Made by a program: the position numbers and the translations under genes
NCBI GenBank assembly: GCA_963969365.1
Contig: OZ017754.1
Coordinates: forward strand, 2,604,001-2,668,000
Direction of reading: 5' to 3'
Length of the DNA stretch: 64,000 bases
DNA from: Asterochloris sp. CNOR1
Lineage: Eukaryota > Chlorophyta > Trebouxiophyceae > Trebouxiales > Trebouxiaceae
Notes under the pieces: model-generated
The model's database searches: none
What the model saw: only the letters and a program-made list of their open reading frames with translations
Told to the model about the DNA's origin: nothing
Part shown: piece by piece, positions 1-64,000 of the stretch
How positions within the stretch are numbered: the stretch's first letter is position 1
Layout: each line of letters starts with the position of its first letter

Positions 1-726
1 TAAGTAGACCCTCGACTGTCTCTTTTTGGGTGATCAGGTTTGGCAGAAGTCGGCCGTAGGAAGCTTGATTTACCATTTCAAAACAAATTCAGAAAAGTAC
101 AGTGCTGGGCGCAGCAAAGCAGCGAAAGTGCTGGAAGCGGGAAGCAATGAAGCAGCTGGGACCTGGAAGGGGACTGCCTATATGCAAGTCAGGTCGTTCA
201 GACTACTGTGCTTCGCAGCACCATTCATTGTGTGGCAATGCCAGCGCTCTGGTCAAGGCATACTTCTGTCAGACTGGCTTGCCGTTGCACCTCAGTGCTC
301 GTCAGGACTATGGCGGGAAGAATCAAACAGCAATGAAAAGCGAGGGTCCCCACCAGAGTGGAATGGTTGGCAATGCCACCTGTGCCACTAAGCCTAGCGG
401 TTACTTGCCGTCATGCAGCCGCAGGGGAGACACAGTACTGCCCACTGCATACCATGGCTTCAGCGCTGAAAGAGGGTGGGAGTAGGACGCCGAGATGTCA
501 AAACGGGCATTGGGCCATGCTCAAAACGAAAGGCGGTGGGGCTGGGTGGGCTTGCGTGGCAGCTGATGTGAGCCTTTCTGCTGGCTGTGCGCCTGCACAC
601 GCTGCTGCGCGTCCAGTCCACTTCTGCTGGTGATGTGCGTGCTGACGCCGGAGAGCGCTGTGGTGACACCAGCTGCTAGTGTCTAGTGACACTTGATGCA
701 GCACCTTCTGAAGGTTGCTTCCACAG
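1..726. other. 3' flank of the kinase gene, no gene recognised
   Basis: This lies downstream of the stop codon of the minus-strand kinase gene. It should hold that gene's 3' UTR and intergenic DNA. Open frames occur on both strands, but none shows a recognisable motif or a convincing exon with splice signals. Confidence 0.5.
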
Positions 727-3700
727 TCATGTGGCCTCCTGAGAAGCTCCATCCTGCTGCTCCCGCTGGTCCAGCAGACGCTTGATGATGTCATGGACTG
801 CTCTCGCTGAAGGCCGCTGGGAAATTGGGCGCTCCAAACCTGCAGACGTGGGCCTCAGTGTGGTGTCCTGCCTGCATCACTGCCCTGTGTGCTAGTCCAG
901 GGCAGCAATCTCACTTTGGACAGCGTGATTCAGTGTCATGCCGCGCAGTCAAGTTCCTCTAGACACCAGTAATACAGCACAGAATTGCTGTCTTGATGCC
1001 ATTCAGCACATCAATGAGGTCTGCTGCTGCTGAGAGTTGGGGCACTGGCCAATCACACACAATAAGGGCAGCAAGTGCAGGCTAGCGCCATCGCCTGCAC
1101 TTGCAGACCGCTCAGAGTCAAGATTCAAGGGAGCGTGAAGAGAGGCTGCCTGCATGTCCACAGCTGCCTAGCGCACGTGATAATATGCCGCACGCATCCC
1201 TGCTGAGGTGCTTTCAAGAGCTGAATATCTGGCGAGATGGTGTTGCAAAGCACCAGCTGCATAACCTAAGTCAGGTGCCTGAGCTCCGCTAGACTACAAA
1301 GCTGGGCAGCAGTGGAGCGCAAATTAGTCAGCAAAGCCTGTCGCCCTGCTTACATGCGTCGATGAGGTCGGCAATCTCTGCCGGGCACTCCTGCGGCGTG
1401 TCAGGGCGACGTAGCTGGCCCCTCAGCGGCACCTCCTTGGTCACCACCTCCCTGCAGGGCAGTGTGGTGCAGTCTTGTGGAACTGCCACCGCCACCAGCA
1501 GTTTGCTGGCTTTGATGCCCTGCTCCCAGTCGAAGGCCTACCTGTTGATGCTGCAGCAGTAGCTACTCGCTGCTCATGATACAGCAGTTCCCACACTCTC
1601 TTTCTGTCCTGAGTTGCACAATCTGCTTCTGCTAGGAGACCAGAACAATTCGCCCGCTCAACAGGTTGCCAGCCAGACAGGTGTGCCTGCTGTAGAAGAG
1701 GGCGCAGTGCAGGGGACTGCATGCACAGCCAGGCTCCAGCTGGCCTCCATCGGGCCACTTGCTCCATAGGCAAGTGGAGACTGCCTCATGCAGCCAGGCC
1801 AAGTCTGCCTGCTCACCAGAGCACCACGCCAAAGCTCCACAGGTCTGCCGCAGGCGTGCAGCGCTCTCCCAGCAACACCTCTGGGGCTGCAGCATGGAGC
1901 AGGCAACATGTCACAAGGGCCATGTCATGCACATCAACAGGCAGACTGTTGCTGGCAGCAGGCATGTTGCCTCTCCCAAAAGAACCTCTGGAGCTGCAGC
2001 ATGAGGTGAGGGGACATGGAGGCTACACAAACCTATCAGCCAGTGACAGGGCCGCACAACCTGGCAATTCGAGTTGCATTGCTGTCACGAGCGCCCTGTA
2101 TGTGCCATGGAATTGGTGAGCGATGCACTGTGCATTCAACATGGCATGCATACTTTGTGCCGTTTTTGAGCTTGTATCCTGCAGACCGCTCACAGCCCTC
2201 AGCACACCTGACATTGCTTCTGACAAGCAGACTGGCAGGTATGGCAAGCAGCACACACCAGCAGCTTGCCTCATTCAGAGGGTCAAAGTCAAGCACTGCC
2301 CACCCGTAACGCGTCTTAGCAAAAGACGAACATCTCATTCATGAATGCGAAGGCGACACAGGGTGGAAATATTGACTTGGAATGAATGCAGGCAAAGCAA
2401 TGGACATTGCAAGACACGGCGCCGGCAGCTCTCCAGCAAATGCACAACAGCAACCCACCTGTGTAGGCGAAGGTGCCCATCGGGTGGCGGCTGCTGCTGC
2501 TGGAAGTCAGGGTGGAAGTCACCACTCTGCTCAGCCCCACATCTGCCAGCTTGGCTCTACTGTGATCACCACCGAGCAGGATATTGCGAGTCTGCAGTGG
2601 TCAGGTTGCAACATGCTTGTAACACATTCGTAATTGCCAGCTTAGCTTCACGATGAGTGCAGGTGAGCAGGATGCTCTGTGTCCATAGCGGTCCAGGTGC
2701 AACAGGCTGTAACAGCAGGGCAGATCATGCTGAACTTGAAGCAGATGGGGAGCCTCTGGGTTGCTTTACGCAAGCACAAAACAGCGGCCCCTGCTCAGGC
2801 TTCCAGGCTGTTGCTGCGACTTCAAGTCATGCATCAAGCAGGGCAGGTCAGAGAAGTCCCAAGCTGGGCTGAAAGGCAGCAGACAAGGGCTGGCTGGTAC
2901 TCGCAGAAGACTCCAAGGCTTGGTGCAGCATGTAACTGTGTGTCAAGCAGGGGCCCCCTGACAGGACTTGAAGGCAGCAGGGAGGAAGGGAGCAGCTGGT
3001 GCAATCTGCATGTCCCCGAGCGGGACACAGGGCTGCAGGCGGCAGCTTTCTCTGCGGCTGGCAGGCAGAATACAAGCTGCCCACAGGTCTCTGCAGTGCC
3101 CCACCTTCAGGTCCAGATGCACAACATTGTGGCTGTGCAGATAGATGAGGCCGCAGACCACGTCCAGCAGCAGGGAGGCACCTGCAGGCATGTGACACCG
3201 GTGTCATGCCAGTCAGCAGGGGTTTTGGCTCTGAATGATGACCTGCTGGACCCTTCTGCTGACTTGCAGGGAGACACTGCCTGACCCCAGAGCTGTTTTG
3301 GTAAGCTGTGTTGCTGAATACATTCTGACAATCTGGGCAGGTTTGTAGCAACTGCATGCCTTGCTGCCCAATGCATGGCATTTGCAGCACCTGGCTGGCA
3401 GTGCCTCTGCAAGCCACACCTTTGTGGTACCAGTCAAATTCGCCAGCGGTGGATCTGGAGATGGCGCTGCGCAGATCACCACCCTGCACCAGACAGCAGC
3501 ATTCAGTACTCACCACTGCTTTTGAACGCACATTGCAGGGTAGCAAGCACTGGCGCTGCTGCTTGTGTTGGTGCTGCTGCCTGCTGGCAGGCAGCCGCAG
3601 GCATGCGGTTCAGTTTCTGGCATGCTCTTCAGCACACTCCGAGCCCTTCAAGCAGGCCGCCCATGGTCAGGACAAGTGAAGATGTCAGCCAGGTTACACA

Positions 3701-5254
3701 GGACTAGCGGCTCTGCATGCCATCTTGTAGTCAGCGCAGCCAATCGGCCACGAGTCATTGGACTCAAGCTAATGAAGATTCACAAGGCTGCCTACCCTAG
3801 GCAGTGTTTTCTCCTAACTGCAAATGTAGCTGCTCACCTCTAGATATTCCATGACTAGCCAGGCCCTTGAGCCGTTGAGGCAAGCGCCATAGAACTGCAA
3901 CGCACAGCAGAAGTACTGATGCCTCCTTGGTAATGCAGCATGATGTAGGTCGCCCCTGCACACGCAAGGCAAGACAGCAAAGCCCCCGCCTGCAAGCCGG
4001 ATGAGATTTGGGCAGCCGGTTCATGCATGAAAGCTCTGTCCCAAATGCACGCAGAAGCGCAGCTGTGACAGCAAAACACATGCATGCAACCTGCCGCTGC
4101 CAGGACAGGTGGGTGCTGCCTCCGCCACGTCCTGCCTGATGTGCAGAGTCATGATCAAGGCCAAAAGTAAGATGGCCACAAAGAGGCATGGAACAGCTGC
4201 AGCAGCTGCAGGCTGCTCACCTACAATTGCAGAGCCTTCCAGCACTGCACCCGCCTGGACGATGTTGCAGTCAAAGGTGACTCACCTGGACAATGTTGCG
4301 GTCAAAGGTGAGCGACTGCAGCAGGGCCACCTCTTTCTCGAAGGCGTGCATCTGGGAGACGTCGATGCAGCTCATCTCCTTGACTGCCACCTCTGACACG
4401 CCACCCTTGAGGGCTTTGAAGACCTGCACAGGCAGAGCTGCAAGGTCAAACCTCACTCTATGCATGGCCATACATTACAAAACCATGAAGCGGAGCATTT
4501 GTCCACGTCCACTGGCCTCAAGCAATTGACATACACCAACAAGCAGACCCCACGGCTTCGATCTGTGAAAGACGCACCAAGGCAAGGGCCCCTGCAGACA
4601 CACAAATGACACCCAGCCAGACACGTGCCCAGACACTGCTGTGCCCACCCGCCAGCAAACCTCTCTGGCCGGCCCCAGGTCACAGCACATGCCAAGCGCT
4701 GTAGCCAGCCAGCACACCCCTCACATCCATGGGGTGCCCAGCAGGATCCATCTGGCCCCTCACTATGTCCAGCAGATGCCAAGAGCACTGGTGTGAATAG
4801 GATAATGAATTCTTTGGAAGAGGACATCAATCTTGCTTGTCTTACCTATTGGTAGCCTGTGCTACGCGACTTGCTTTGCACGTAAGGCAACACAAGCAAA
4901 GCAATTCACTGGCGCCCGTACACAGCCGGCCAGCCGCCCATGCAATCACCAGCCAGCAAGCCCTGAAGACCTGCCACAGATCTTTAACAGATGCCCAGCA
5001 TCACTGGCGCCCCAAGACACCTGTCCCAAGACCTCACAGCCCGCCCGCCGCTCATGTGCGCACCAGGTGGAGATGCCTGTCAGATCCGCCAACTATCCCT
5101 GGCAGGCACGCCATGGCTGCTAGCCGTGTTACCTGTCCGAAGCCTCCAGTGCCCAGCAGCCAGCGGGACCCGTCTGGCCTGCGGCAGATCTCCAGGTCAT
5201 TTGCCTCCAGCCTGGAGCCATCCACCTTGCGTTTACGCCCAGGGACGTGAATGT
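727..5254 (-). other. Kinase-domain exons of the receptor-like kinase
   Basis: Exons in transcript order: 5254-5133, 4423-4286, 3894-3838, 3483-3420, 3181-3105, 2591-2459, 1886-1817, 1451-1354, 839-727. All boundaries are GT-AG and in phase. Visible motifs: glycine loop GTGGFGQV; VAVK with the ATP-binding Lys; helix-C Glu in FEKEV; hinge MEYLE followed by GGDL; catalytic loop HLDLKTRN; ADVGLSR at the DFG position; GTFAYTAPE; WSFGVVLW; and QRPSA near the end. Lys, Asp, Asn and the ADVG Asp are all present, so catalysis is plausible. HRD has become HLD and DFG has become DVG. The protein ends 26 residues past the RPSA motif with DQREQQDGASQEAT. The intron 2592-3104 is the longest inside the domain. 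Confidence 0.93.
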
Positions 5255-8200
5255 CTGCAGAAAAGGGTACACCAGTCAGCTTGGGCCTGGACTTGGGAAC
5301 TTTCAATTGTAAGCCTACATATGTGAACCCTATGGCCTGCATATGGGCGGCGCCAAAGCTGCGCTGGATGCCTGTACATGCAGTACGGCGACTGAACAAT
5401 TGCATCGTGCGGCCTTGCCGGAGTGCGCAGCATATTGCGCCTAGGGTATGTGGACCCCTGCACAGGCAGCGTCTTGGCCTGCAAGAGGGGCATCAGCGCA
5501 GCACACCTGTGTGACAGGCAGTGTTTGCCCTCCAGGGCAGCATGCACAAGGTAGCACCAGAATTGGAGAAGGGCCTTTCTCAGGGCTCAAGGGGTGCTGC
5601 ACATGTCATGCGTGCCTGCGCAAGGAGGCAGAGCAATGGCAGGCTGATCAAAATGAGAACAGCGCCAAAAGGGATGAGTGTGTGTGCAGATGCCTTCCAG
5701 CTCCTGCAGCCCTTCTTTGTTCTGTCAGACGAATGCATTGGCAGTGGCCTGCCCCCACGTGCAGCTCGTGCTGCCTGCAGCAGCTGTCATTGTGCCGCCT
5801 ATGAGCAGCCCTCTGCTCATGGCAACACACTGCAGCCTGGCCCAGCCTGTATGCCAGGGACTTCCAATGGCCTGGCACTCACAGGCGCTGTCGTCGCTGA
5901 ATTTGAGCTCTGAGTCAAAGGGGTTGAACAGCGCCTCAAGGGGCGACTGTGGTGAGGGCTGCCGCTGCGCACGACAGTCCTCTGAGCGCCTGTTGGCTGG
6001 TTGGCCTGTGCTGCACGTGTTGTCAAGGAAGTGCTGCTGGGCTGGCGAGTTCTTCCTCGCCGGTGCTCTGGGGGTGGCCCTGGTCAGCAGCCTCCAGAAG
6101 AAGCAGCCTGCACCAGATGAAGGCAGCAACCTGATCAGCCAGGAGTAGGGGATGAGGAACTGGTGCTGTGAGGATGGCCGTGGCCATTGGCAACTAGAGG
6201 AAGCAGTATGCAGTGTGCCCAGACAGGTTCTCAGTGTGACAAATGAGCTGTGGGGCTGCAGTTGCCGGCAACTGCTTGCAGTGCACCCTTTCAGACCTCT
6301 GAACAGCAGGAAGGACAGCCAGAAAGCTGATGCACTGATTCTGCTGACTAGCGGCAGCCAGAGATAGCTGCCTGCACCTGCTCCAGGCGGCATACAGTTG
6401 TTTCAGCAATGTCAGGCAACAACTGCAGCAAGGAAGCCATTCTGATGCAGGCAGGCAGGCAGGCAGGCAGGAGATGGGCTCAGATTAAGTCAGCTATTTG
6501 GTCATGGCATGTGGCAACAGAAATCCAGCGATACTCACCCAGCGCCAACACTGCCAGTCCTGACCCGTACGGCCACAAGCCCGCCCAGTTGCTCCCAAGC
6601 CTGAATGGCAGTGAGCGGATCCAAAGAAGAAGCAATATTGTTGCTGTGCTCTGTTGCAATAGCAAAGCAGCAGTCGTTGATGAGCGGCTGGCTGTGAAAG
6701 CCATTTGCAAGCCTGGATGGCAGTCGTTACTTCAGCCTGAGCAACTCATTGTTGTTTGGTGGACAGGACATGTGCGTGGCTAGCTCATTCTTTACATCAT
6801 GGCAGGATCAATGCCATGAGCTGCCCACCTGTGGGTGTTGGTAGCTGTTACAGCAGCTGCGGCCAGAGACTTGTACACTTGGTCCTGAATGGACTCGCCA
6901 TCTGCCCGCGCCAGGGACAGCACTGAGAAAGTGGCATTGGCACCAACTGCCTGGAAGCTGGACTGGAGAAGGTGCTGGGCTGCCTCAATTCCCTGCAGGA
7001 CACAACATGCAGGAAGCTGGTATGGAGAAGGTGCTGGGCTGCCTCAATGTCCCTACAGGACACAACATGCAGCAAGCTGGAGTGGGAAAGGTGCTGGGCT
7101 GCCTCAACAGCAGATCCTGTTGATCATTGCTGGAGGCTTGTCCAATAGCTTTGTATCCACCGACACTCCTGTCAACACAGAGCCTTGTTACAGTTCATGG
7201 TGTCTGAAGTAAAGCAGGGTCGCTGCCAACCTAGCAGCACATGTCAGCTGCATGTTGTGTCCTGCAGGAAATTGCACTCTTGAAGAGCAATTACTGGCAG
7301 TGAAGCTCCCAACTTAGAAACTGCCAAAATGTACACTGGACCACATACGGACCGCCAGGCGGATCACAAGAGAGCCTGCTACACGTCGCAAGCAGCTAGC
7401 GCCGGAAGCAATGCAAATATGCATCCATGCCTGCAGTGATGAGAGCACCCATCCTGATCAGCTGAGCTGCTGGGGACATGATTGACATTGAAAGCAGCTC
7501 TGCGGCAGACATTGAAAGCAGCTCTGCTGCAGCGTGAGCTGCCTTTCAGCCCTATGGGCGGTTCAGAGGCCAGGGGACAGTGCCAGCATCCATTGGCACT
7601 CCAGAGGGAAAGGTTGCCAGGAAGTGTTGGTGATGCATGCATCACAGAGGCCTCAGACCCTGCTGATGCCTGGCGTGCAGTCCCTCAGGTGTGCAGGGAT
7701 GCCGGGCATGCCGGACAGACCCACCTTGTCAAGAGAGACAGCTTGAGGGAAGGCGTTTGTGATGAGCATAACTCGCACTCCAGTGCCCTCCTGGTGCACC
7801 TCGGAGATGTGGGTGAACTGCTCCCCCCAGGCCATGCTGGTGCTGGCACTCCACAGCGTGCGCAGCAAGGCGTCTTCATGTTGCCGGCCCCAGGGGTCCA
7901 CGCCACTCCCCTCAATCTGCAGCACAACGTGAGAGGTGTTAGCCAGTGGCCCTAGCTAGACCTCTCCCACTCTGGCTGAGTATCCCCAACACCTCGCCGA
8001 CGGGGCGGCAAGGGCCATAGCAGGGAAGGCCACTATTTGGCTTGCATGCTGTGAGTTGTGTTGTGAGTCAAGCTGCTGGCCCCAGGGGTCATTGCCATCC
8101 GCCCAAAGCATGAGCAATGACCTAGTATAGTAGTGTTGCTCCTGATGTTGGCGCCTTAACCCTAGGCCATGGGGATGCACCTGCACCTGCAGCACACAGC

Positions 8201-10648
8201 GTCCATCAGTATGATGTATGGTGAGGTAAAAATGCGGGCAGGAACTTGTTGCAATGCCGCCTGCAGCTTTGCCTGCAACCTGCAGCAAACGACACGAGAC
8301 AGGTCTCACAGTGCGGCAGCCCTTCGGCCCTGCACCTGCAGCCATATGGACAGGATACTCTGACTTATGTGGCTTGTATTGCCGGCTCTAGTCTGCTCCC
8401 ATGCAGATGGTACACAGATCACACCACTAGTAGAAGGGCACACTGTGGCAGGCAGGTGAGGCACTAGGGGGCTCCAAGCCACTGCGCCTTGTGCCATGCA
8501 GATGTATGTGGGTGCTGCATTGAAGGGGGGATGATCCATTGCCGGAAACTTGCAGGGGAATGTTGCCTGGGCTCATCCAGGATTATCCAGTCCTGCCAAT
8601 GATGCCCCTCTTTAGATCAGCAGCACAAAGTGCACGGTGCTTGGAGCTGCGCATGAAGCTCAACTGAGACGTCATTGCAGAGGCCTTGACTGCCGAGCAG
8701 ATGGAGCGAACTGAAGAGTCACTCACCAAGAGAACAGTACGCGAAGCGACATAGTATGGGATGCTGCCCATGTGGCCCAGCTGGCTCAGCAGCATGATCC
8801 CTTGAGGCTGCAGCTGTACCTGTAGGAGGATGACCTCCACCTGCAAGGGATACAGCGGCGATTGGACACCTCCCAGGGCAGCATGTACTGCAGCTGCGCC
8901 CGCACATGCAGCAGGTCAGCCTCCCCCTGCAGGGCATAATAGGGCTGCTGGGCTACTGCCACAAGGCAGCATGAGTGCAAGCTGCACCTGCACATGCAGA
9001 GGGCGATCTGCGCCTGCAGGGTATACCATGGCAATGAGCGCCTCCTGGGTCACAGCAGCACCTGCTGCATGTGCAGGTGTTTGACCCCCATGTGGAGGTG
9101 CACAGCAAGGTCATTGTGCACGTCACAGGACACAGCAGCATGTGCTAGCCATTGGCAGCATAATCCCACCACTGAATACCGGTGATGAATGCAGGGCCCT
9201 GGGCTGCGCCATGCGGCGGCGGCCTGACCGATATCTGCGAGCCATGTTGCATGCAGAGTGTGGCCAGGCTGAGGGAGAGTCAGCTGGCCCAGCACTGCCA
9301 TGAGCACCTCTTGAATGATGCCAGATCAGCCGCTTCCATTCTGCCAAGGGGTCACACCGCTGGCTGCTGCCAAGGACAATGCCGTTCAAAGGCTGACAGT
9401 GACGTATCAAAGATTCAGGAGCTTCACCTGCATGCCTGCCGCTGTCAGGTGCTCCTGCAGGGAGCCAGCCAGGCTGCTGTACACTTCGCTGTGATCCAAT
9501 TGATAGGCTGGCGCCAGGGAGAGCACAACATGGAGGTCCTGGCTGCCAGCACAGTTGCCCCCTTCCTGGCAGCCTCCTGCTCCATGCAGGCCGTCATTGC
9601 TGCTGCTGCCAGCTGCTCTGCATCGAGCCTGCTGAGGCGCCTGACGCGGGGAACCGCTGGCCGTGCTTCTTGCGGGGAGCAGGTCGGTGCGGGAGGGTGG
9701 CTGGTCTGTGGTCCCCAGATCTGCAGGAGTCATAGAATCTCAGCGGTCTAGATGATGTTGCAGCTGCTGCCCCATTGCCTGGAGCAAGCTGTGTGCCTTA
9801 TTTGAGCAGGATGCTGCACTCCGCTGATGCAGATGTCACGCTGGCATGACACAGGGGGAGATCAATAAAGCGGCCTGCTGGCTGCACATGGCCCACTTCC
9901 CGGTCAGGGAGCAGGTGTGGGTGTGCATTGTGGACTGCGCAGTGGATGCTCTGGATGCCTTCTACCCCCTCTATTGCTTGTGACAAGCATGCGCCAGACC
10001 TGCTTTGGAAGATGTGATCCATGCGGAGCACAGATGACTGGACTGCTTGCAGGCGCGGCTCACGGCGCTTCGCAGGCTGTCTGTGGCCACCTGGCCTCCC
10101 ATGGCGCCCAACAGCCTGCAGGTTGCCAGCATGTGGACCCCTTGGCGCCGATCTGAGCATGCAGAGGTGGGAACATGGAGGCGAAAGCGGCCGCACTGTA
10201 AGGTGCTGTACAAGCTGTTCCCAGTCTTCAGCTTCTGCCGCATACAAGCAGCATTGCCCCTTCTGGGGGCTCACAACGGTCACCTAGAGAGCCATCTGAC
10301 AAGGCATTAGTCACCGTTCTCAGCCTTGGCAGGATTGCCACAAGTCAGCTGCCACAGGACCAGCTTTGCTGCTTGAAATCAGGGATCTGTCTGAGCAGCT
10401 GGTAGCAAACTGGCCACTGTCTCAAGGACATATCAAACGTTGCGCAGCAGCTGTCAGGTGCAGCCAGGCACTTGCCTGAACTTCATCTCCCTGATGGGTG
10501 CAGGCTGGTTGTCCAGTAGCCTGGCATGGGCCATCGCGTCCGCAAAATGCAGACCATGGTTCCCCTCTCTGGCGCCAGCGCCTATCATGCAGGCAAATGC
10601 CACAGCAAGGCCTTGCAGGAGCATGGTGACTGGTATGCCTGCAAGCAT
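727..10648 (-). CDS. Receptor-like protein kinase (Ser/Thr or TKL type), multi-exon
   Basis: A protein kinase on the minus strand, read from 10648 down to a TGA at 727-729. The N-terminus is a typical signal peptide (MLAGIPVTMLLQGLAVAF...). An ectodomain of unknown type follows, then a hydrophobic segment around SASAFWLSFLLF (exon 6287-6367), a Ser/Pro-rich juxtamembrane stretch, and a full C-terminal kinase domain. Exons from 8840 down to 727 join in phase without a break. The stretch 9.5-10.4 kb between the signal-peptide exon and the exon ending at 9428 is unresolved, so total length is not given. Its likely role is to sense an extracellular or lumenal cue and phosphorylate cytoplasmic targets; ligand and substrate are unknown. 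It is divergent from the DUF1802 gene, with starts 351 bp apart. Introns carry several degenerate copies of neighbouring exon edges (see repeats). Sure of the kinase, less sure of the upstream exons. Confidence 0.85.
4254..4311. repeat. Two-copy duplication of a kinase exon donor edge
   Basis: Two 27-bp copies start at 4254 and 4285 and differ at only two bases; both end TCAAAGGTGA. The right-hand copy covers the last codons of kinase exon 4423-4286, so the left-hand one is an intronic shadow just past the donor. Confidence 0.85.
6447..6471. repeat. GCAG microsatellite
   Basis: About six perfect GCAG units in an intron of the minus-strand kinase gene. Confidence 0.9.
6954..7108. repeat. Three tandem copies of a kinase exon acceptor edge
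   Basis: Copies start at 6954, 7013 and 7072, with a unit of about 59 bp. Each contains GGTGCTGGGCTGCCTCAA, and the first two continue into CAGGACACAACATGCAG. On the minus strand the copy at 6954 is the start of the true exon 6992-6829; the other two lie upstream in the intron. Confidence 0.9.
8803..9140. repeat. Four diverged copies of a kinase exon start
   Basis: On the minus strand, four segments about 85-110 bp apart each have a CCTGCAG- or CTTGCAG-like acceptor followed by a Gln/Leu/Val-coding stretch ending in GCAGCTGCAG or GCAGCTT. The lowest (exon 8840-8727) fits the gene in phase; the others are diverged shadows. Confidence 0.65.
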
Positions 10649-10999
10649 CAGACTTGTGGGTCGTCAAGCCCCTGTTTAGTGTCTACCAAGGCTACCAAGA
10701 AGTTGGTCATGTTTTGGAGGCTGACTTTGTGAACTTCAGCGGATTTTGGGGGCCTGTGGCCTGGGGATGTTGTGGCCCCCGCTGGGTTGTTGTGGCCCCC
10801 GCTGTCTCCAAAAGCTGGTGCGGGACCTCGATTGCGGCAAAACGCGCAAATTTGTAATGCTGTACGACAGGCTTCGCCTCATCGAGGCAATTGCTTTCGC
10901 CGAAGAGATCAGCCAGAACAGCCTCCCGGGAGCCCGCCTCTTAAGAAGCGAAAAAGAAAGACAGTGGCATCACGATAGGTTCATTACCACAGACCTCCC
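10649..10999. promoter_or_regulatory. Shared 5' region, kinase (-) and DUF1802 gene (+)
   Basis: These 351 bp separate the two presumed start codons and must hold both 5' UTRs and both promoters. A short imperfect duplication around TGTGGCCCCCGCTG lies at 10770-10803. No TATA box or known element was identified. The role is inferred from layout only. Confidence 0.4.
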
Positions 11000-12338
11000 A
11001 TGCTTGCCAAGCATCATCAATCTTTGCATCCTGGTGCCCGTGTGCAAAGATTAGAAGCCAGAAGGAGGAGCCTCAGAAAGTGTATATGTAGCAGTGAAGA
11101 CTTTGCCAGCCTGCAACTGGTGCTGAAAGAATGGCTACCTGTGGTCTCTGCCCTAAAGTCTGGGCGGCAGCAGGTATTGCTCTGCTTTGACATGCTCTCG
11201 AGAATCTCCACCTGCTGCTGCAGCTCTATAAATGCAAGCTCGCACAACATGTGTGTCCAGCCTGCTGGGCTGCAAGCTTCTGCATTTTGCAGGTTCTTCT
11301 GAGGAAGGGAGGTATCCGGGAGCCTGCCTTTCAAGTGAAGGGCAGGCAGTTCCTGCTGCTGGGCACTGCGTTTCATACGGTTCAGGACCTGCTGCAGCCG
11401 GATGCTGCAAATAAGTTATTGCAGGTGTGGCAATGAAGTTGTTAGTGGGAGGCCTTTGCAGCTTTGCTCTGAGCTGCATAAACTGCATGCAGGCTTGGCA
11501 AAGGCCTCCCAAGGCTGCCAAGCTCCTCAGTAACAAGCAGCGGCCCTTTGTGTCGCTGTACTCCATTGACCTGCGTCAGACTGCCTGTCTTCAGTTGCAC
11601 GGTGCCGCAATGTGGACCTGGGGCCGTATGCTGCACAACAGGAGCTGCAAATTGACAATCTTGCACGAGAGGCATATAGTCCTTAATAGCCCATGCTGGA
11701 TGGTTCCAATTCTGCAGGAGTTTTACACTCAAGGTTCCTTCTTATCCATGTTCCAATGTTATGTTATGTCATCAAGTCATGCCGGTCATTTTGTGCACAC
11801 ATGCCATGCAACACAGAGCAAGTCAAACACAATGCAGCCACAAGTAGTACCTGCCCCGCCCAATTGCTGCAGGAAAGGCAAGAAGCCCATGGCAGCAGGA
11901 CTGCCATCTGACTGTCCCTTGTGTGGTATCCTGCAGGACATGCAGCCCGAGCCCAAGCATGACAGGCAGTTGACAATAGACTGTGTTGCTGAGATCACTG
12001 GCGCTTGGCACACCCAGGACCCCCACATTCTGACAGCCCTACACCATCACCACATCTGGTCTGAGGCATTCATAGACACCAGGCTTCGCTGGAGACCCAA
12101 GCAGGTCATCACAGCTCTGGAGCTTCGCTGTCGCCAACTGCAGCAGCCTCTTGTTGTGCAGAACGATGCCAAGTACTGGGGCTGCTTCAGCTGGTGTGAG
12201 CTTGAAAGGGGAGCTGGCCCTGCCCAGCTGCATGACGCCACTCCTGCGCTGGATGACAGGGCCTTTCAAACACAACAGTCCGCCATCAGGGAAGCGCTGC
12301 AGAGTATTGAATGCACACAGGTCTCTCTCACCACCTAA
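11000..12338 (+). CDS. DUF1802 family protein
   Basis: Three exons, 11000-11173, 11293-11424 and 11937-12338 (TAA), join in phase to give 235 residues. The N-terminus up to about residue 35 is basic and rich in Ser, Arg and Cys, compatible with an organelle transit peptide. The DUF1802 hallmark follows: LKEWLPVVSALKSGRQQ, then VLLRKGGIREPAF and GRQFLLLGTAFHTVQ across the first intron, and later HHIWSEAFIDTRLRWRP and KYWGCFSWCEL..PALDDRAF. The family occurs in cyanobacteria and plastid-bearing eukaryotes and has no established biochemical role. The frame stays open upstream of exon 3 through intron 2, so splicing there rests on the good CCTGCAG acceptor and on the family pattern. Head-to-head with the kinase gene. 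Confidence 0.85.
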
Positions 12339-12467
12339 AGCTGTATTTCATCACTTACACCATGACGTAGTCTTTGAGTGTCACTTACAACATCTGTGCA
12401 GGGGGACTTTGCTATCTTAGGAAGCTGTGCATATGCCAAGTCACGTGTGGGCACAGTGTTTAGTTGC

Positions 12468-13221
12468 TTACTCAAGTCTATTCATGGAGTGCAGTGTCAA
12501 AGCCTGTTCTGTAACGACGCTCTGTGGGGGAAACCTGACTGAGACGAGCTGCAGCTGAATTTGCGCGCCTGGCACATGTACATACAGCCATCCCAGGTAA
12601 AGATGGCAGTCGCAGGACTGCGACACTCCCATGAGCTGCGGCTGCAATGCAGCTGCCAGCAAACCGCTCTGCAGGATGTCTGAGTGAGCCAAAGCCTTGC
12701 TAGAGTGGCAGATGACTACCAGATCGTAGTAGGTGTCCAGTTTCAATATAATGTTGTGGTCTGCAATGATTTAGCGGCCCCCAACCCAGACCAACTAGAG
12801 CCTCTGCAGCTAAGGTAAAGTGGCAAGCTCAGACATGAAGGGAGTGAATGCAATGTATGGCTGTTATCAAGACAATTCCGCCAACATAGAGGTTGAGCTC
12901 CTGCAAGTGAGAAAGTTTTGGGCAGAGCCAAAGGGTCCATCCTGGTGAAAGGTTCAAACACCTTGAGCCAACAAAGACAGTCGGCTGGGATATCTTGCTT
13001 GCTGGTGCTGCTTTCATTTCTCAGGCATGTCAGCTTGGGTGGCCCCCGTGCCAGGCTCTTGCAGCAGGTATTAACAGAAGACCACAGGTCAGTTGTGCCA
13101 CTAGCGGGAAGCACACCAGAGAGCTGGAGCCTCCCGCATTCCAAAGAGCAGGGCACCACTGCTTGATCAGCACGCTGACCTCCAGATCTTCAGGTTGGAT
13201 GTCAGCCTTTGCTGCTGACAT
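12468..13221 (-). CDS. Unidentified gene candidate, incomplete model
   Basis: Weak candidate. The minus strand has an ATG at 13221 opening MSAAKADIQPEDLEVSVLIK.., with a donor after base 13117. A second exon-like piece at 13057-12962 ends with a GT donor, and a third begins at 12900 (ELNLYVGG..) behind a CTTGCAG acceptor. A last open stretch runs from about 12770 to a stop near 12468 and contains KLDTYYDLVVICHSSKAL. The pieces look like coding sequence, but I could not join the last two in phase and recognise no family. It could be a small real gene or chance. Confidence 0.25.
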
Positions 13222-13594
13222 CTGATGCAGCTGCACATGTTCTTGTGCGAAGCCTGTCACAGACAAGGTCTGCTGTAGCCTCGCGGAAACCTGCCTTCTT
13301 GGTGCCAGGCGCACGAGAGGTCTCATTGCTTGTGCATTCCCTCAATTTTTCCCCCGGCCTGATCGACTCTACCTGATCTTGAAGCCAGGGACTGCAGCCA
13401 GCGAATGGATGCTGCAGCCTAATACCTGTGCACCATGCATCTCTAGCAAGCAAGAGTGCGTCTGTTTGCTTTGCTCCCCAAGCCCAACAACACGCTCATT
13501 TGAGCTCGGAGCGCCATTGGTTTCCCAACAGATCTGCAGCCCATGCAGCTGTAATTGAGATAAGCTGGGGAGACCTCGACACACAGAGTTCCCC

Positions 13595-16500
13595 ATGGAG
13601 TTGCCAGGGGCAAGTGAAAGGGAAGCAGCCACCAATCACAAAAAGAAGGTGCCTGCTGGCTTCCTGCCACTTCAAGTACTCCATCTGCAAGCAGTGATGG
13701 CTCCGTGACCAAGATGTACTGCTTGCAGCAGGCCTCCAGAGCACTCACAGCCCTCTCCAGTCAGTCTGCTCATGCAGCACCTGCCCCTGTGCTTTGTCTT
13801 CTTGCAGGGACTGCTGAAGGATCAGCTGGAGCTGGCAAAGCAGACGCAGCAGAACGGCAAGACGCGATGGACCATCAAACCAATGGAGGAGCAGCTCTCG
13901 TTTGACAAAGTCAGTTTCTGGGGCTGGCTTGGCTGGATGATGTGCTGTTGGGCTGCACGCTTAAGCCAGCACAGGGGGCAGCTCTCCTGCTAGAGCTGTT
14001 GCAACTTCATTGTAAGTAGGGGGAGACTGGAGGCCTGCCATGGCGCCAACCACCGCAGCTCCCAGCAGGACTGCAACAGCAAGCCGACTTCAGGCCCTTT
14101 CACAAAACAGTAGTGCAGTGCAGGGCTGCGAGCAGCTTGTGCTTGGAGGTGTGCTCTGCTGGGTACACTGAGAGCTTCCAACGGCTGACAGCTGCTCAGC
14201 TATCATCTGATGCTGTGCGTTCATGGCCAGCACAAGTGGGGCCATGTGGCCTCCTTGGCTTGGATGCGATACCCTGGGCTTTGGCCTTGAGGGGTTCCTC
14301 AGCATGTGAGGCTGCGGGGACCTGCCAACTGGTGATGACCTCCGACAGGGCATACAGACACCTGCAGCATGCTGTACCCTCAGGGAGTGTGTTGGCCCCA
14401 CCCAGGGTGTGCCAGCCGCCGCACAGTCCTGCCTTGCCTCCTGTAAGGCTGCTGGCCTGCATGACAATCTGGTCCACTAACACAGCACCTCAGCCGGCAT
14501 TACTGTGCCATCATTGTTCACCTAGCAGTTGACATGTGACACGTCCAGGACTTCTTTGTACAGTGCTGTGTGGCAAAGGCGCTGCCTTTTGCAGGTGCTG
14601 CAAGGTTGTTGGCCTGCACGTCAGAGGTTTCGGGAACTTGGCAACTGCAGGCGTGTCTACACATGGCTATGCACCCCACAGACTAGCCCACCCTGCCTAG
14701 GGACCAGTTTCTATCACATGCTGCCCTGTCAACTATTGTCGATTGATGCAGGGCTTCTTCATCTTCATCCGTGCTGTGAAGACGCTGACCCAGCACAACA
14801 AAGGCGTGGTCGTGGTGCGCAAGCCTGCACCTTTGCATCAGGGCACCTGGCAGCTCTGCATGGGCTGCTGTTGGCCGCTGCAGAAGGGCTTGAGCACGCA
14901 GGGCACCCAAGAGTGGGCTGCATTGGGCCATTGTCATGTCACCTCTACTGTGCCTGGCCCTGTTGAAGCAATCCCCCGCAAGTTGAAGCATGGCCTGCAT
15001 GGCGCATTGACAGGTGGCTGCAGCAGGACTGTGCGGCAGCGACCTGTCTGCAGCATCAGTTGTCACAGGGGCAATGCATCGCTGGGGCCTAGGCATCTGG
15101 TGTCTAGGCAGCTGCCCTGCAGCAGTGCTGCGCCAGGCTGCAGCCCACAAACGTCAGATATTGCTGTGCAGGTGGGTTTGGCTGGCCCCTCAGGGAGCGG
15201 CAAGACAGCCTTCTCCCAGAAGATCCAGACAGTGCTGACAGGTCAGGCTGATTCCAGCGCGGCTAAGCGTGTCATGTCAGCATTCCGATGTGCTGCTGCT
15301 GCAAGGCAAACCATGCCCACAGCCTTTTGTTGCTTTATAGTCTATATATTGCCACTTGTGCTGCAAGCATGGCCTTCGGACCTATTATGCTCGGGGGTCT
15401 CATCCTGCTGGGTGTGCAGTGCTGTGCACAGACACAACAAGCCATCTTTGCACTGTCTGTTTACCAATGAGAACTGCGTTGCAGGGTGTGCAGTGCTGTC
15501 CATGGACAACTACAATGACGGGAGCAGGGTGATTGACAGCAATTTTGATGGTGAGGCTGGCTGTGTCACGCATTGAGTGCCAGCGCTGCATGCCCCTTTT
15601 GAAGCCGGCTACGTGCCGCGGACCCTCTGTGGAGCAGTGCTGCAGTGATGTGATCATCTCTTATGTGGCACAGCTCCTGCGCACCAGGAACATCCTGCAA
15701 GGGCCCTGGGCTGCCTCGTGATATGCAGGATTGCCACCAAAGATGCAAATGGCCACTCCTTTGCAGCAATCCTCTGTGAGAGCCTGTGTGGTGCCAGGCT
15801 GTTGTGCGCAGAGGCCTCCTGCCCATAGCTTGCAGCAGGGTTGCATGTAAGCAATCAGTCCGCCGCACCACAGCATGTCAGCAGGCCAATGAGCACGGCC
15901 TGCTGGAAGAGCTGCCAGCTGTCTCTGCAGGCTGTGCTCATGCACAGCCTTCTGAAAGCCCTGTAAGCAGGCCTCCCGTCAGCTGAGGCCCTGACCCAAG
16001 CGCGCAGAGTCTCCGTGCCTGCAGGCACGACAAGTTGTGCTGCAGGCTTGGCTGCCGCACTGACCTCTGCCTGGTTTGGCATGTTGACCCCACCATCGGG
16101 TGCTCATGTCACTGATACTTCCTCAGGGTTGCACTTGAGAGCATTGTGCTGTCAAGTTAATCTACAATGGGGTGGCACACTTTGCGCTGTCCCTGTGCAG
16201 ATCCGCGCCTGACTGACTACGACACCCTCCTGGCCAACATCCAGGACCTGCAGGAGGGGAGAGCCACACAGGTGAGCCAGCAGCTCACAGCGGGGCAGCA
16301 GTTGCCGGGCTCATGCTCCATTGATGAGCTGAGTGCATGTACCTGCAGCCAGAGCAGAGCATGGAGCTCCCCTGGGCGGCAGTGCATGATCAGGGGGAGT
16401 TGCTGCTCTGCTGTCGAGTCAGAATGACTCACCACAGCCAGCTCTGTGTTTTTACCTTGCCCTGCATCAAGCCATTTGCAACACTGCTGGTCCTGCTGCG

Positions 16501-19500
16501 AACGAACTAATGCATATCATGCCTTGAGTCGCTCTGCAGCTCCAGCTTTGCTGGTGCATGACTGCTGCATGCAGCCCAACTCTGTGAACATCTAATGAAG
16601 TAAACTCATACAGCAGCCCCTGCAGACTTCACCCCACTGCCGTTTGATGGTTACGGTGTGCCTGCAGCTTGTGCTGGTGTCATGCAGCAGATTTGTTTCA
16701 AGCCCTGCTACGTGCCAGTCCACCATCTCCAAGGTGTTTCTGTTCCATGCAGCATGCCTGGCAATGGCCTGCTGTTGAGCCTGCACCGCGCCTGCTCAGC
16801 TGTCCACTCAGCAGGTCTGTCTTGTCCTGCCGCAGGTGCTGATCTATGATTTCGAGGCCTGCCCCTGCAAGGCGGACAGTTGAGGCAGGAGTTTGTACAC
16901 CATGTTCGCTCGGCAGACTCGTCATGCCTGCTGTAGGTGCCAATCTACGACTTCAAGGTGTCCAAACGGGTGGGGTACAGACAGGTGGAGGTGCCCAGCA
17001 GTCGCGTAGTCATCATCGAGGGCATCTATGCCCTCTCATCCCGCCTCAGGTGGGCTTCAGGGGCGCAGCACACCCTATGGAAACTCCTGCTGTTTCTCTT
17101 TCTATGTACCCTGGGTGATGCGGCACCTGCTGGGCAACTTCAGAACTGACAGGCTCTCGCCGCTGGGCTGTTTCCAACCGCTGCTGCATCGCCACTGGCC
17201 TCGGGATGCATGTCCAGCCCCGGGATGCATGTCCGCAGGTCCCTACCTGCATTCTCTGTGGCCCAGGCGCCTATGGCTATGACAGAGGCAACAGTCTGCT
17301 TTTGTTGGCTTCAGCAGGCAATCTTCAGGCAGTTGCTGCATGTATTTTTCCAAAGCAAGGCAATTCGTAGTAGCCCGAATGACATGAGATTCGGGCCCAG
17401 CACTGACCAGGGGACGCCACCTCCAGCGGGTTTGGAGACCGTGAGTACCTGTAATCCTGCTGTGCAGACCTCTGGAGGACCTGCGAGTGTCCATCACAGG
17501 GGGCGTCCACTTTGACCTGGTCAAGCGAGTCCTGAGGGACATTGAGAGGTCAGGCCAGCAGCCTGCAGAGATTATTCAGCAGGTGAGAGGTGGCCGACAC
17601 CTGCTGCAGCGCACTCGTCCCTCTGTCAAGGCTGCTGTGTAGCACCACCATAGCTCATCCTACAGGCTGACATGCACAGTCCTTCTTGCCCTGGATCAGG
17701 GCCATGGTGTTGCTGTTGCCTTGCCTAGCAGCATCCAGAGACCCTGCTGTCACAGACGTTCAGACAGCCACCTGCAAGTTTCTGCTGCTGGTGCTGCAGA
17801 TATCGGACACAGTGTACCCCATGTACAAGGCCTTCATCGAGCCGGATCTAAAAACAGCCCACCTCCGCATCTACAACACCTTCAACCCCTTCGCTGGCTT
17901 CATGTGAGCTGCTGCCAATGCTTAGCCTGGTGTGTCTCCAGCAGCCTTGCTGTCTCGTGCTCCCACCAGCCCCTCTTGGCCTCATGTAAGCTGCCTGCCG
18001 CATCAAAAGATACTGTGCAGTGGGTCTCACGGCTTGCCCAGCCTGCATTGCACGCATCATGCCATAAGATGCCGCCCAGGCCTGGAGTGCTGCCTTCCCA
18101 TGGATGCCTGCTGTCCTCTCGATGGGGCCAATCCAAAGCACAAGCACTCTCCGCTTTGGCCAGTCAAGGCGGTCTGTCCAGCCTCAGTGCTTGGCTGGGC
18201 ATGACGCCCCAGCGCGTCAAACCTGCTTGTGTGGCGTGCTGCTGGTGACAGGGACACCATCAAGAACCCGCTGTGCTCATGTGCAGGAATGCAACCTACA
18301 TCCTCAAGTCAGCCAAGCCTGTGGCTGCGGAGGACATCCGTGCTGTGCTCAAGGTGAGACCCTCATTGCAGGCTTTTGACTCTGTGAAACAGCATCTGTC
18401 CAGTGGCCATGGTCATGCTAGGGAGCTTGGCCTGGGCCGCATGTCTGTGTGGACTGCCTCTGCGGCAGTGGCAGGCTGGCTCTGCATTGCTGCTGTCCAG
18501 CATGCTCAGGGATAGTCTTACTTGCCAAGCAGGGAAGTCTGCCGTGGCCCCACACCACGGAGTGCGGTCAAGCTTGAGCGCAGCTGTTGTCTGATGAAGG
18601 CAGCCTGCTGTTGGCGCAGCACAACTGAGGTGCAGAACTCCAGTGAAGTCTGCCTTCATTGGAGGGGTCAGAACCTCAGCGCCAGCCAGTGCCCCCTGTA
18701 GACAAGTGATTATGTTGAAGGCTCGTTGAGTCCTTGCTGCAGACTGATCACAGCAACTCTGACACTTACAACATCACCTGCTACTTTTGGCTCTGCAGCT
18801 CAGAAGCTCCCACATGGGCTTGTCCATCTGATGGCAGGCGCTGCACCCCTCAACACTGAAGCTGAGATTAGTGCGGCTGCAGGCAAATCACCGCATGCGC
18901 AGCGAGTCAGAAACATACGACATCTACCTGCTGCCCCCCGGCGAGGACCCTGAGACCTGCCAGTCCTGGCTGCGCATGCGGAATAGAGATGGACGATACA
19001 ATCTCATGTTTGAGGAGTGGGTCACAGACGGGCCCTTCATCATTTCGCCGCGCATCACCTTTGAGGTGAACTCAGCGCTGAGCATCACACAGCTGGCTGC
19101 TGGGGCAGTGGTGGCTCTCTGTCATGTGCAACTCATCTGCTGCCCAGCAGTTTGACCTTGTCAGCAGTGCGTCACACCAGCGCTTCCCACCCTACAATGC
19201 TGAGGACTGGGTCACAGACACGCCCTTCATCATGTCATTGCGCATCAGGTTCAAGGTGAGCTCACCTCTGCGCGGCACCACTTCTGGAGCAGGGCGTTGC
19301 TGCCAGATTTGCCCTGCTGCCTGTTGGTGTGCTTGGCCAGAAGGCAGCCTCACCGCTCATTCCTGTCTACAAGCCAGTGTGGCACAGCAATGGCTGCTGG
19401 AGCATAGAGTGCAGCTGATCAGGTGTGCATCACCTGCTGCCTGGCCTTCATCTGCATATCTGGATTCAAAGGTGGCCACTACCTGCGTCACAGTATGGAC

Positions 19501-22500
19501 TAATCTGTTGCTCCTGCTGCAATTCTATCACCAGATCCTGGGCGGCCTGTTGATGCTAGGGATGAAGCTGCATACTGTGGGCGCGGCACAAGCATGCTAA
19601 CCCCTAACCCCTAAACCCTGCCTCCCGCAGGTGAATGTGCGGATCCTGGGGGGCCTGATGGCCCTTGGGTATGAGATTGGGTCCATCCTCAAACGCACCA
19701 GCCGGGTGTGGCAGGACGACCAGCTGATGATCAAGATCGATGAGATCGACGGCATGGAGCACAAGTTTGTGCAGGTGGGCCTGGGTCCATGCAATGGACA
19801 GCTGCCCAAAAATGTGCATGAGCAAAGGGCAGCAAAAGTTTTGTACACGCTGGAGCTGGGTTTCAGCAGGTGTAGGTGCCTGCAGGTTACAAGGTGGCTC
19901 CAGGCCCCCAAGTCTGATGCCGAGAACAGCTGCTTCCGTTGCGGCCTGTAAAAGCGTCTGCCTGCACAGTGCCTACCTGTAAAAGCGTTGAGCACCTTGA
20001 CAACAGGGTCTAACAGGCTGTGCGGTCCAACAGGCTGTTCGCAATGAAAGGTTCGCCCCTTCACGCTGCAGATCCAGGGCAAAGACAGGGCGGGAGTGGC
20101 GGCCGCTGGGAGCGCATTAGGGTTGGATGGGACCTACATTGCCCGCTCATACATCGAGCAGGTGGGACAAGCACTTGTGGCTCAAACACCCTCATGGGCG
20201 TGCTGCTGTTCATGTTCTGGGGGTTTGCTAGTCTCACTCAGACTGCACACCAGTGCAGTCAACTGGCAGTCAGGCATGCACTCCCATGCCTGCTTGCACT
20301 TGAGCTTGGGCATGACTTACTCTTCCTGCTGCTGTGTGCAGCTGCAACTGCAAGTTGCCCCCGTATGGCTGCAGCCACTCTCAAGCCTGCCTGCTGGCAG
20401 TTGCACCTGGGAAGAGTGTGCGGGAAGCCCTCTGCCTGCCTCTTATAAGGTATCCCCTCCCAGCAGCCTTCAACCAGAATGCAACAAACAAACTTTACCA
20501 TACCTTTGCCTGCAGCTGCCAGCTCCTGCATAGGCCTCGTCTGCGCTGCAGAAGGCTGGCCAGTCCCGTCTGGAACGGCCACACAAGAGTCTTTGCAACT
20601 CCCAGTGTCTGTCTGCAGATGCATCTGGACAGTTCCACCGCCCCACCTCTGCCTGCACTGCTGATCCTGGTCATCAAAACCCAGGGCTGTGCCTGCAGCT
20701 GCAACTGGACAACTTGGTGACCGACTTCCAGAAGGTGACCGAGGACCTGAAGCGGCGCTTTGTGGTCAACGGGGAGCCACTGATTGAGGAGGGCATGGTG
20801 GTGGGGGGATCCCCCATGGGCAGCGGCTCCTTCAAGCGCATGACTGGATTCACCCTGCCCCAGCGCCCCACCATGGCATCGTCAGGTGAGGGGGATCAGA
20901 CGGCGAACGCTTTGTTGAACAGATGATGCCCAGTTGGGTGACATGGGCAGGTGGCGCAGTGCAGGCTGCGCCATGAGGGTTTGCAGCAGGGCATCGTGCA
21001 TTGCGCAGGGCAGTAGAGCGCATGTACATCTTTGCCTTTGAGAGCCAAGGGCTGCGGCAATTTGAAGCATATGACCAGGCTACGCCTGCCGGCGGCCTGG
21101 TATAGCCTCGTCAGGTGAGCATGTGCAGCAGTGGTGCAGGCTCCTTTCAAAGCAGTGGTCCCCCGGCAAACGGTACAGCATGGTGCTGTATAGCTTAGCT
21201 GCTGGGTGTAGCCACACAAGCCAGCAGAGTCTGCATGCCAAAGAGTCAGCTGCGGCCTGCTGAGCGCCGCCCAGAACACAGACCCACCTGTGGTGCATGT
21301 GCCGTCCCTCTGCACAGCAGCCTGGCCGCCCCTGTCTCCACATGCCTGGGCTGTTGCCGTCAACCAGTGGTCTTAAAGGTCACTTGTCCATCTATCCTTA
21401 AGGCTTCCAGATGACAACAATAATTCTGTTCGCCTCCTGTGTCTGCAGCACCTGTTGACATGGTCCCGCCGGGACCCCGCAGCACCTCAGATGACTGGAG
21501 CAACAGCGGCACAGCAGAGCCCCGCAACGGCGCCCTCTCCCACCTCATGCGCAGCTCAGAGAACGGCGCGGGCGGCGGGCTGGCCCCCCTGACGCGGGCG
21601 GCGTCCCAGCTGCCGGGCACTGACCACGGCAGCGGGCACCTCAGTGAGTCATGCGTAGACCTGTGCGGTGTCTGCCAGGCTTGAGTGCGCACTCATTGGT
21701 GTGGAGGGAGCCATCATACCACCGCATGGGGCTGTGGGATACATTTCCGGATACAGCATCGAGTCCACTGGTGATGTGACCTGAAGGCACGCTCGCTGTG
21801 AGGCCAAGGCACCCTGCTGAGCATCACAGCCCACTATCAGAGCATGGACGGTCACAACTTTGAGGAGGACCCTTCAGTTGCTGCATATGTTCCCAGCTTG
21901 GGTGGTTTGCAGTGGAGGGCCCTGCAACTGGGCCGTGGGCGTTGTGCCAAGCTGTTTGACAGGCATCCTGCCCTGCCAGCCAGCAACCAATCGTCCCTGC
22001 ATGCCATGAGCTGGGCACCATGCGGGCAGCCACTGGCAGCCGCTCCATATGTCCTGCACACTGGGGCAGGCCCTGCTTCTTCTTCTGTAGCTTCTTCAGA
22101 AGGGCACTCAAGCCCCACAGGCTGCCATGCACAGCTCCTGGCAGAGCGCGACTGGGCACACCCTGCTGGCAAGAGGCAGTGCCATGTCAAGCTGCAGGCA
22201 CCCACCTGCTGCACAAGGTCAGGCATGACCTGGTCGCCCCATGTACTCCGTATGTTGTGAACAGCGGCAACTTGTGCTGCAGGTGCTCACACCAGCAAGC
22301 AGCCGCCTCCAGCACATGGCTGGCAGTAGGCAGCCAAAGCTCCTGAGACCAGCAATGTTGAAGCCAAGGCCGAATCTGTGTCTTCTCGCAGGCGTCCACA
22401 CAGAAGGCAGGGGCAGCTACCACCTGCCGGACAGCTGCTGTGGCGTCAGCATCGTAGATCTGGTCTCTCCTGCAGGTCCCCACATGCAGCTTATGGGAAA

Positions 22501-23887
22501 GACACCGCCTGCTGGACTGCTGCTGTAATGACAGCAGCGTCCCAGTGACAGTTCATCTGGTGCATGCTGCAGGCGCCCACATAGAGCGCAAGGACAGCCA
22601 CCGCCTCCTGGAACGCTGCTGCAGCGATGAGCTGGATGGACTGCATCAGCAGCCAGCCGCCACCCAGGTGGGCCTCTCCAGCACCCTTGCCAACTGTGAT
22701 CCTGCACTGCTGCAAAGTAGCTGCAAAACATCAAACAGGAGTCCCACCTGACACGCTGCAGCAGCACCTTGGCTGGCCAGCTTGCAATCATGGGAGACAC
22801 CTCCAGGGCTGTCCTCCTCAAGGGCTCACAGGAAGCATGCAGGCAGGTGCATCAGGAAGCCACTGCTGGGATGACATGCTTGCTGCGAAGTCCAAACACA
22901 TCAGTGCTTCAGAGAGTGGCTCAATCTCCTGGTGCATGTACATGACTACATTGGCTCTGCACTTTCCCTCTGCAGTATGCACCACTTAGATGTGTTTCTG
23001 CAGGTGGACCGACAGCTGCAGCACCTCCGGTCAAGGCTGGACCAGATGTCCCCGCAGCACTCAGATGCCTCTGTGCTGGCAGAGCAGGTGCGATGTTCGT
23101 CAGAGGTGCATGGCCCTGCCAGGCTCAAGTCACAGACCTCCAAGCCCGTTGCATTGCTTTCTAGAATCTACACCCAGCTTTGGGCACTTGGTTGTAGTCA
23201 GGGTCTGACCCTAAGTGGGCATGCCCCTCTTGGAGTCCTGGGGCTCGATGTGCTTCTCATGGGTGGTTGCCAGCACCCTGGACTTTACAACACCCTTGAT
23301 ACCATGTTCCAGCTGGCTTTGGCCCACATGAAATGCCAGCTCTTTGTCCTGTGGGACATTGGCCCTCGCAACACACACATCAGCTGGGTCTCTGCAGGGT
23401 AGCCAGCTTCCTAGAGCTCAGCTGCCGGTTCCCTCGCCCAGAGAGCTGGATGGCAGAGCCGCCTGTCATAATCTCTGCACATGCAGAGGAATGCCAGACA
23501 TCCAAAAGAAGAGCTGCAGCAGTTGTGCTGCACTTCATCCGGCGTGCGGTGGCGCCTTGCTTGTTGTCAATGTTCTACGCAGCATTTAGGCCCTGATGAG
23601 CCTCTCGCCAGCATTCACTCAGACAGCATCCATTGCTGCCTCTGTAGGTGCAGGCCCTTGTGACATCTAATGAGCACCTGACCCATGAGTTGCGCATGCT
23701 GATGGGGATTCTGCTGCGGGAGAGCAGTAGCCCCCGCAGCCTGGCACCTGCCTACCAACAGGAGGCAGTCCTCATGCGGCCGCAGTCCCGTGCCATCCTG
23801 TCAGACTTTCCCTGGCCCTCCGCGGCAGCCTTTGCCTGTACGGGCGCGCTGGCCATGCTGGTGGCTGCTCGCCTGCTCAAACTGTGA
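13595..23887 (+). CDS. TTM1/TTM2-like protein: uridine-kinase-like P-loop plus CYTH domain, tail-anchored
   Basis: Eighteen exons join without a phase break to 680 residues: 13595-13648, 13808-13909, 14752-14814, 15172-15241, 15485-15550, 16201-16271, 16937-17049, 17468-17582, 17800-17903, 18287-18353, 18883-19065, 19631-19774, 20072-20161, 20699-20885, 21449-21643, 22573-22667, 23004-23087, 23648-23887. Order: short N-terminus MELPGASEREAATNHKKK; P-loop VGLAGPSGSGKTAF; SMDNYNDGSRV; DPRLTDYDTLL; VVIIEGIYALS; VSITGGVHFDLVKRVLRDIE; then the triphosphate-tunnel (CYTH) part with TYILK in place of the usual EXEXK, LRMRNRDGRYNLMFEEWVTD, PRITFEVNVRILGGLMALGY and QGKDR; a Ser-rich linker; a coiled-coil-like stretch; and a C-terminal membrane anchor ending VAARLLKL. 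Arabidopsis TTM1 and TTM2 share this build, act as pyrophosphatases and sit in the outer mitochondrial membrane. The same role here is inferred. Several introns hold degenerate copies of adjacent exon edges. Confidence 0.94.
16831..16995. repeat. Shadow of the TTM exon-7 acceptor edge
   Basis: Bases 16833-16880 repeat the start of exon 16937-17049. The shadow encodes VLIYDFE against VPIYDFK in the exon, then decays and meets an in-frame stop. The copies are about 102 bp apart. Confidence 0.8.
19002..19266. repeat. Shadow of the TTM exon-11 donor edge
   Basis: Bases 19192-19266 repeat the end of exon 18883-19065. The exon reads WVTDGPFIISPRITFE; the shadow reads WVTDTPFIMSLRIRFK and keeps a perfect GTGAG donor. 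The offset is about 192 bp. Confidence 0.88.
19598..19620. repeat. Short telomere-like tract inside an intron
   Basis: CTAACCCCTAACCCCTAAACCC lies just before the acceptor of TTM exon 19631-19774. Plant/algal telomeres are CCCTAAA repeats, so three imperfect units may be an interstitial remnant or merely a pyrimidine-rich acceptor tract. Confidence 0.5.
22281..22667. repeat. Tandem copies of TTM exon 16 and its acceptor
   Basis: Segments starting at 22391, 22476 and 22573 share the pattern GC(G)YCCCACA..CACCGCCTcCTGGA..GCTGCTG behind a CTGCAG-like acceptor; a weaker one starts at 22281. The unit is about 85-110 bp. Only the last, 22573-22667, joins its neighbours in phase. Confidence 0.8.
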
Positions 23888-24235
23888 CACCAAGGTTACC
23901 GCCTTGGGGCTGCTCCAGGGGGCCTTCCGTCAGGTCAATGCGCAGCACGCTCGACGAATGCATTGATGCCCAAGCACACCCTGTGCCCCAATTAATCCCA
24001 TTGCCCTCAGCACAGCCTCTGAGTAATTCCCCATGCATTAGCAGGTAGTCACATATATCACATAATGATGTGTACTTTTTTCATTGAAATAATCAACCAG
24101 CTGGATCCCTAGTCTTGGACAGAGAGATGCGACTCAATACCCACGTGAAGGGTAGTCTCTGCTGCAAAGGGAACAGCAGTCACTTGACACTGCAGGCCTC
24201 ACAGTCTCAAAGCATAGCCAACTCAAAGCAGCAGA
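23888..24235. other. Intergenic: TTM 3' flank and 5' region of the secreted-protein gene
   Basis: 348 bp between a stop codon and the next start codon in the same orientation. An AT-rich patch near 24045-24090 contrasts with the surroundings. Nothing else recognisable was seen. Confidence 0.4.
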
Positions 24236-26141
24236 ATGGCGCTTGCAACACTCATCATCAGCCCCCAAGCTGCCACCCTCTGGCCTGCCCTGATGTGCTG
24301 TTTCCTGCTGCTCCTCACCAGCAGGGCGGCAGGGAGGGACTTGTCTCTGACATGGAGCTGGGAGCAGGAGGCCCACACTTTTACACGCAGACTGATGGCC
24401 ATCAGCAGCTGCCCGGACCCGGGTGAGCAGATACGCCTCGCTTAGCGCATTCAGGTACAAGCTGAGCTGGAGGCGGCAACATGGGCTCCCAAACCTCAGA
24501 GGCACACACGGCATGATACGCCGAGCTCCACTTAAAGCATCATCATGCCTCGCACGCGATTGTAGCAACAGGCAGCCCCTGACCACAGGCATCTGCCCTG
24601 CAGGCTCAGCCCAGACTGCCTGCCAAGCCGTGGGGGCCGCCACTCAGAGCGACCTGCGCAACACGCTCCTCAGCAGATGCTCTTCTGTCTACACCCCCAG
24701 CATGGCCAGTGTGTGCCTCGTGCATTGCAACATGCACTGCATACTCCTGCAGAGTCCAGCCTCAGCTGAAACCTGTATGTTGTACATACAGTCATTTTGG
24801 TGCTCCCAAGGGCAGTTTTGCACACACAAGTGTAGTGTTCGCCTGTGCCGTCTCAGCCATCGTGGCTGCTGGCTGGTGTGCTCTGTGGGCTCAGACACAT
24901 GTTGCCAGCGCTCCTGTGGACGGCCATCTAGACCTCACTCAATTTGGGAACGTTCTTGCTCTTGTTTTTGTTGCAGGTCAGTGCTGCAGCGCCCTCCCAA
25001 ACCCAACCAGTGATGCCAGCGTCTGGAACGCCTTTGCAAATTGCGCATGGTGAGCTGCAGCAGGGCTGCTTGCCAGGAGCATACAGTGCCTGCTTTGCTT
25101 GCAGATTCAGAACTAGTGCTCACCTGTCTTGTGCTCCTGCCTTGGGCTGGGGCCAGATGCCTGCACATGCCTTGGGAACCCTGCGGGGTGTTTCTGCCTG
25201 ATGTCAGTGATGTGTGCACTACCTTGGGGTCTGGCTGCCTGTCTCTGCACTGTAGCACCCTTGTATCCAGCTTCAACACGCCTGGTGCCGCACCATGTTC
25301 CTGCCAAGTGGCCTTGACAATCCCGCCACCAATGTCAGCCTGCACTTTGTGCCAGCCATGCATTACATTCAATCAGCACAGCTCAGCCTGCACCCACCTT
25401 TCTGCTTTGCATGTCCATGGGCTCTTGCAGAGGGGCTCTGACTGAACTCAGTGCCCATGCTGCAGCGTCTGCGTTCTTGCAGCTTGCATCGGGCCGGTAC
25501 TGAGCTCAGCGTTTGCCATGCTCAGACCCAAAGTTGAACCTGTGGTTGACCAGCGCCGCGCAGGCTTGAGCACACATATGCCAGCTCATGCCAAAGACAC
25601 ATTTGGAATGTGTCAGTCTGCCATCTTGTCTCCTTTGCCCTGCAGCACCAGCAGCGGCCTGGACGGCGCCGCAGCCTTTGTGGATGTCAAAACCATCCTG
25701 AGCAGCTGCACCAGCGCCAGCAGCAGCGCCTCGTCCAGCCCATCCCCCGGCAGCCGAGGCAGTCTGGCCGCCTCGCCAAGTCTCTCGCAAGGCAGCCTAG
25801 CCGGTGTAGTCACCTCGCCAAGCCCCAGCCCAGCACTCACGCAGAGCCCTGGCTTTTCATCCTCATCACCTGCCACAACAGCCAGCCCCCCTCCTGGACT
25901 GTCAACCTCACCACCTGCCATATCTGCCAACCCCTCCTCAAGCCCTCTTAATGCATTCACCTCGCCAAGTAGCCCAAGTGGGAGTCTAGCGCCAGTGGAG
26001 ACACCAAGTCCTGAAATTGCGACAAGCCTGGGGCAGCTCACCAGCACCTTTTTTGGCACAGGGGCTGTCCTGACACCCTCAACCGCGTCGACCTCACCCG
26101 CAGGCCAAGGCACCACGCCTGCAGGCCCGGCTTTGGGCTGA
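24236..26141 (+). CDS. Secreted protein, Cys-containing head with Ser/Pro/Thr-rich tail
   Basis: Four exons, 24236-24422, 24604-24708, 24977-25049 and 25646-26141 (TGA), join in phase to 286 residues. The first 32 residues form a clear signal peptide (..LMCCFLLLLTSRAAG). The mature part carries scattered cysteines (SSCPDP, ACQAVGA, LLSRCSSV, QCCSALPN, NAFANCACTS, ILSSC). The last 150 or so residues are a Ser/Pro/Thr/Ala-rich tail with many SPS and SPP motifs and no further Cys. This fits an extracellular or cell-wall protein with an O-glycosylated stalk, as in algal hydroxyproline-rich glycoproteins. No catalytic motif was seen, and the Cys pattern matches no family I can name. The donor of exon 2 is the least certain boundary, chosen because it keeps the frame. 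Convergent with the acetyl-CoA transporter gene. Confidence 0.7.
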
Positions 26142-26524
26142 GGCACAAGCAGTAGCAGCATCACAAGTTCAGGCAGCTCTTCAACAGGGATCACTGGATA
26201 GAGCTCGTATGCAGGGGCGCAGCCTGCCTGTAACAGTGGCAGCTGATTCGTGCCCAGATGATGCAAAACTGGCTAAGCAAGATGACTTCATGCTCAGACT
26301 TACTGGTCGTTGCTGGTGTGAATCCTCCCTCCTCCAAACTGCTGCCTGGGATTGCTTTGCAGTGTCTGTTCAGCTTCAGTGAAGTGTGGCCAGCCTTGAA
26401 AATCTGTTAATGAGATTCTGCCACTTAGTCATATGGTGAACATGCATGTTGCTCAGACACCCACCTGCTTACTTTGAATCAGAAACAGTAACAGGCAATT
26501 CATTTTAGTTTTGCACGTCTGGGG
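26142..26524. other. Convergent intergenic region
   Basis: 383 bp between two stop codons that face each other. It should hold both 3' UTRs and polyadenylation signals. I see no gene or repeat in it. Confidence 0.5.
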
Positions 26525-29500
26525 TTAAGGCCGGGGCCTTGCCCGCCATCTTTCGAGAGGCAGGGCTTCAAGACGGGGCAGCGTTCTCTGAAAATGGATG
26601 CCTAACAGCACACCCACCAGCACCATGCAATAAGAGAGGGGGTAAAACCCATCTCTCAGTGTCACGCACTCGCCTCCAGCCTCTGCACACCCACTGCCAC
26701 TCGCTCCCTCATTGCTGCTGCCTGTGCAGGTTATGTGGGACAACAGCACAGGCATGCCAGCCTTGGGCTGGCAGGTCTTTCGAGTCAGCAGGTCCATCAT
26801 GGCAAACACGCCAATCTTGGGCAGAATGACGCCCATGTTAGCAATCGTGTTCAGCAGCGTCAGGTAGGCCCCCCCCATGTCTGGGTCGCTGATGCGGTTG
26901 AAGAAGCTGCCCAGCGCCGTGAACATGAGAGTGGAGGTGAATGATGACAGCACCCCGCAGACGGCCAGCCCAGCAAAGGCTGCAGGGCTTTCTGTCAGGG
27001 AGGTGGCGCCCGCTGGGAACCAGTACACCTGTACAAGGATGGCACTTTGACAGTGGCACTGGTAATGAGTGTCCTTTGCTGCATCTCTGGTACACTGCAT
27101 TGCATGGGATGATTCTGCCACCAGCTGCAGGAACCCCAGGTCATTCTGGCAGCATGGCAAAAGTGAACCCAGTGGCAGGTTTGCTATGAATGGAGTGGTC
27201 AGGGAACTGGCCTGAAGCAGTGCCTGTGCAGTGCTGCAGGACGGCAGGACTCACCATGTCAGAAATAGCTTAGACCACACAGCCTGGGCTGCAATGGGCA
27301 GCCATGCACACACAAACAGTTTCACTTCAGAGAGCAAGTGCACTGCGTCCCCCCAGGAGACACGCTGAGGCTGCTCACCACAGTGGTGGCGATGGCTGCC
27401 ATGACCAGGCGCAGGCGGTAGCCATGCATCCAGGGCGTGAACGGTGTTGTTCCCGTTGCCCACCTGCACAGGACAGGCAACTTCAGGTCGGGGTTCCGTA
27501 AGCCCACAATGTGCTTGAGAAAATGCGGTGCCGGCGGATGCCTACATGAGCTTTTCTAGTCAAAGGTGCAACGTCTTTCCTGGTAGGTTGCCGCACAAGG
27601 GCTTGGGTGCAGCCTGCGCTGCAAGAGCTCTCACCGGCCGGCCAGCACCGCCGACAGCAGCTCGCAGGGGAACTCCAGCAGAACCAGCCCTGCCAGCGCC
27701 TCCTTGCTGACGCCCTTCTCCAGGAGCTTCAGGGGGGCAGCCTGCTCCGCTGGCAGCACGCCTAGCCTGCAGTGCGTGATTGTATGCTGCAGGGTTCAGG
27801 GAGCAGACAAGCAGCAGGTTCATGCGGAGACCATGGCTGATGCCTTGTGCAACCTGCAAGAATGCGCCTGGGCGGGCAGACAGTGATCTTGTGGTACACA
27901 GCCTGCCCTGAGAGGCATCTGCCCCTGAAAAGGCAATCCTGAAACGGCAATCCCCAAGCTGTTGGTTGAGCCAGCGCTCTTCACAGATGAACTGCCTAGC
28001 CTGCAGCATCAAGTGCCTCTGCCATAGATTGATAGCCAGCAGCCCCCTGGGCAGTGGTGCAGCAGTTGCCGTGATTCCAAAACTGCTTGCACAAGCAGTA
28101 TGCCTTTGCGCGGGGGTCTCCTGGTGGCAATGGGCTATGAGCAGAAGACCTTCCCTGTCAGGGTAGAAATTGAGGGAAGCAGCATGCCTCCTTCCTGTCT
28201 TACCTGCTGCAAGCAGGACAGCTCCCAATATGAGCAGCTTGAAGCTCTCTCTGTGTGCTGCAACCTTTCAAGACAGGTTGTACGCTGACAATGGGCAAGT
28301 TCAGTGCCTGTGGGTTCAGAGGCTGACTCAGCACCATGAAGGGGCTTGTGATCCCAGCAGCCCACATGCGCAGCACTCAACAAGTGTGTGCCTTCCAACT
28401 CCCTTGCGTACGGCATCCCCTCACATCTGCCCAGGTTTGCAGCTGCAAAGCTCTCAGGAGGTGGCAGCAGCCCAGGTCTAAAAGCACATGCTGCTCAGCT
28501 CAACTGGTTCGAGCACCCTGTGCATCTGCGCCTGCTGCCCAGGCTGCTTGCAAGCAGCACCCACCTGAAGGTCAGCAGAATGACGGCAAACCTCCTGAGC
28601 GCCGGCAGCTTGACCACCTGCCACAGCTGGTCGTAGGCTGCCAGCACCTCACCAGGTGCGCCATCCTCCGACTGCTTGCCGCCCTCCTCTGCGCCTGCAC
28701 AGGCACAGTGCAGCCGGTTTGGCTGTTGCGCTTTGCAGGGTGCTGCGTGTCCTGCAGCCTGTGCTCTGGCTCGGGCGCATGCAGCATTGGAGCAGGCCTG
28801 CTGAAGCGGTTCAGGGCCTTGACTAAGGCCCAAACCTGGATCAACTCCCAGAGTAACATCATATATGTATGGCCCCTCAAGGGCTCGGCTGCATGCTTTC
28901 TGCAGGCGCTTGGAAGCTGTGTGCAATGAATTCAGGAGCGTGCATGGCACAGGCATGTGCAGAACTCAACAGCAGACTAGTCACCTGTGGGCTGGAAGTT
29001 GTCTTCCTGCTTGAACAGCCAGACCAGGAGGGTGGTCACGGCAAAGAACCAGCCCCAGAACCTGCAGGCGCAGCAAGGTGAGACATCAAGCCTTGGTGAG
29101 CAATCAAGCAACGGCTGGCTGGGTGCCATAACGCCTCCATGGGTGGGACAGGGTAATGGGCTTGGGCAAACCCAGCACCTCAACAGGTCAGCAACCAGGC
29201 AACAGCGAGCTGGGCGCAATCATCAGAGACGAAAGGTGTGAGTCCAGGCGATGGTCTGCTGGGCGCAGTAGGCGGAGAATGCAGCAGCTGAGGCCATTAA
29301 CAAGCTGCAGTGGTGTACAGGTCTTCACCAGGCAAGCCCGTCAGCACATGGTGCCAGCTGCAGCAACATGGAGATCATAGGCCACAGGCTGCCAGCAGCA
29401 ACTGATGACCCGCCCAGCACACTTAGTTAGACGGCAGAAACCAAGTCAGAACCTCACAGGGCGGCATTGCACCCTAGAGGCAAGCCGACTCCAAGCAGCT

Positions 29501-32138
29501 GTCGCATGTGCATACAGCACACATCAAGCCATGCACTGCGGCAGAGCTCTGACAGCCCTGTATGGCGCACCTGAGGTGAAAGGCCAGAGGCGGTATGTCT
29601 CCCGAGCGAGTGTTGCGTGTGCACCGCACATCGAGCCACACAGCAAAGCAGGGATCTGCACAGCCTCTCAGGCGCACCTAAGGTAAGAGGCCAGAGGCAG
29701 TATGCCCTCCGGCAGGTCCTGTGTCCGTATGTACTTGTTGCAGAAAGGGGCGTCGTTCAGAGCCAGGAAAACTGTGAAGGAGGTGAAGTACCCCGTGTTC
29801 ATGCCCACCGTCTGACAGGTGCTGGCGTACCTGAAGGAGGTGGGGTAGTGCTCAGAAGCAGTACAGGCAGGCAGTGCACAGCAGCAAGGTTGCAGCTTCT
29901 GTTCAAGCCTGTTGGGTGCAGGTCGCCTGTGCCCCTGCTACAACCTGGCACGCGCTGGCACGTGCGGCTGGCAGGCAGGAAGGAGTGGCAGTGAGCAAGG
30001 AGGCCAGGTGCAGGGCATGTGGGCAGCGTTTGCCAGGAGGTGGCTGCGGGCACGGCTTCTGTGTGATGCTGTCAGCATTGCTGCTGACTTACAGCATCAT
30101 CTTCATGCCCAGCACAATCTATACTGGCAAATGGCACTGCACAAAGCTGAATGCTGACACCACAGCTGGTGGACAAGCCATGGTCCGAGCCCCAACCCAT
30201 GCTAGTCTGATGCGGCATGTTTACGGTGCAAGTAGTGTGCACAAGGAATACAGCAGAGCCAGGCTCAGGGCTGCGCTCAGTCATTGTGCATTGCACAGCG
30301 CTGCATAGCTCTGCAACCCCATTATGGCATGTGCCATGAAGCCTATGCGTCACCAAGGGGCAACAAGCATTCACGGCGAGACACACCTCAGATGTATGAA
30401 GCTCATGCAAAGCAACAAAATGACACAAAATGAAGTCAGCAGAGACATGGCGCCCTCTCTGCAGACACTGAAAGTACTGCAAGCATCCGAAAGAGACATT
30501 TGCAGCACGTATGCTGCAGTTCACGAGCGTGAAATGGCGTCGCTGGCGGTGGTTCATTGCATTGCACTGACTGCGGCCCCTCATGAGAAGCAGACTGTGA
30601 GGCAGCCCTCCAGTTGAAGCAGGTGCCTCACCCCACATTCTTCCTAGACAGCAGCGTGAGAGCCCAGCCATCCACTGCAATGTCCTGGGTGGCTGCCAAG
30701 AGGACCAGCAGGAAGAACAGGGCTGTTATGGAGACCACATCTGCCTTCTCCACCCTGCAGCCGCATTTGTTGCAGAGTCAGCTTCATTGCTCTCTTGATA
30801 AAGCATAGAAGCCATGTCCAGGTAACAAAGCTGTCCAGCAGGGCATGTACTGGTGCCTTGCATAGCCAGCAGAATACACCCTCTGGACCATGAATGGACG
30901 AGGGAGGCTCAGTGCTTCAAAAGACATAGCCATGCCAAAGTCGACAATTCTGTTGACTCATCACCTGCTGCACAGCGCAGGTCTGCAAAACCCCCAGGAG
31001 TTGACAGCCTGCCTGATCAGCTTAAAAGCTGTGTAAACCGCAAGGTCACCTCTGAGCAGCCACTCTGCAGGCGCCAGCTGCTGACAGTCCTTGCCTCGAC
31101 TTCCACAAGGCAGCCAGGCATTGCACGTCTAAATTTTCTGGGCAGCCTCACGGCCATGCTCACCTCTGGGCCAGCCACCCCGCAGACGCCAGCAGCAGCA
31201 CTGCGCTGGCCAGCTGGATTGGAATGACCCAGGACTTGCGCCGCCCAAACGCCAGGCTGTATATGCTGTCCACGATTGGGCTCCACAGCAGCTTGAAGGA
31301 GTAGGGGTAGGAGGCCACCGAGAAGATGCCGATCTGAGTGTAGGAGGCGCGACTCTGCAGCAGGAAGGGCCTGCATCAGGCCAGACGGGGAGGCATGTCA
31401 GTGAAGACGTGTTGACTGTCAGCACAATGCCGCCAGGTGCAACACCCAAGCCTGCTGCCACCAGGCTGCCTGTGCAGACAGCCAACCTGCTCCCCCGCGT
31501 GCCATGGCCACTTCCATCACAGCAGGGCAAGCTGGACTCGAACAAGGAGCAGCAGGCCATTTATGCCGGTACCAGACACAGCATCATACATTAGGTGCTG
31601 GTGCCCCTGGCTGATCAGAGGCTGCTCATTGAGAAGGTGGGCTGCTGAAGGGGAGCCAGGACTCACATGGCTCCCAACGTTAGCCCCAGTGGCACGCCCT
31701 GCATCATGTATAGGATGCCCAGCAAGACCATGTTGGGTAGGTCCTGGAGCACAGTCCTGTCCTTAATCTGCAGCATAGACGCCAATTTGTCGCATGAGGC
31801 AGCACCACAGCTGCTGAAAACTATTACATGAGCTGCTGCAAGGTTTCTGCGTGATCGCTACTGGTGTGGATGCGCAGTGCTGCTGGGACAGAGGCCTGTG
31901 CCTCGGCTCATGCCCAGCACCGGCAAGGTGCACACTTTGCTGATCTGCTGCATATACCTCTGCCTGAACTGTTCTGACATGCAGATGATTGGCGGCATTC
32001 AATGCAGCTGACCTTTGGCTTGGGCGCCTTGATGACTGGCTTGCTGACACCCTCTTCAGCATGTTGAAGACCATTTGCCTGCCGCACACTGCTGCTGCGC
32101 TTCACAGGAGCTGTCCTTCGGGGCGGTCCTCCCTCCAT
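26525..32138 (-). CDS. Acetyl-CoA transporter, SLC33A1/AT-1 type
   Basis: Ten exons on the minus strand, 32138-32013, 31767-31667, 31370-31164, 30754-30632, 29830-29678, 29061-28985, 28694-28565, 27766-27635, 27463-27379 and 27028-26525, join in phase to 545 residues; animal SLC33A1 is about the same length. After a basic, Ser-rich cytoplasmic N-terminus come the membrane segments: DLPNMVLLGILYMMQGVPLG; FKLLWSPIVDSIYSLAFGRR; the family hallmark TQDIAVDGWALTLLSRKNVG; YASTCQTVGMNTGYFTSF; the central WQVVKLPALRRFAVILLTFR; LVLLEFPCELLSAVLAGR; and FFNRISDPDMGGAYLTLLNT. The ORF ends in a basic tail. In animals the protein imports acetyl-CoA into the ER/Golgi lumen for acetylation of proteins and glycans; that role is inferred here. 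The intron next to the fifth exon carries a shadow copy of its 3' edge. Confidence 0.95.
29567..29715. repeat. Shadow of a transporter exon donor edge
   Basis: GCGCACCTGAGGTGAAAGG at 29567 and GCGCACCTAAGGTAAGAGG at 29672 begin two similar stretches of about 45 bp. The second covers the 3' edge of the minus-strand exon 29830-29678; the first is in the downstream intron. Confidence 0.8.
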
Positions 32139-33085
32139 GCTTGATCTGTCCTCCGGCAACCAAAAAAAAATGTTTGACCTAACTACATCGATGGCATCAA
32201 CCAGATGCAAATAGACATGAGCCCAGCTGTCCGGCTTTGCAATTCTTTCGAAAACAGCTCATCAGTAATCAAGGTTCTGCAGTAATCGCCGGCCATGGCT
32301 CTGATCTTCCTGGGACATGCTGAGGCGATCCTTTGAGCTGAGAAATTGATTGCGTCACGTACCTGCAGGAAACGTGCAGTGCACTGACCCAGCATGACCT
32401 TGCCAGACGTGCTCGTCATCCTGACAAGCATCCATTCACATGCCTTTCCACTTCTGAGCAAGGGTAGGCTGCATTTGCAGCTTGCCAGCAACATTTGCGG
32501 GGCAACATCCTTGCAGCAGGGAGCAAGGACGGATGGCAAGCTCTTGCCAAGGTCTGATGAGTTGGGTCAAAAAGGCAAGTCAACATGGTCAGCCAGGCCA
32601 GCATGTTGTCCACCTTCTCAGCCCCTGCAAGGACAGTCGCTATATGCAGCATTTATCTGAAGCTAGCGTTCTAAATGACAGTTGTGCTTGGTGGCAGCAT
32701 TACAAACTGAGAGAGCAAGCGGATTCCTGGGGACGCTCCTTTGCATATGCAAATGGTCCCATGGCAACGTTGCAGGCTTTGGGGCTCTGGAATCTTGCTG
32801 GATAGCCAGTGCTAGCATGTGAAGTGTGAAGACGCGCACTGTGCCCAGCGTCAGCTGGCTAGGATTTACAGGCACTTGCTGGGCAACCTGGAGGTGCCGG
32901 ATGAAGTACTCTTGTCGAGAGTGATATGCTGGCCTTAGCTGTTCTGGGGGAATAACGTCCTAATCATAAGAAGCCGCCCACACAGGAAACAGCAGCATGC
33001 TCGCATGTGGGACATAGGTGTTTCTCACACTTCTTTTCTTGGATGCTGGACGGAACAGTTGCAACCTGCCAAGTCTGGCCATTCA
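32139..33085. promoter_or_regulatory. Shared 5' region, acetyl-CoA transporter (-) and PPAT (+)
   Basis: 947 bp between divergent start codons, containing both 5' UTRs and presumably both promoters. A run of nine A residues lies near 32161-32169. No defined element was recognised. Shared control is inferred from layout and from the related functions of the two genes. Confidence 0.4.
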
Positions 33086-36000
33086 ATGGAGCCAGCATCT
33101 CATCTGGGCCCCGCCACCCTGCTGCCATTGAACCTTGATGCCGCATCGGCATGGCAGCCTGCCCTGAGGGCCGCTCTGTACCAGGCTCCCCCAGGCAGCA
33201 GACTATACCTGGCCCTGCAGGGTGAACTGCTTCTCTTTGCATGAAAGTGTACACAATTAGCTCATGCAGTGAAGTGTTCATCGAGCCCTTGGCATAGCAC
33301 CTCAGGCCGTCAAGATAGAGCCCGCTGCCTTCCTGTGCAATTGAACACGCAGGCCGGCACTGAATGTTTGTCTGCCAAAATGCATGCTCCCTTTTTTCCA
33401 CAACTGCAGGGCAAGCTGCCGCAAGAGCCCCAGATGCAGCCCAAGTGACCACGCTGGCACGCTGCTACAATGAAGTGGCCGAAGTAGCTCCCAGGCTGGA
33501 CGTGGTGCCGCTGACCCCCTCTTCAGACTGGCGCCCAGGTAAGTTATCGAAGCTGAGGCCTGCAGCTTTTCAGGGCAGCAAGTTGAGACCAAGCAGGAAC
33601 ATGCCATTGGCAAGTCGTAGCAGCCTGCAGGGTTGACTGGCTGCTGTGCTGACCTTGGTAGATGCAGAGATGCCACCTGTTCTGCCTGGGTCCCCACCGG
33701 TGCAATCAACAGTGCTCTGCTCCTGCCTGGTGAATGTCACCTGCAGTGCTGAAATTGGCAGGGAATGACCAAGGCCACCTGACATCTGACCACAAAGGTC
33801 CCACTTCCTGCCTGCAGAGCGCTTGGCTGCTCTGCAAGACCTGGCTGCAGTTTTCGACCCCGAAATGCCGGGCGGCTCTGCCTGGGACTTGGCGCGCAGC
33901 ATCAACGCCCACCGCCCTGAGGGGCACACCATGGTGGTCGTGCGCCCTTTGGATGTGACATCCAATGCGACGCAAGCAGGTGGGCGTCGGTCGAGATGTG
34001 CCGTGATGTGGTGCAGGTTGTTGTGGAGGGCTTGTCCCAGGTGGAAATCGGTAAGGCGGCACATCTGGTTTGGTTGTACCTGTGACCCCTAGAGGTGCCT
34101 CCAGGCATGCAGCAAGCAGTTGGGCTGCCCCGCTGAGGCTTACATTGCGTGCTACCTCTCTTGCTGAGTTCCCTGTGTTGGGTAAGCAGATTTGGGCGTC
34201 AACAACAGCACTACAAGGCCTTATCACTGCATGTGTTATGTTATTGCGCACGCTGGTATGCCAGAGTGCCATTGGGTGTGCCTCCCTGGATGACGAAGGG
34301 GAAGCGGTAGGCGTCTCCTGTGTTGTGCTGGAAAGTGCTCTGAGAGGCCTCTGCCTATGCAATGACGGATGAGGCTGCCCTCTCGGGCCAGGACATGCTT
34401 GGGCCCCCTGATGTGCCTCCTGGCATGGGGGCCTTTCAGCTGTCCACATCCAAAGGGGTCAGCTTGATATGATTATGCAACTGCGGAGCTAAGTCTGGTT
34501 CGTGTGGCATGCACAAGCAGCATACAGGCAACACACCCTTCTAGAGACCTCCTCTGACTTGATCAACAGGAAAGGTTTTGATGGAGACTGTGCTGGGCAG
34601 CACAGGCTCACCAGCTGCAGCGGCCGGCCACAGCTTGGCGTGAAGCTCGTAACGCACCAGCTGCATGCGTAGTGCAAGAGCTCTGACGTGTTGAGCGAGC
34701 GCCGTCAGATCTTCATTTGTGCAGGCCTGGGTGGGCCGCTAATGCTCAGCCATGATTGTAGCAGCATCAAGCACAGCCTGCAGTTCCCCTCAAGCCCATC
34801 ATTGCCATGTGTCAGTACACCCTGCTCCCCTGCAGGGGGCAAGGCTGCAGTTTCGACGGAGCCAGATGCCGTACTGCAGCTGCCCTCAGACGGTCATCTA
34901 CAGTTTGCCGACGTGGCGGTGGGTGGCACTTTCGATCGCCTGCACGCCGGCCACCGACTGCTGCTGGCGGTCGCTGCGCTTGTCAGCACTCGCATGGTCT
35001 ACATTGGCGTGACAAGTGAGCCTGTGTGGCTGCACAAACTGTTGCAGCAACGGATGTGCGATCCTGCGTTTGAGGCTGTTGATGCTCACTGCGCTGGTTG
35101 GCTTTGGCTTCTCAACTTGCTGCATGAGCTGAAGACCTCTGTCTGCAGGTGATAAGCTCTTACAGAACAAGAAGCACGCTGACCTGCTGGAGGACTACCA
35201 CTACAGAGAGAGCGCTGCTGTTGCCTTTGTCAAAAGCGTGAAGCCCGAGCTGGAGGTGCAGACAGGTGCTCTGTCCGACCCTCAGGTGGGCAGCCCTCAG
35301 CTCCCAGCTGTTGGGACAATGGCCTGCCTTAGGTGCAGGCAGACGTCTCTCAGGGATTTGTGAGTGGGCACCCCATAGCTGGCTGTGCTATGCTTACATC
35401 AGTAAAGTGTGGCCAGCGGTAGAGGGGCAAATATCGATCCCCAGGTCAGCAGTCCTTGCCCGGCATCTGTGCAATGTCATGAAGGCAGCAACATCATGCC
35501 TGAGGTGCACAACAGGATTCCCATCAGACCCTCAGGTAGGTGCTTACTGGCTGGCAGCTGTTGCTTGCTCAATTAGCGACAGCAAAGCTGGCCCTGAGAT
35601 GAGGGATGGGCAGTGGTAAACCCTCATCTGAGCAGTTCTTGCCTAGTATCTCTGTCGTGTCTCAGGGGCAGCAATGCCACCGCCCAGGAAAAGACAGGGG
35701 CCTTATGAGACCCTCAGCTCATCAGCTCTCAGCTGGCCACCATTTGCTGTTGTGGAGGCAGCAACATCTGTATCTGCATGCGGAGAGGCCTGCTTGGAGC
35801 AGCGACCACGTGTCTGCACCCTCCTGTGCTCTGCATGAGATCACAGCCGTTGTGCAGCAGGGTAGCAGTGCTGTTCTGCATGTTGAAGCCTGTTTCAAGC
35901 AACATTGATGCACCCTTTGATGCTCCCCTATGCTGCAGGAGCCCACGGCTGCTGCAACCAGGGAGGCCATGGAGGCATTAGTGCTATCCAGGGAGACACT

Positions 36001-36148
36001 AAAGGGTGGTGAAGAGATCAATGCCTGGCGCCGGCAGCATCACTTTAAGCCGGTCTCACTGGTTGTTGTTGATCTGGTTGGCGGGACTTCTAAGCTGAGC
36101 TCCACCTTGCTGAGAGAGCAGGATGCCCAGAGAGCTGCAGCCAGATGA
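33086..36148 (+). CDS. Phosphopantetheine adenylyltransferase (CoaD/PPAT), eukaryotic type with N-terminal extension
   Basis: It transfers AMP from ATP to 4'-phosphopantetheine to make dephospho-CoA. Confident exons: 33086-33221, 33410-33538, 33818-33979, 34836-35015, 35149-35285, 35939-36148 (TGA). Joined directly they keep frame and give 317 residues. A further coding-like piece at about 34353-34457 (..DMLGPPDVPPGMGAFQ..) may be an extra exon, but I could not fit it in phase. The nucleotidyltransferase signature is VGGTFDRLHAGHRLLL, with YIGVTSDKLLQNK, VLSRETLKGGEEINAWR and SSTLLREQD after it. The first half resembles the N-terminal region of animal CoA synthase and the yeast PPAT rather than the short plant enzyme. 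No dephospho-CoA kinase domain follows. An in-frame ATG at 33005 is an alternative start. Introns 35286-35938 carry copies of the exon edge. Confidence 0.88.
35263..35760. repeat. Degenerate copies of a PPAT exon edge
   Basis: The end of exon 35149-35285 (GACCCTCAGGTGGG) recurs as GACCCTCAGGTAGG at about 35528 and GACCCTCAG at about 35710, with partly similar sequence after each. Copies are roughly 180-250 bp apart. Confidence 0.6.
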
Positions 36149-37642
36149 CCCAAACAGGCTGAAGTCTCTCAGAAGTATCAGAGAAGGACGAAAGTATGTG
36201 AGAGGAGGTAAGCAAATTGCATGGAATGCCTGCCCTCACAGCAAGGGATTGCACATAGCTTGTGAGCTTTGCCTGATCAGCTTAATATGCATGCCTGCAG
36301 GTCTGGTGCCAGATATGGCTTGGGCCAATTATGGAGCTCTTCGAGCAAGACTGCTCACAGGCAATGAATGACAGCGTTTGTGAGTGCACAAAGTTGCGAC
36401 ACCCTTACTCAACTATTACAGCTGCATGGTTCAAATGACACATCAATGTTACACTGCATTGCAGCAGGCAAACGTCAGCACGGGGCCCCAGAACACCTGA
36501 AGATTACTTGCTGCGCCGCGTTGAACCCGCTGATGGCTGTACCGCTGTCAGTTGGCACACCAGGCCAAGGGCCTGCGCCAGCAGAGCAGCAGGCCGCCAG
36601 ACATGACTGACACCAGCTGACTCTCCATAGTCAGTAGATGCAGGTTGTGCCGATCAAAGAGCCAACAGCAAAGCTCCCATGAAACACGACACAACAGGCA
36701 GAGGTCTGCCTGCAAGAAGCAGACCGCCTGCTGACCTGCAGCATCCAAGCTGTCTGCCTTGAAGCAATGACACCCCTCCCCAGGCGGCCTCTGACCAGTC
36801 TCCAGCTAGAGCACGTCCAACCCCTGACGCAACAGTCTCTATAAGCGATCGTTAGTGCATCAGAGCAGTAGGGCCCTTGCACCAATGCCGCTGGCTCCTG
36901 TCAGGGGAGCGCCATGCCTAGCTGCCAGTCTTGTGAGGGACGCGCCATTGTAAGCATTGGGGAGGCCCTGGCCTCCTGCTGGCAAGCCGGTGGCTGCCGC
37001 AGCCTTCAGGGCGGTGATGTCGGCCCCAGTCTGCCAGCCCCACTGCCGGAGGGAGTGAGGCTGTAATTGTGCTTGTGTGCCTTTGGTGGCTGCCTGCAGA
37101 CTTTTGCAAAGGTGGTGCTCGCCACCAGCATGCGGATCAGCGATGCCAACTCCCATGACCAGCACAGGCGGTGCTGATGTCGAGCTGTGAACCCAGCAGC
37201 ACCCAGCCAAAGATGAAGTGTAGCCTGTACTTTGCTGCTCAGCAGGCAGATGCCTTGAGTTTTAAAGTGACTCAGCTCCCTTGAGCTCGACTGAGAGTCT
37301 GAGACAGGTGCCGGAAGCACAAAGTGGTCCACACAAGAGTTCAGCTGGCCTTAGCTTACTAGCTTTCACAAGGCCTCACCCAATCACCCATTCTGGGCCT
37401 TTTCACTGCTTGTATCTAGCATCGCTCTACCTGACACAGCATTTCAATTTCTGTCTGCCACGCATAAATGCTAGCCTGCCGCTCGGTTGCACCCGGCGCT
37501 CGATTGCAGGTGAGATGCGCTTCCCAACACCAAATTCAGCTTAGGCCATGCAGTCTGCATGCGCGTGAAAAGTCCCACCACTCCACTGCAGGTCCAGAGA
37601 GCCTTTGGCCGCACTCCCAACCTGCGCAGGAGCACTGTGGCA
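36149..37642. other. Intergenic, no gene recognised
   Basis: About 1.5 kb between two plus-strand genes. It should hold the PPAT 3' UTR and the DUF2237 5' UTR and promoter. Open frames on both strands lack motifs and paired splice signals. No repeat or RNA gene was seen. Confidence 0.45.
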
Positions 37643-39307
37643 ATGAGCTCACAGCAGAACGTGAGGGCGCACTCGCGCCGCATCACCATAGCAGCGGCTT
37701 CACTCCTGCTTGTTCTTGCTGCCGTTGGCATTGGACCTGCACAGGTGGACCTCCCTGCAACCATTTGTGCAGGCTTGCGTGCTGTTGCACATGTGCATGC
37801 ATGCAAGCTTACCCTGCACACCGCACATAGGTTTCACTTCCTGCTCGGTGCCTGCAGGGTGCAATGAACAAGAATGTACTGGGCAGTGATCTCAAGTCCT
37901 GCTGCCAGAGCCCCAAGACTGGGTTCTACCGCGATGGCTTCTGCAGAGTTGGCCCAGAGGATGGCGGTGAGCACCAATGGAAAGCTCGACTGCAGTTTGC
38001 TGCTGTGGGGATTTTGCATCACTTATCAATTCATTGACTGCTGATGCCTCCAGTGGCAAGTGACAGCAGCCAGGTGCGTTGTTTGTGCATGAGCATGTAT
38101 CAGCTTTAGCTTGCTGCTGTGCTCAAATGCATCATTTGTCACTGTACTCATGGTGGTGCGGCCCTGATGGCAACCAACAGCATTTGGCTCGTCTGTATGA
38201 GCAATTTTCAGCTGCAGCTTGCTATAGATTGCATGTGCATCAATGGTCGCTGCAGTCCGATGGGCGGCGCCTCTGGTGTAGCTGACAGCCAAGGGCTGCA
38301 TTCTCCTGCTGTGGTTGCATGAGAAGGGCCGCCCGCTATTGCTGTGGTTGCATGAGAAGGGCCGCCCGCTGTACCCAGGTGGCTGCGCATAGCTCTGGTG
38401 CCCCGCTGGCCCGCCCAGGAGCACGGCAGCCCCTGCTGCCTGCTGTAGCATCTGCTGCAAAAGCTTGCTGCTTTGCACCAGACCTACTCGGCTGGTATTC
38501 ACCCTCCAAATCTGCCAGCATTGAATGACCACTAGCGGCCTCCTTGTGGCATGATGCTTTTGTTTGCCTCAGGAAACTCAGCTGCAGCTCGTTGCTGTGG
38601 CCCTGTGCATCAGGGATGGCGCAGTCCAATGGCTGTGCCCCAGACATCAGCCAGTGGGATCATTGTGCCCGCAAGCGTGTGCCAGCATCCAATTTCCATT
38701 GGGATGAGAACGTCAGGAGGCTGTCACGAACAGGGGAAAAGGAGGAGTTGCTGGCCCTGCAGGCGTCCACAGCGTCTGCGCAGAGTGCACCAAGGAGTTC
38801 CTGGAGTTCAGCGCCAGCCGCGGGAATGACTTGAGGAGCATTGTCAGCCCTGGGCAGCGGTGGTGCCTCTGTGTCAGCAGGTGGGGCGGCAGGGTTGTTC
38901 ATGCTGGTGCTGGCAACACCAGATCTGCAGCAACCGCTGATTTTGCAAACAGGCCTCTGCGTAGTCCTTCGCAGTTGCAGAGTCAATTCAGGTGCTTGTG
39001 GTGCAAACAATGGATAGTGATCTCAGCAGCAGATGATCTTCAGGCACTGCTGCCTATTTGATGCCGATCCAGTGTGGGAGCACACTCGCTGGTGATGCTG
39101 CTGTGATGTAGCTGATACACGTGTTCCTGTGCACATTTTGTGCAGATCGCTGCACTTTGAAAGATGCTTCTCTGCAGGTGGAAGGAGGCACTGGATGCTG
39201 GGGTGGCTCCACCGATTGACCTGGAGGCCACTTCTGAGGCTGCTCTGAATGTGGTCTCTCTGGACCAGCTCAAGCAACACGCACTCAAGCAGATCTCACA
39301 GGCCTGA
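37643..39307 (+). CDS. DUF2237 family protein with signal-like N-terminus
   Basis: Four exons, 37643-37744, 37858-37966, 38763-38880 and 39178-39307 (TGA), join in phase to 152 residues. The first exon encodes a basic stretch and a hydrophobic core (ITIAAASLLLVLAAVGIG), so the product may enter the secretory pathway or be membrane-anchored. The rest is the DUF2237 fold: KNVLGSDLKSCCQSPKTGFY, RDGFCRVGPEDGG, VHSVCAECTKEFLEFSASRG, GQRWCLCVSRW and DAGVAPPIDLEATSEAAL. Many bacterial and plant members are plain soluble proteins of about 120 residues, with no known activity but conserved cysteines (CC, C, C, CLC), kept here. The loop before RWCLC is shorter than I recall for the family. An in-frame ATG at 37559 would add a 28-residue leader. 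Intron 2 holds a 33-bp tandem repeat. Confidence 0.86.
38308..38371. repeat. 33-bp perfect tandem duplication
   Basis: Two copies of a 33-bp unit beginning GCTGTGGTTGCATGAGAAGG, at 38308 and 38341, in intron 2 of the DUF2237 gene. They are identical over about 31 bases, so the event is recent. Confidence 0.93.
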
Positions 39308-39591
39308 GCACAGCCTGCAGGAAAACGACACACGACCTGCTGCACTCATGCGACAGATGCATACAATGCATTCAATTCTTCCCATCTCGTTGATCACTTT
39401 TGCCGTTGGTTCATGGAGCTTGCATCTTGTATATGTCTGGCCTGAATCATGGTTTCGGCTGATTCTCATTGCTGTAAATTTTTGCCTGCAAATGTCTAAA
39501 AACGGGCAAAATCAGGGCGGAACGCAAATAGAAAGGCTCCCTCTTCGCAACCCAGGAACCCCTTTCTGTCATCTGCTTGCAAGGCTTCCAT

Positions 39592-40682
39592 ATGGGATGC
39601 ACAGGATCCAGACCAGGTGAGTGTGCAGGCAAAGGGCTGTCTTGGGTGTGTCAGGTCTTAGCAACACCTCCCCTCCTGCAGAGTCGAAGCCACATGCCCC
39701 AGTTGTGAGAGGGCTGAATGATCCTGCCCAGAAGACCCCTAGATGCAAGCTGGTGCTGCTTGGTGAGTCGGTAAAGCCGTAAATGACCTGTGCATGAGCA
39801 AGTCCCTTGCTGTGCTGCTGAAGTCTCATGAGACCTCTTGTCCAACCACTGCAGGCGATTCAGGTGTAGGCAAGTCTTGCCTTGTTACACAGTATGCACG
39901 TGGGAGTTTTGATCCAGACTCGAGAGTTACTGTGGGAGCAGCTTTCATGAGCCAGACTGTCCAGCTGCCAGAGGAGCGCTCTGTCAAATTTGAGATATGG
40001 TGAGCCATTACCTGTTCTGGGTTTTTGTTGACAGTCTGCAAAGCTGGCGGCCCACCTAATCCTTGCTTGCATGGCATTGCTGTTTGCGTCACGCCTACTC
40101 TCCAGCAGGCTGCAGCCTGCTCTATTGGGCAGGGGCTGTTAGGCAGGGTCTCCATGCATTTGCTTGCCTGTCACAGCCAGTGTGTGCCGTGCAATCTGTC
40201 CAGCAGGCTGCATCCATGTACTGGTGGGCAAGCCGGGTCCATACCTCCTGGCATGCCTGACGTTGCAGGTGCGAGCCGCTACCAGGTGTATTGAGATACT
40301 GCTGTTCCTGATGTGCTGCAGGGACACAGCTGGCCAGGAGCGCTACGCCTCCCTGGCAAACTTGTACTACAGGGGGGCCAATGCAGCTTGTATTGTCTTT
40401 GACATCACAAATTCGGAGAGTTTCAAGAAGGCCCAGCACTGGGCGAATGAGCTTCAGCGCAACACCAGCAGCAGCATCGTGGTCATGCTAGTGGGAAATA
40501 AAAAGGACCTTGTTAGCGCCCGTGCAGTTCAGGGGGAGGAGGCACAGGAGTACGCAGACAGGATGGGCATGCTTTTCATTGAGGCCTCTGCGAAGAGTGC
40601 AGAAGGCGTGAAGGACATCTTTGAGATACTTGCCACGAAGGTGTTGGAGTCCCAGCAGCAGGACAGTCTACCTTCTGCTTAA
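39592..40682 (+). CDS. ARA6/RabF1-type Rab5 GTPase, N-myristoylated type
   Basis: Four exons, 39592-39616, 39682-39762, 39855-39999 and 40322-40682 (TAA), join in phase to 203 residues. The tiny first exon encodes MGCTGSRP, a strong N-myristoylation/palmitoylation signal. The G motifs are all present: P-loop GDSGVGKS, switch I region [23 protein letters not shown] and EASAK. The C-terminus ends QQDSLPSA with no cysteine, so it cannot be prenylated. These two traits define the plant/algal ARA6 (RabF1) branch of Rab5, which works in endosome to plasma-membrane or vacuole traffic by switching between GTP and GDP on the membrane. I chose the start for the MGC motif; an ATG at 39492 in another frame is ruled out by phase. 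It converges on the ELIP gene, with 105 bp between the two stop codons. Confidence 0.95.
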
Positions 40683-40787
40683 TCTCTGGCACCCTGTGCG
40701 TAATCTGCTGACTATCTCAGCCCAACAAACCCAAATTGATTTGCACTGTTGTGTCATTAGTAGCTGGCCACCCAAACAGCTAAAGTA

Positions 40788-41806
40788 TCAGAACTGCATG
40801 TAAACCAGCGGTGAGCATCACCACCCATGCATGATACATCACACAAGCAGGACTGATGCAGCATGAACTCACGAAGGGCACACCGGACTTGCTTTCAAGT
40901 ACGAGGAGCACAGCGAAGCCTGCAGTGTGCATCAGCAGATGGTCAGTAGGGGGCCTTGTGCCTCATCAAGCCATCACAGACAGCATCTCCCACCAATCAT
41001 TGCTGCTCTGCTGTTTGTGACCTCTGCTCTGGGAGTGAACATGCCTGCAACAAGAATGTGGCTGTGACCTTTCAGCTGGTTGCTGACGAACTGCACAGGC
41101 TCAACTTGTCAAGGCGCAGGCACGAGGCATCATCCCCCGGCCAAGACACCCCAAACACGGTGCTCACCAAAAGCCTCAGTCTTTGCCCCCTTCATGATGG
41201 GCACCAGGCTGGCGTACGCTATGCTGCCCAGCAGAATGAACATGGGCACATTGAGCTGCTGCGCCTGCTCTGAGACTGTGAGGCCTGTTTTAGACTCCTG
41301 AATGGCGCTGAATACCACGCCTAGCATTGCCAGACGGCCGTTGATCAGCTCTGCAGAGGCAGCAGCACTGGGAGGGCGGGCAATGGGCTCAGCGCAGGGC
41401 GTGATCATGCACCTGCTTGCCAACACGCGAAAGTGTGCATCTGCAAGAGGAGGCACTCTGCTGGCTAACCTGGGCCTGGGGAAGTGAATCTGAGAGCCTC
41501 AAACAGAGGCACCTTGTAGCTCTTTACTGTGGTGGTGGTCTGTGTGATTGGGGTGCGTGCTGCGGAGCTGCTGAGGTCAGGGGGTGGTGCGTCTGGCAAG
41601 ATATTGGTGGTGCTGTTGGGCACGGGTGTCATGCGTGGGCCTCCTGTGTTGCCCTGGTAGCTAGCCTGGCACCGCGGGTGATGGCCTCTCTCCCACCGGG
41701 CAGGCTGCCTGTGTGGCCAGCTGCTACCTCCGATGCTGCTGCGACCCTTGCAATGGGCCAGCCTGCCACAGGACTGGCAATGCCATGAGCCTGCCACGCT
41801 CATCAT
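40788..41806 (-). CDS. ELIP-like three-helix chlorophyll-binding light-stress protein
   Basis: Exons in transcript order: 41806-41470, 41350-41168, 41044-40994, 40919-40873 and a 6-nt last exon 40793-40788 (TTC TGA), in phase, giving 207 residues. The first exon is rich in Ser, Arg and Gly (a plastid transit peptide) and then has a Pro/Thr-rich stretch. Helix I is ELINGRLAMLGVVFSAIQES, helix II NVPMFILLGSIAYASLVPIM, helix III AEVTNSRAAMIGFAVLLVLE. The protein then ends GVPFF, as many ELIPs do. The chlorophyll-binding motif E..NGRLAM is intact in helix I; in helix III the Gly is Ser. ELIPs bind pigments in thylakoids under light stress and limit photo-oxidative damage. If the last donor is not used, the frame runs on to a TAG at 40780. 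Divergent from VPS13. Confidence 0.9.
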
Positions 41807-42194
41807 GGCACAGGTGGTGATGCCCCGATCACTGTTGTCCGAGCGCGAGGGGGCTTGCAGCTCTCTGCGGTAGTGCCAGGCAAATGTTGGTGATGATGGT
41901 CTCCGCTTCCCTTATATGTCTGACAGGGTTGACTGCTGCACTGCAAACGCATCTGGTAAGACTATCTGCCCGTCATCTGGTGGCAAACGCCAGGAAATGT
42001 ACAGCTTGACTTTGCTGTGATAACTCGTAACCACTGTAAATTTGCACTGTGGCAGCTACTGCCTGCGAGACTCAACAGAGCAGAACCCAGAACATTAGAG
42101 ACTCTGCGGACATCATGCAGGATGAAAGCTCTTCTCATGGAGTTAACCTGACTTGTGGAAGTGATGCACCAGGGGTGTCAGACCTGCTGGTCAC
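41807..42194. promoter_or_regulatory. Shared 5' region, ELIP (-) and VPS13 (+)
   Basis: 388 bp between divergent start codons, so both promoters and 5' UTRs must lie here. ELIP genes are usually strongly light-induced. No specific light-response element was recognised. Confidence 0.4.
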
Positions 42195-45100
42195 ATGATC
42201 TGGCTCCTACTAGGAGCTGCTCTGCTAGCAGCAGGCAGCTTCGGCAGTTACTATGCCATGGCCAAGTGGAGCATGCTGCAGCGTCTGCTGGTGGCGGTGC
42301 TGCAGCGTGGCCTCCGGCGCATGGCTGCTGCTGCTGATGGGGACCACAAACACTACAGCATCCAACGCACAGCCACAGGTCAGTTCAACCGTGAAGCACA
42401 GGCTCTATGCAGGCATGACTGCTGCTCCTGTGGGTGCATCTCCCATCAGCAGGCCCTGTCGGCACACAGCATCTCAGCTGGGGCACACAGCCTGTCTCTG
42501 GAGCTGCCACGCAGGCCTGCCGGCTGACTGGGCTTCTCAGTGCCTAAGTCCTGGCTGCACACCTGCTCATCTGGCTTGTCACTGGTACACTGCAGCGTCA
42601 AGCTCCCTGCAGATGTTCAAAATTTGTCGAGCTGGTTCAATGACGAGTGGCTCCTGGCCCATACTGAGCACAGGCTCCGGCGGCAAATGCATCAGACTCT
42701 GCCTCCTGCTGCAGGCTGAAGATGGGAGCCTCCTGCAGGCTCTGCATCCTGACAAGACCTGTGAACCCAGCTGACTGAGCAGGCAGTGACAGCAGGGCAC
42801 GGCTTGTGCAGTGCACACCCGCAGCATGTGTGCTGCTGCAAACTGCGAGGTGCAGCATGTCTGCACTGTCCCAGCACATGCTTGATGGAGCGCCAAGCTG
42901 CTTTGTGTGAGCTGCAGGAGGCACATTGTGCAGCTCATGAAGAGGCACAGTATGTGCTGAGTGCAGCTGAAGGCGGCCTTGTGTATGCCGCTGCAGGCTT
43001 CAGGGTGGGGCACCTGAGGGTGGCCCAGCATGTGCTGGATGCAGCTGGCCTCCCCATCTGCAGCGTGGCAGCGCTGTCAGTGGAGGAGCTGGAGGTCAGC
43101 TTGCCCACATGGAGCCGCCCATTGGCCATCAAAGGCAGTGGGCTCATGATGGAGCTCCTGCAACGGCAGCTGCCGCAGGTGGGAGGCTGCCTTGTGCTGC
43201 ACTGAGACCCCACTGGGCTTCCACTGCAGGCTGCTCCAGGCCCAGACATGCACACAAAACAAATAGTTAAGGACCGGCTGTTCAGAGTTATGGACCGGCT
43301 GACAGCTGTACGGAGTTGCACCCAGTGGCTCCTGCAACGCTGCGTGCTCGGGCCTCCTTGTGGAGATGCTGAAGGGCCAGCTGCCGGAGGTGCTGAGGCT
43401 GCCTGCGCTGGCCTGCCCTGGTGGTGGATCTGCTTGGCAATTTTCAAGCCCGCTCAAGCATGCACCTGCTTCTGATTCTGTTCCTTGAAGCTGGGCTGCC
43501 GTGGGCTGCAGAGGCGCTATTTGCTGTCGGTTATGCAGTGCCAGCACATTGCTCTGCACGTTGCATGACAAGTGCACCCCTGTACGCCCAGCTCGCCTGG
43601 GCTGGGTGGATGCATGTGAGCCTCGTATTTGTGCTGCAGTACGCTGACACAGCCACTGTGGAGAAGCAGGAGGATGCTGCAGAGCAGGTGGTGAAGCAGG
43701 CCAAGCTCAAAGCGATTGAGCGCCTGCTTTGGGGCGCAGACGCCGATCCTCTGACTTTGGAGCCGGGTGAGCGCTTTTTGTTTTTCAATGCTGCTGACCC
43801 GTGCAACCACTGCATGCCCTTGGATGTGAGGTGACCATAGCCCTCAGGCTGCTGCCTTCTTGCAACCACTGTCCACAGCCACTGCAGCTGCTGCTGCTGT
43901 AGAGGGCCGCCAGAAGCGCCCACGCCAAGCTGCTTGGTGACATGTTCTGCATGGCTGCGCATGCATGCCAGCGAGCCCGACTGTGCAGGCAGAGGACTGC
44001 TGCTACGTCGCCAGCAAAGCGCGGTCATGATGACTCATGCCGCCATGCTCTGCCTGCAGGCTGGGGCGCTCGAATGAAGGCCACAGCTGTGCACCGAGCG
44101 CTCGGGGTGCTGATTCAGTACCTGACGGTGGAGCTGAGCAACTTGAGCTGCGCCTTCAAGCAGACGGGGGCGCCGGGGCCCTGCCGTACCGAGCGCCCCT
44201 ACTTTGCAGGGTCGGATGCTGTCGTGCTGCAGCTGAGGCAGCTGGAGCTGATGCCGCACGGTGAGGCTCCAGCTGTGTGGCGCTGTGCTGCAGCAGCAAA
44301 GTGTGGGGAGATCAAGGGCTGCATGGAGGGCCTGCACAAGAGCATTGCTCTGTGTTACATTGGCTGGGAAGGTGCTGACATGCTTGGCAGCTCAGGCTGT
44401 TTGGATGCTGTCATGCTGCAGCAGAGGCAGCTGGAGCTGGTTAGCAGATCAAGGGCTGAGCATGCTGTGTGTGTTGAGGGGCCCTTGAATGCCTGCACAG
44501 GCGGTCCACGTCTTAGCGGTGTGCTGTGCCGCATTGGCCGGAACCTCTCCTGCTGCTTGGCCCTCCTGACAGTGGTGAGGCTGGTTCTGCAGCTGAGGCA
44601 ACTGAAGCTGTGTCTGGCCTGGGCCCCCGCTTTGCATGCCACCATTTAGCCTTGCCCAGCCTGCTGCTGACCCTGGGTATCCCCCCCGCCCTGAGCAGGG
44701 CCTTGAGAGGATGTGAACAGGTGGTCTGACACATATATATGTTGATGAGTGTGGGTTTGTAGAGCGATTTCAGGTCACATTGCTTCTCTACCTGCTGCTG
44801 CTGACCCACTCCTGTCCTGGCACCTGCCTGCAGAGGCGCCGGACATTGTAGTGCCTCCACCGGCCCCTGGTGCCGTTGCTGGGGGTGTTGGGGCGCAGCT
44901 GGGTACGCCACGGCGCAGCTCCTATACAGAGGCAGCGCGATCAGGGGCAGGGCCGCACCCATGGTGGATGCGGGTGCTGTTCATCCCCACTTCGGTGTGG
45001 GACAAGGTGAACCTGCAGCGCCCTGTGGGGACCAGCCTGCAGGTCCGGGGCGTCACTTTCCTTCTGCAGACGCAGAACAGGGAGAGCCATGCCGCCAGCG

Positions 45101-48100
45101 ACACGGTGGAGGCCGCTGCTGCTGTGGCGGCCGCCTCGGTGCCCAGCATGGGGCTGCCCCCCGAGCTGCAGCAGCCCGCGCGGGCCAGCCGCGGGCGCCG
45201 GCGCCTGGAACCCGCGCAGCAGCACGTGGTGCTGCGGCAGTGGGGACTGGAGGTGGAGGTCCGTCTGCTGCCCCCCGGGTGGCCTGAGGACCAGTCCCAG
45301 CCAGGGCTGGCCCCTGCGGGGTCCCCAGCTGCCTCTGTGGGCCTGCGCACCCCCCAGCGCAGCTTTGTAGGGCTGGACAGCATTCGCGAGAGGCAGGAGG
45401 GGGGCGACCCCGAGGACACCCCTCCCTCCAGTGTCTGGGGCAGGCACGGGCGCGGGAGCATGCCCAACGGCCTGCACGCCTCTCACTCTGGTGGTGACCT
45501 CAGGGGCGCCACACCTGCCACGCCGCCCTTCCCCAGCAAGCAGAGTAACCCCCTCTGTGAGTCTGGGAGCGCCACACCTGCCTGGCGCATGCAGGAGGCA
45601 CACGGTGCAAGTTGCTAACTTCTGCAGGGGGATAGAGCACTGCCACGAGACCTTTGTTGTGTCAACTTGTGGCCGCACATTCTTCCTGTGAATGCCTAAG
45701 ACAGGGCTTATCAGGGGGCGCATGGTCCCAAGCCTCCTGTCGCCAGCCTGGAGTAACCTCGAGTGCCCTGCCTGCAGTTGAGGATGGCCCTGCGCACTTC
45801 CAAGGCAATGGCATGTCCCCACCCCTGAGCACGCAGTCCTCAGATGGGCTCCGCCAGTTCCCAGGTGAGGCCATGCCAGATCATGTAGCTGCCCACAGGG
45901 GTGTCATGATGCTCCTGGGCTGCAGACACTGTAGCCACATGCTGCTGCAGTCAAGAAGCACCTGTCTGTCACAGTAGCCGGGGCCTACTGCTTCACCCTC
46001 CTGCTGGTTTTATAAAATTATCCTGTGTGGCTGCATGCATCTCTCACACCTCACCCGCATCCTGCCCCGTTCTCAGGAACTGCCGAGTACTTGTGGCTCT
46101 TCCTCACTTGTGACTGCAGGTCTGCCAGCCAAGTGGCCCTTCACGTCTGACCAGTGTCTGTGCTGTCTCTGCACACCCCACAAATCGGTGCACACGCAGC
46201 CCCAATTGCAGGAGATCCAGCCAGGCTGCCTGTCAGAACTGACCTGTCCTGCCCATCCACTGCAGAGTCCACCAACGGGCACAAAACACCCCCGTATCAA
46301 AGGTCTGCCAGGCAGGCTGCCTTTCGCAACTGAGCCTGCCCTGTCCACCTACTGCAGAGCCCACAAACGGGCGCAGAACCCCCCCGGATCGGAAGTCTGC
46401 CAGGCAGGCCGCCTCCCAGACCTGCACGCTGGTGGCTGGCATCAGCCTGCGGGCGCTGGTGCCTGTGGCCAATGCTGATGCGCTGACCATCGGCATCCGG
46501 CTGCTGGACCGTCTGAATGAGTACAACCAGTACGCCCCCTACTGGACAGTGAGGCCGCAGGTGGGGGGCCCTGTGTGTTTGCTCAACGCCCTGTTCACCC
46601 GATCTTGCCAGTTGCTGGCCAGGCCGCAAGCACTTCCGCTGTTCTTTGTGGCAGCGGTCGTCTTGCTTGCTGGCATGTGCCGCAGGGCCGCAAAAGACCT
46701 GCAGGTGGGGCCAGAGACTGTGCATACTCAGGGTTGCCACAAAAAGCAGGAAGGGCTCTGCGACGGCACACAACAAGATACAGGAAGCTGGGGCTCAGGC
46801 TCCACTCCTGCCTGGACCCCACATGCTGAAGCTGAGCTTGTGTCTTCTTGTGGCAGCGCACAACAAGATGCAGGCCAGAGACTGTGCAGGTCAAGGGCTG
46901 CCACATGAGGGAGCAAAGGCTTTGCAATGGCACGCAACAAGGCACAGATGCTGGGGCACAGGCTCAATTCCTGACCTGGTCCTCAGATGCTGAAGCTGAG
47001 CTCGTGTTGATCGGGTGCAGGTGCCAGTGCATGCGCATTGTGGAGCCTGGTGGCAGCACGCAGGCCTCGCTGCTGTGAAGGAGTGTCGCCAAATGTCCAG
47101 GACACAGGTGCGCTGAACTTATGCTGCCTGGCTGAGCTGCCTGCAGCCAAGTGCTTGGACCATGCACCAATTGCGTTTGTGGCCCAGTCAGCATGCATGG
47201 CACAGGCTCCATCTCTCCTCATTGCCACCTGCGCCGCAACCGATGGCAGGCAAACCTGAGCGACTTGACACCACTCGGCTCCAGGTCCCCTTGCAAGACA
47301 TCGCTGTGCGGCGGGCGACGCGGCTCAAGTATGCTGATCTGTATTCACGCACACGAGCCAGGTTGGGCACATACACAAGGCCACGCAGGTGAGCCAGGGC
47401 TTCACGGCTAAGCCTGCACTGCCTGCCTGTACCTCAATGGCCTGAATCTGGGGTGACCCAGGACCTGGTTGGGCAATGCCATGGGGTGCTGTGGTCACTG
47501 CGAGATCTAGCGTGGACAGCACCAGAGCTAGGTCAAGCCCTGAGTGTATCAAGAGGGGCCTGGCCCACTCAGGGTTGAAATTGACTGGAGAGGGCGCGTC
47601 GCTGGGTTTGTTCAGACCTGCTGTTCTGAGGCATGGCTGTTTGGGCCTTTGGCCCTTTCAATCAAACCTGCACAGGCAGCCTCGTCATGTTTAGCAGCCT
47701 GCCTGGGCGGAAACAGCCCAGATTCTTTGCTGCAGCGGGTAAGAGCAGGGGCTTGCACAAGCAAAGAGGTGTGAAGGCACCAACTTCGAAGAGGAAGCCG
47801 TGTGGCACTGCCAGCAGGCCCCAAGCAGTACTGTGCCAGAGGCTGCCTACCTGTCTTGATGGATGGGCTGCACGCAAGCATCACCTGGCTGCCAAAAGTG
47901 CATCGCCAGCGTCCCCATTTGAGGAGCAACGCGCGTGCCCTTTGCTCAGCAAGCTCCCAGATTCAGTTTTAGAACTCAACAAAAAGGGTTTGAAGTAGCT
48001 ACGCTTTGGTGCTGTTGCCAGGCTCCTGTCGCAGAGTCAGGCATCCAGGCTGTACCTAATGCACAAGATATGTGACCACTGCCCTGAGTCATTATAGCAT

Positions 48101-51100
48101 GCCAGTCCTGTCCTGTGGCCGGCTTGGCTGTACCTAACGCACAAGATATGTGGCCACTGCCCTGAGTCGTCATAGCATGGCAGTCCTGTCCTGTGGCCGG
48201 CTTAGGCTGTACACTACCACAATTGGAATTTCATTGGCCAGCTTGGCTACCAGGAATGTCCTTGAACTGGTTGCCACCGGTATGTGAGCTCCATGCAGGC
48301 ACTGGTAGCAGATGGGACCGGGGAGTCACTAGGCCAGCAGGCTATCATGTCTTGCTGCCAGCACCTCTCCATCGTCCTTGCCTTCATGCATGTGGTGCTG
48401 GCAGATGGGCAGCAGGACGCTCACTGCAGTCAGTACACACCCAGTCCAGGCCAGCTGTCACCGGCGTGCAACTCTCTTCCTTTCATGCAGGGGGCAGCGC
48501 GGTGGGCAGCAAGAGTTGCAGCCCAGCCCCACAGCACCGATTGTGTGCAAATTTCCGTCCTTTCATGCAGGCATTGGTGGCAGGTGGGCAGTGGAAAGCC
48601 CACTGCGCGGGCTGGCCACCAGAAGATTTTGGACCAGATGGAGCTGGGCCTGTCGGTGGAGCAGATAGCCCACTTCCGAGCGTTTGTGGCCTCCCACAAC
48701 AGCAAGATCCTGCTCAGCTCGTCTGAGGCACACACAAAGGCGCTGGATGTGGTGGACGCCATCGTGGCCAACTTGGGTGAGCACTGCCTCACGAGCCTAT
48801 GCGAGGCAGTCATTATTGGTGGGTGTTGACGCCATTGCAATGTGGGTGCACTTGAGCTTGAACAGTGGCACCTTGGAGGGAAGGCCAACCATGCACGGCA
48901 GCGCTTTGTAGGCATGTGATGGCTGCTGTTGAGGCCAGCGTTGATGCTGAGCTTGCTTGACTGGCCCTTCATCACCACGCACAGGTGCGGCCCCAGCATG
49001 CTGAGGCTCTGCTGCCGTGGACGGCAGCCTCACGGAGTGGGTGCGTGACGACCTTCTGCAGCAGACAGAACTCCAGGCCGGCCTGCAGCAACAGGCATGC
49101 AACATGGAGGCTTGGCCTGCTCTGGAATGTAAGACATGCTGGTGGACATGCTCCAGGCAGCAAGCAGCACACTTCTGAAAGGGTGACATGCTGACTGCTG
49201 CAGCTCTCCCCTCCGTTGCCATGTGCCAAAAGGGAAGCTGCAGGTCAAGCAGCTGACGGGAGCCCTGTCATCTGCTGCAGGCTCCCCCTTTTTGCCTTGC
49301 CTGAAGGTGCGGAGCAAGGCAGCCAACAGGAGCCTGCCCTTTGCTGCAGGTGCCCTGTCCCCAGCGCTGGAGGCTCTGCTGTTTGAGGCGGTGGGGGGGC
49401 GCAAGCTGCCGCCAGTGATGCGCGTCTGCCTGCGGGCGGAGTGCCCCAAGCTGGGGGTGGCGCTGCACGTCGGCAGGGACTGGGCGCCGCTGGCGGCTGT
49501 GCGCACGGAGGCTGCCTTCGGGTTCCTGGAAGTGTCGCTGCAGTCCATCGAAGCCCAGCTGGGCTCAAACGGTGAGCAGGGCTGGGGCATGACGTTTTGC
49601 CTGCTCCTCTTGAACTGGCATGGTGAACTATCTGTTTACCTGCAGCAAGCGCTGTGAACATGCTTGTACTTGGCCGTTGGAGGCATGGCAGGCCATCCCT
49701 CAAGTGCTTCTGCCTGTACAAGGGATGGTCAGCTCATGGCAGGCTGACCAGAACCTGCCACACATCACAAGCGCCAGACCTGCCTCCCAAGAAGCCCTGC
49801 AGGCTGAATGCTGTGCATCATGGCAAGTCTTCTCACCTGCACAACTGACCTGCAAAGACCCACCTGCAAATGACCATGGGCAGGCCTGAGAGGCTGCTAT
49901 CAATGGCCAGCCACACTTTGCGCAGTGTCATGCTTCGGCTGCCAGGTCCAAGCCACAATGAGTTGTCCCTGTCGGTGCGCTGGACCTCACGCCTGCTCCG
50001 AGGGTGCCTGCAATAATCTAGGTACCAGGTGTGCATGACTGCAGGCAACCCAGACGCCAGCTGGCTCCCCTGCACTTGGGCAGCTTGCATGTGCAAGCCC
50101 TGCCCAAGCCATGTTCTTGTCATGCCTGCAGGTGACCTGGACCTCAGCATCCGTCGCATCAGCGCTGGAGGGACAGAGGCCCTGGGAGTGGCGCCCTCTG
50201 AGATCCTGCTGCAGAGCCCCTCAGCGCAGTGCAACCGCCTGCTGAAGGTGGCGGACCTGCAGAGCGTGTCCATCCGTGAAGAGGGGTTCGAGCCCGCAGC
50301 CGTGCAGGTACAGTCCACTGGCCAGCTTGCTCAGCCAGTCTTGCTTAGTGCTTCATGGGGGACACTGCACTGTGGTGCCAGATTGACTGGAAGCTGACAG
50401 CAAAGGAGTCACATGGTGCACTTTTAGTTGTACCTGCTCATTGAGACATCAGTCTGCTTCCTTCTGGCTGTGGTGTGCCAAACAAAACTACCCTGGGACA
50501 CTCGGGGCAGCTGCATGCCGCCTCTTCTGAACGCTGCATGGGCAGGAGCACTCTCATGCCCCTGGCATCAGGCAGCTGTACGCTGCTCTGCGCATGCTGC
50601 CCTGCAAGGAAGCCCTGTCCTACCCAATGGGTGTCAGCAGGTGCACTCTCATTACATCTTGCCTGTTTGGCATCTCATCATCAGGGGACGGGTGCTGTGT
50701 TCACTTCTCAGGACGCCCGTCAACCCCTGTTCAGCTGTCTGGCTGGCTGGCTGCAGGGGGAGGGGTCGGGGCTGGGCGTGTTCCTGTCGGCGCACATGAA
50801 TCTGAGCCATGGGCGAGTCAGGGAGGACTGGGCGCACCACCATCGCAAGTCTGTGCGGCGGATGCAGCAGGATGCGCACAAGCCAGCAGGGCAGGGGGAT
50901 GCCCTGCCCGTCAGCCCGCCTGGGCTTCATGTCGATGTGAGCCGCCAGCACGTGCAGCGCTTGATCTGTCTTTCACTCTTCAGCATGGAAGCTTGGGCCT
51001 CAGCCCATGAAGCCGCCGCGGCTTGCCATTGACTGAAGGCAATGCATCTGTGTCTCATGTGTGGGCGGTTGAGGCCCTGCCCACAGACCCACCAGGCTGG

Positions 51101-54100
51101 AGCAGCAGAGCCATTGCAGTGTTTCTGGGGCTCATCATACTTGAGACGAAACAGGCTCAGACAATACATGCATGTCTGTGATCTTGCTCAGTGTCCAGCA
51201 TGGGCGTTTGGGCTGCTGACTGCAGCAAGATGGCCGTGTCTTGCTCGCATGCTGTTCGTCCATGTGCCCTGCCCTTAACCTCAAGCATCTCTCTACTTTG
51301 CCAAGTACCTCTCCATTGCAACAAACGCAGCTCACCTTTTCTTCCCTGCTGAGCCTGTGGCTCCCACCTGCCACTGCTGGTAGCGCACTGTCATCAAGAC
51401 CAGTCAGCTGCCCAACATGCTGCACCTCTGCATTCACATCCCCCTGCCTGCATGCTGTAGGTCCAGACTGCCGGCATCGAGTGCATGTACGCCTCCAACA
51501 TCATCATTGCAGCCCTGGACCTGCATGGGCGGCTACTGCATGCCCTGAAGCAGCGCACACTGGAGCGCACCTCCTCGCGCCCGGAGACGGAGCTGATGAA
51601 GGTGCCCGGGCAGCCCGTCAACCTGGCTGAGCGCGTGCTTCACAGCTTTGCCAGGTAGGGTCAGCCTGGGGGTTGAGGGTGTGTGCAAGACCAGCTGAGG
51701 AGGGCACGGCAGGCTGAGAGCATGCTGCACAGCTCTGCCAGGCAGGGTGGGCCTGGGCATATAGGGTGTGTGCAAAACGTTATGAGGAGGGTGCGGCAGG
51801 CTGAGAGCATGCTGCGCAGCTTTGCCAGGCAGGCACAGGCTGGCCGTCTGAGTGCATAAGACCAGGCTGAGGAGGGTGCAGCAGGCTGAGAGCATGCTGC
51901 ACAGCATTGGCATGTGGCGCTCCGCCAGCACCTGGACTAGCCTGCTGGCTGTAAGCGCAGCGCCTGAGGTCGAGAGCATGGCTCTTGAGGCACGCAGGGG
52001 ACAGGGATGCACGTGAAAGTGTAACAGCCAGCACTGTATGCAGCATAGGATCGGCTGGCCATTTTCACCACAGCTTTACAGTAGTAGGGCCTTCTGCCGT
52101 ACTGTGAGCTAAGTGGTTGAGGCTCTCAGCAGCGAATAATACCATCTGACTCAGTATGGGGTTGTTTGCGGTGCAACTTTGAGTTGTTTGCAACACACTG
52201 CTAGTGCATGCTGCTGCATTTTGCACAACATACACCAACATTGTTCGTGCTGCCATTCTTGGCGTCTACTACATGCACATGCTGTGGCTCAAGGCTCAAT
52301 GCCCAATGCAGTGCAACGCTGTGGCATCTGTGGCACAATTGTAGGCGGGCCACTAGACTCTGCGGGCTGCAGCACATGTGGGGTACACTGGCCTCCGAAC
52401 TCCCAAGGTTCTGCACCAGGTAGGCTGCTGCAAAGAGCCCTGCTTGTGCTGCACCTGCAGGTACGACATGCCAGTCGACAAGCCCATCCCGATGCCGCTG
52501 CTGAACGTGGATCTGTTCAGCCCAGGTGAGCTGCTCCTCCTGGCTTCTGATGCACTGTGACTTACTCATGGATGCCCTGCCTTTGCTACGTTGCTGCACG
52601 CTGCTGTCTGAGCATGGCTAAGCCGCAGCAGCAGTTCACTGTCTTTCCTGATGCAGGTCTTGTGATCCGTGTGCCCTACATGCACACCGAGGGCTCTGGC
52701 TCTGCTGCAGCGGCGGGTGGTGTGCCAGAGCTCAGGCATAGCGATGGCAGCAAATATGAGCTGATCTGTGCCCTCACAAGGTAAGTTCAGCACCACCCAC
52801 TGCGACCCGTGTCCATGCATGGGGCCAAATGTGCTGACCTCAGCATGTGAACACTACCTGCTGTGCTCATCCCCTCCCTGCAGGTTGCATATTCACACAT
52901 CAGCCCAAGTCTACTGCTCCCCTACATGTGACAATCTGCCTGCAACTGGTGCAAGCACAATGCTTCTCAGATCCTCACACGTGGTGATGTGCCTGCAGAG
53001 CACGCATGCGCATGTTTGGGGAGGACCTGAAGCAGTTCATGCGAGGGGCTGCCAGCCAGCGCTACAGCCTGGTGACCTACCTGGACCTCTTCTGCTACCA
53101 GCCGATGGAGCACAGGTGCAGATGGGTTGCTTGTAGGGTGTTCCAGGGCAGTGGCTGCCGCAGCAGTTGCCAGGTGCTCTGTTCTGGGTGCGGCACATCG
53201 AGCACTTGCATGGAGGGATACCGCTAAGCGCTGGCTGCCCTGTAATTGTTACTGCCCATGGGTTTGAGCGAGCTCAACAGGGTTGAACCGCTTCTGCCAA
53301 CTTCATCATGGTGTGCACCTCACCACAGACAGGCTGTAGCATATAAACGGTGGCCCCTTGCTCTGTGCAGGCCTTTTCAGCGGCTCACGCCTCCCCCCTG
53401 CAGGCACCGCAGCACCAGCGACTATGCTACAGCTACACATGGTGGCCCCTTGCTTTGTACCAACTTGCTCAGCAGCTCATGCCTTTGCCCTGCAGGCATC
53501 GCAACACCAGCAACTATGCTACAGCTACAACCAGTGGTCCCTTGCTGCTGTGCAGACTTGCTCAGCAGCTCATGCCTTTGCCCTGCAGGCCCTGCAACAC
53601 CAGCGACTATGCTACAGCAACAATCGGTGGCCCCTTGCTTTGTGCAGACTTGCTCAGCAGCTCATGCCTTTGCCCTGCAGGCACCGCAACACCAGCGACT
53701 CCCTCCTGGGGCGCCTTACTAAGGGCAGGTTGCAGAGAGGGGAGTCCACAGGGCTGGCACGCAACGTTGGGCTACAGCCAGAGGCTTTGGACGACGAGAC
53801 TGAGATGGAAGCCATGGCCAAGGTCTGGGCGCATCCTGAGGACCTGCACCTCTTCCCGGTGAGGAGACGGTCGGCTGCTGCAGTCTTCCTGGTTGTTGAT
53901 GGGCTTGGGGTTTGAGTGCACACCCTGGTAGATGTCACAGAGCTTCTCCCTGGCCACTGTCAGCGCCTTTGCTGAACACCTTGCAAGCCATGATGTATGC
54001 ACACAGTGCTGCCTCACACGCAGAGGATGTTGGCAGTGGCAGCAGGAGGGTGCCAACAACAAGTTGCCTCCAAACCATGGCAGATCATGACATGTATGCT

Positions 54101-57100
54101 TCACCCTTGCTGCTGCCTGGCAGGACAAGGTGTTTGCCTTGCTGGCTGCCTGCAGACTTTGCAGCTTCCTTGGAATGCAGTGAAACACTGCGTTGTCCCA
54201 TCTGCAGGACATGTCGTATGCACATAATGGTGCCTTCAACGGTGAAGGAGCAGGCAACCGCAGCCGCCGGGGCAGCGGCCTTGCGACGGAGCTGGGAGAG
54301 GGGGCCCGCCGGTCCAAAAACTCCCCCGTGTTCCCCCTGGTGCCCCTCGTGAAGATGTCTGGCTGCAATCTGGAGGTACGACCCCATGGTGCATCCTGAG
54401 CTGCATCATGCTGCATGCCTACAAGGTGCCCCTCTTGAACAATCCCCCGGAAGCGGCAATTCTCTTTCTCAGGATTTGCACGCACAGCCTACATGGGCAT
54501 CACATCTTTTGCGTTTCTGGGATGAAGCACAGCATGCAACAATCTCCGCGTCCCAGCGTGCTTGGTTCATGCCTGTCCAGCAATTGTGGTTTGGAAACCG
54601 CAAAGCCCCTCAGATCCCATTGCAGCATTGCAATCGCAGTCATTGTTGTGGCCTGTGCTGGCACCCTAGATTCTGAACTCCAAACCCCCAAAAAGGGGGG
54701 GCAGGTGGGCCCCACTGCACCCATTATACAGCAGGACCTGGCCGCTCACCAACCGTTTGGATGCCTGTTGCTGGTGGCAGGTGGCTCCAAGCGACATGTT
54801 GGTTGCCCTGCTCACTCCCTGCCTTACAAGAAATGTCGGCGGTTCCCTGACTCTCTTCCTGCCTGCAGGTTGCTGAGAAGCTCCACGCGCTGCCGGCAGC
54901 TCCTGGTACAGTCACAGTCAACGCAGCTGCAGCGGTGCTGGGAGTGCAGGTGACAGTCACAGGCTTTGCTGCTGCACACCCCTCACAACGATTGCGCCGG
55001 CCAGTCAACTGCCTGCACTGCTTGCAGCACTCTGCATGTTGACTGCTGTTGTGGCTGCATTGGTGGCTGGGATGCGGGGTGCCACTCTGGCTTGAGGCTG
55101 CTCTTCCTGCACCAGGGACCAGCTGTGGGCATGCTGTGCTTTTGCAGCAAACAGAGTGCAGGCCAGCCTCTGGCACCGTCACAAGCTGGCGCCTGCTTAG
55201 GCCTTGTGCAAAATCTGCCTGTATCAATGTGCAGGACGTTTCCACCCTGGTGTCAATAAGTCAGCCTTTGCAGCAGAGACCCTTACCTCCTTCATCTATA
55301 CCATGCTGGGTCCCCTCAGCATGTTCATGAACCTAGCAAACTTCGGTTGTGCCTGTCGAACCTCATGTCATCTCCCTGCAGGCTGGAGGGCCTGTGCTCA
55401 GATGCTGTTCCCCCCCATGTCGTCTGTCTGTACCTGTCATGGAACCTGCTGCACCATCTCTGCGCCGCCTCAAAGTCTGTGGCTGCTGGTGTAGATACCC
55501 CCCTGCCACAGGGTGGTGTCGCGCCATGCGCTGGTCAGTCCAATGACCACATCCCCAGGTTGTTGCCACCCCTCAGGTGCATGCTGCTGCTGCAGCTGCA
55601 GCAGCAGCAGTGCTGCCCCAACTGGCCTGAGCAGGCTGGTGAATGGCAGATTGCGCATATGCTGGTCAAACTTCTGGCGCCCTGGCTGCAGGTGTGGCTG
55701 TCCCCGTGGCAGGTGGCCCACATGCTGTCCATCGCCAGTTTCGTCAACAGCACCCTGCAGAGCGTGATGGGCCCCGAGAGCCCCACACGGCAGCAGGCTC
55801 CCACTCAGGTGCCCTCCGCCCCAGCCGCCAACTCGGCCATCAAGATGCAGCTCAGGCTGCGCCTGTCCTTCGAGCTGGCGCTGCTGTCGGTGCTGTGCTC
55901 GGTGAGTCCCGCGCAGCACCAGGTCAACCTGTCCACAGGCTGCGGGCACTGCGCCACCAGCACTGGGGGCGTCCAGGCGCTGCTCGTGCTGCGCTCGTCT
56001 CCTGAGCTGGCGCTGCTGTCCAGGATGAGCTCATACTGGACCTACGCAAGCACCCTCTGCACTTTTCAAAAGCACAAGATGTTGCTGGCGCTGCTTTACA
56101 TGATGAGCATGTACTAGACCTACGTGCTCGCCCAGTTTTGCAGAGCACAGGATGACGCTGGCGAGAGCCACCTAGCCTACCATACCCAGTGTGTCTGCTC
56201 AAAACAGACAATATCAGCTTTTCACACCCTGCTGCAGTCGTCCAGAGCAGAGGACGACACTGAGGAAGTTGCCGCTCCTCAGCGGCGCCCCCAGGCCCGT
56301 CACATGCGCCAGCCCAGCCGGCGCAACTGGTCCCTGAAGGGGCATCAGAGCGACGCGGCTGCAGCCTGGAGCAAAATGCTGGCGCCCGTGTACAGCCTCA
56401 ACGTCGTGGGCCTGCGCTTTGCGGCGCACCTGATGGTGCGCGTCCCATCGCTTTCGATGGCCCTTCTTTGAGGAGCATTGCGGCACTGCACCTCCTATGT
56501 TCTTCCCTCCCCTCACCTGGTCTGAACAGCTGCCATGGAAAGCTGCTGGGGCTGTCCCGTTGACCTAAGGCAGTGCTTTCAGCTGCCACTCACTGCTGAC
56601 AGCGCCCGCCTCCTCCTGCAGGGTACTGGAGCCTGCCATGGGAAACTGCTGGTGGATGGGCTACTGGTGCGTGACTTGCAAGTGGGGCCGGAAGCCAGGT
56701 TTGCCTACCTGGTACGACCCCTGCCTGCACGCGCCAAGCAGCTGTCAGAGCGAGCAACCTTCTTCCGCCGACGCCTGCTGCGTGTGGACCCTGTCAGGCA
56801 CTCAAGGCGGCGGTGAGCCTGCTGCAGAAATGCTTGCATGCACAATGTGCAGCAAACGAGACGTATGCAGCCTGCATGCTGCCAGGCTGTCTTGCCGGAG
56901 GGTAGCTCGCTGTGTGCATGCTTGCTGATGAACACCTTGCCTGGTGGAAAGCTCCAATGCAGGCATGCATAAATTCGTCTTTGCAGAAGGGGCTTGGTTT
57001 GCCTTGCCCTTCAACAGCTGCTTGATTGGCCAGAGCAGAGAGATATTGCTGCCAAACAACCTTCACCAGGCAGGACCTTACAGCTCCAGTGGGCACCTGG

Positions 57101-60100
57101 TGCTCATGTCTGCAGGCTGGCCTGTACAATGATGCTCCTGCAGGTGATACAAGGTCATCTTGACCCTGCTGATGCTGAGGCGCTGCAAAGCTGCAGACTT
57201 GCGCCATCACCACCCAGCCAACATCTGATCGTCATGTACTAGTCATGCTGAAGATCCCGGCGTGACATCGCCCATGAACACCCTGTGCTGCCCCTCTCCT
57301 GCAGGGTTTTCAAGGTACCCGGCACCCCTCTGCTGTCCCTGACAGAGCTGATGAACAGAAGTAGCAACACCCTTCTGCTGCCCATGCAGGTGGTATAAAG
57401 TCATCATAACCCTGCTGCTGCGGCGGCGCTCCAAGCTGCAGCCCCATGGCAACCTGCAGCCCCGCCCCATGGATCTGGGCGCCCACAGGCAGACAGGGCC
57501 CACGCAGATCACAGCTGTGCCAGTCGAGGTCCCCCCCACGTTCTTTGCAGCCCTGGGGGGGACGTCCGTCACAGGGCCACAGGTCTCGGTGCACCTGATC
57601 AGCCTGGCTCCCCGCTTCTACCCAGGGCATCCTGGCTATGTACCTGCTGCGCCCACCCACCTGGACGCAGAGGTGAGGGCGGTGTCTGTGTCTTCTCTAT
57701 TGATAGATCCAGGCACTTGCGCCTTCTCTGCTGGGCCTCACATGTTGCTTGCAAGCCTGCGATGCTCACACACCAGGACGCAGGGCGGGGCTTACGGCTG
57801 TGCTGCTGCGCTGTGTGCGTTGCTTGCAAGCATGAGGAGCTCACCCGCTTGGACAGACGGGAGGTGGGTGCGGTCGTGGCTTGTGAAGCATGAAAATATG
57901 CATCAGGGAGCGCAGACCGTGTGAGAACTGTGATGCTGGTGGGAGGCAGGCATCATCATCTTGTGATTGTAGCATGACACTGACCAGCTTGGCAGAGGCT
58001 CAGCCCAGCCTCCTGTTTCAGCTACATTAGGGCTGCCTGCAGTGCTGCAGCTCAGAATTGCCGTGCTGCAGCTTGGAGCTGCCATGCTGTTGAAGACTGG
58101 GCGCCAGAGTTGAAAAGGAAGCGCATGTGCTTTGCAGGGCGGCCAACTGCTGATGTTGGTGCACAGCTGTCTTGAAATGAAACGAGCAGGGACTGTCTGT
58201 GGCCTGCAGGTGGGCCAGCTGCTGATGTATGTGCGCATCAGTCGCAGCAATCGGCTGCTGCCCTTCCTCACCCAGATCATGGCCTTAACTCAGGACTGCC
58301 AATGTGAGTCTTCATCTCCTGCTGTTCATCAACTCTCTGCTCTGAGTGCCATGAGCAAGCACAATGGGTGCCTCAGGAAACCGTACAACAGTTGCAACAG
58401 TCATGCTGCCTCCTGTGGCCACAGTAAGGCTGTTCTGAGCCGTGCCTGGAACTCTCTGTCTGCTGGTCTAGGTTTGGTACCACTTCACATTTGCTGCCTG
58501 CGCTGCAGTGCTCCAGAGCAGTCCTGAAGCCAGTGGCGCAGTTGGGTGTAGTCCACCACCCCCAAAGCCTCCAGCATCCTCAGAGTTTGCAGGCTTGGAG
58601 GTAAGCTCCCCTGGATGTGCTGACTCTGGAAGACAGTCCCTGAAAGGTGGCCACAGCCTGCTTCTGCTTGCCCCTCAGCTCATCTCACTTGATGGGATGG
58701 CCACAGGCAGTGCAGCGCAGAGGCTGACCCATGCCTGCTTGGGTGCGTGAGCATGCTCAGCATGTGCAGACAGTGCACCACCATATGTCTCTGCATATGC
58801 CTGGCAGGGTGGTGGGCATCTGCATGTTTGTCAAAGAGTGACAGCCTTGACAGTGGCTGTTGCAGATCTTCACACCGTCAGACAGTGCGCCTGTCAAGGA
58901 CCTGGCTCTCTGTGGCATCGCAACCCTTCAGCCAGTGTATGAGGCAGCACCCCACAAACACATATATATATATATCATATGCCTGCAGGTGCATGCTGGG
59001 CACGGCTGAGACTGGACCTTCACATCAACTTTCAGCTGGTGCATGCGCCATCGTCCCACCAAAGACATATGCATGCCTGCAGATACATGCTGGCATGGTG
59101 GGAGTGGATCTGGCAGTGCTGATCGAGAAGCAGGAGCTCCTCAGCCTGAAGCTGCTGGACGCTGCTCTGGAGACATCTCTGGCAGCCACATCCTCCCATG
59201 CGGAGGCTGTGGTGGTTGAGCTCTCCATCGATGACATCAGCATCAGGGATCTGCAGGTGAGTCCACCTGCCAGGCCCATGGGCATGCCTTGGGCGCTCTG
59301 TGGGAATACCACTATGCACAAGCATGCGCTGAGTGTTCATCTTTGATGCTGCCTCAGTTCCCTCTTCACTCAGTGACCAGCTGACATCTGCAACCTTCTG
59401 CATTGAGCTTGGCGGCCGCCACCTCATTTCTGCAATGTAAAGCACGCAATGTTTGCCGGCCTGAGTCCTGATGCTGCCCACCTGCAGGCCCGCCCTGAGC
59501 ACTCTGTGGTGCTGCGGGCCAACACAGGGAGCAGCCTGGCTGGCGACCACGACCGCGTCTCCAGCTGCACCCTGCTGCTGCGCTACATTAAGCCTCATGA
59601 TGAATTCAGCCCGCCTGACCTGACGGTGGAGCTGGATAACCCTCAAGTCCTGCTTCTGTTCAGGTGTGTCTCCTGCTGCCCCTGCAGTCTTGCTGCAAAG
59701 GGGTGTGTGAGCAACGAGGGCTGCAATTGCAGCCATATGTTCCGTTTCTGTATTGGTTCAGCCTCTGCTACCCCTGCATGGGGCATGCTGCGCTGCAGAA
59801 GGAGGTGGTGATCAGAGGGGCCTGGGTTTGCAGCATGTGTGTCCAGCTCCTGTAAAAGCTTCGCTCGTGCTGCTCCTGTGTGGGGCATGCTGCCGCTGCA
59901 GATGAAAAGGTGTAGTCTGAGGCAGAGGTGGTCTGCAGCATGGGGGTTCCTGAGGAAGGAGGCAACGTCCCACTTGAGCTGATAAGCTCTGCCACACACA
60001 ACTGCTACTGCCCTGGCTGCCCTGAGGTTGTAAGGAGGCTGACTGCTATCCTGCTCAGAGCAGCTTCATGCAATGATCAAATTACAATGGCACAGTACCC

Positions 60101-63100
60101 ACAGCCTCATCTGCCTCTAGAAGGTGTGGTTCATTGCTGACATCAAGCAAAGTGTCAATTCAGCTGCAACACAGCAAGTGACATGACAACCTTCATCATG
60201 ATCTGTGGCTGAGCCATGCAGTTTCCAGCTTGTCGGTAGCCCCTGCTGTGCTGCAGGTTCATTGCCGACATCATGCATGGCGTGGACATCGTTACCCAGG
60301 CTCTGGCTCCTGTTCTGGCCCAGAGCCCAGCAGAGGAGGCTCCGCCTGATCAGGACGCTGCACCTGAGCCCATCATCAGCACTCCCTTCCCCATCAAGCT
60401 CTACCTCATCAATGCAGCCGTGCTGCTGCCAGCCAGCTCCAAGTGAGGCACCATCAGTGTCAGCCATCTGCTGAAACCGCCTGCCTGCCTGCGAGCATGC
60501 TGTCTCGGTGCCGCTGTCCCATCTGATGTCATCCATGCAGTCATCCTGCTGCCAGCTGGCTCCTCGTGGGGCACTGCTGGCAGGTGCCATCTTGTGTCCT
60601 GGGACTGGCCTTGCTGATGGTGGCCTGCTCCTCCAGGGGCAGACTACTTCTGCTCCCCTGTGATTCTGACTGAGCGCGCAGTCTTTTCAATGAATGGGCT
60701 TGATGGTAGATCTCTCCTTGATGATGACAGCATGGTGCAGCAGCTAGACAGTGTTTGTCCCCACAGTGCCCTAGCACTGTGACCCAGCACCGCGCCTCAG
60801 CACACACAAAAGTCTTGGGCCCCCTCTTGCAGAAGGTCAGTAACACAGCCCTGATGCTGCCTTGCAGGTCTCGCCAGGTGCTGGTGGCAGAGGTGCGCTA
60901 CTTGGTGTGTGGGCTGCCCGGCACCGCCCTGCCTGACAGGGACTTGATGGACGCCAACCTCGACAGTGTGGACAGCATGGTGGCAGACAGCCTGGACACC
61001 TGCACCATCTTTGGCGACCAGACAAGCTGCACACGTGACCAGCACAAGAGCCCCTTTGAGGGTGCAGGCAAAGGTGTGCCGCCGCAGCCTGCTCCACCTC
61101 TGATCGGGTTTCTTGGTCTCCTGTGCTCCATTCAGCTCACGAGGTGGGTGCAGGCATGCCCAGCATGGAACAATGGAGACCGTTGTGTGTGTGCCGCATG
61201 CCGATGCACCACACCTATCTTGGTCATCTAGTGTGTTAGCAGATGCACAGCTTTGCTGTGACACTTTGTTGTAGCACTTCATGGAGGCTTACATGTCCGC
61301 TGTGGTTGTCCTGTCTTGAGCTGCCTGAGCTGTCTTGATAGCTCTTTGCCTGCAAGGTCTGCCGTTGCAGCTGTCCCTGTCCATGGCTGCAGGGGGGCGT
61401 GGTCAGGCCAAGGGCAATGGCCTGAGGACAGACTCCTCTGGCGTGGCAGGCCTGGCCTCAGCTCTGGAGCAGCGCCAGCAGACGCCTAGCTTGAGGCGAT
61501 CCAGGGTGAGTCGTGACCCACGCAAGCCACAGTGCACTCAGGTTAGGAGTCCAGGCCAGAGCTGGCTGCGTCCCGTAGCTGCAGAGGCAGGACGTGCAGG
61601 GAGAACTTCTCTTGAGTCGTTTCCCAGACTGCCTGCAAGTTTTGCCACTGCTGCAGCTTGTGTCGGCTGTGTAGGCAAAACTTCCATGCGCGGCTAGAGA
61701 GGACTTGCATCCGCCTTTTCAGGTTGTTTGTTACTCCTGCAAGCCTTGAAAGGGCCTTACTACCCTTACAGCTCCCGCAGGTTGGCCTTCAGAAAAAAGC
61801 TGCCTCCGTGGCTTGAGGAAGCCGGCACCCGCCCCTTTCTTTCTCAGGCGCTCATGGGACCAGAGGGTGACAGTCTGACACATTGCTGCAGCTGAAAGCT
61901 GCAGCCGGCACCGGCATCTTTCAGCCACTGGAGCACACGAGCAGTTGTTTCACGTCAGGGTTTCTCACATGCTGTGTACTGCAGATGTACAAAATCCCAG
62001 AGGCGTTCAAGGCCGGCTTTGGGCGCCTGCGCAAGGTCACCAGACTGCCCAAAGCGCCCCAGCGCTCTCACGGGCAGCCCGGCGTCCTCACGCTGGATCC
62101 ACTCGACGCGGGGCAGGTTCCACGCCTGGCACCGGCGTCGGGAGGGCCCCCGGCGACCCCGTTTGCTGCATTGCCTGTGAGCAGGGAGGCGTCCCTGGGG
62201 CGCTCAGGGCAGGGGCGGGGGTGGGGCCTGTCGCGGGAGCGCTTCAGCATGCGATGGGGTCGGAGCCGGGGGAGCCAGCGAGCGCAGCCCACGCAGGGGC
62301 TCCCACCCTCAGCTGAGCCTGCCAGCCACTCCGCAGGCGGGGCCCCCAGCCCGGGGGAGCTGCGGCGGGGCAGCGCCCCTGCAGAAATACAGGACCTGGA
62401 GGGCCCGCGGGTCTCACGCCTGTCACGCCTGAGCGAGACCGGCGGCTTTGCCCCGCAGCAGCCTGCTGCACGGCCGCATCCGCAGACAGGTGCGCTGATG
62501 AAGACGTCTCAGTACAGGGGACCAGGGGGTGCTCCTGCCAGATGGGTGACCTTCTTGATGCACCCCTCTGCTGCAGATAGGGGACATGTGGTCATGCTGC
62601 TGTTGGTGCGATGGCCCTGCGCGCTGCATGCAGTCCCCTGCTGCAAAGCTCTGCCTTATGGGGCTTCGCCGCTGCATAGGCATCAAGATCAGCTGCAGCG
62701 TCCTGGAGTGCACTGGGGAAGCTGCTTGGTTCTGCTCATTCAATATTGGCCTGAAAGCATGCTTGCCTGACTGCACAGAGCCCAGCAAGGCACTTCTTTT
62801 GGTGCTCATGTATTTCACAAATGCTGCAACAGAGGCGCTCGGGGGAATGCCCGTCCAGTGGTGGCCTGGCTGTCATTCTCAAATGCTTTCAGAGGCGATC
62901 TGAGTTAGGTCATAGCTGATCTGCTGTCTGTGTCCTCTGCAGTACATGAGCATTGTGACGTGCCAGTGCCTGCCTTGGCCATCATGGCTGACGACCTGGT
63001 GTGCCAGAGAGCAAGGCTGGTGCCGCTGTCTAAGGAGCATGACGTCGGGCATGGCGTCCCGCAGAGCATCCTCAACTTTGCCTGGCCCTCCCTACATTGG

Positions 63101-64000
63101 GGGCTGGCAGAGAGGTGGGGCTGACACCTGCAACTCGCCTGACCCTCGCTGCAATGGTGGCCTGCAGAAGTGTGTGTTGGGGTGCCTCCACAAGCTTGCC
63201 TGGCCCCTTTTGCACTGCGGCCTGCCAGAGAGGTGGGCCACAGGGGCCTAGCAGAGAGGTGGGCCTAACAGTTGCAACTCGCCTGACCCTCGCTGCAGTG
63301 GTGGCCTGCACAGGTGCGCGTCAGGGGGCATCCACAAGCTTGCCTGGCCCTTGTTGCACTGCGGCCTGCCAGAGAGGTGGGCCACAGGGGCCTAGCAAAG
63401 AGGTGGGGCTGACACTTGCAACTCGCCTGACCCTCACTGCAATGGTGGCCTGCACACATGTGTGTCAGGGCGCCTCCACAAGCTTGCCTGGCCCCTGTTG
63501 CACTGAGGCGCCTGCCAGAGAGGTGGCCAACAACAGGGGTCAACATAGGACTATCCTTGACTCACCCCAACCACGCTTGGCACTGGGGACTTGCAGGGCA
63601 GCAAGGTCAGTGTCCACAACTCTGCAAGGCACCTGCTGCACTGAAGTCCTTCCTGAGAGGTGGCCCCCAGCCTCCATGATGTTGACTGACTTTGGTTACG
63701 TTAGGGCTGGCAGAGAGTTTTCTTACATCAGGGAGCTGAGTCACCACGCCGGTCTCTGCAAAAGTCACCGTCTTGCTGCCTGTGCTTGACGTGGTGCTCT
63801 GCCCCATCAGGTGAGGTCACCATGTCATTGCTGCTGAGCATGTCACCAAACTACCCTGCTGAGGTGTGACTCTCAAGGTGTAGCACTGGTTCTGCAAGCC
63901 TGCCCCAAAAGGCTGGTCACCACTACATGCCTGCAGGACTCACCTGCCCTTGCCAAGCAAAGTAAGCCAGGTGCTCGAACCAGTCGCACTGCTTACAGTA
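42195..64000 (+). CDS. VPS13-family (chorein) bridge-like lipid-transfer protein, cut by the window edge
   Basis: A giant plus-strand gene with more than 30 exons; about 2,030 residues are encoded before the window ends. VPS13 proteins form a long hydrophobic groove that carries bulk phospholipids between membranes at contact sites. The evidence is the domain order. An N-terminal chorein domain comes first, with ..VAQHVLDAAGLPICSVAALS and VEELEVSLPTWSRPL. The VPS13 stretch NEYNQYAPYWTVRPQ joins VPLQDIAVRRATRLKYADLY across an intron. Then comes KILDQMELGLSVEQIAHFRA, and later PPDLTVELDNPQVLLLFRFI followed by ADIMHGVD. Nearly all exons join in phase; the gap 54950-55691 is unsettled. Large low-complexity inserts lie in exons 44834-45556 and 61985-62489. 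A hydrophobic segment precedes the chorein domain, unusual for VPS13. The 3' end (VAB, ATG_C, PH parts) is outside the window. Introns are full of exon-edge copies. Confidence 0.9.
44222..44620. repeat. Three copies of a VPS13 exon donor edge
   Basis: The exon end (QLRQLELMPHG, 44228-44260) recurs as QQRQLELVSRS near 44420 and as QLRQLKLCLAW near 44590. The two extra copies are intronic. Confidence 0.8.
46115..46425. repeat. Tandem copies of a VPS13 exon acceptor edge
   Basis: ACTGCAGAGTCCACCAACGG at 46259 and ACTGCAGAGCCCACAAACGG at 46351 begin two copies about 92 bp apart. Less complete copies lie near 46115 and 46213. The exon is the last copy (46358 on). Confidence 0.88.
46690..47010. 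repeat. About 172-bp tandem duplication inside a VPS13 intron
   Basis: Two diverged units, each running from GCCAGAGACTGTGCA through CAACAAG.CACAG/ATACAG to ATGCTGAAGCTGAG, start near 46702 and 46873. They hold no convincing exon. Confidence 0.8.
48048..48203. repeat. 78-bp tandem duplication
   Basis: GGCTGTACCTAATGCACAAG at 48048 and GGCTGTACCTAACGCACAAG at 48126 start two 78-bp copies that differ at only a few bases, in the VPS13 intron 47389-48570. Confidence 0.93.
48290..48600. repeat. Four copies of a VPS13 exon acceptor edge
   Basis: Copies around 48293, 48386, 48486 and 48569 each have CATGCAGGCA- or CATGCATGTG-like starts followed by GGTGGCAGATGGG-like sequence. Spacing is 83-100 bp. 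The last one is the start of exon 48571-48776. Confidence 0.8.
49255..49375. repeat. Copies of a VPS13 exon acceptor edge
   Basis: GCTGCAGGCTCCCCCTTTTT at about 49275 and GCTGCAGGTGCCCTGTCCCC at 49343 each follow GGGAGCCCTGT / GGAGCCTGCCCT. The second opens exon 49350-49571. Confidence 0.65.
51630..51915. repeat. Four copies of a VPS13 exon donor edge
   Basis: The exon end GTGCTTCACAGCTTTGCCAG (to 51654) recurs as CATGCTGCACAGCTCTGCCAG near 51720 and CATGCTGCGCAGCTTTGCCAG near 51807, with a fragment near 51893. GAGGAGGG.GC.GCAGGCTGAGAG separates the copies. Confidence 0.9.
53350..53710. repeat. Four-copy 92-bp array ending in a VPS13 exon
   Basis: Units start at about 53351, 53440, 53532 and 53626. 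Each has GGTGGCCCCTTGCT, a TTGCTCAGCAGCTCATGCC-like tract, a CCCTGCAG acceptor and CACCAGCGACT. Only the last is followed by exon 53681-53858; the first three continue into a shared TATGCTACAGC tract. Confidence 0.95.
57130..57450. repeat. Shadow of a VPS13 exon start
   Basis: Bases 57136-57200 (CAGGTGATACAAGGTCATCT..) resemble the start of exon 57390-57672 (CAGGTGGTATAAAGTCATCA..), including the following CTG-rich stretch. The offset is about 250 bp. Confidence 0.75.
58134..58245. repeat. Shadow of a VPS13 exon start
   Basis: TTTGCAGGGCGGCCAACTGC at 58132 and CCTGCAGGTGGGCCAGCTGC at 58203 begin two similar stretches; the second is exon 58210-58303. Confidence 0.8.
58985..59115. repeat. Shadow of a VPS13 exon start
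   Basis: CTGCAGGTGCATGCTGGGCA at 58984 repeats CTGCAGATACATGCTGGCAT at 59077, the acceptor and first codons of exon 59083-59256. A short TA tract lies just upstream at about 58962-58975. Confidence 0.75.
60118..60290. repeat. Shadow of a VPS13 exon start
   Basis: GTTCATTGCTGACATCA at about 60129 repeats GTTCATTGCCGACATCA at 60257, the start of exon 60257-60442. A similar copy of that exon's end (CCTGCTGCCAGCTGGCTCC) lies near 60545. Confidence 0.75.
63075..63680. repeat. Array of copies of a VPS13 exon donor edge
   Basis: The end of exon 62943-63114 plus following intron (TTTGCCTGGCCC..CAGAGAGGTGGG..GCAACTCGCCTGACCCTCGC) is repeated with copies starting near 63195, 63335 and 63480, and a decayed copy near 63615. 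Units are roughly 110-145 bp. Confidence 0.93.

Follow-up and report, generated by a model that had tools for sequence, protein, structure and literature searches.

Introns of the green alga Asterochloris sp. CNOR1 commonly contain diverged copies of the exon edges beside them. These copies, or shadows, are probably relics of ordinary short tandem duplications that crossed an exon-intron border, lengthened the intron and left the protein unchanged. Evidence comes from the copies themselves, from their periods and their direct orientation, from the near-neutral evolution of the shadows, from their occurrence in the sampled genome, and from two used splice sites that fit a known protein. The window, a stretch of 64,000 nucleotides from contig OZ017754.1, was analyzed together with 24 further stretches of 10 kb each, sampled from elsewhere in the 56.4-Mb genome (304 kb in all). 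Exon boundaries were taken from a gene finder that was self-trained and independent of the original prediction. Junction tests covered introns of at least 60 bases and exon edges of at least 25 bases, and per-site copy scores were ranked against 1000 random intron stretches. Because most of the introns tested are themselves part of this null pool, the p values given below are upper bounds.

The original prediction had proposed aligning introns with their own flanking exons against a control. With exon-only queries in the window and the sample, 51 of 665 junction tests exceeded 99.9% of the null where 0.67 were expected; with the intron reverse-complemented, none did. Chance similarity through shared splice motifs and skewed composition might draw on the TGCAG that acceptors have in common almost without exception, but it is at odds with these counts and with an expectation of 1.9 false positives in the set of 69 copies analyzed. 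Assembly artefacts, which had been named as a possible refutation, are argued against by the divergence of the copies, with inter-copy identities of 66-89% (5th to 95th percentile) and a best value of 96% (L013). The likelihood of either source is next to negligible. Few pairs are young, and the claim that the process is continuing is not supported by them.

In the window, 30 copies lie at 22 junctions in 21 of the 89 predicted introns, spread over four gene blocks, with at most three beside any one junction. In the sample, 46 of 369 introns have a copy (36 of 265 and 10 of 104 by set). Exon-edge copies are real, common and genome-wide, and the window is about twofold denser than the sample. 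By this count, the five genes and up to four copies stated earlier were too many, and the description of the density as exceptional is only partly right. In the literature surveyed, at listing level and with subscription journals mostly outside coverage, no account of exon-edge shadows at such density was found.

The copies belong to a wider set of local repeats. Across the 304 kb, self-similar pairs were direct in 137 cases and inverted in three, with a largest distance of 723 bases in tiles of 1600 bases, periods mostly of 70-430 bases (mode 90-140) and a median identity of 76%. The tandem units were acceptor-crossing, donor-crossing or intron-internal, and the duplication signal extended throughout intron bodies, at approximately 4-14% of positions. 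As regards introner-type intron gain, for which similar introns at many unrelated loci would be expected, the one array queried against the whole genome matched only itself.

Eight of the ten places originally named have clear copies and two are marginal. Nine of the coordinates are splice sites that coincide with exon boundaries of the gene finder, whereas 4254 is the start of a copy rather than a splice site. On the reverse strand, this copy (4255..4280; 24 of 26 bases identical, p ≤ 0.007) reproduces the end of exon 4286-4423 of a kinase gene and adjoins donor 4286 in the following intron. An acceptor-crossing tandem array at 6944..7107, also on the reverse strand, has a period of 59-60 and serves exon 6829-6992 (88% identity, E 2e-30; also detected by TRF). 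The remaining features are on the forward strand. The exon end and donor 19065 are copied at 19201..19278 (78% over 78 bases; 40 of 47 bases, p ≤ 0.001), and two acceptor-side copies with periods of 97 and 181 stand upstream of the used acceptor 22573 (22388..22626; E 5e-9 each, p ≤ 0.003). Near donor 44260 there are two exon-end copies (44403-44439 and 44584-44610, within 44403..44610; p ≤ 0.005), the first identical at 35 of 37 bases, with flank scores of 13.5 and 7.5 that fall below the 99% null of 16, so that flank homology is not detectable. The used acceptor 46358 lies in a crossing array of period 92 (46115..46414; 70%, E 2e-30, p ≤ 0.005). The same kind of repeat occurs away from junctions as an intron-internal tandem duplication of period 164 at 46709..47007 (79%), and another of period 78 at 48048..48212 (93%) shows by eye the eight bases GGCTGTAC at its joints. 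Further arrays cross the used donor 51654 (51625..51912; period 87, 78%, E 2e-45, p ≤ 0.005) and the used acceptor 53681 (53342..53700; period 92, 85%, E 4e-79, p ≤ 0.006); in the latter, three shadow acceptors retain an intact AG and score 9.7, 10.4 and 10.4, against 10.4 for the used site. Exon 57390 has an acceptor-side copy at a distance of 246 (57130..57441; 81%, E 2e-12). The used donor 63114, at which the finder's last exon in the window ends and after which the intron leaves the predicted path, is crossed by an array of period 144 (63099..63532; 88%, E 1e-96, p ≤ 0.001). The two marginal places are acceptor 16937 (p ≤ 0.009), whose best match is at 16712 and not at 16835, where a copy is visible by eye, and 48571 (p ≤ 0.029).

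The original prediction had also stated a rule, by which the most downstream copy is used at acceptors and the most upstream at donors. The pattern holds, and in the gene models, with their predicted sites, the exon-contiguous copy is the one used. It is forced by geometry and is not a mechanism, because any tandem duplication that crosses a junction must show it if the mRNA is to remain unchanged. Protein support for used sites is confined to 16937 and 19065 and comes from alignment with a chain named TTM1 (7z66, E 2e-163). No gap interrupts this alignment at the used acceptor 16937, and the shadow segment that follows 19065 appears in it as an insertion. This insertion is a predicted 105-bp in-frame segment (19151-19255), which the copy at 19201..19278 overlaps and directly after which the alignment picks up. 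Derivation of the copies from mRNA was rejected, as the shadow flanks matched the exon on the other side in none of the 65 testable cases among 69.

Short tandem duplications, mostly of about 70-250 bases, would arise locally. Those wholly within exons would presumably be purged by selection, and those inside an intron or crossing a single border would keep the mRNA intact if the exon-contiguous copy, downstream at acceptors and upstream at donors, retained a working splice site. The remaining copy would become intron, drift and add to intron length. Old duplications would stay visible longest as exon-edge shadows, because selection holds one exon copy. The claims that short duplications cross splice junctions, add intron sequence and leave decoy splice sites are supported. 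At the molecular level, the duplications may stem from replication slippage or from the repair of breaks through fill-in and end joining. In the human genome, small tandem duplications are described as more common than any other kind of short (<100 bp) insertion, and they are ascribed to fill-in and end joining at double-strand breaks (PMC8355091); those studied here are likewise short, direct and tandem, but their periods are longer, up to several hundred bases.

The shadows evolve near-neutrally, and the splice dinucleotide is gone from about half of them. The site, frame and shadow-shadow analyses were based on introns of at least 120 bases. The dinucleotide was intact in 20 of 38 shadows at acceptors and in 18 of 31 at donors, near the approximately 0.6 expected from a per-site identity of about 0.79. 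Selection or gene conversion could instead keep shadow cores as alternative or decoy splice sites. Such upkeep would suit L017, where four in-register copies of an acceptor and about 40 exon bases are separated by poorly aligning spacers, the shadow-shadow pairs, whose flanks are homologous in only 5 of 24 cases though their cores match, and the dinucleotide kept at 46 of 88 shadow sites. However, the shadow dinucleotide is slightly less well preserved (identity 0.68-0.77) than the exon part (0.79), mismatches to the used exon by codon position (0.208, 0.191 and 0.257) give only a weak bias (ratio 1.29, bootstrap 1.14-1.47), and shadow-exon distances are multiples of three at about the chance rate (24 of 69 and 26 of 88). 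Shadow-shadow cores are also alike partly because both members were chosen by similarity to the exon. Maintenance of this kind is quite improbable, and shadow sites are presumably little used. With weak codon bias and frame not kept, the copies do not behave as tandem exon duplications in alternative use, to which segment 19151-19255 is a possible single exception.

A sharp drop in identity at the junction gives the impression that only exon sequence was copied. This look arises largely because selection pins one exon copy while both intron flanks decay. Intron flanks were homologous at the 99% null in 19 of 69 cases, and identity-matched neutral simulations gave 20 to 25 depending on indel rate (hand-summed). 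Without identity matching, the simulations, which give younger copies than observed, yielded 46-54% against the observed 28%. Where exon identity was at least 0.86 and the flank at least 60 bases, 8 of 20 flanks were homologous, a share that two neutral settings put at 70-87%; some of the 20 come from multi-copy arrays with a short true flank, and the simulated copies are younger. Exon-limited copying was accordingly set aside after gapped flank tests and neutral simulations as mostly an effect of decay; the simulations account for most of the exon-limited look, not all, and a residue remains. It includes 44214/44403, with exon copies 95% identical over 37 bases at a distance of 189, as well as intron 1863 of L019 and window intron 56813, which have high-identity exon copies; at all three, the tandem model predicts long homologous flanks, and none are detectable.

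Whether duplications favor junctions was assessed with 101 of the 137 pairs, 40 internal and 61 crossing; the remainder consisted of 8 pairs from unassigned sequence, with the 63099 array included, 11 edge pairs and 17 others. Host introns were counted once each, by their best or shortest-period pair. The best pair crossed a junction in 54 of 71 host introns, against 32.1 expected from geometry (P = 3e-9) or 37.7 with 1.5-fold visibility (P = 9e-6). Crossing was likewise seen in 19 of 25 well-formed units (7.5 or 9.6 expected) and in 5 of the 6 with an identity of at least 80% (1.9 or 2.4 expected). Duplication may be directed to splice junctions or to exon edges, for example through breaks linked to transcription or splicing or through microhomology of splice motifs that contain CAG. 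Against this, P rose to 0.01 with introns capped at 450 bases, to 0.2 at 350 and to 0.008 at 2.5-fold visibility, simulated visibility being 1.3-1.7. Both acceptors (33) and donors (21) are hit, the signal runs through intron bodies, and a higher exon rate masked by selection would give the same picture. Such targeting is conceivable but doubtful. In uniform-placement simulations 43-46% of pairs crossed, against 59 of 96 observed, and per-pair geometry predicted 50.8 of 96 with the unit equal to the period or 27.6 with the unit equal to the aligned length. The excess is significant, yet dependent on the model and on assumed intron lengths, and the placement models disagree. The excess of crossing units over uniform placement even when corrected for visibility sits uneasily with ordinary tandem duplication, as does the finding that long flanks beside strong copies are homologous less often than predicted.

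The creation of introns by duplication of AGGT-containing exon segments, also suggested originally, is very improbable here. That mechanism is established elsewhere (the Rogers model and Hellsten et al. 2011, as reviewed in PMC3443670) and likewise involves tandem duplication of splice-like sequence, but its in-register signature shows no excess in this genome: ungapped donor/acceptor matches scoring at least 11 were found in none of 322 introns, against 1.45 expected. Gapped matches in any register were above chance, with 14 at score 14 (4.7 expected) and 3 at score 18 (0.45 expected). Near register, two matches crossed the junction where 0.72 were expected, and one of these lies at a spurious 3-base exon in L017. 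The other strong gapped match, in L005, is between the end of one exon and the start of the following one. Intron gain by this route was set aside with one candidate left, the 127-base intron 7575-7701 of L011, whose donor and acceptor regions are alike near register (score 19).

Junction-crossing tandem duplication itself is already known. In the potato RdRp gene, a tandem duplication across an intron-exon border includes the acceptor and the beginning of the exon, and another, of 83 bp, lies within an intron; a new intron came into being there, for which a donor in the upstream exon was activated (Ma, Lan and Niu 2016, PMC4974935). The unit types resemble those described here, whereas in Asterochloris the cases number in the dozens and the extra copy appears simply to have been absorbed into a longer intron. 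More generally, duplicated intron and exon segments within genes are reportedly frequent in eukaryotes. Earlier work on them is said to stress novel introns, in contrast to the lengthening at the border that is the common outcome here.

Shadows bear decoy sites and exon-like codons and are a warning for gene finding; at least two, 19151-19255 and one in L017, led the self-trained finder astray. It is unlikely that duplications in this lineage prefer exon-intron borders, which would let splicing or transcription direct intron growth and make exon edges hot spots of lengthening. A junction preference that held on real annotation would tie local duplication to splicing or transcription. The shadows form a dense record of intron lengthening, in which a pinned exon copy stands beside a drifting one, and from which intron growth, the decay of decoy sites and neutral rates can be read in a single genome.

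The intronic copies of adjacent exon edges claimed in the original prediction, here termed shadows, are real: in 51 of 665 junction tests the adjacent intron held a match exceeding the 99.9% point of a null drawn from random intron stretches, as against 0.67 expected. Queries consisted of exon bases only, which excluded any contribution of shared splice motifs, and in the control with reverse-complemented introns none of the 665 junctions passed the 99.9% level. Junctions that passed numbered 18 of 167 in the window and 33 of 498 in the sample. A second pipeline, in which the alignment has to extend to the junction, returned 69 copies in 244 kb versus 1.9 expected by chance and, with the limit relaxed slightly, 88 copies distributed over 67 of the 458 introns in 304 kb; a copy was present in 21 of 89 introns of the window and, for the two sample sets, in 36 of 265 and in 10 of 104. 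Among the ten places originally named, eight were clear and two proved marginal.

The genome, probably the nuclear one of a green alga, comprises 56.4 Mb in 21 contigs, and the window (G000:C9:2604001-2668000) has a GC content of about 58% and, by our own gene predictions, a high gene density. For comparison, 18 systematic 10-kb stretches and then six more (L-numbers below) were sampled, giving 304 kb including the window. Gene models came from a self-training gene finder built for this analysis; its predicted introns numbered 354 for the initial 244 kb, the window holding 89 of these, and 458 for 304 kb. The finder converged on the donor CAG/GTGAG and a very strict acceptor, TGCAG/G. Throughout the sample the acceptor T-G-C-A-G stood at an unusually strict 94-99% per position, with a weak polypyrimidine tract. 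Five of six window protein pieces had Pfam family matches: a protein kinase, a uridine kinase plus CYTH protein, an acetyl-CoA transporter, a cytidylyltransferase-like domain (E 1e-6) and a Ras-family GTPase. The uridine kinase plus CYTH protein matched PDB chain 7z66, named inorganic pyrophosphatase TTM1 (E 2e-163) and presumably from Arabidopsis. Neighbouring genes were apparently fused by the finder in 33005-63114, and shadows misled it at least twice, at 19151-19255 and in a 3-base exon in L017.

Self-comparison in 1600-base tiles (E<=1e-4) revealed 137 direct versus 3 inverted pairs. By class, 40 lay inside one intron, 38 crossed an acceptor, 23 crossed a donor, 11 involved an exon edge without a splice site, 9 touched two exons, 2 fell within one exon and 14 were others. 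Periods reached at most 723 bases (5th-95th percentile 71-432); for the 102 pairs meeting E<=1e-5 the mode was 90-140. Median pair identity was 76%. Local copies were found for about 14% of acceptor-centred and about 8% of donor-centred 50-base queries, 4-14% of those in intron bodies, 4-6% of those in exon interiors 60-120 bases from a junction and 3% (11/321) of intergenic ones, the null being 0.6%; still farther into exons the rate rose again, the other junction being near. The duplication process is general and local, and exon-internal duplications are rare, as selection would give. In L012, a 401-base tandem duplication of 80% identity (6198-6987) touches two predicted exons, with several other exon-scale repeats nearby.

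The original prediction also held that the most downstream copied acceptor, or the most upstream copied donor, is the one used; the TTM1 comparison supports this at 16937 and 19065, and the other places rest on gene models. If an intron tail and exon head were copied in tandem, the whole exon would reach the message via the last acceptor only; after a donor-crossing copy, only the first donor would join the whole exon to the message. Because only these sites would keep the whole exon, every surviving junction-crossing duplication would obey the rule. The distance from used site to shadow was a multiple of three in 24 of 69 copies, so the copies are not maintained as coding sequence. The 105-bp segment at 19151-19255, stop-free, in phase 0-0 and an insertion relative to TTM1, includes a shadow derived from the end of the TTM1-like exon, and the segment could be a cassette exon adding 35 residues. 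By eye, a short CCCTAA-like run resembling telomere repeat lies at 19595-19620, directly upstream of the acceptor of exon 19631.

Whether junctions are targeted was assessed with one best pair per intron. Junction-crossing pairs occurred in 54 of 71 host introns versus 32.1 under uniform placement, given observed period and intron length, and versus 37.7 if crossing pairs were 1.5-fold more visible (P 9e-6). Their simulated visibility advantage was 1.29-1.42, and up to about 1.7 by class detection rates. Well-formed tandem units crossed a junction in 19 of 25 cases (9.6 expected), and the six stretches outside finder training (L020-L025, 104 introns) held 9 crossing and 3 internal pairs. With intron length capped, P was 0.01 at 450 bases and 0.2 at 350; the excess thus weakens if missed exons make predicted introns too long. 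A preference of duplications for junctions is suggestive, not established.

Mismatches between shadow and used exon differed little by codon position (0.208, 0.191, 0.257; third versus first and second, 1.29, bootstrap 1.14-1.47), as expected of a drifting shadow and a used exon in which third positions account for most of the change. The splice dinucleotide survived in about half of the shadows (20/38 acceptors and 18/31 donors). Identity was about 0.8 over the exon part but 0.3-0.5 over the intron flank, a drop that suggested copying limited to exons; neutral simulation, in which one exon copy stayed pinned and both intron flanks drifted and were disrupted by indels, largely accounts for the drop, although a residue misfits. 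Matched on exon identity, the simulation (a hand sum by indel rate) predicted 20 to 25 homologous flanks and 19 of 69 were seen, so the shadow appearance is largely a visibility effect. Unmatched, it gave 46-54%, more than seen, with copies younger than those observed. The fit was poor at exon identity >=0.86 and flank >=60 bases (8 of 20 homologous versus 70-87% simulated); for score >=23, flank >=50 and distance <=300 the figures were 5 of 19 versus roughly 40-70%, some high-score copies in this flank comparison sitting in multi-copy arrays where the true flank is short. The cases that stand out most clearly are 44214/44403/44584 and a four-copy array in L017 (1787-2145), in which an acceptor and about 40 exon bases recur four times in register between poorly aligning spacers. 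In the 92-bp array beside exon 53681, a 10-base filler, ATGCTACAGC, occurs three times (53424, 53516, 53609) and is the exact reverse complement of the 10-base stretch 53333-53342 at the start of the array, a pattern that a fold-back template switch at a joint could leave.

Host introns had a median length of 573 bases versus 309 for duplication-free ones, a gap due in part to the greater room in long introns, and copies span at least 9,989 of 191,620 predicted intron bases. No ungapped in-register donor/acceptor excess, the signature of AGGT duplication, was found; a gapped near-register check gave 2 introns versus 0.72 expected, one of them an artefact in L017. The other, a 127-base predicted intron in L011 (7575-7701, minus strand), has donor and acceptor regions alike near register (score 19), making it the single candidate for an intron produced by duplication. 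Published accounts list tandem genomic duplication among intron gain mechanisms (PMC3443670), recognise small tandem duplications as a product of break repair (PMC8355091) and describe a tandem duplication across a junction of potato RdRp that resulted in a new intron (PMC4974935). The cases here likewise cross junctions, but the outcome in that potato account was a new intron, whereas here introns appear to have been lengthened. What this analysis adds is the number of cases, longer introns as the outcome, and an account of why exon edges stay visible.
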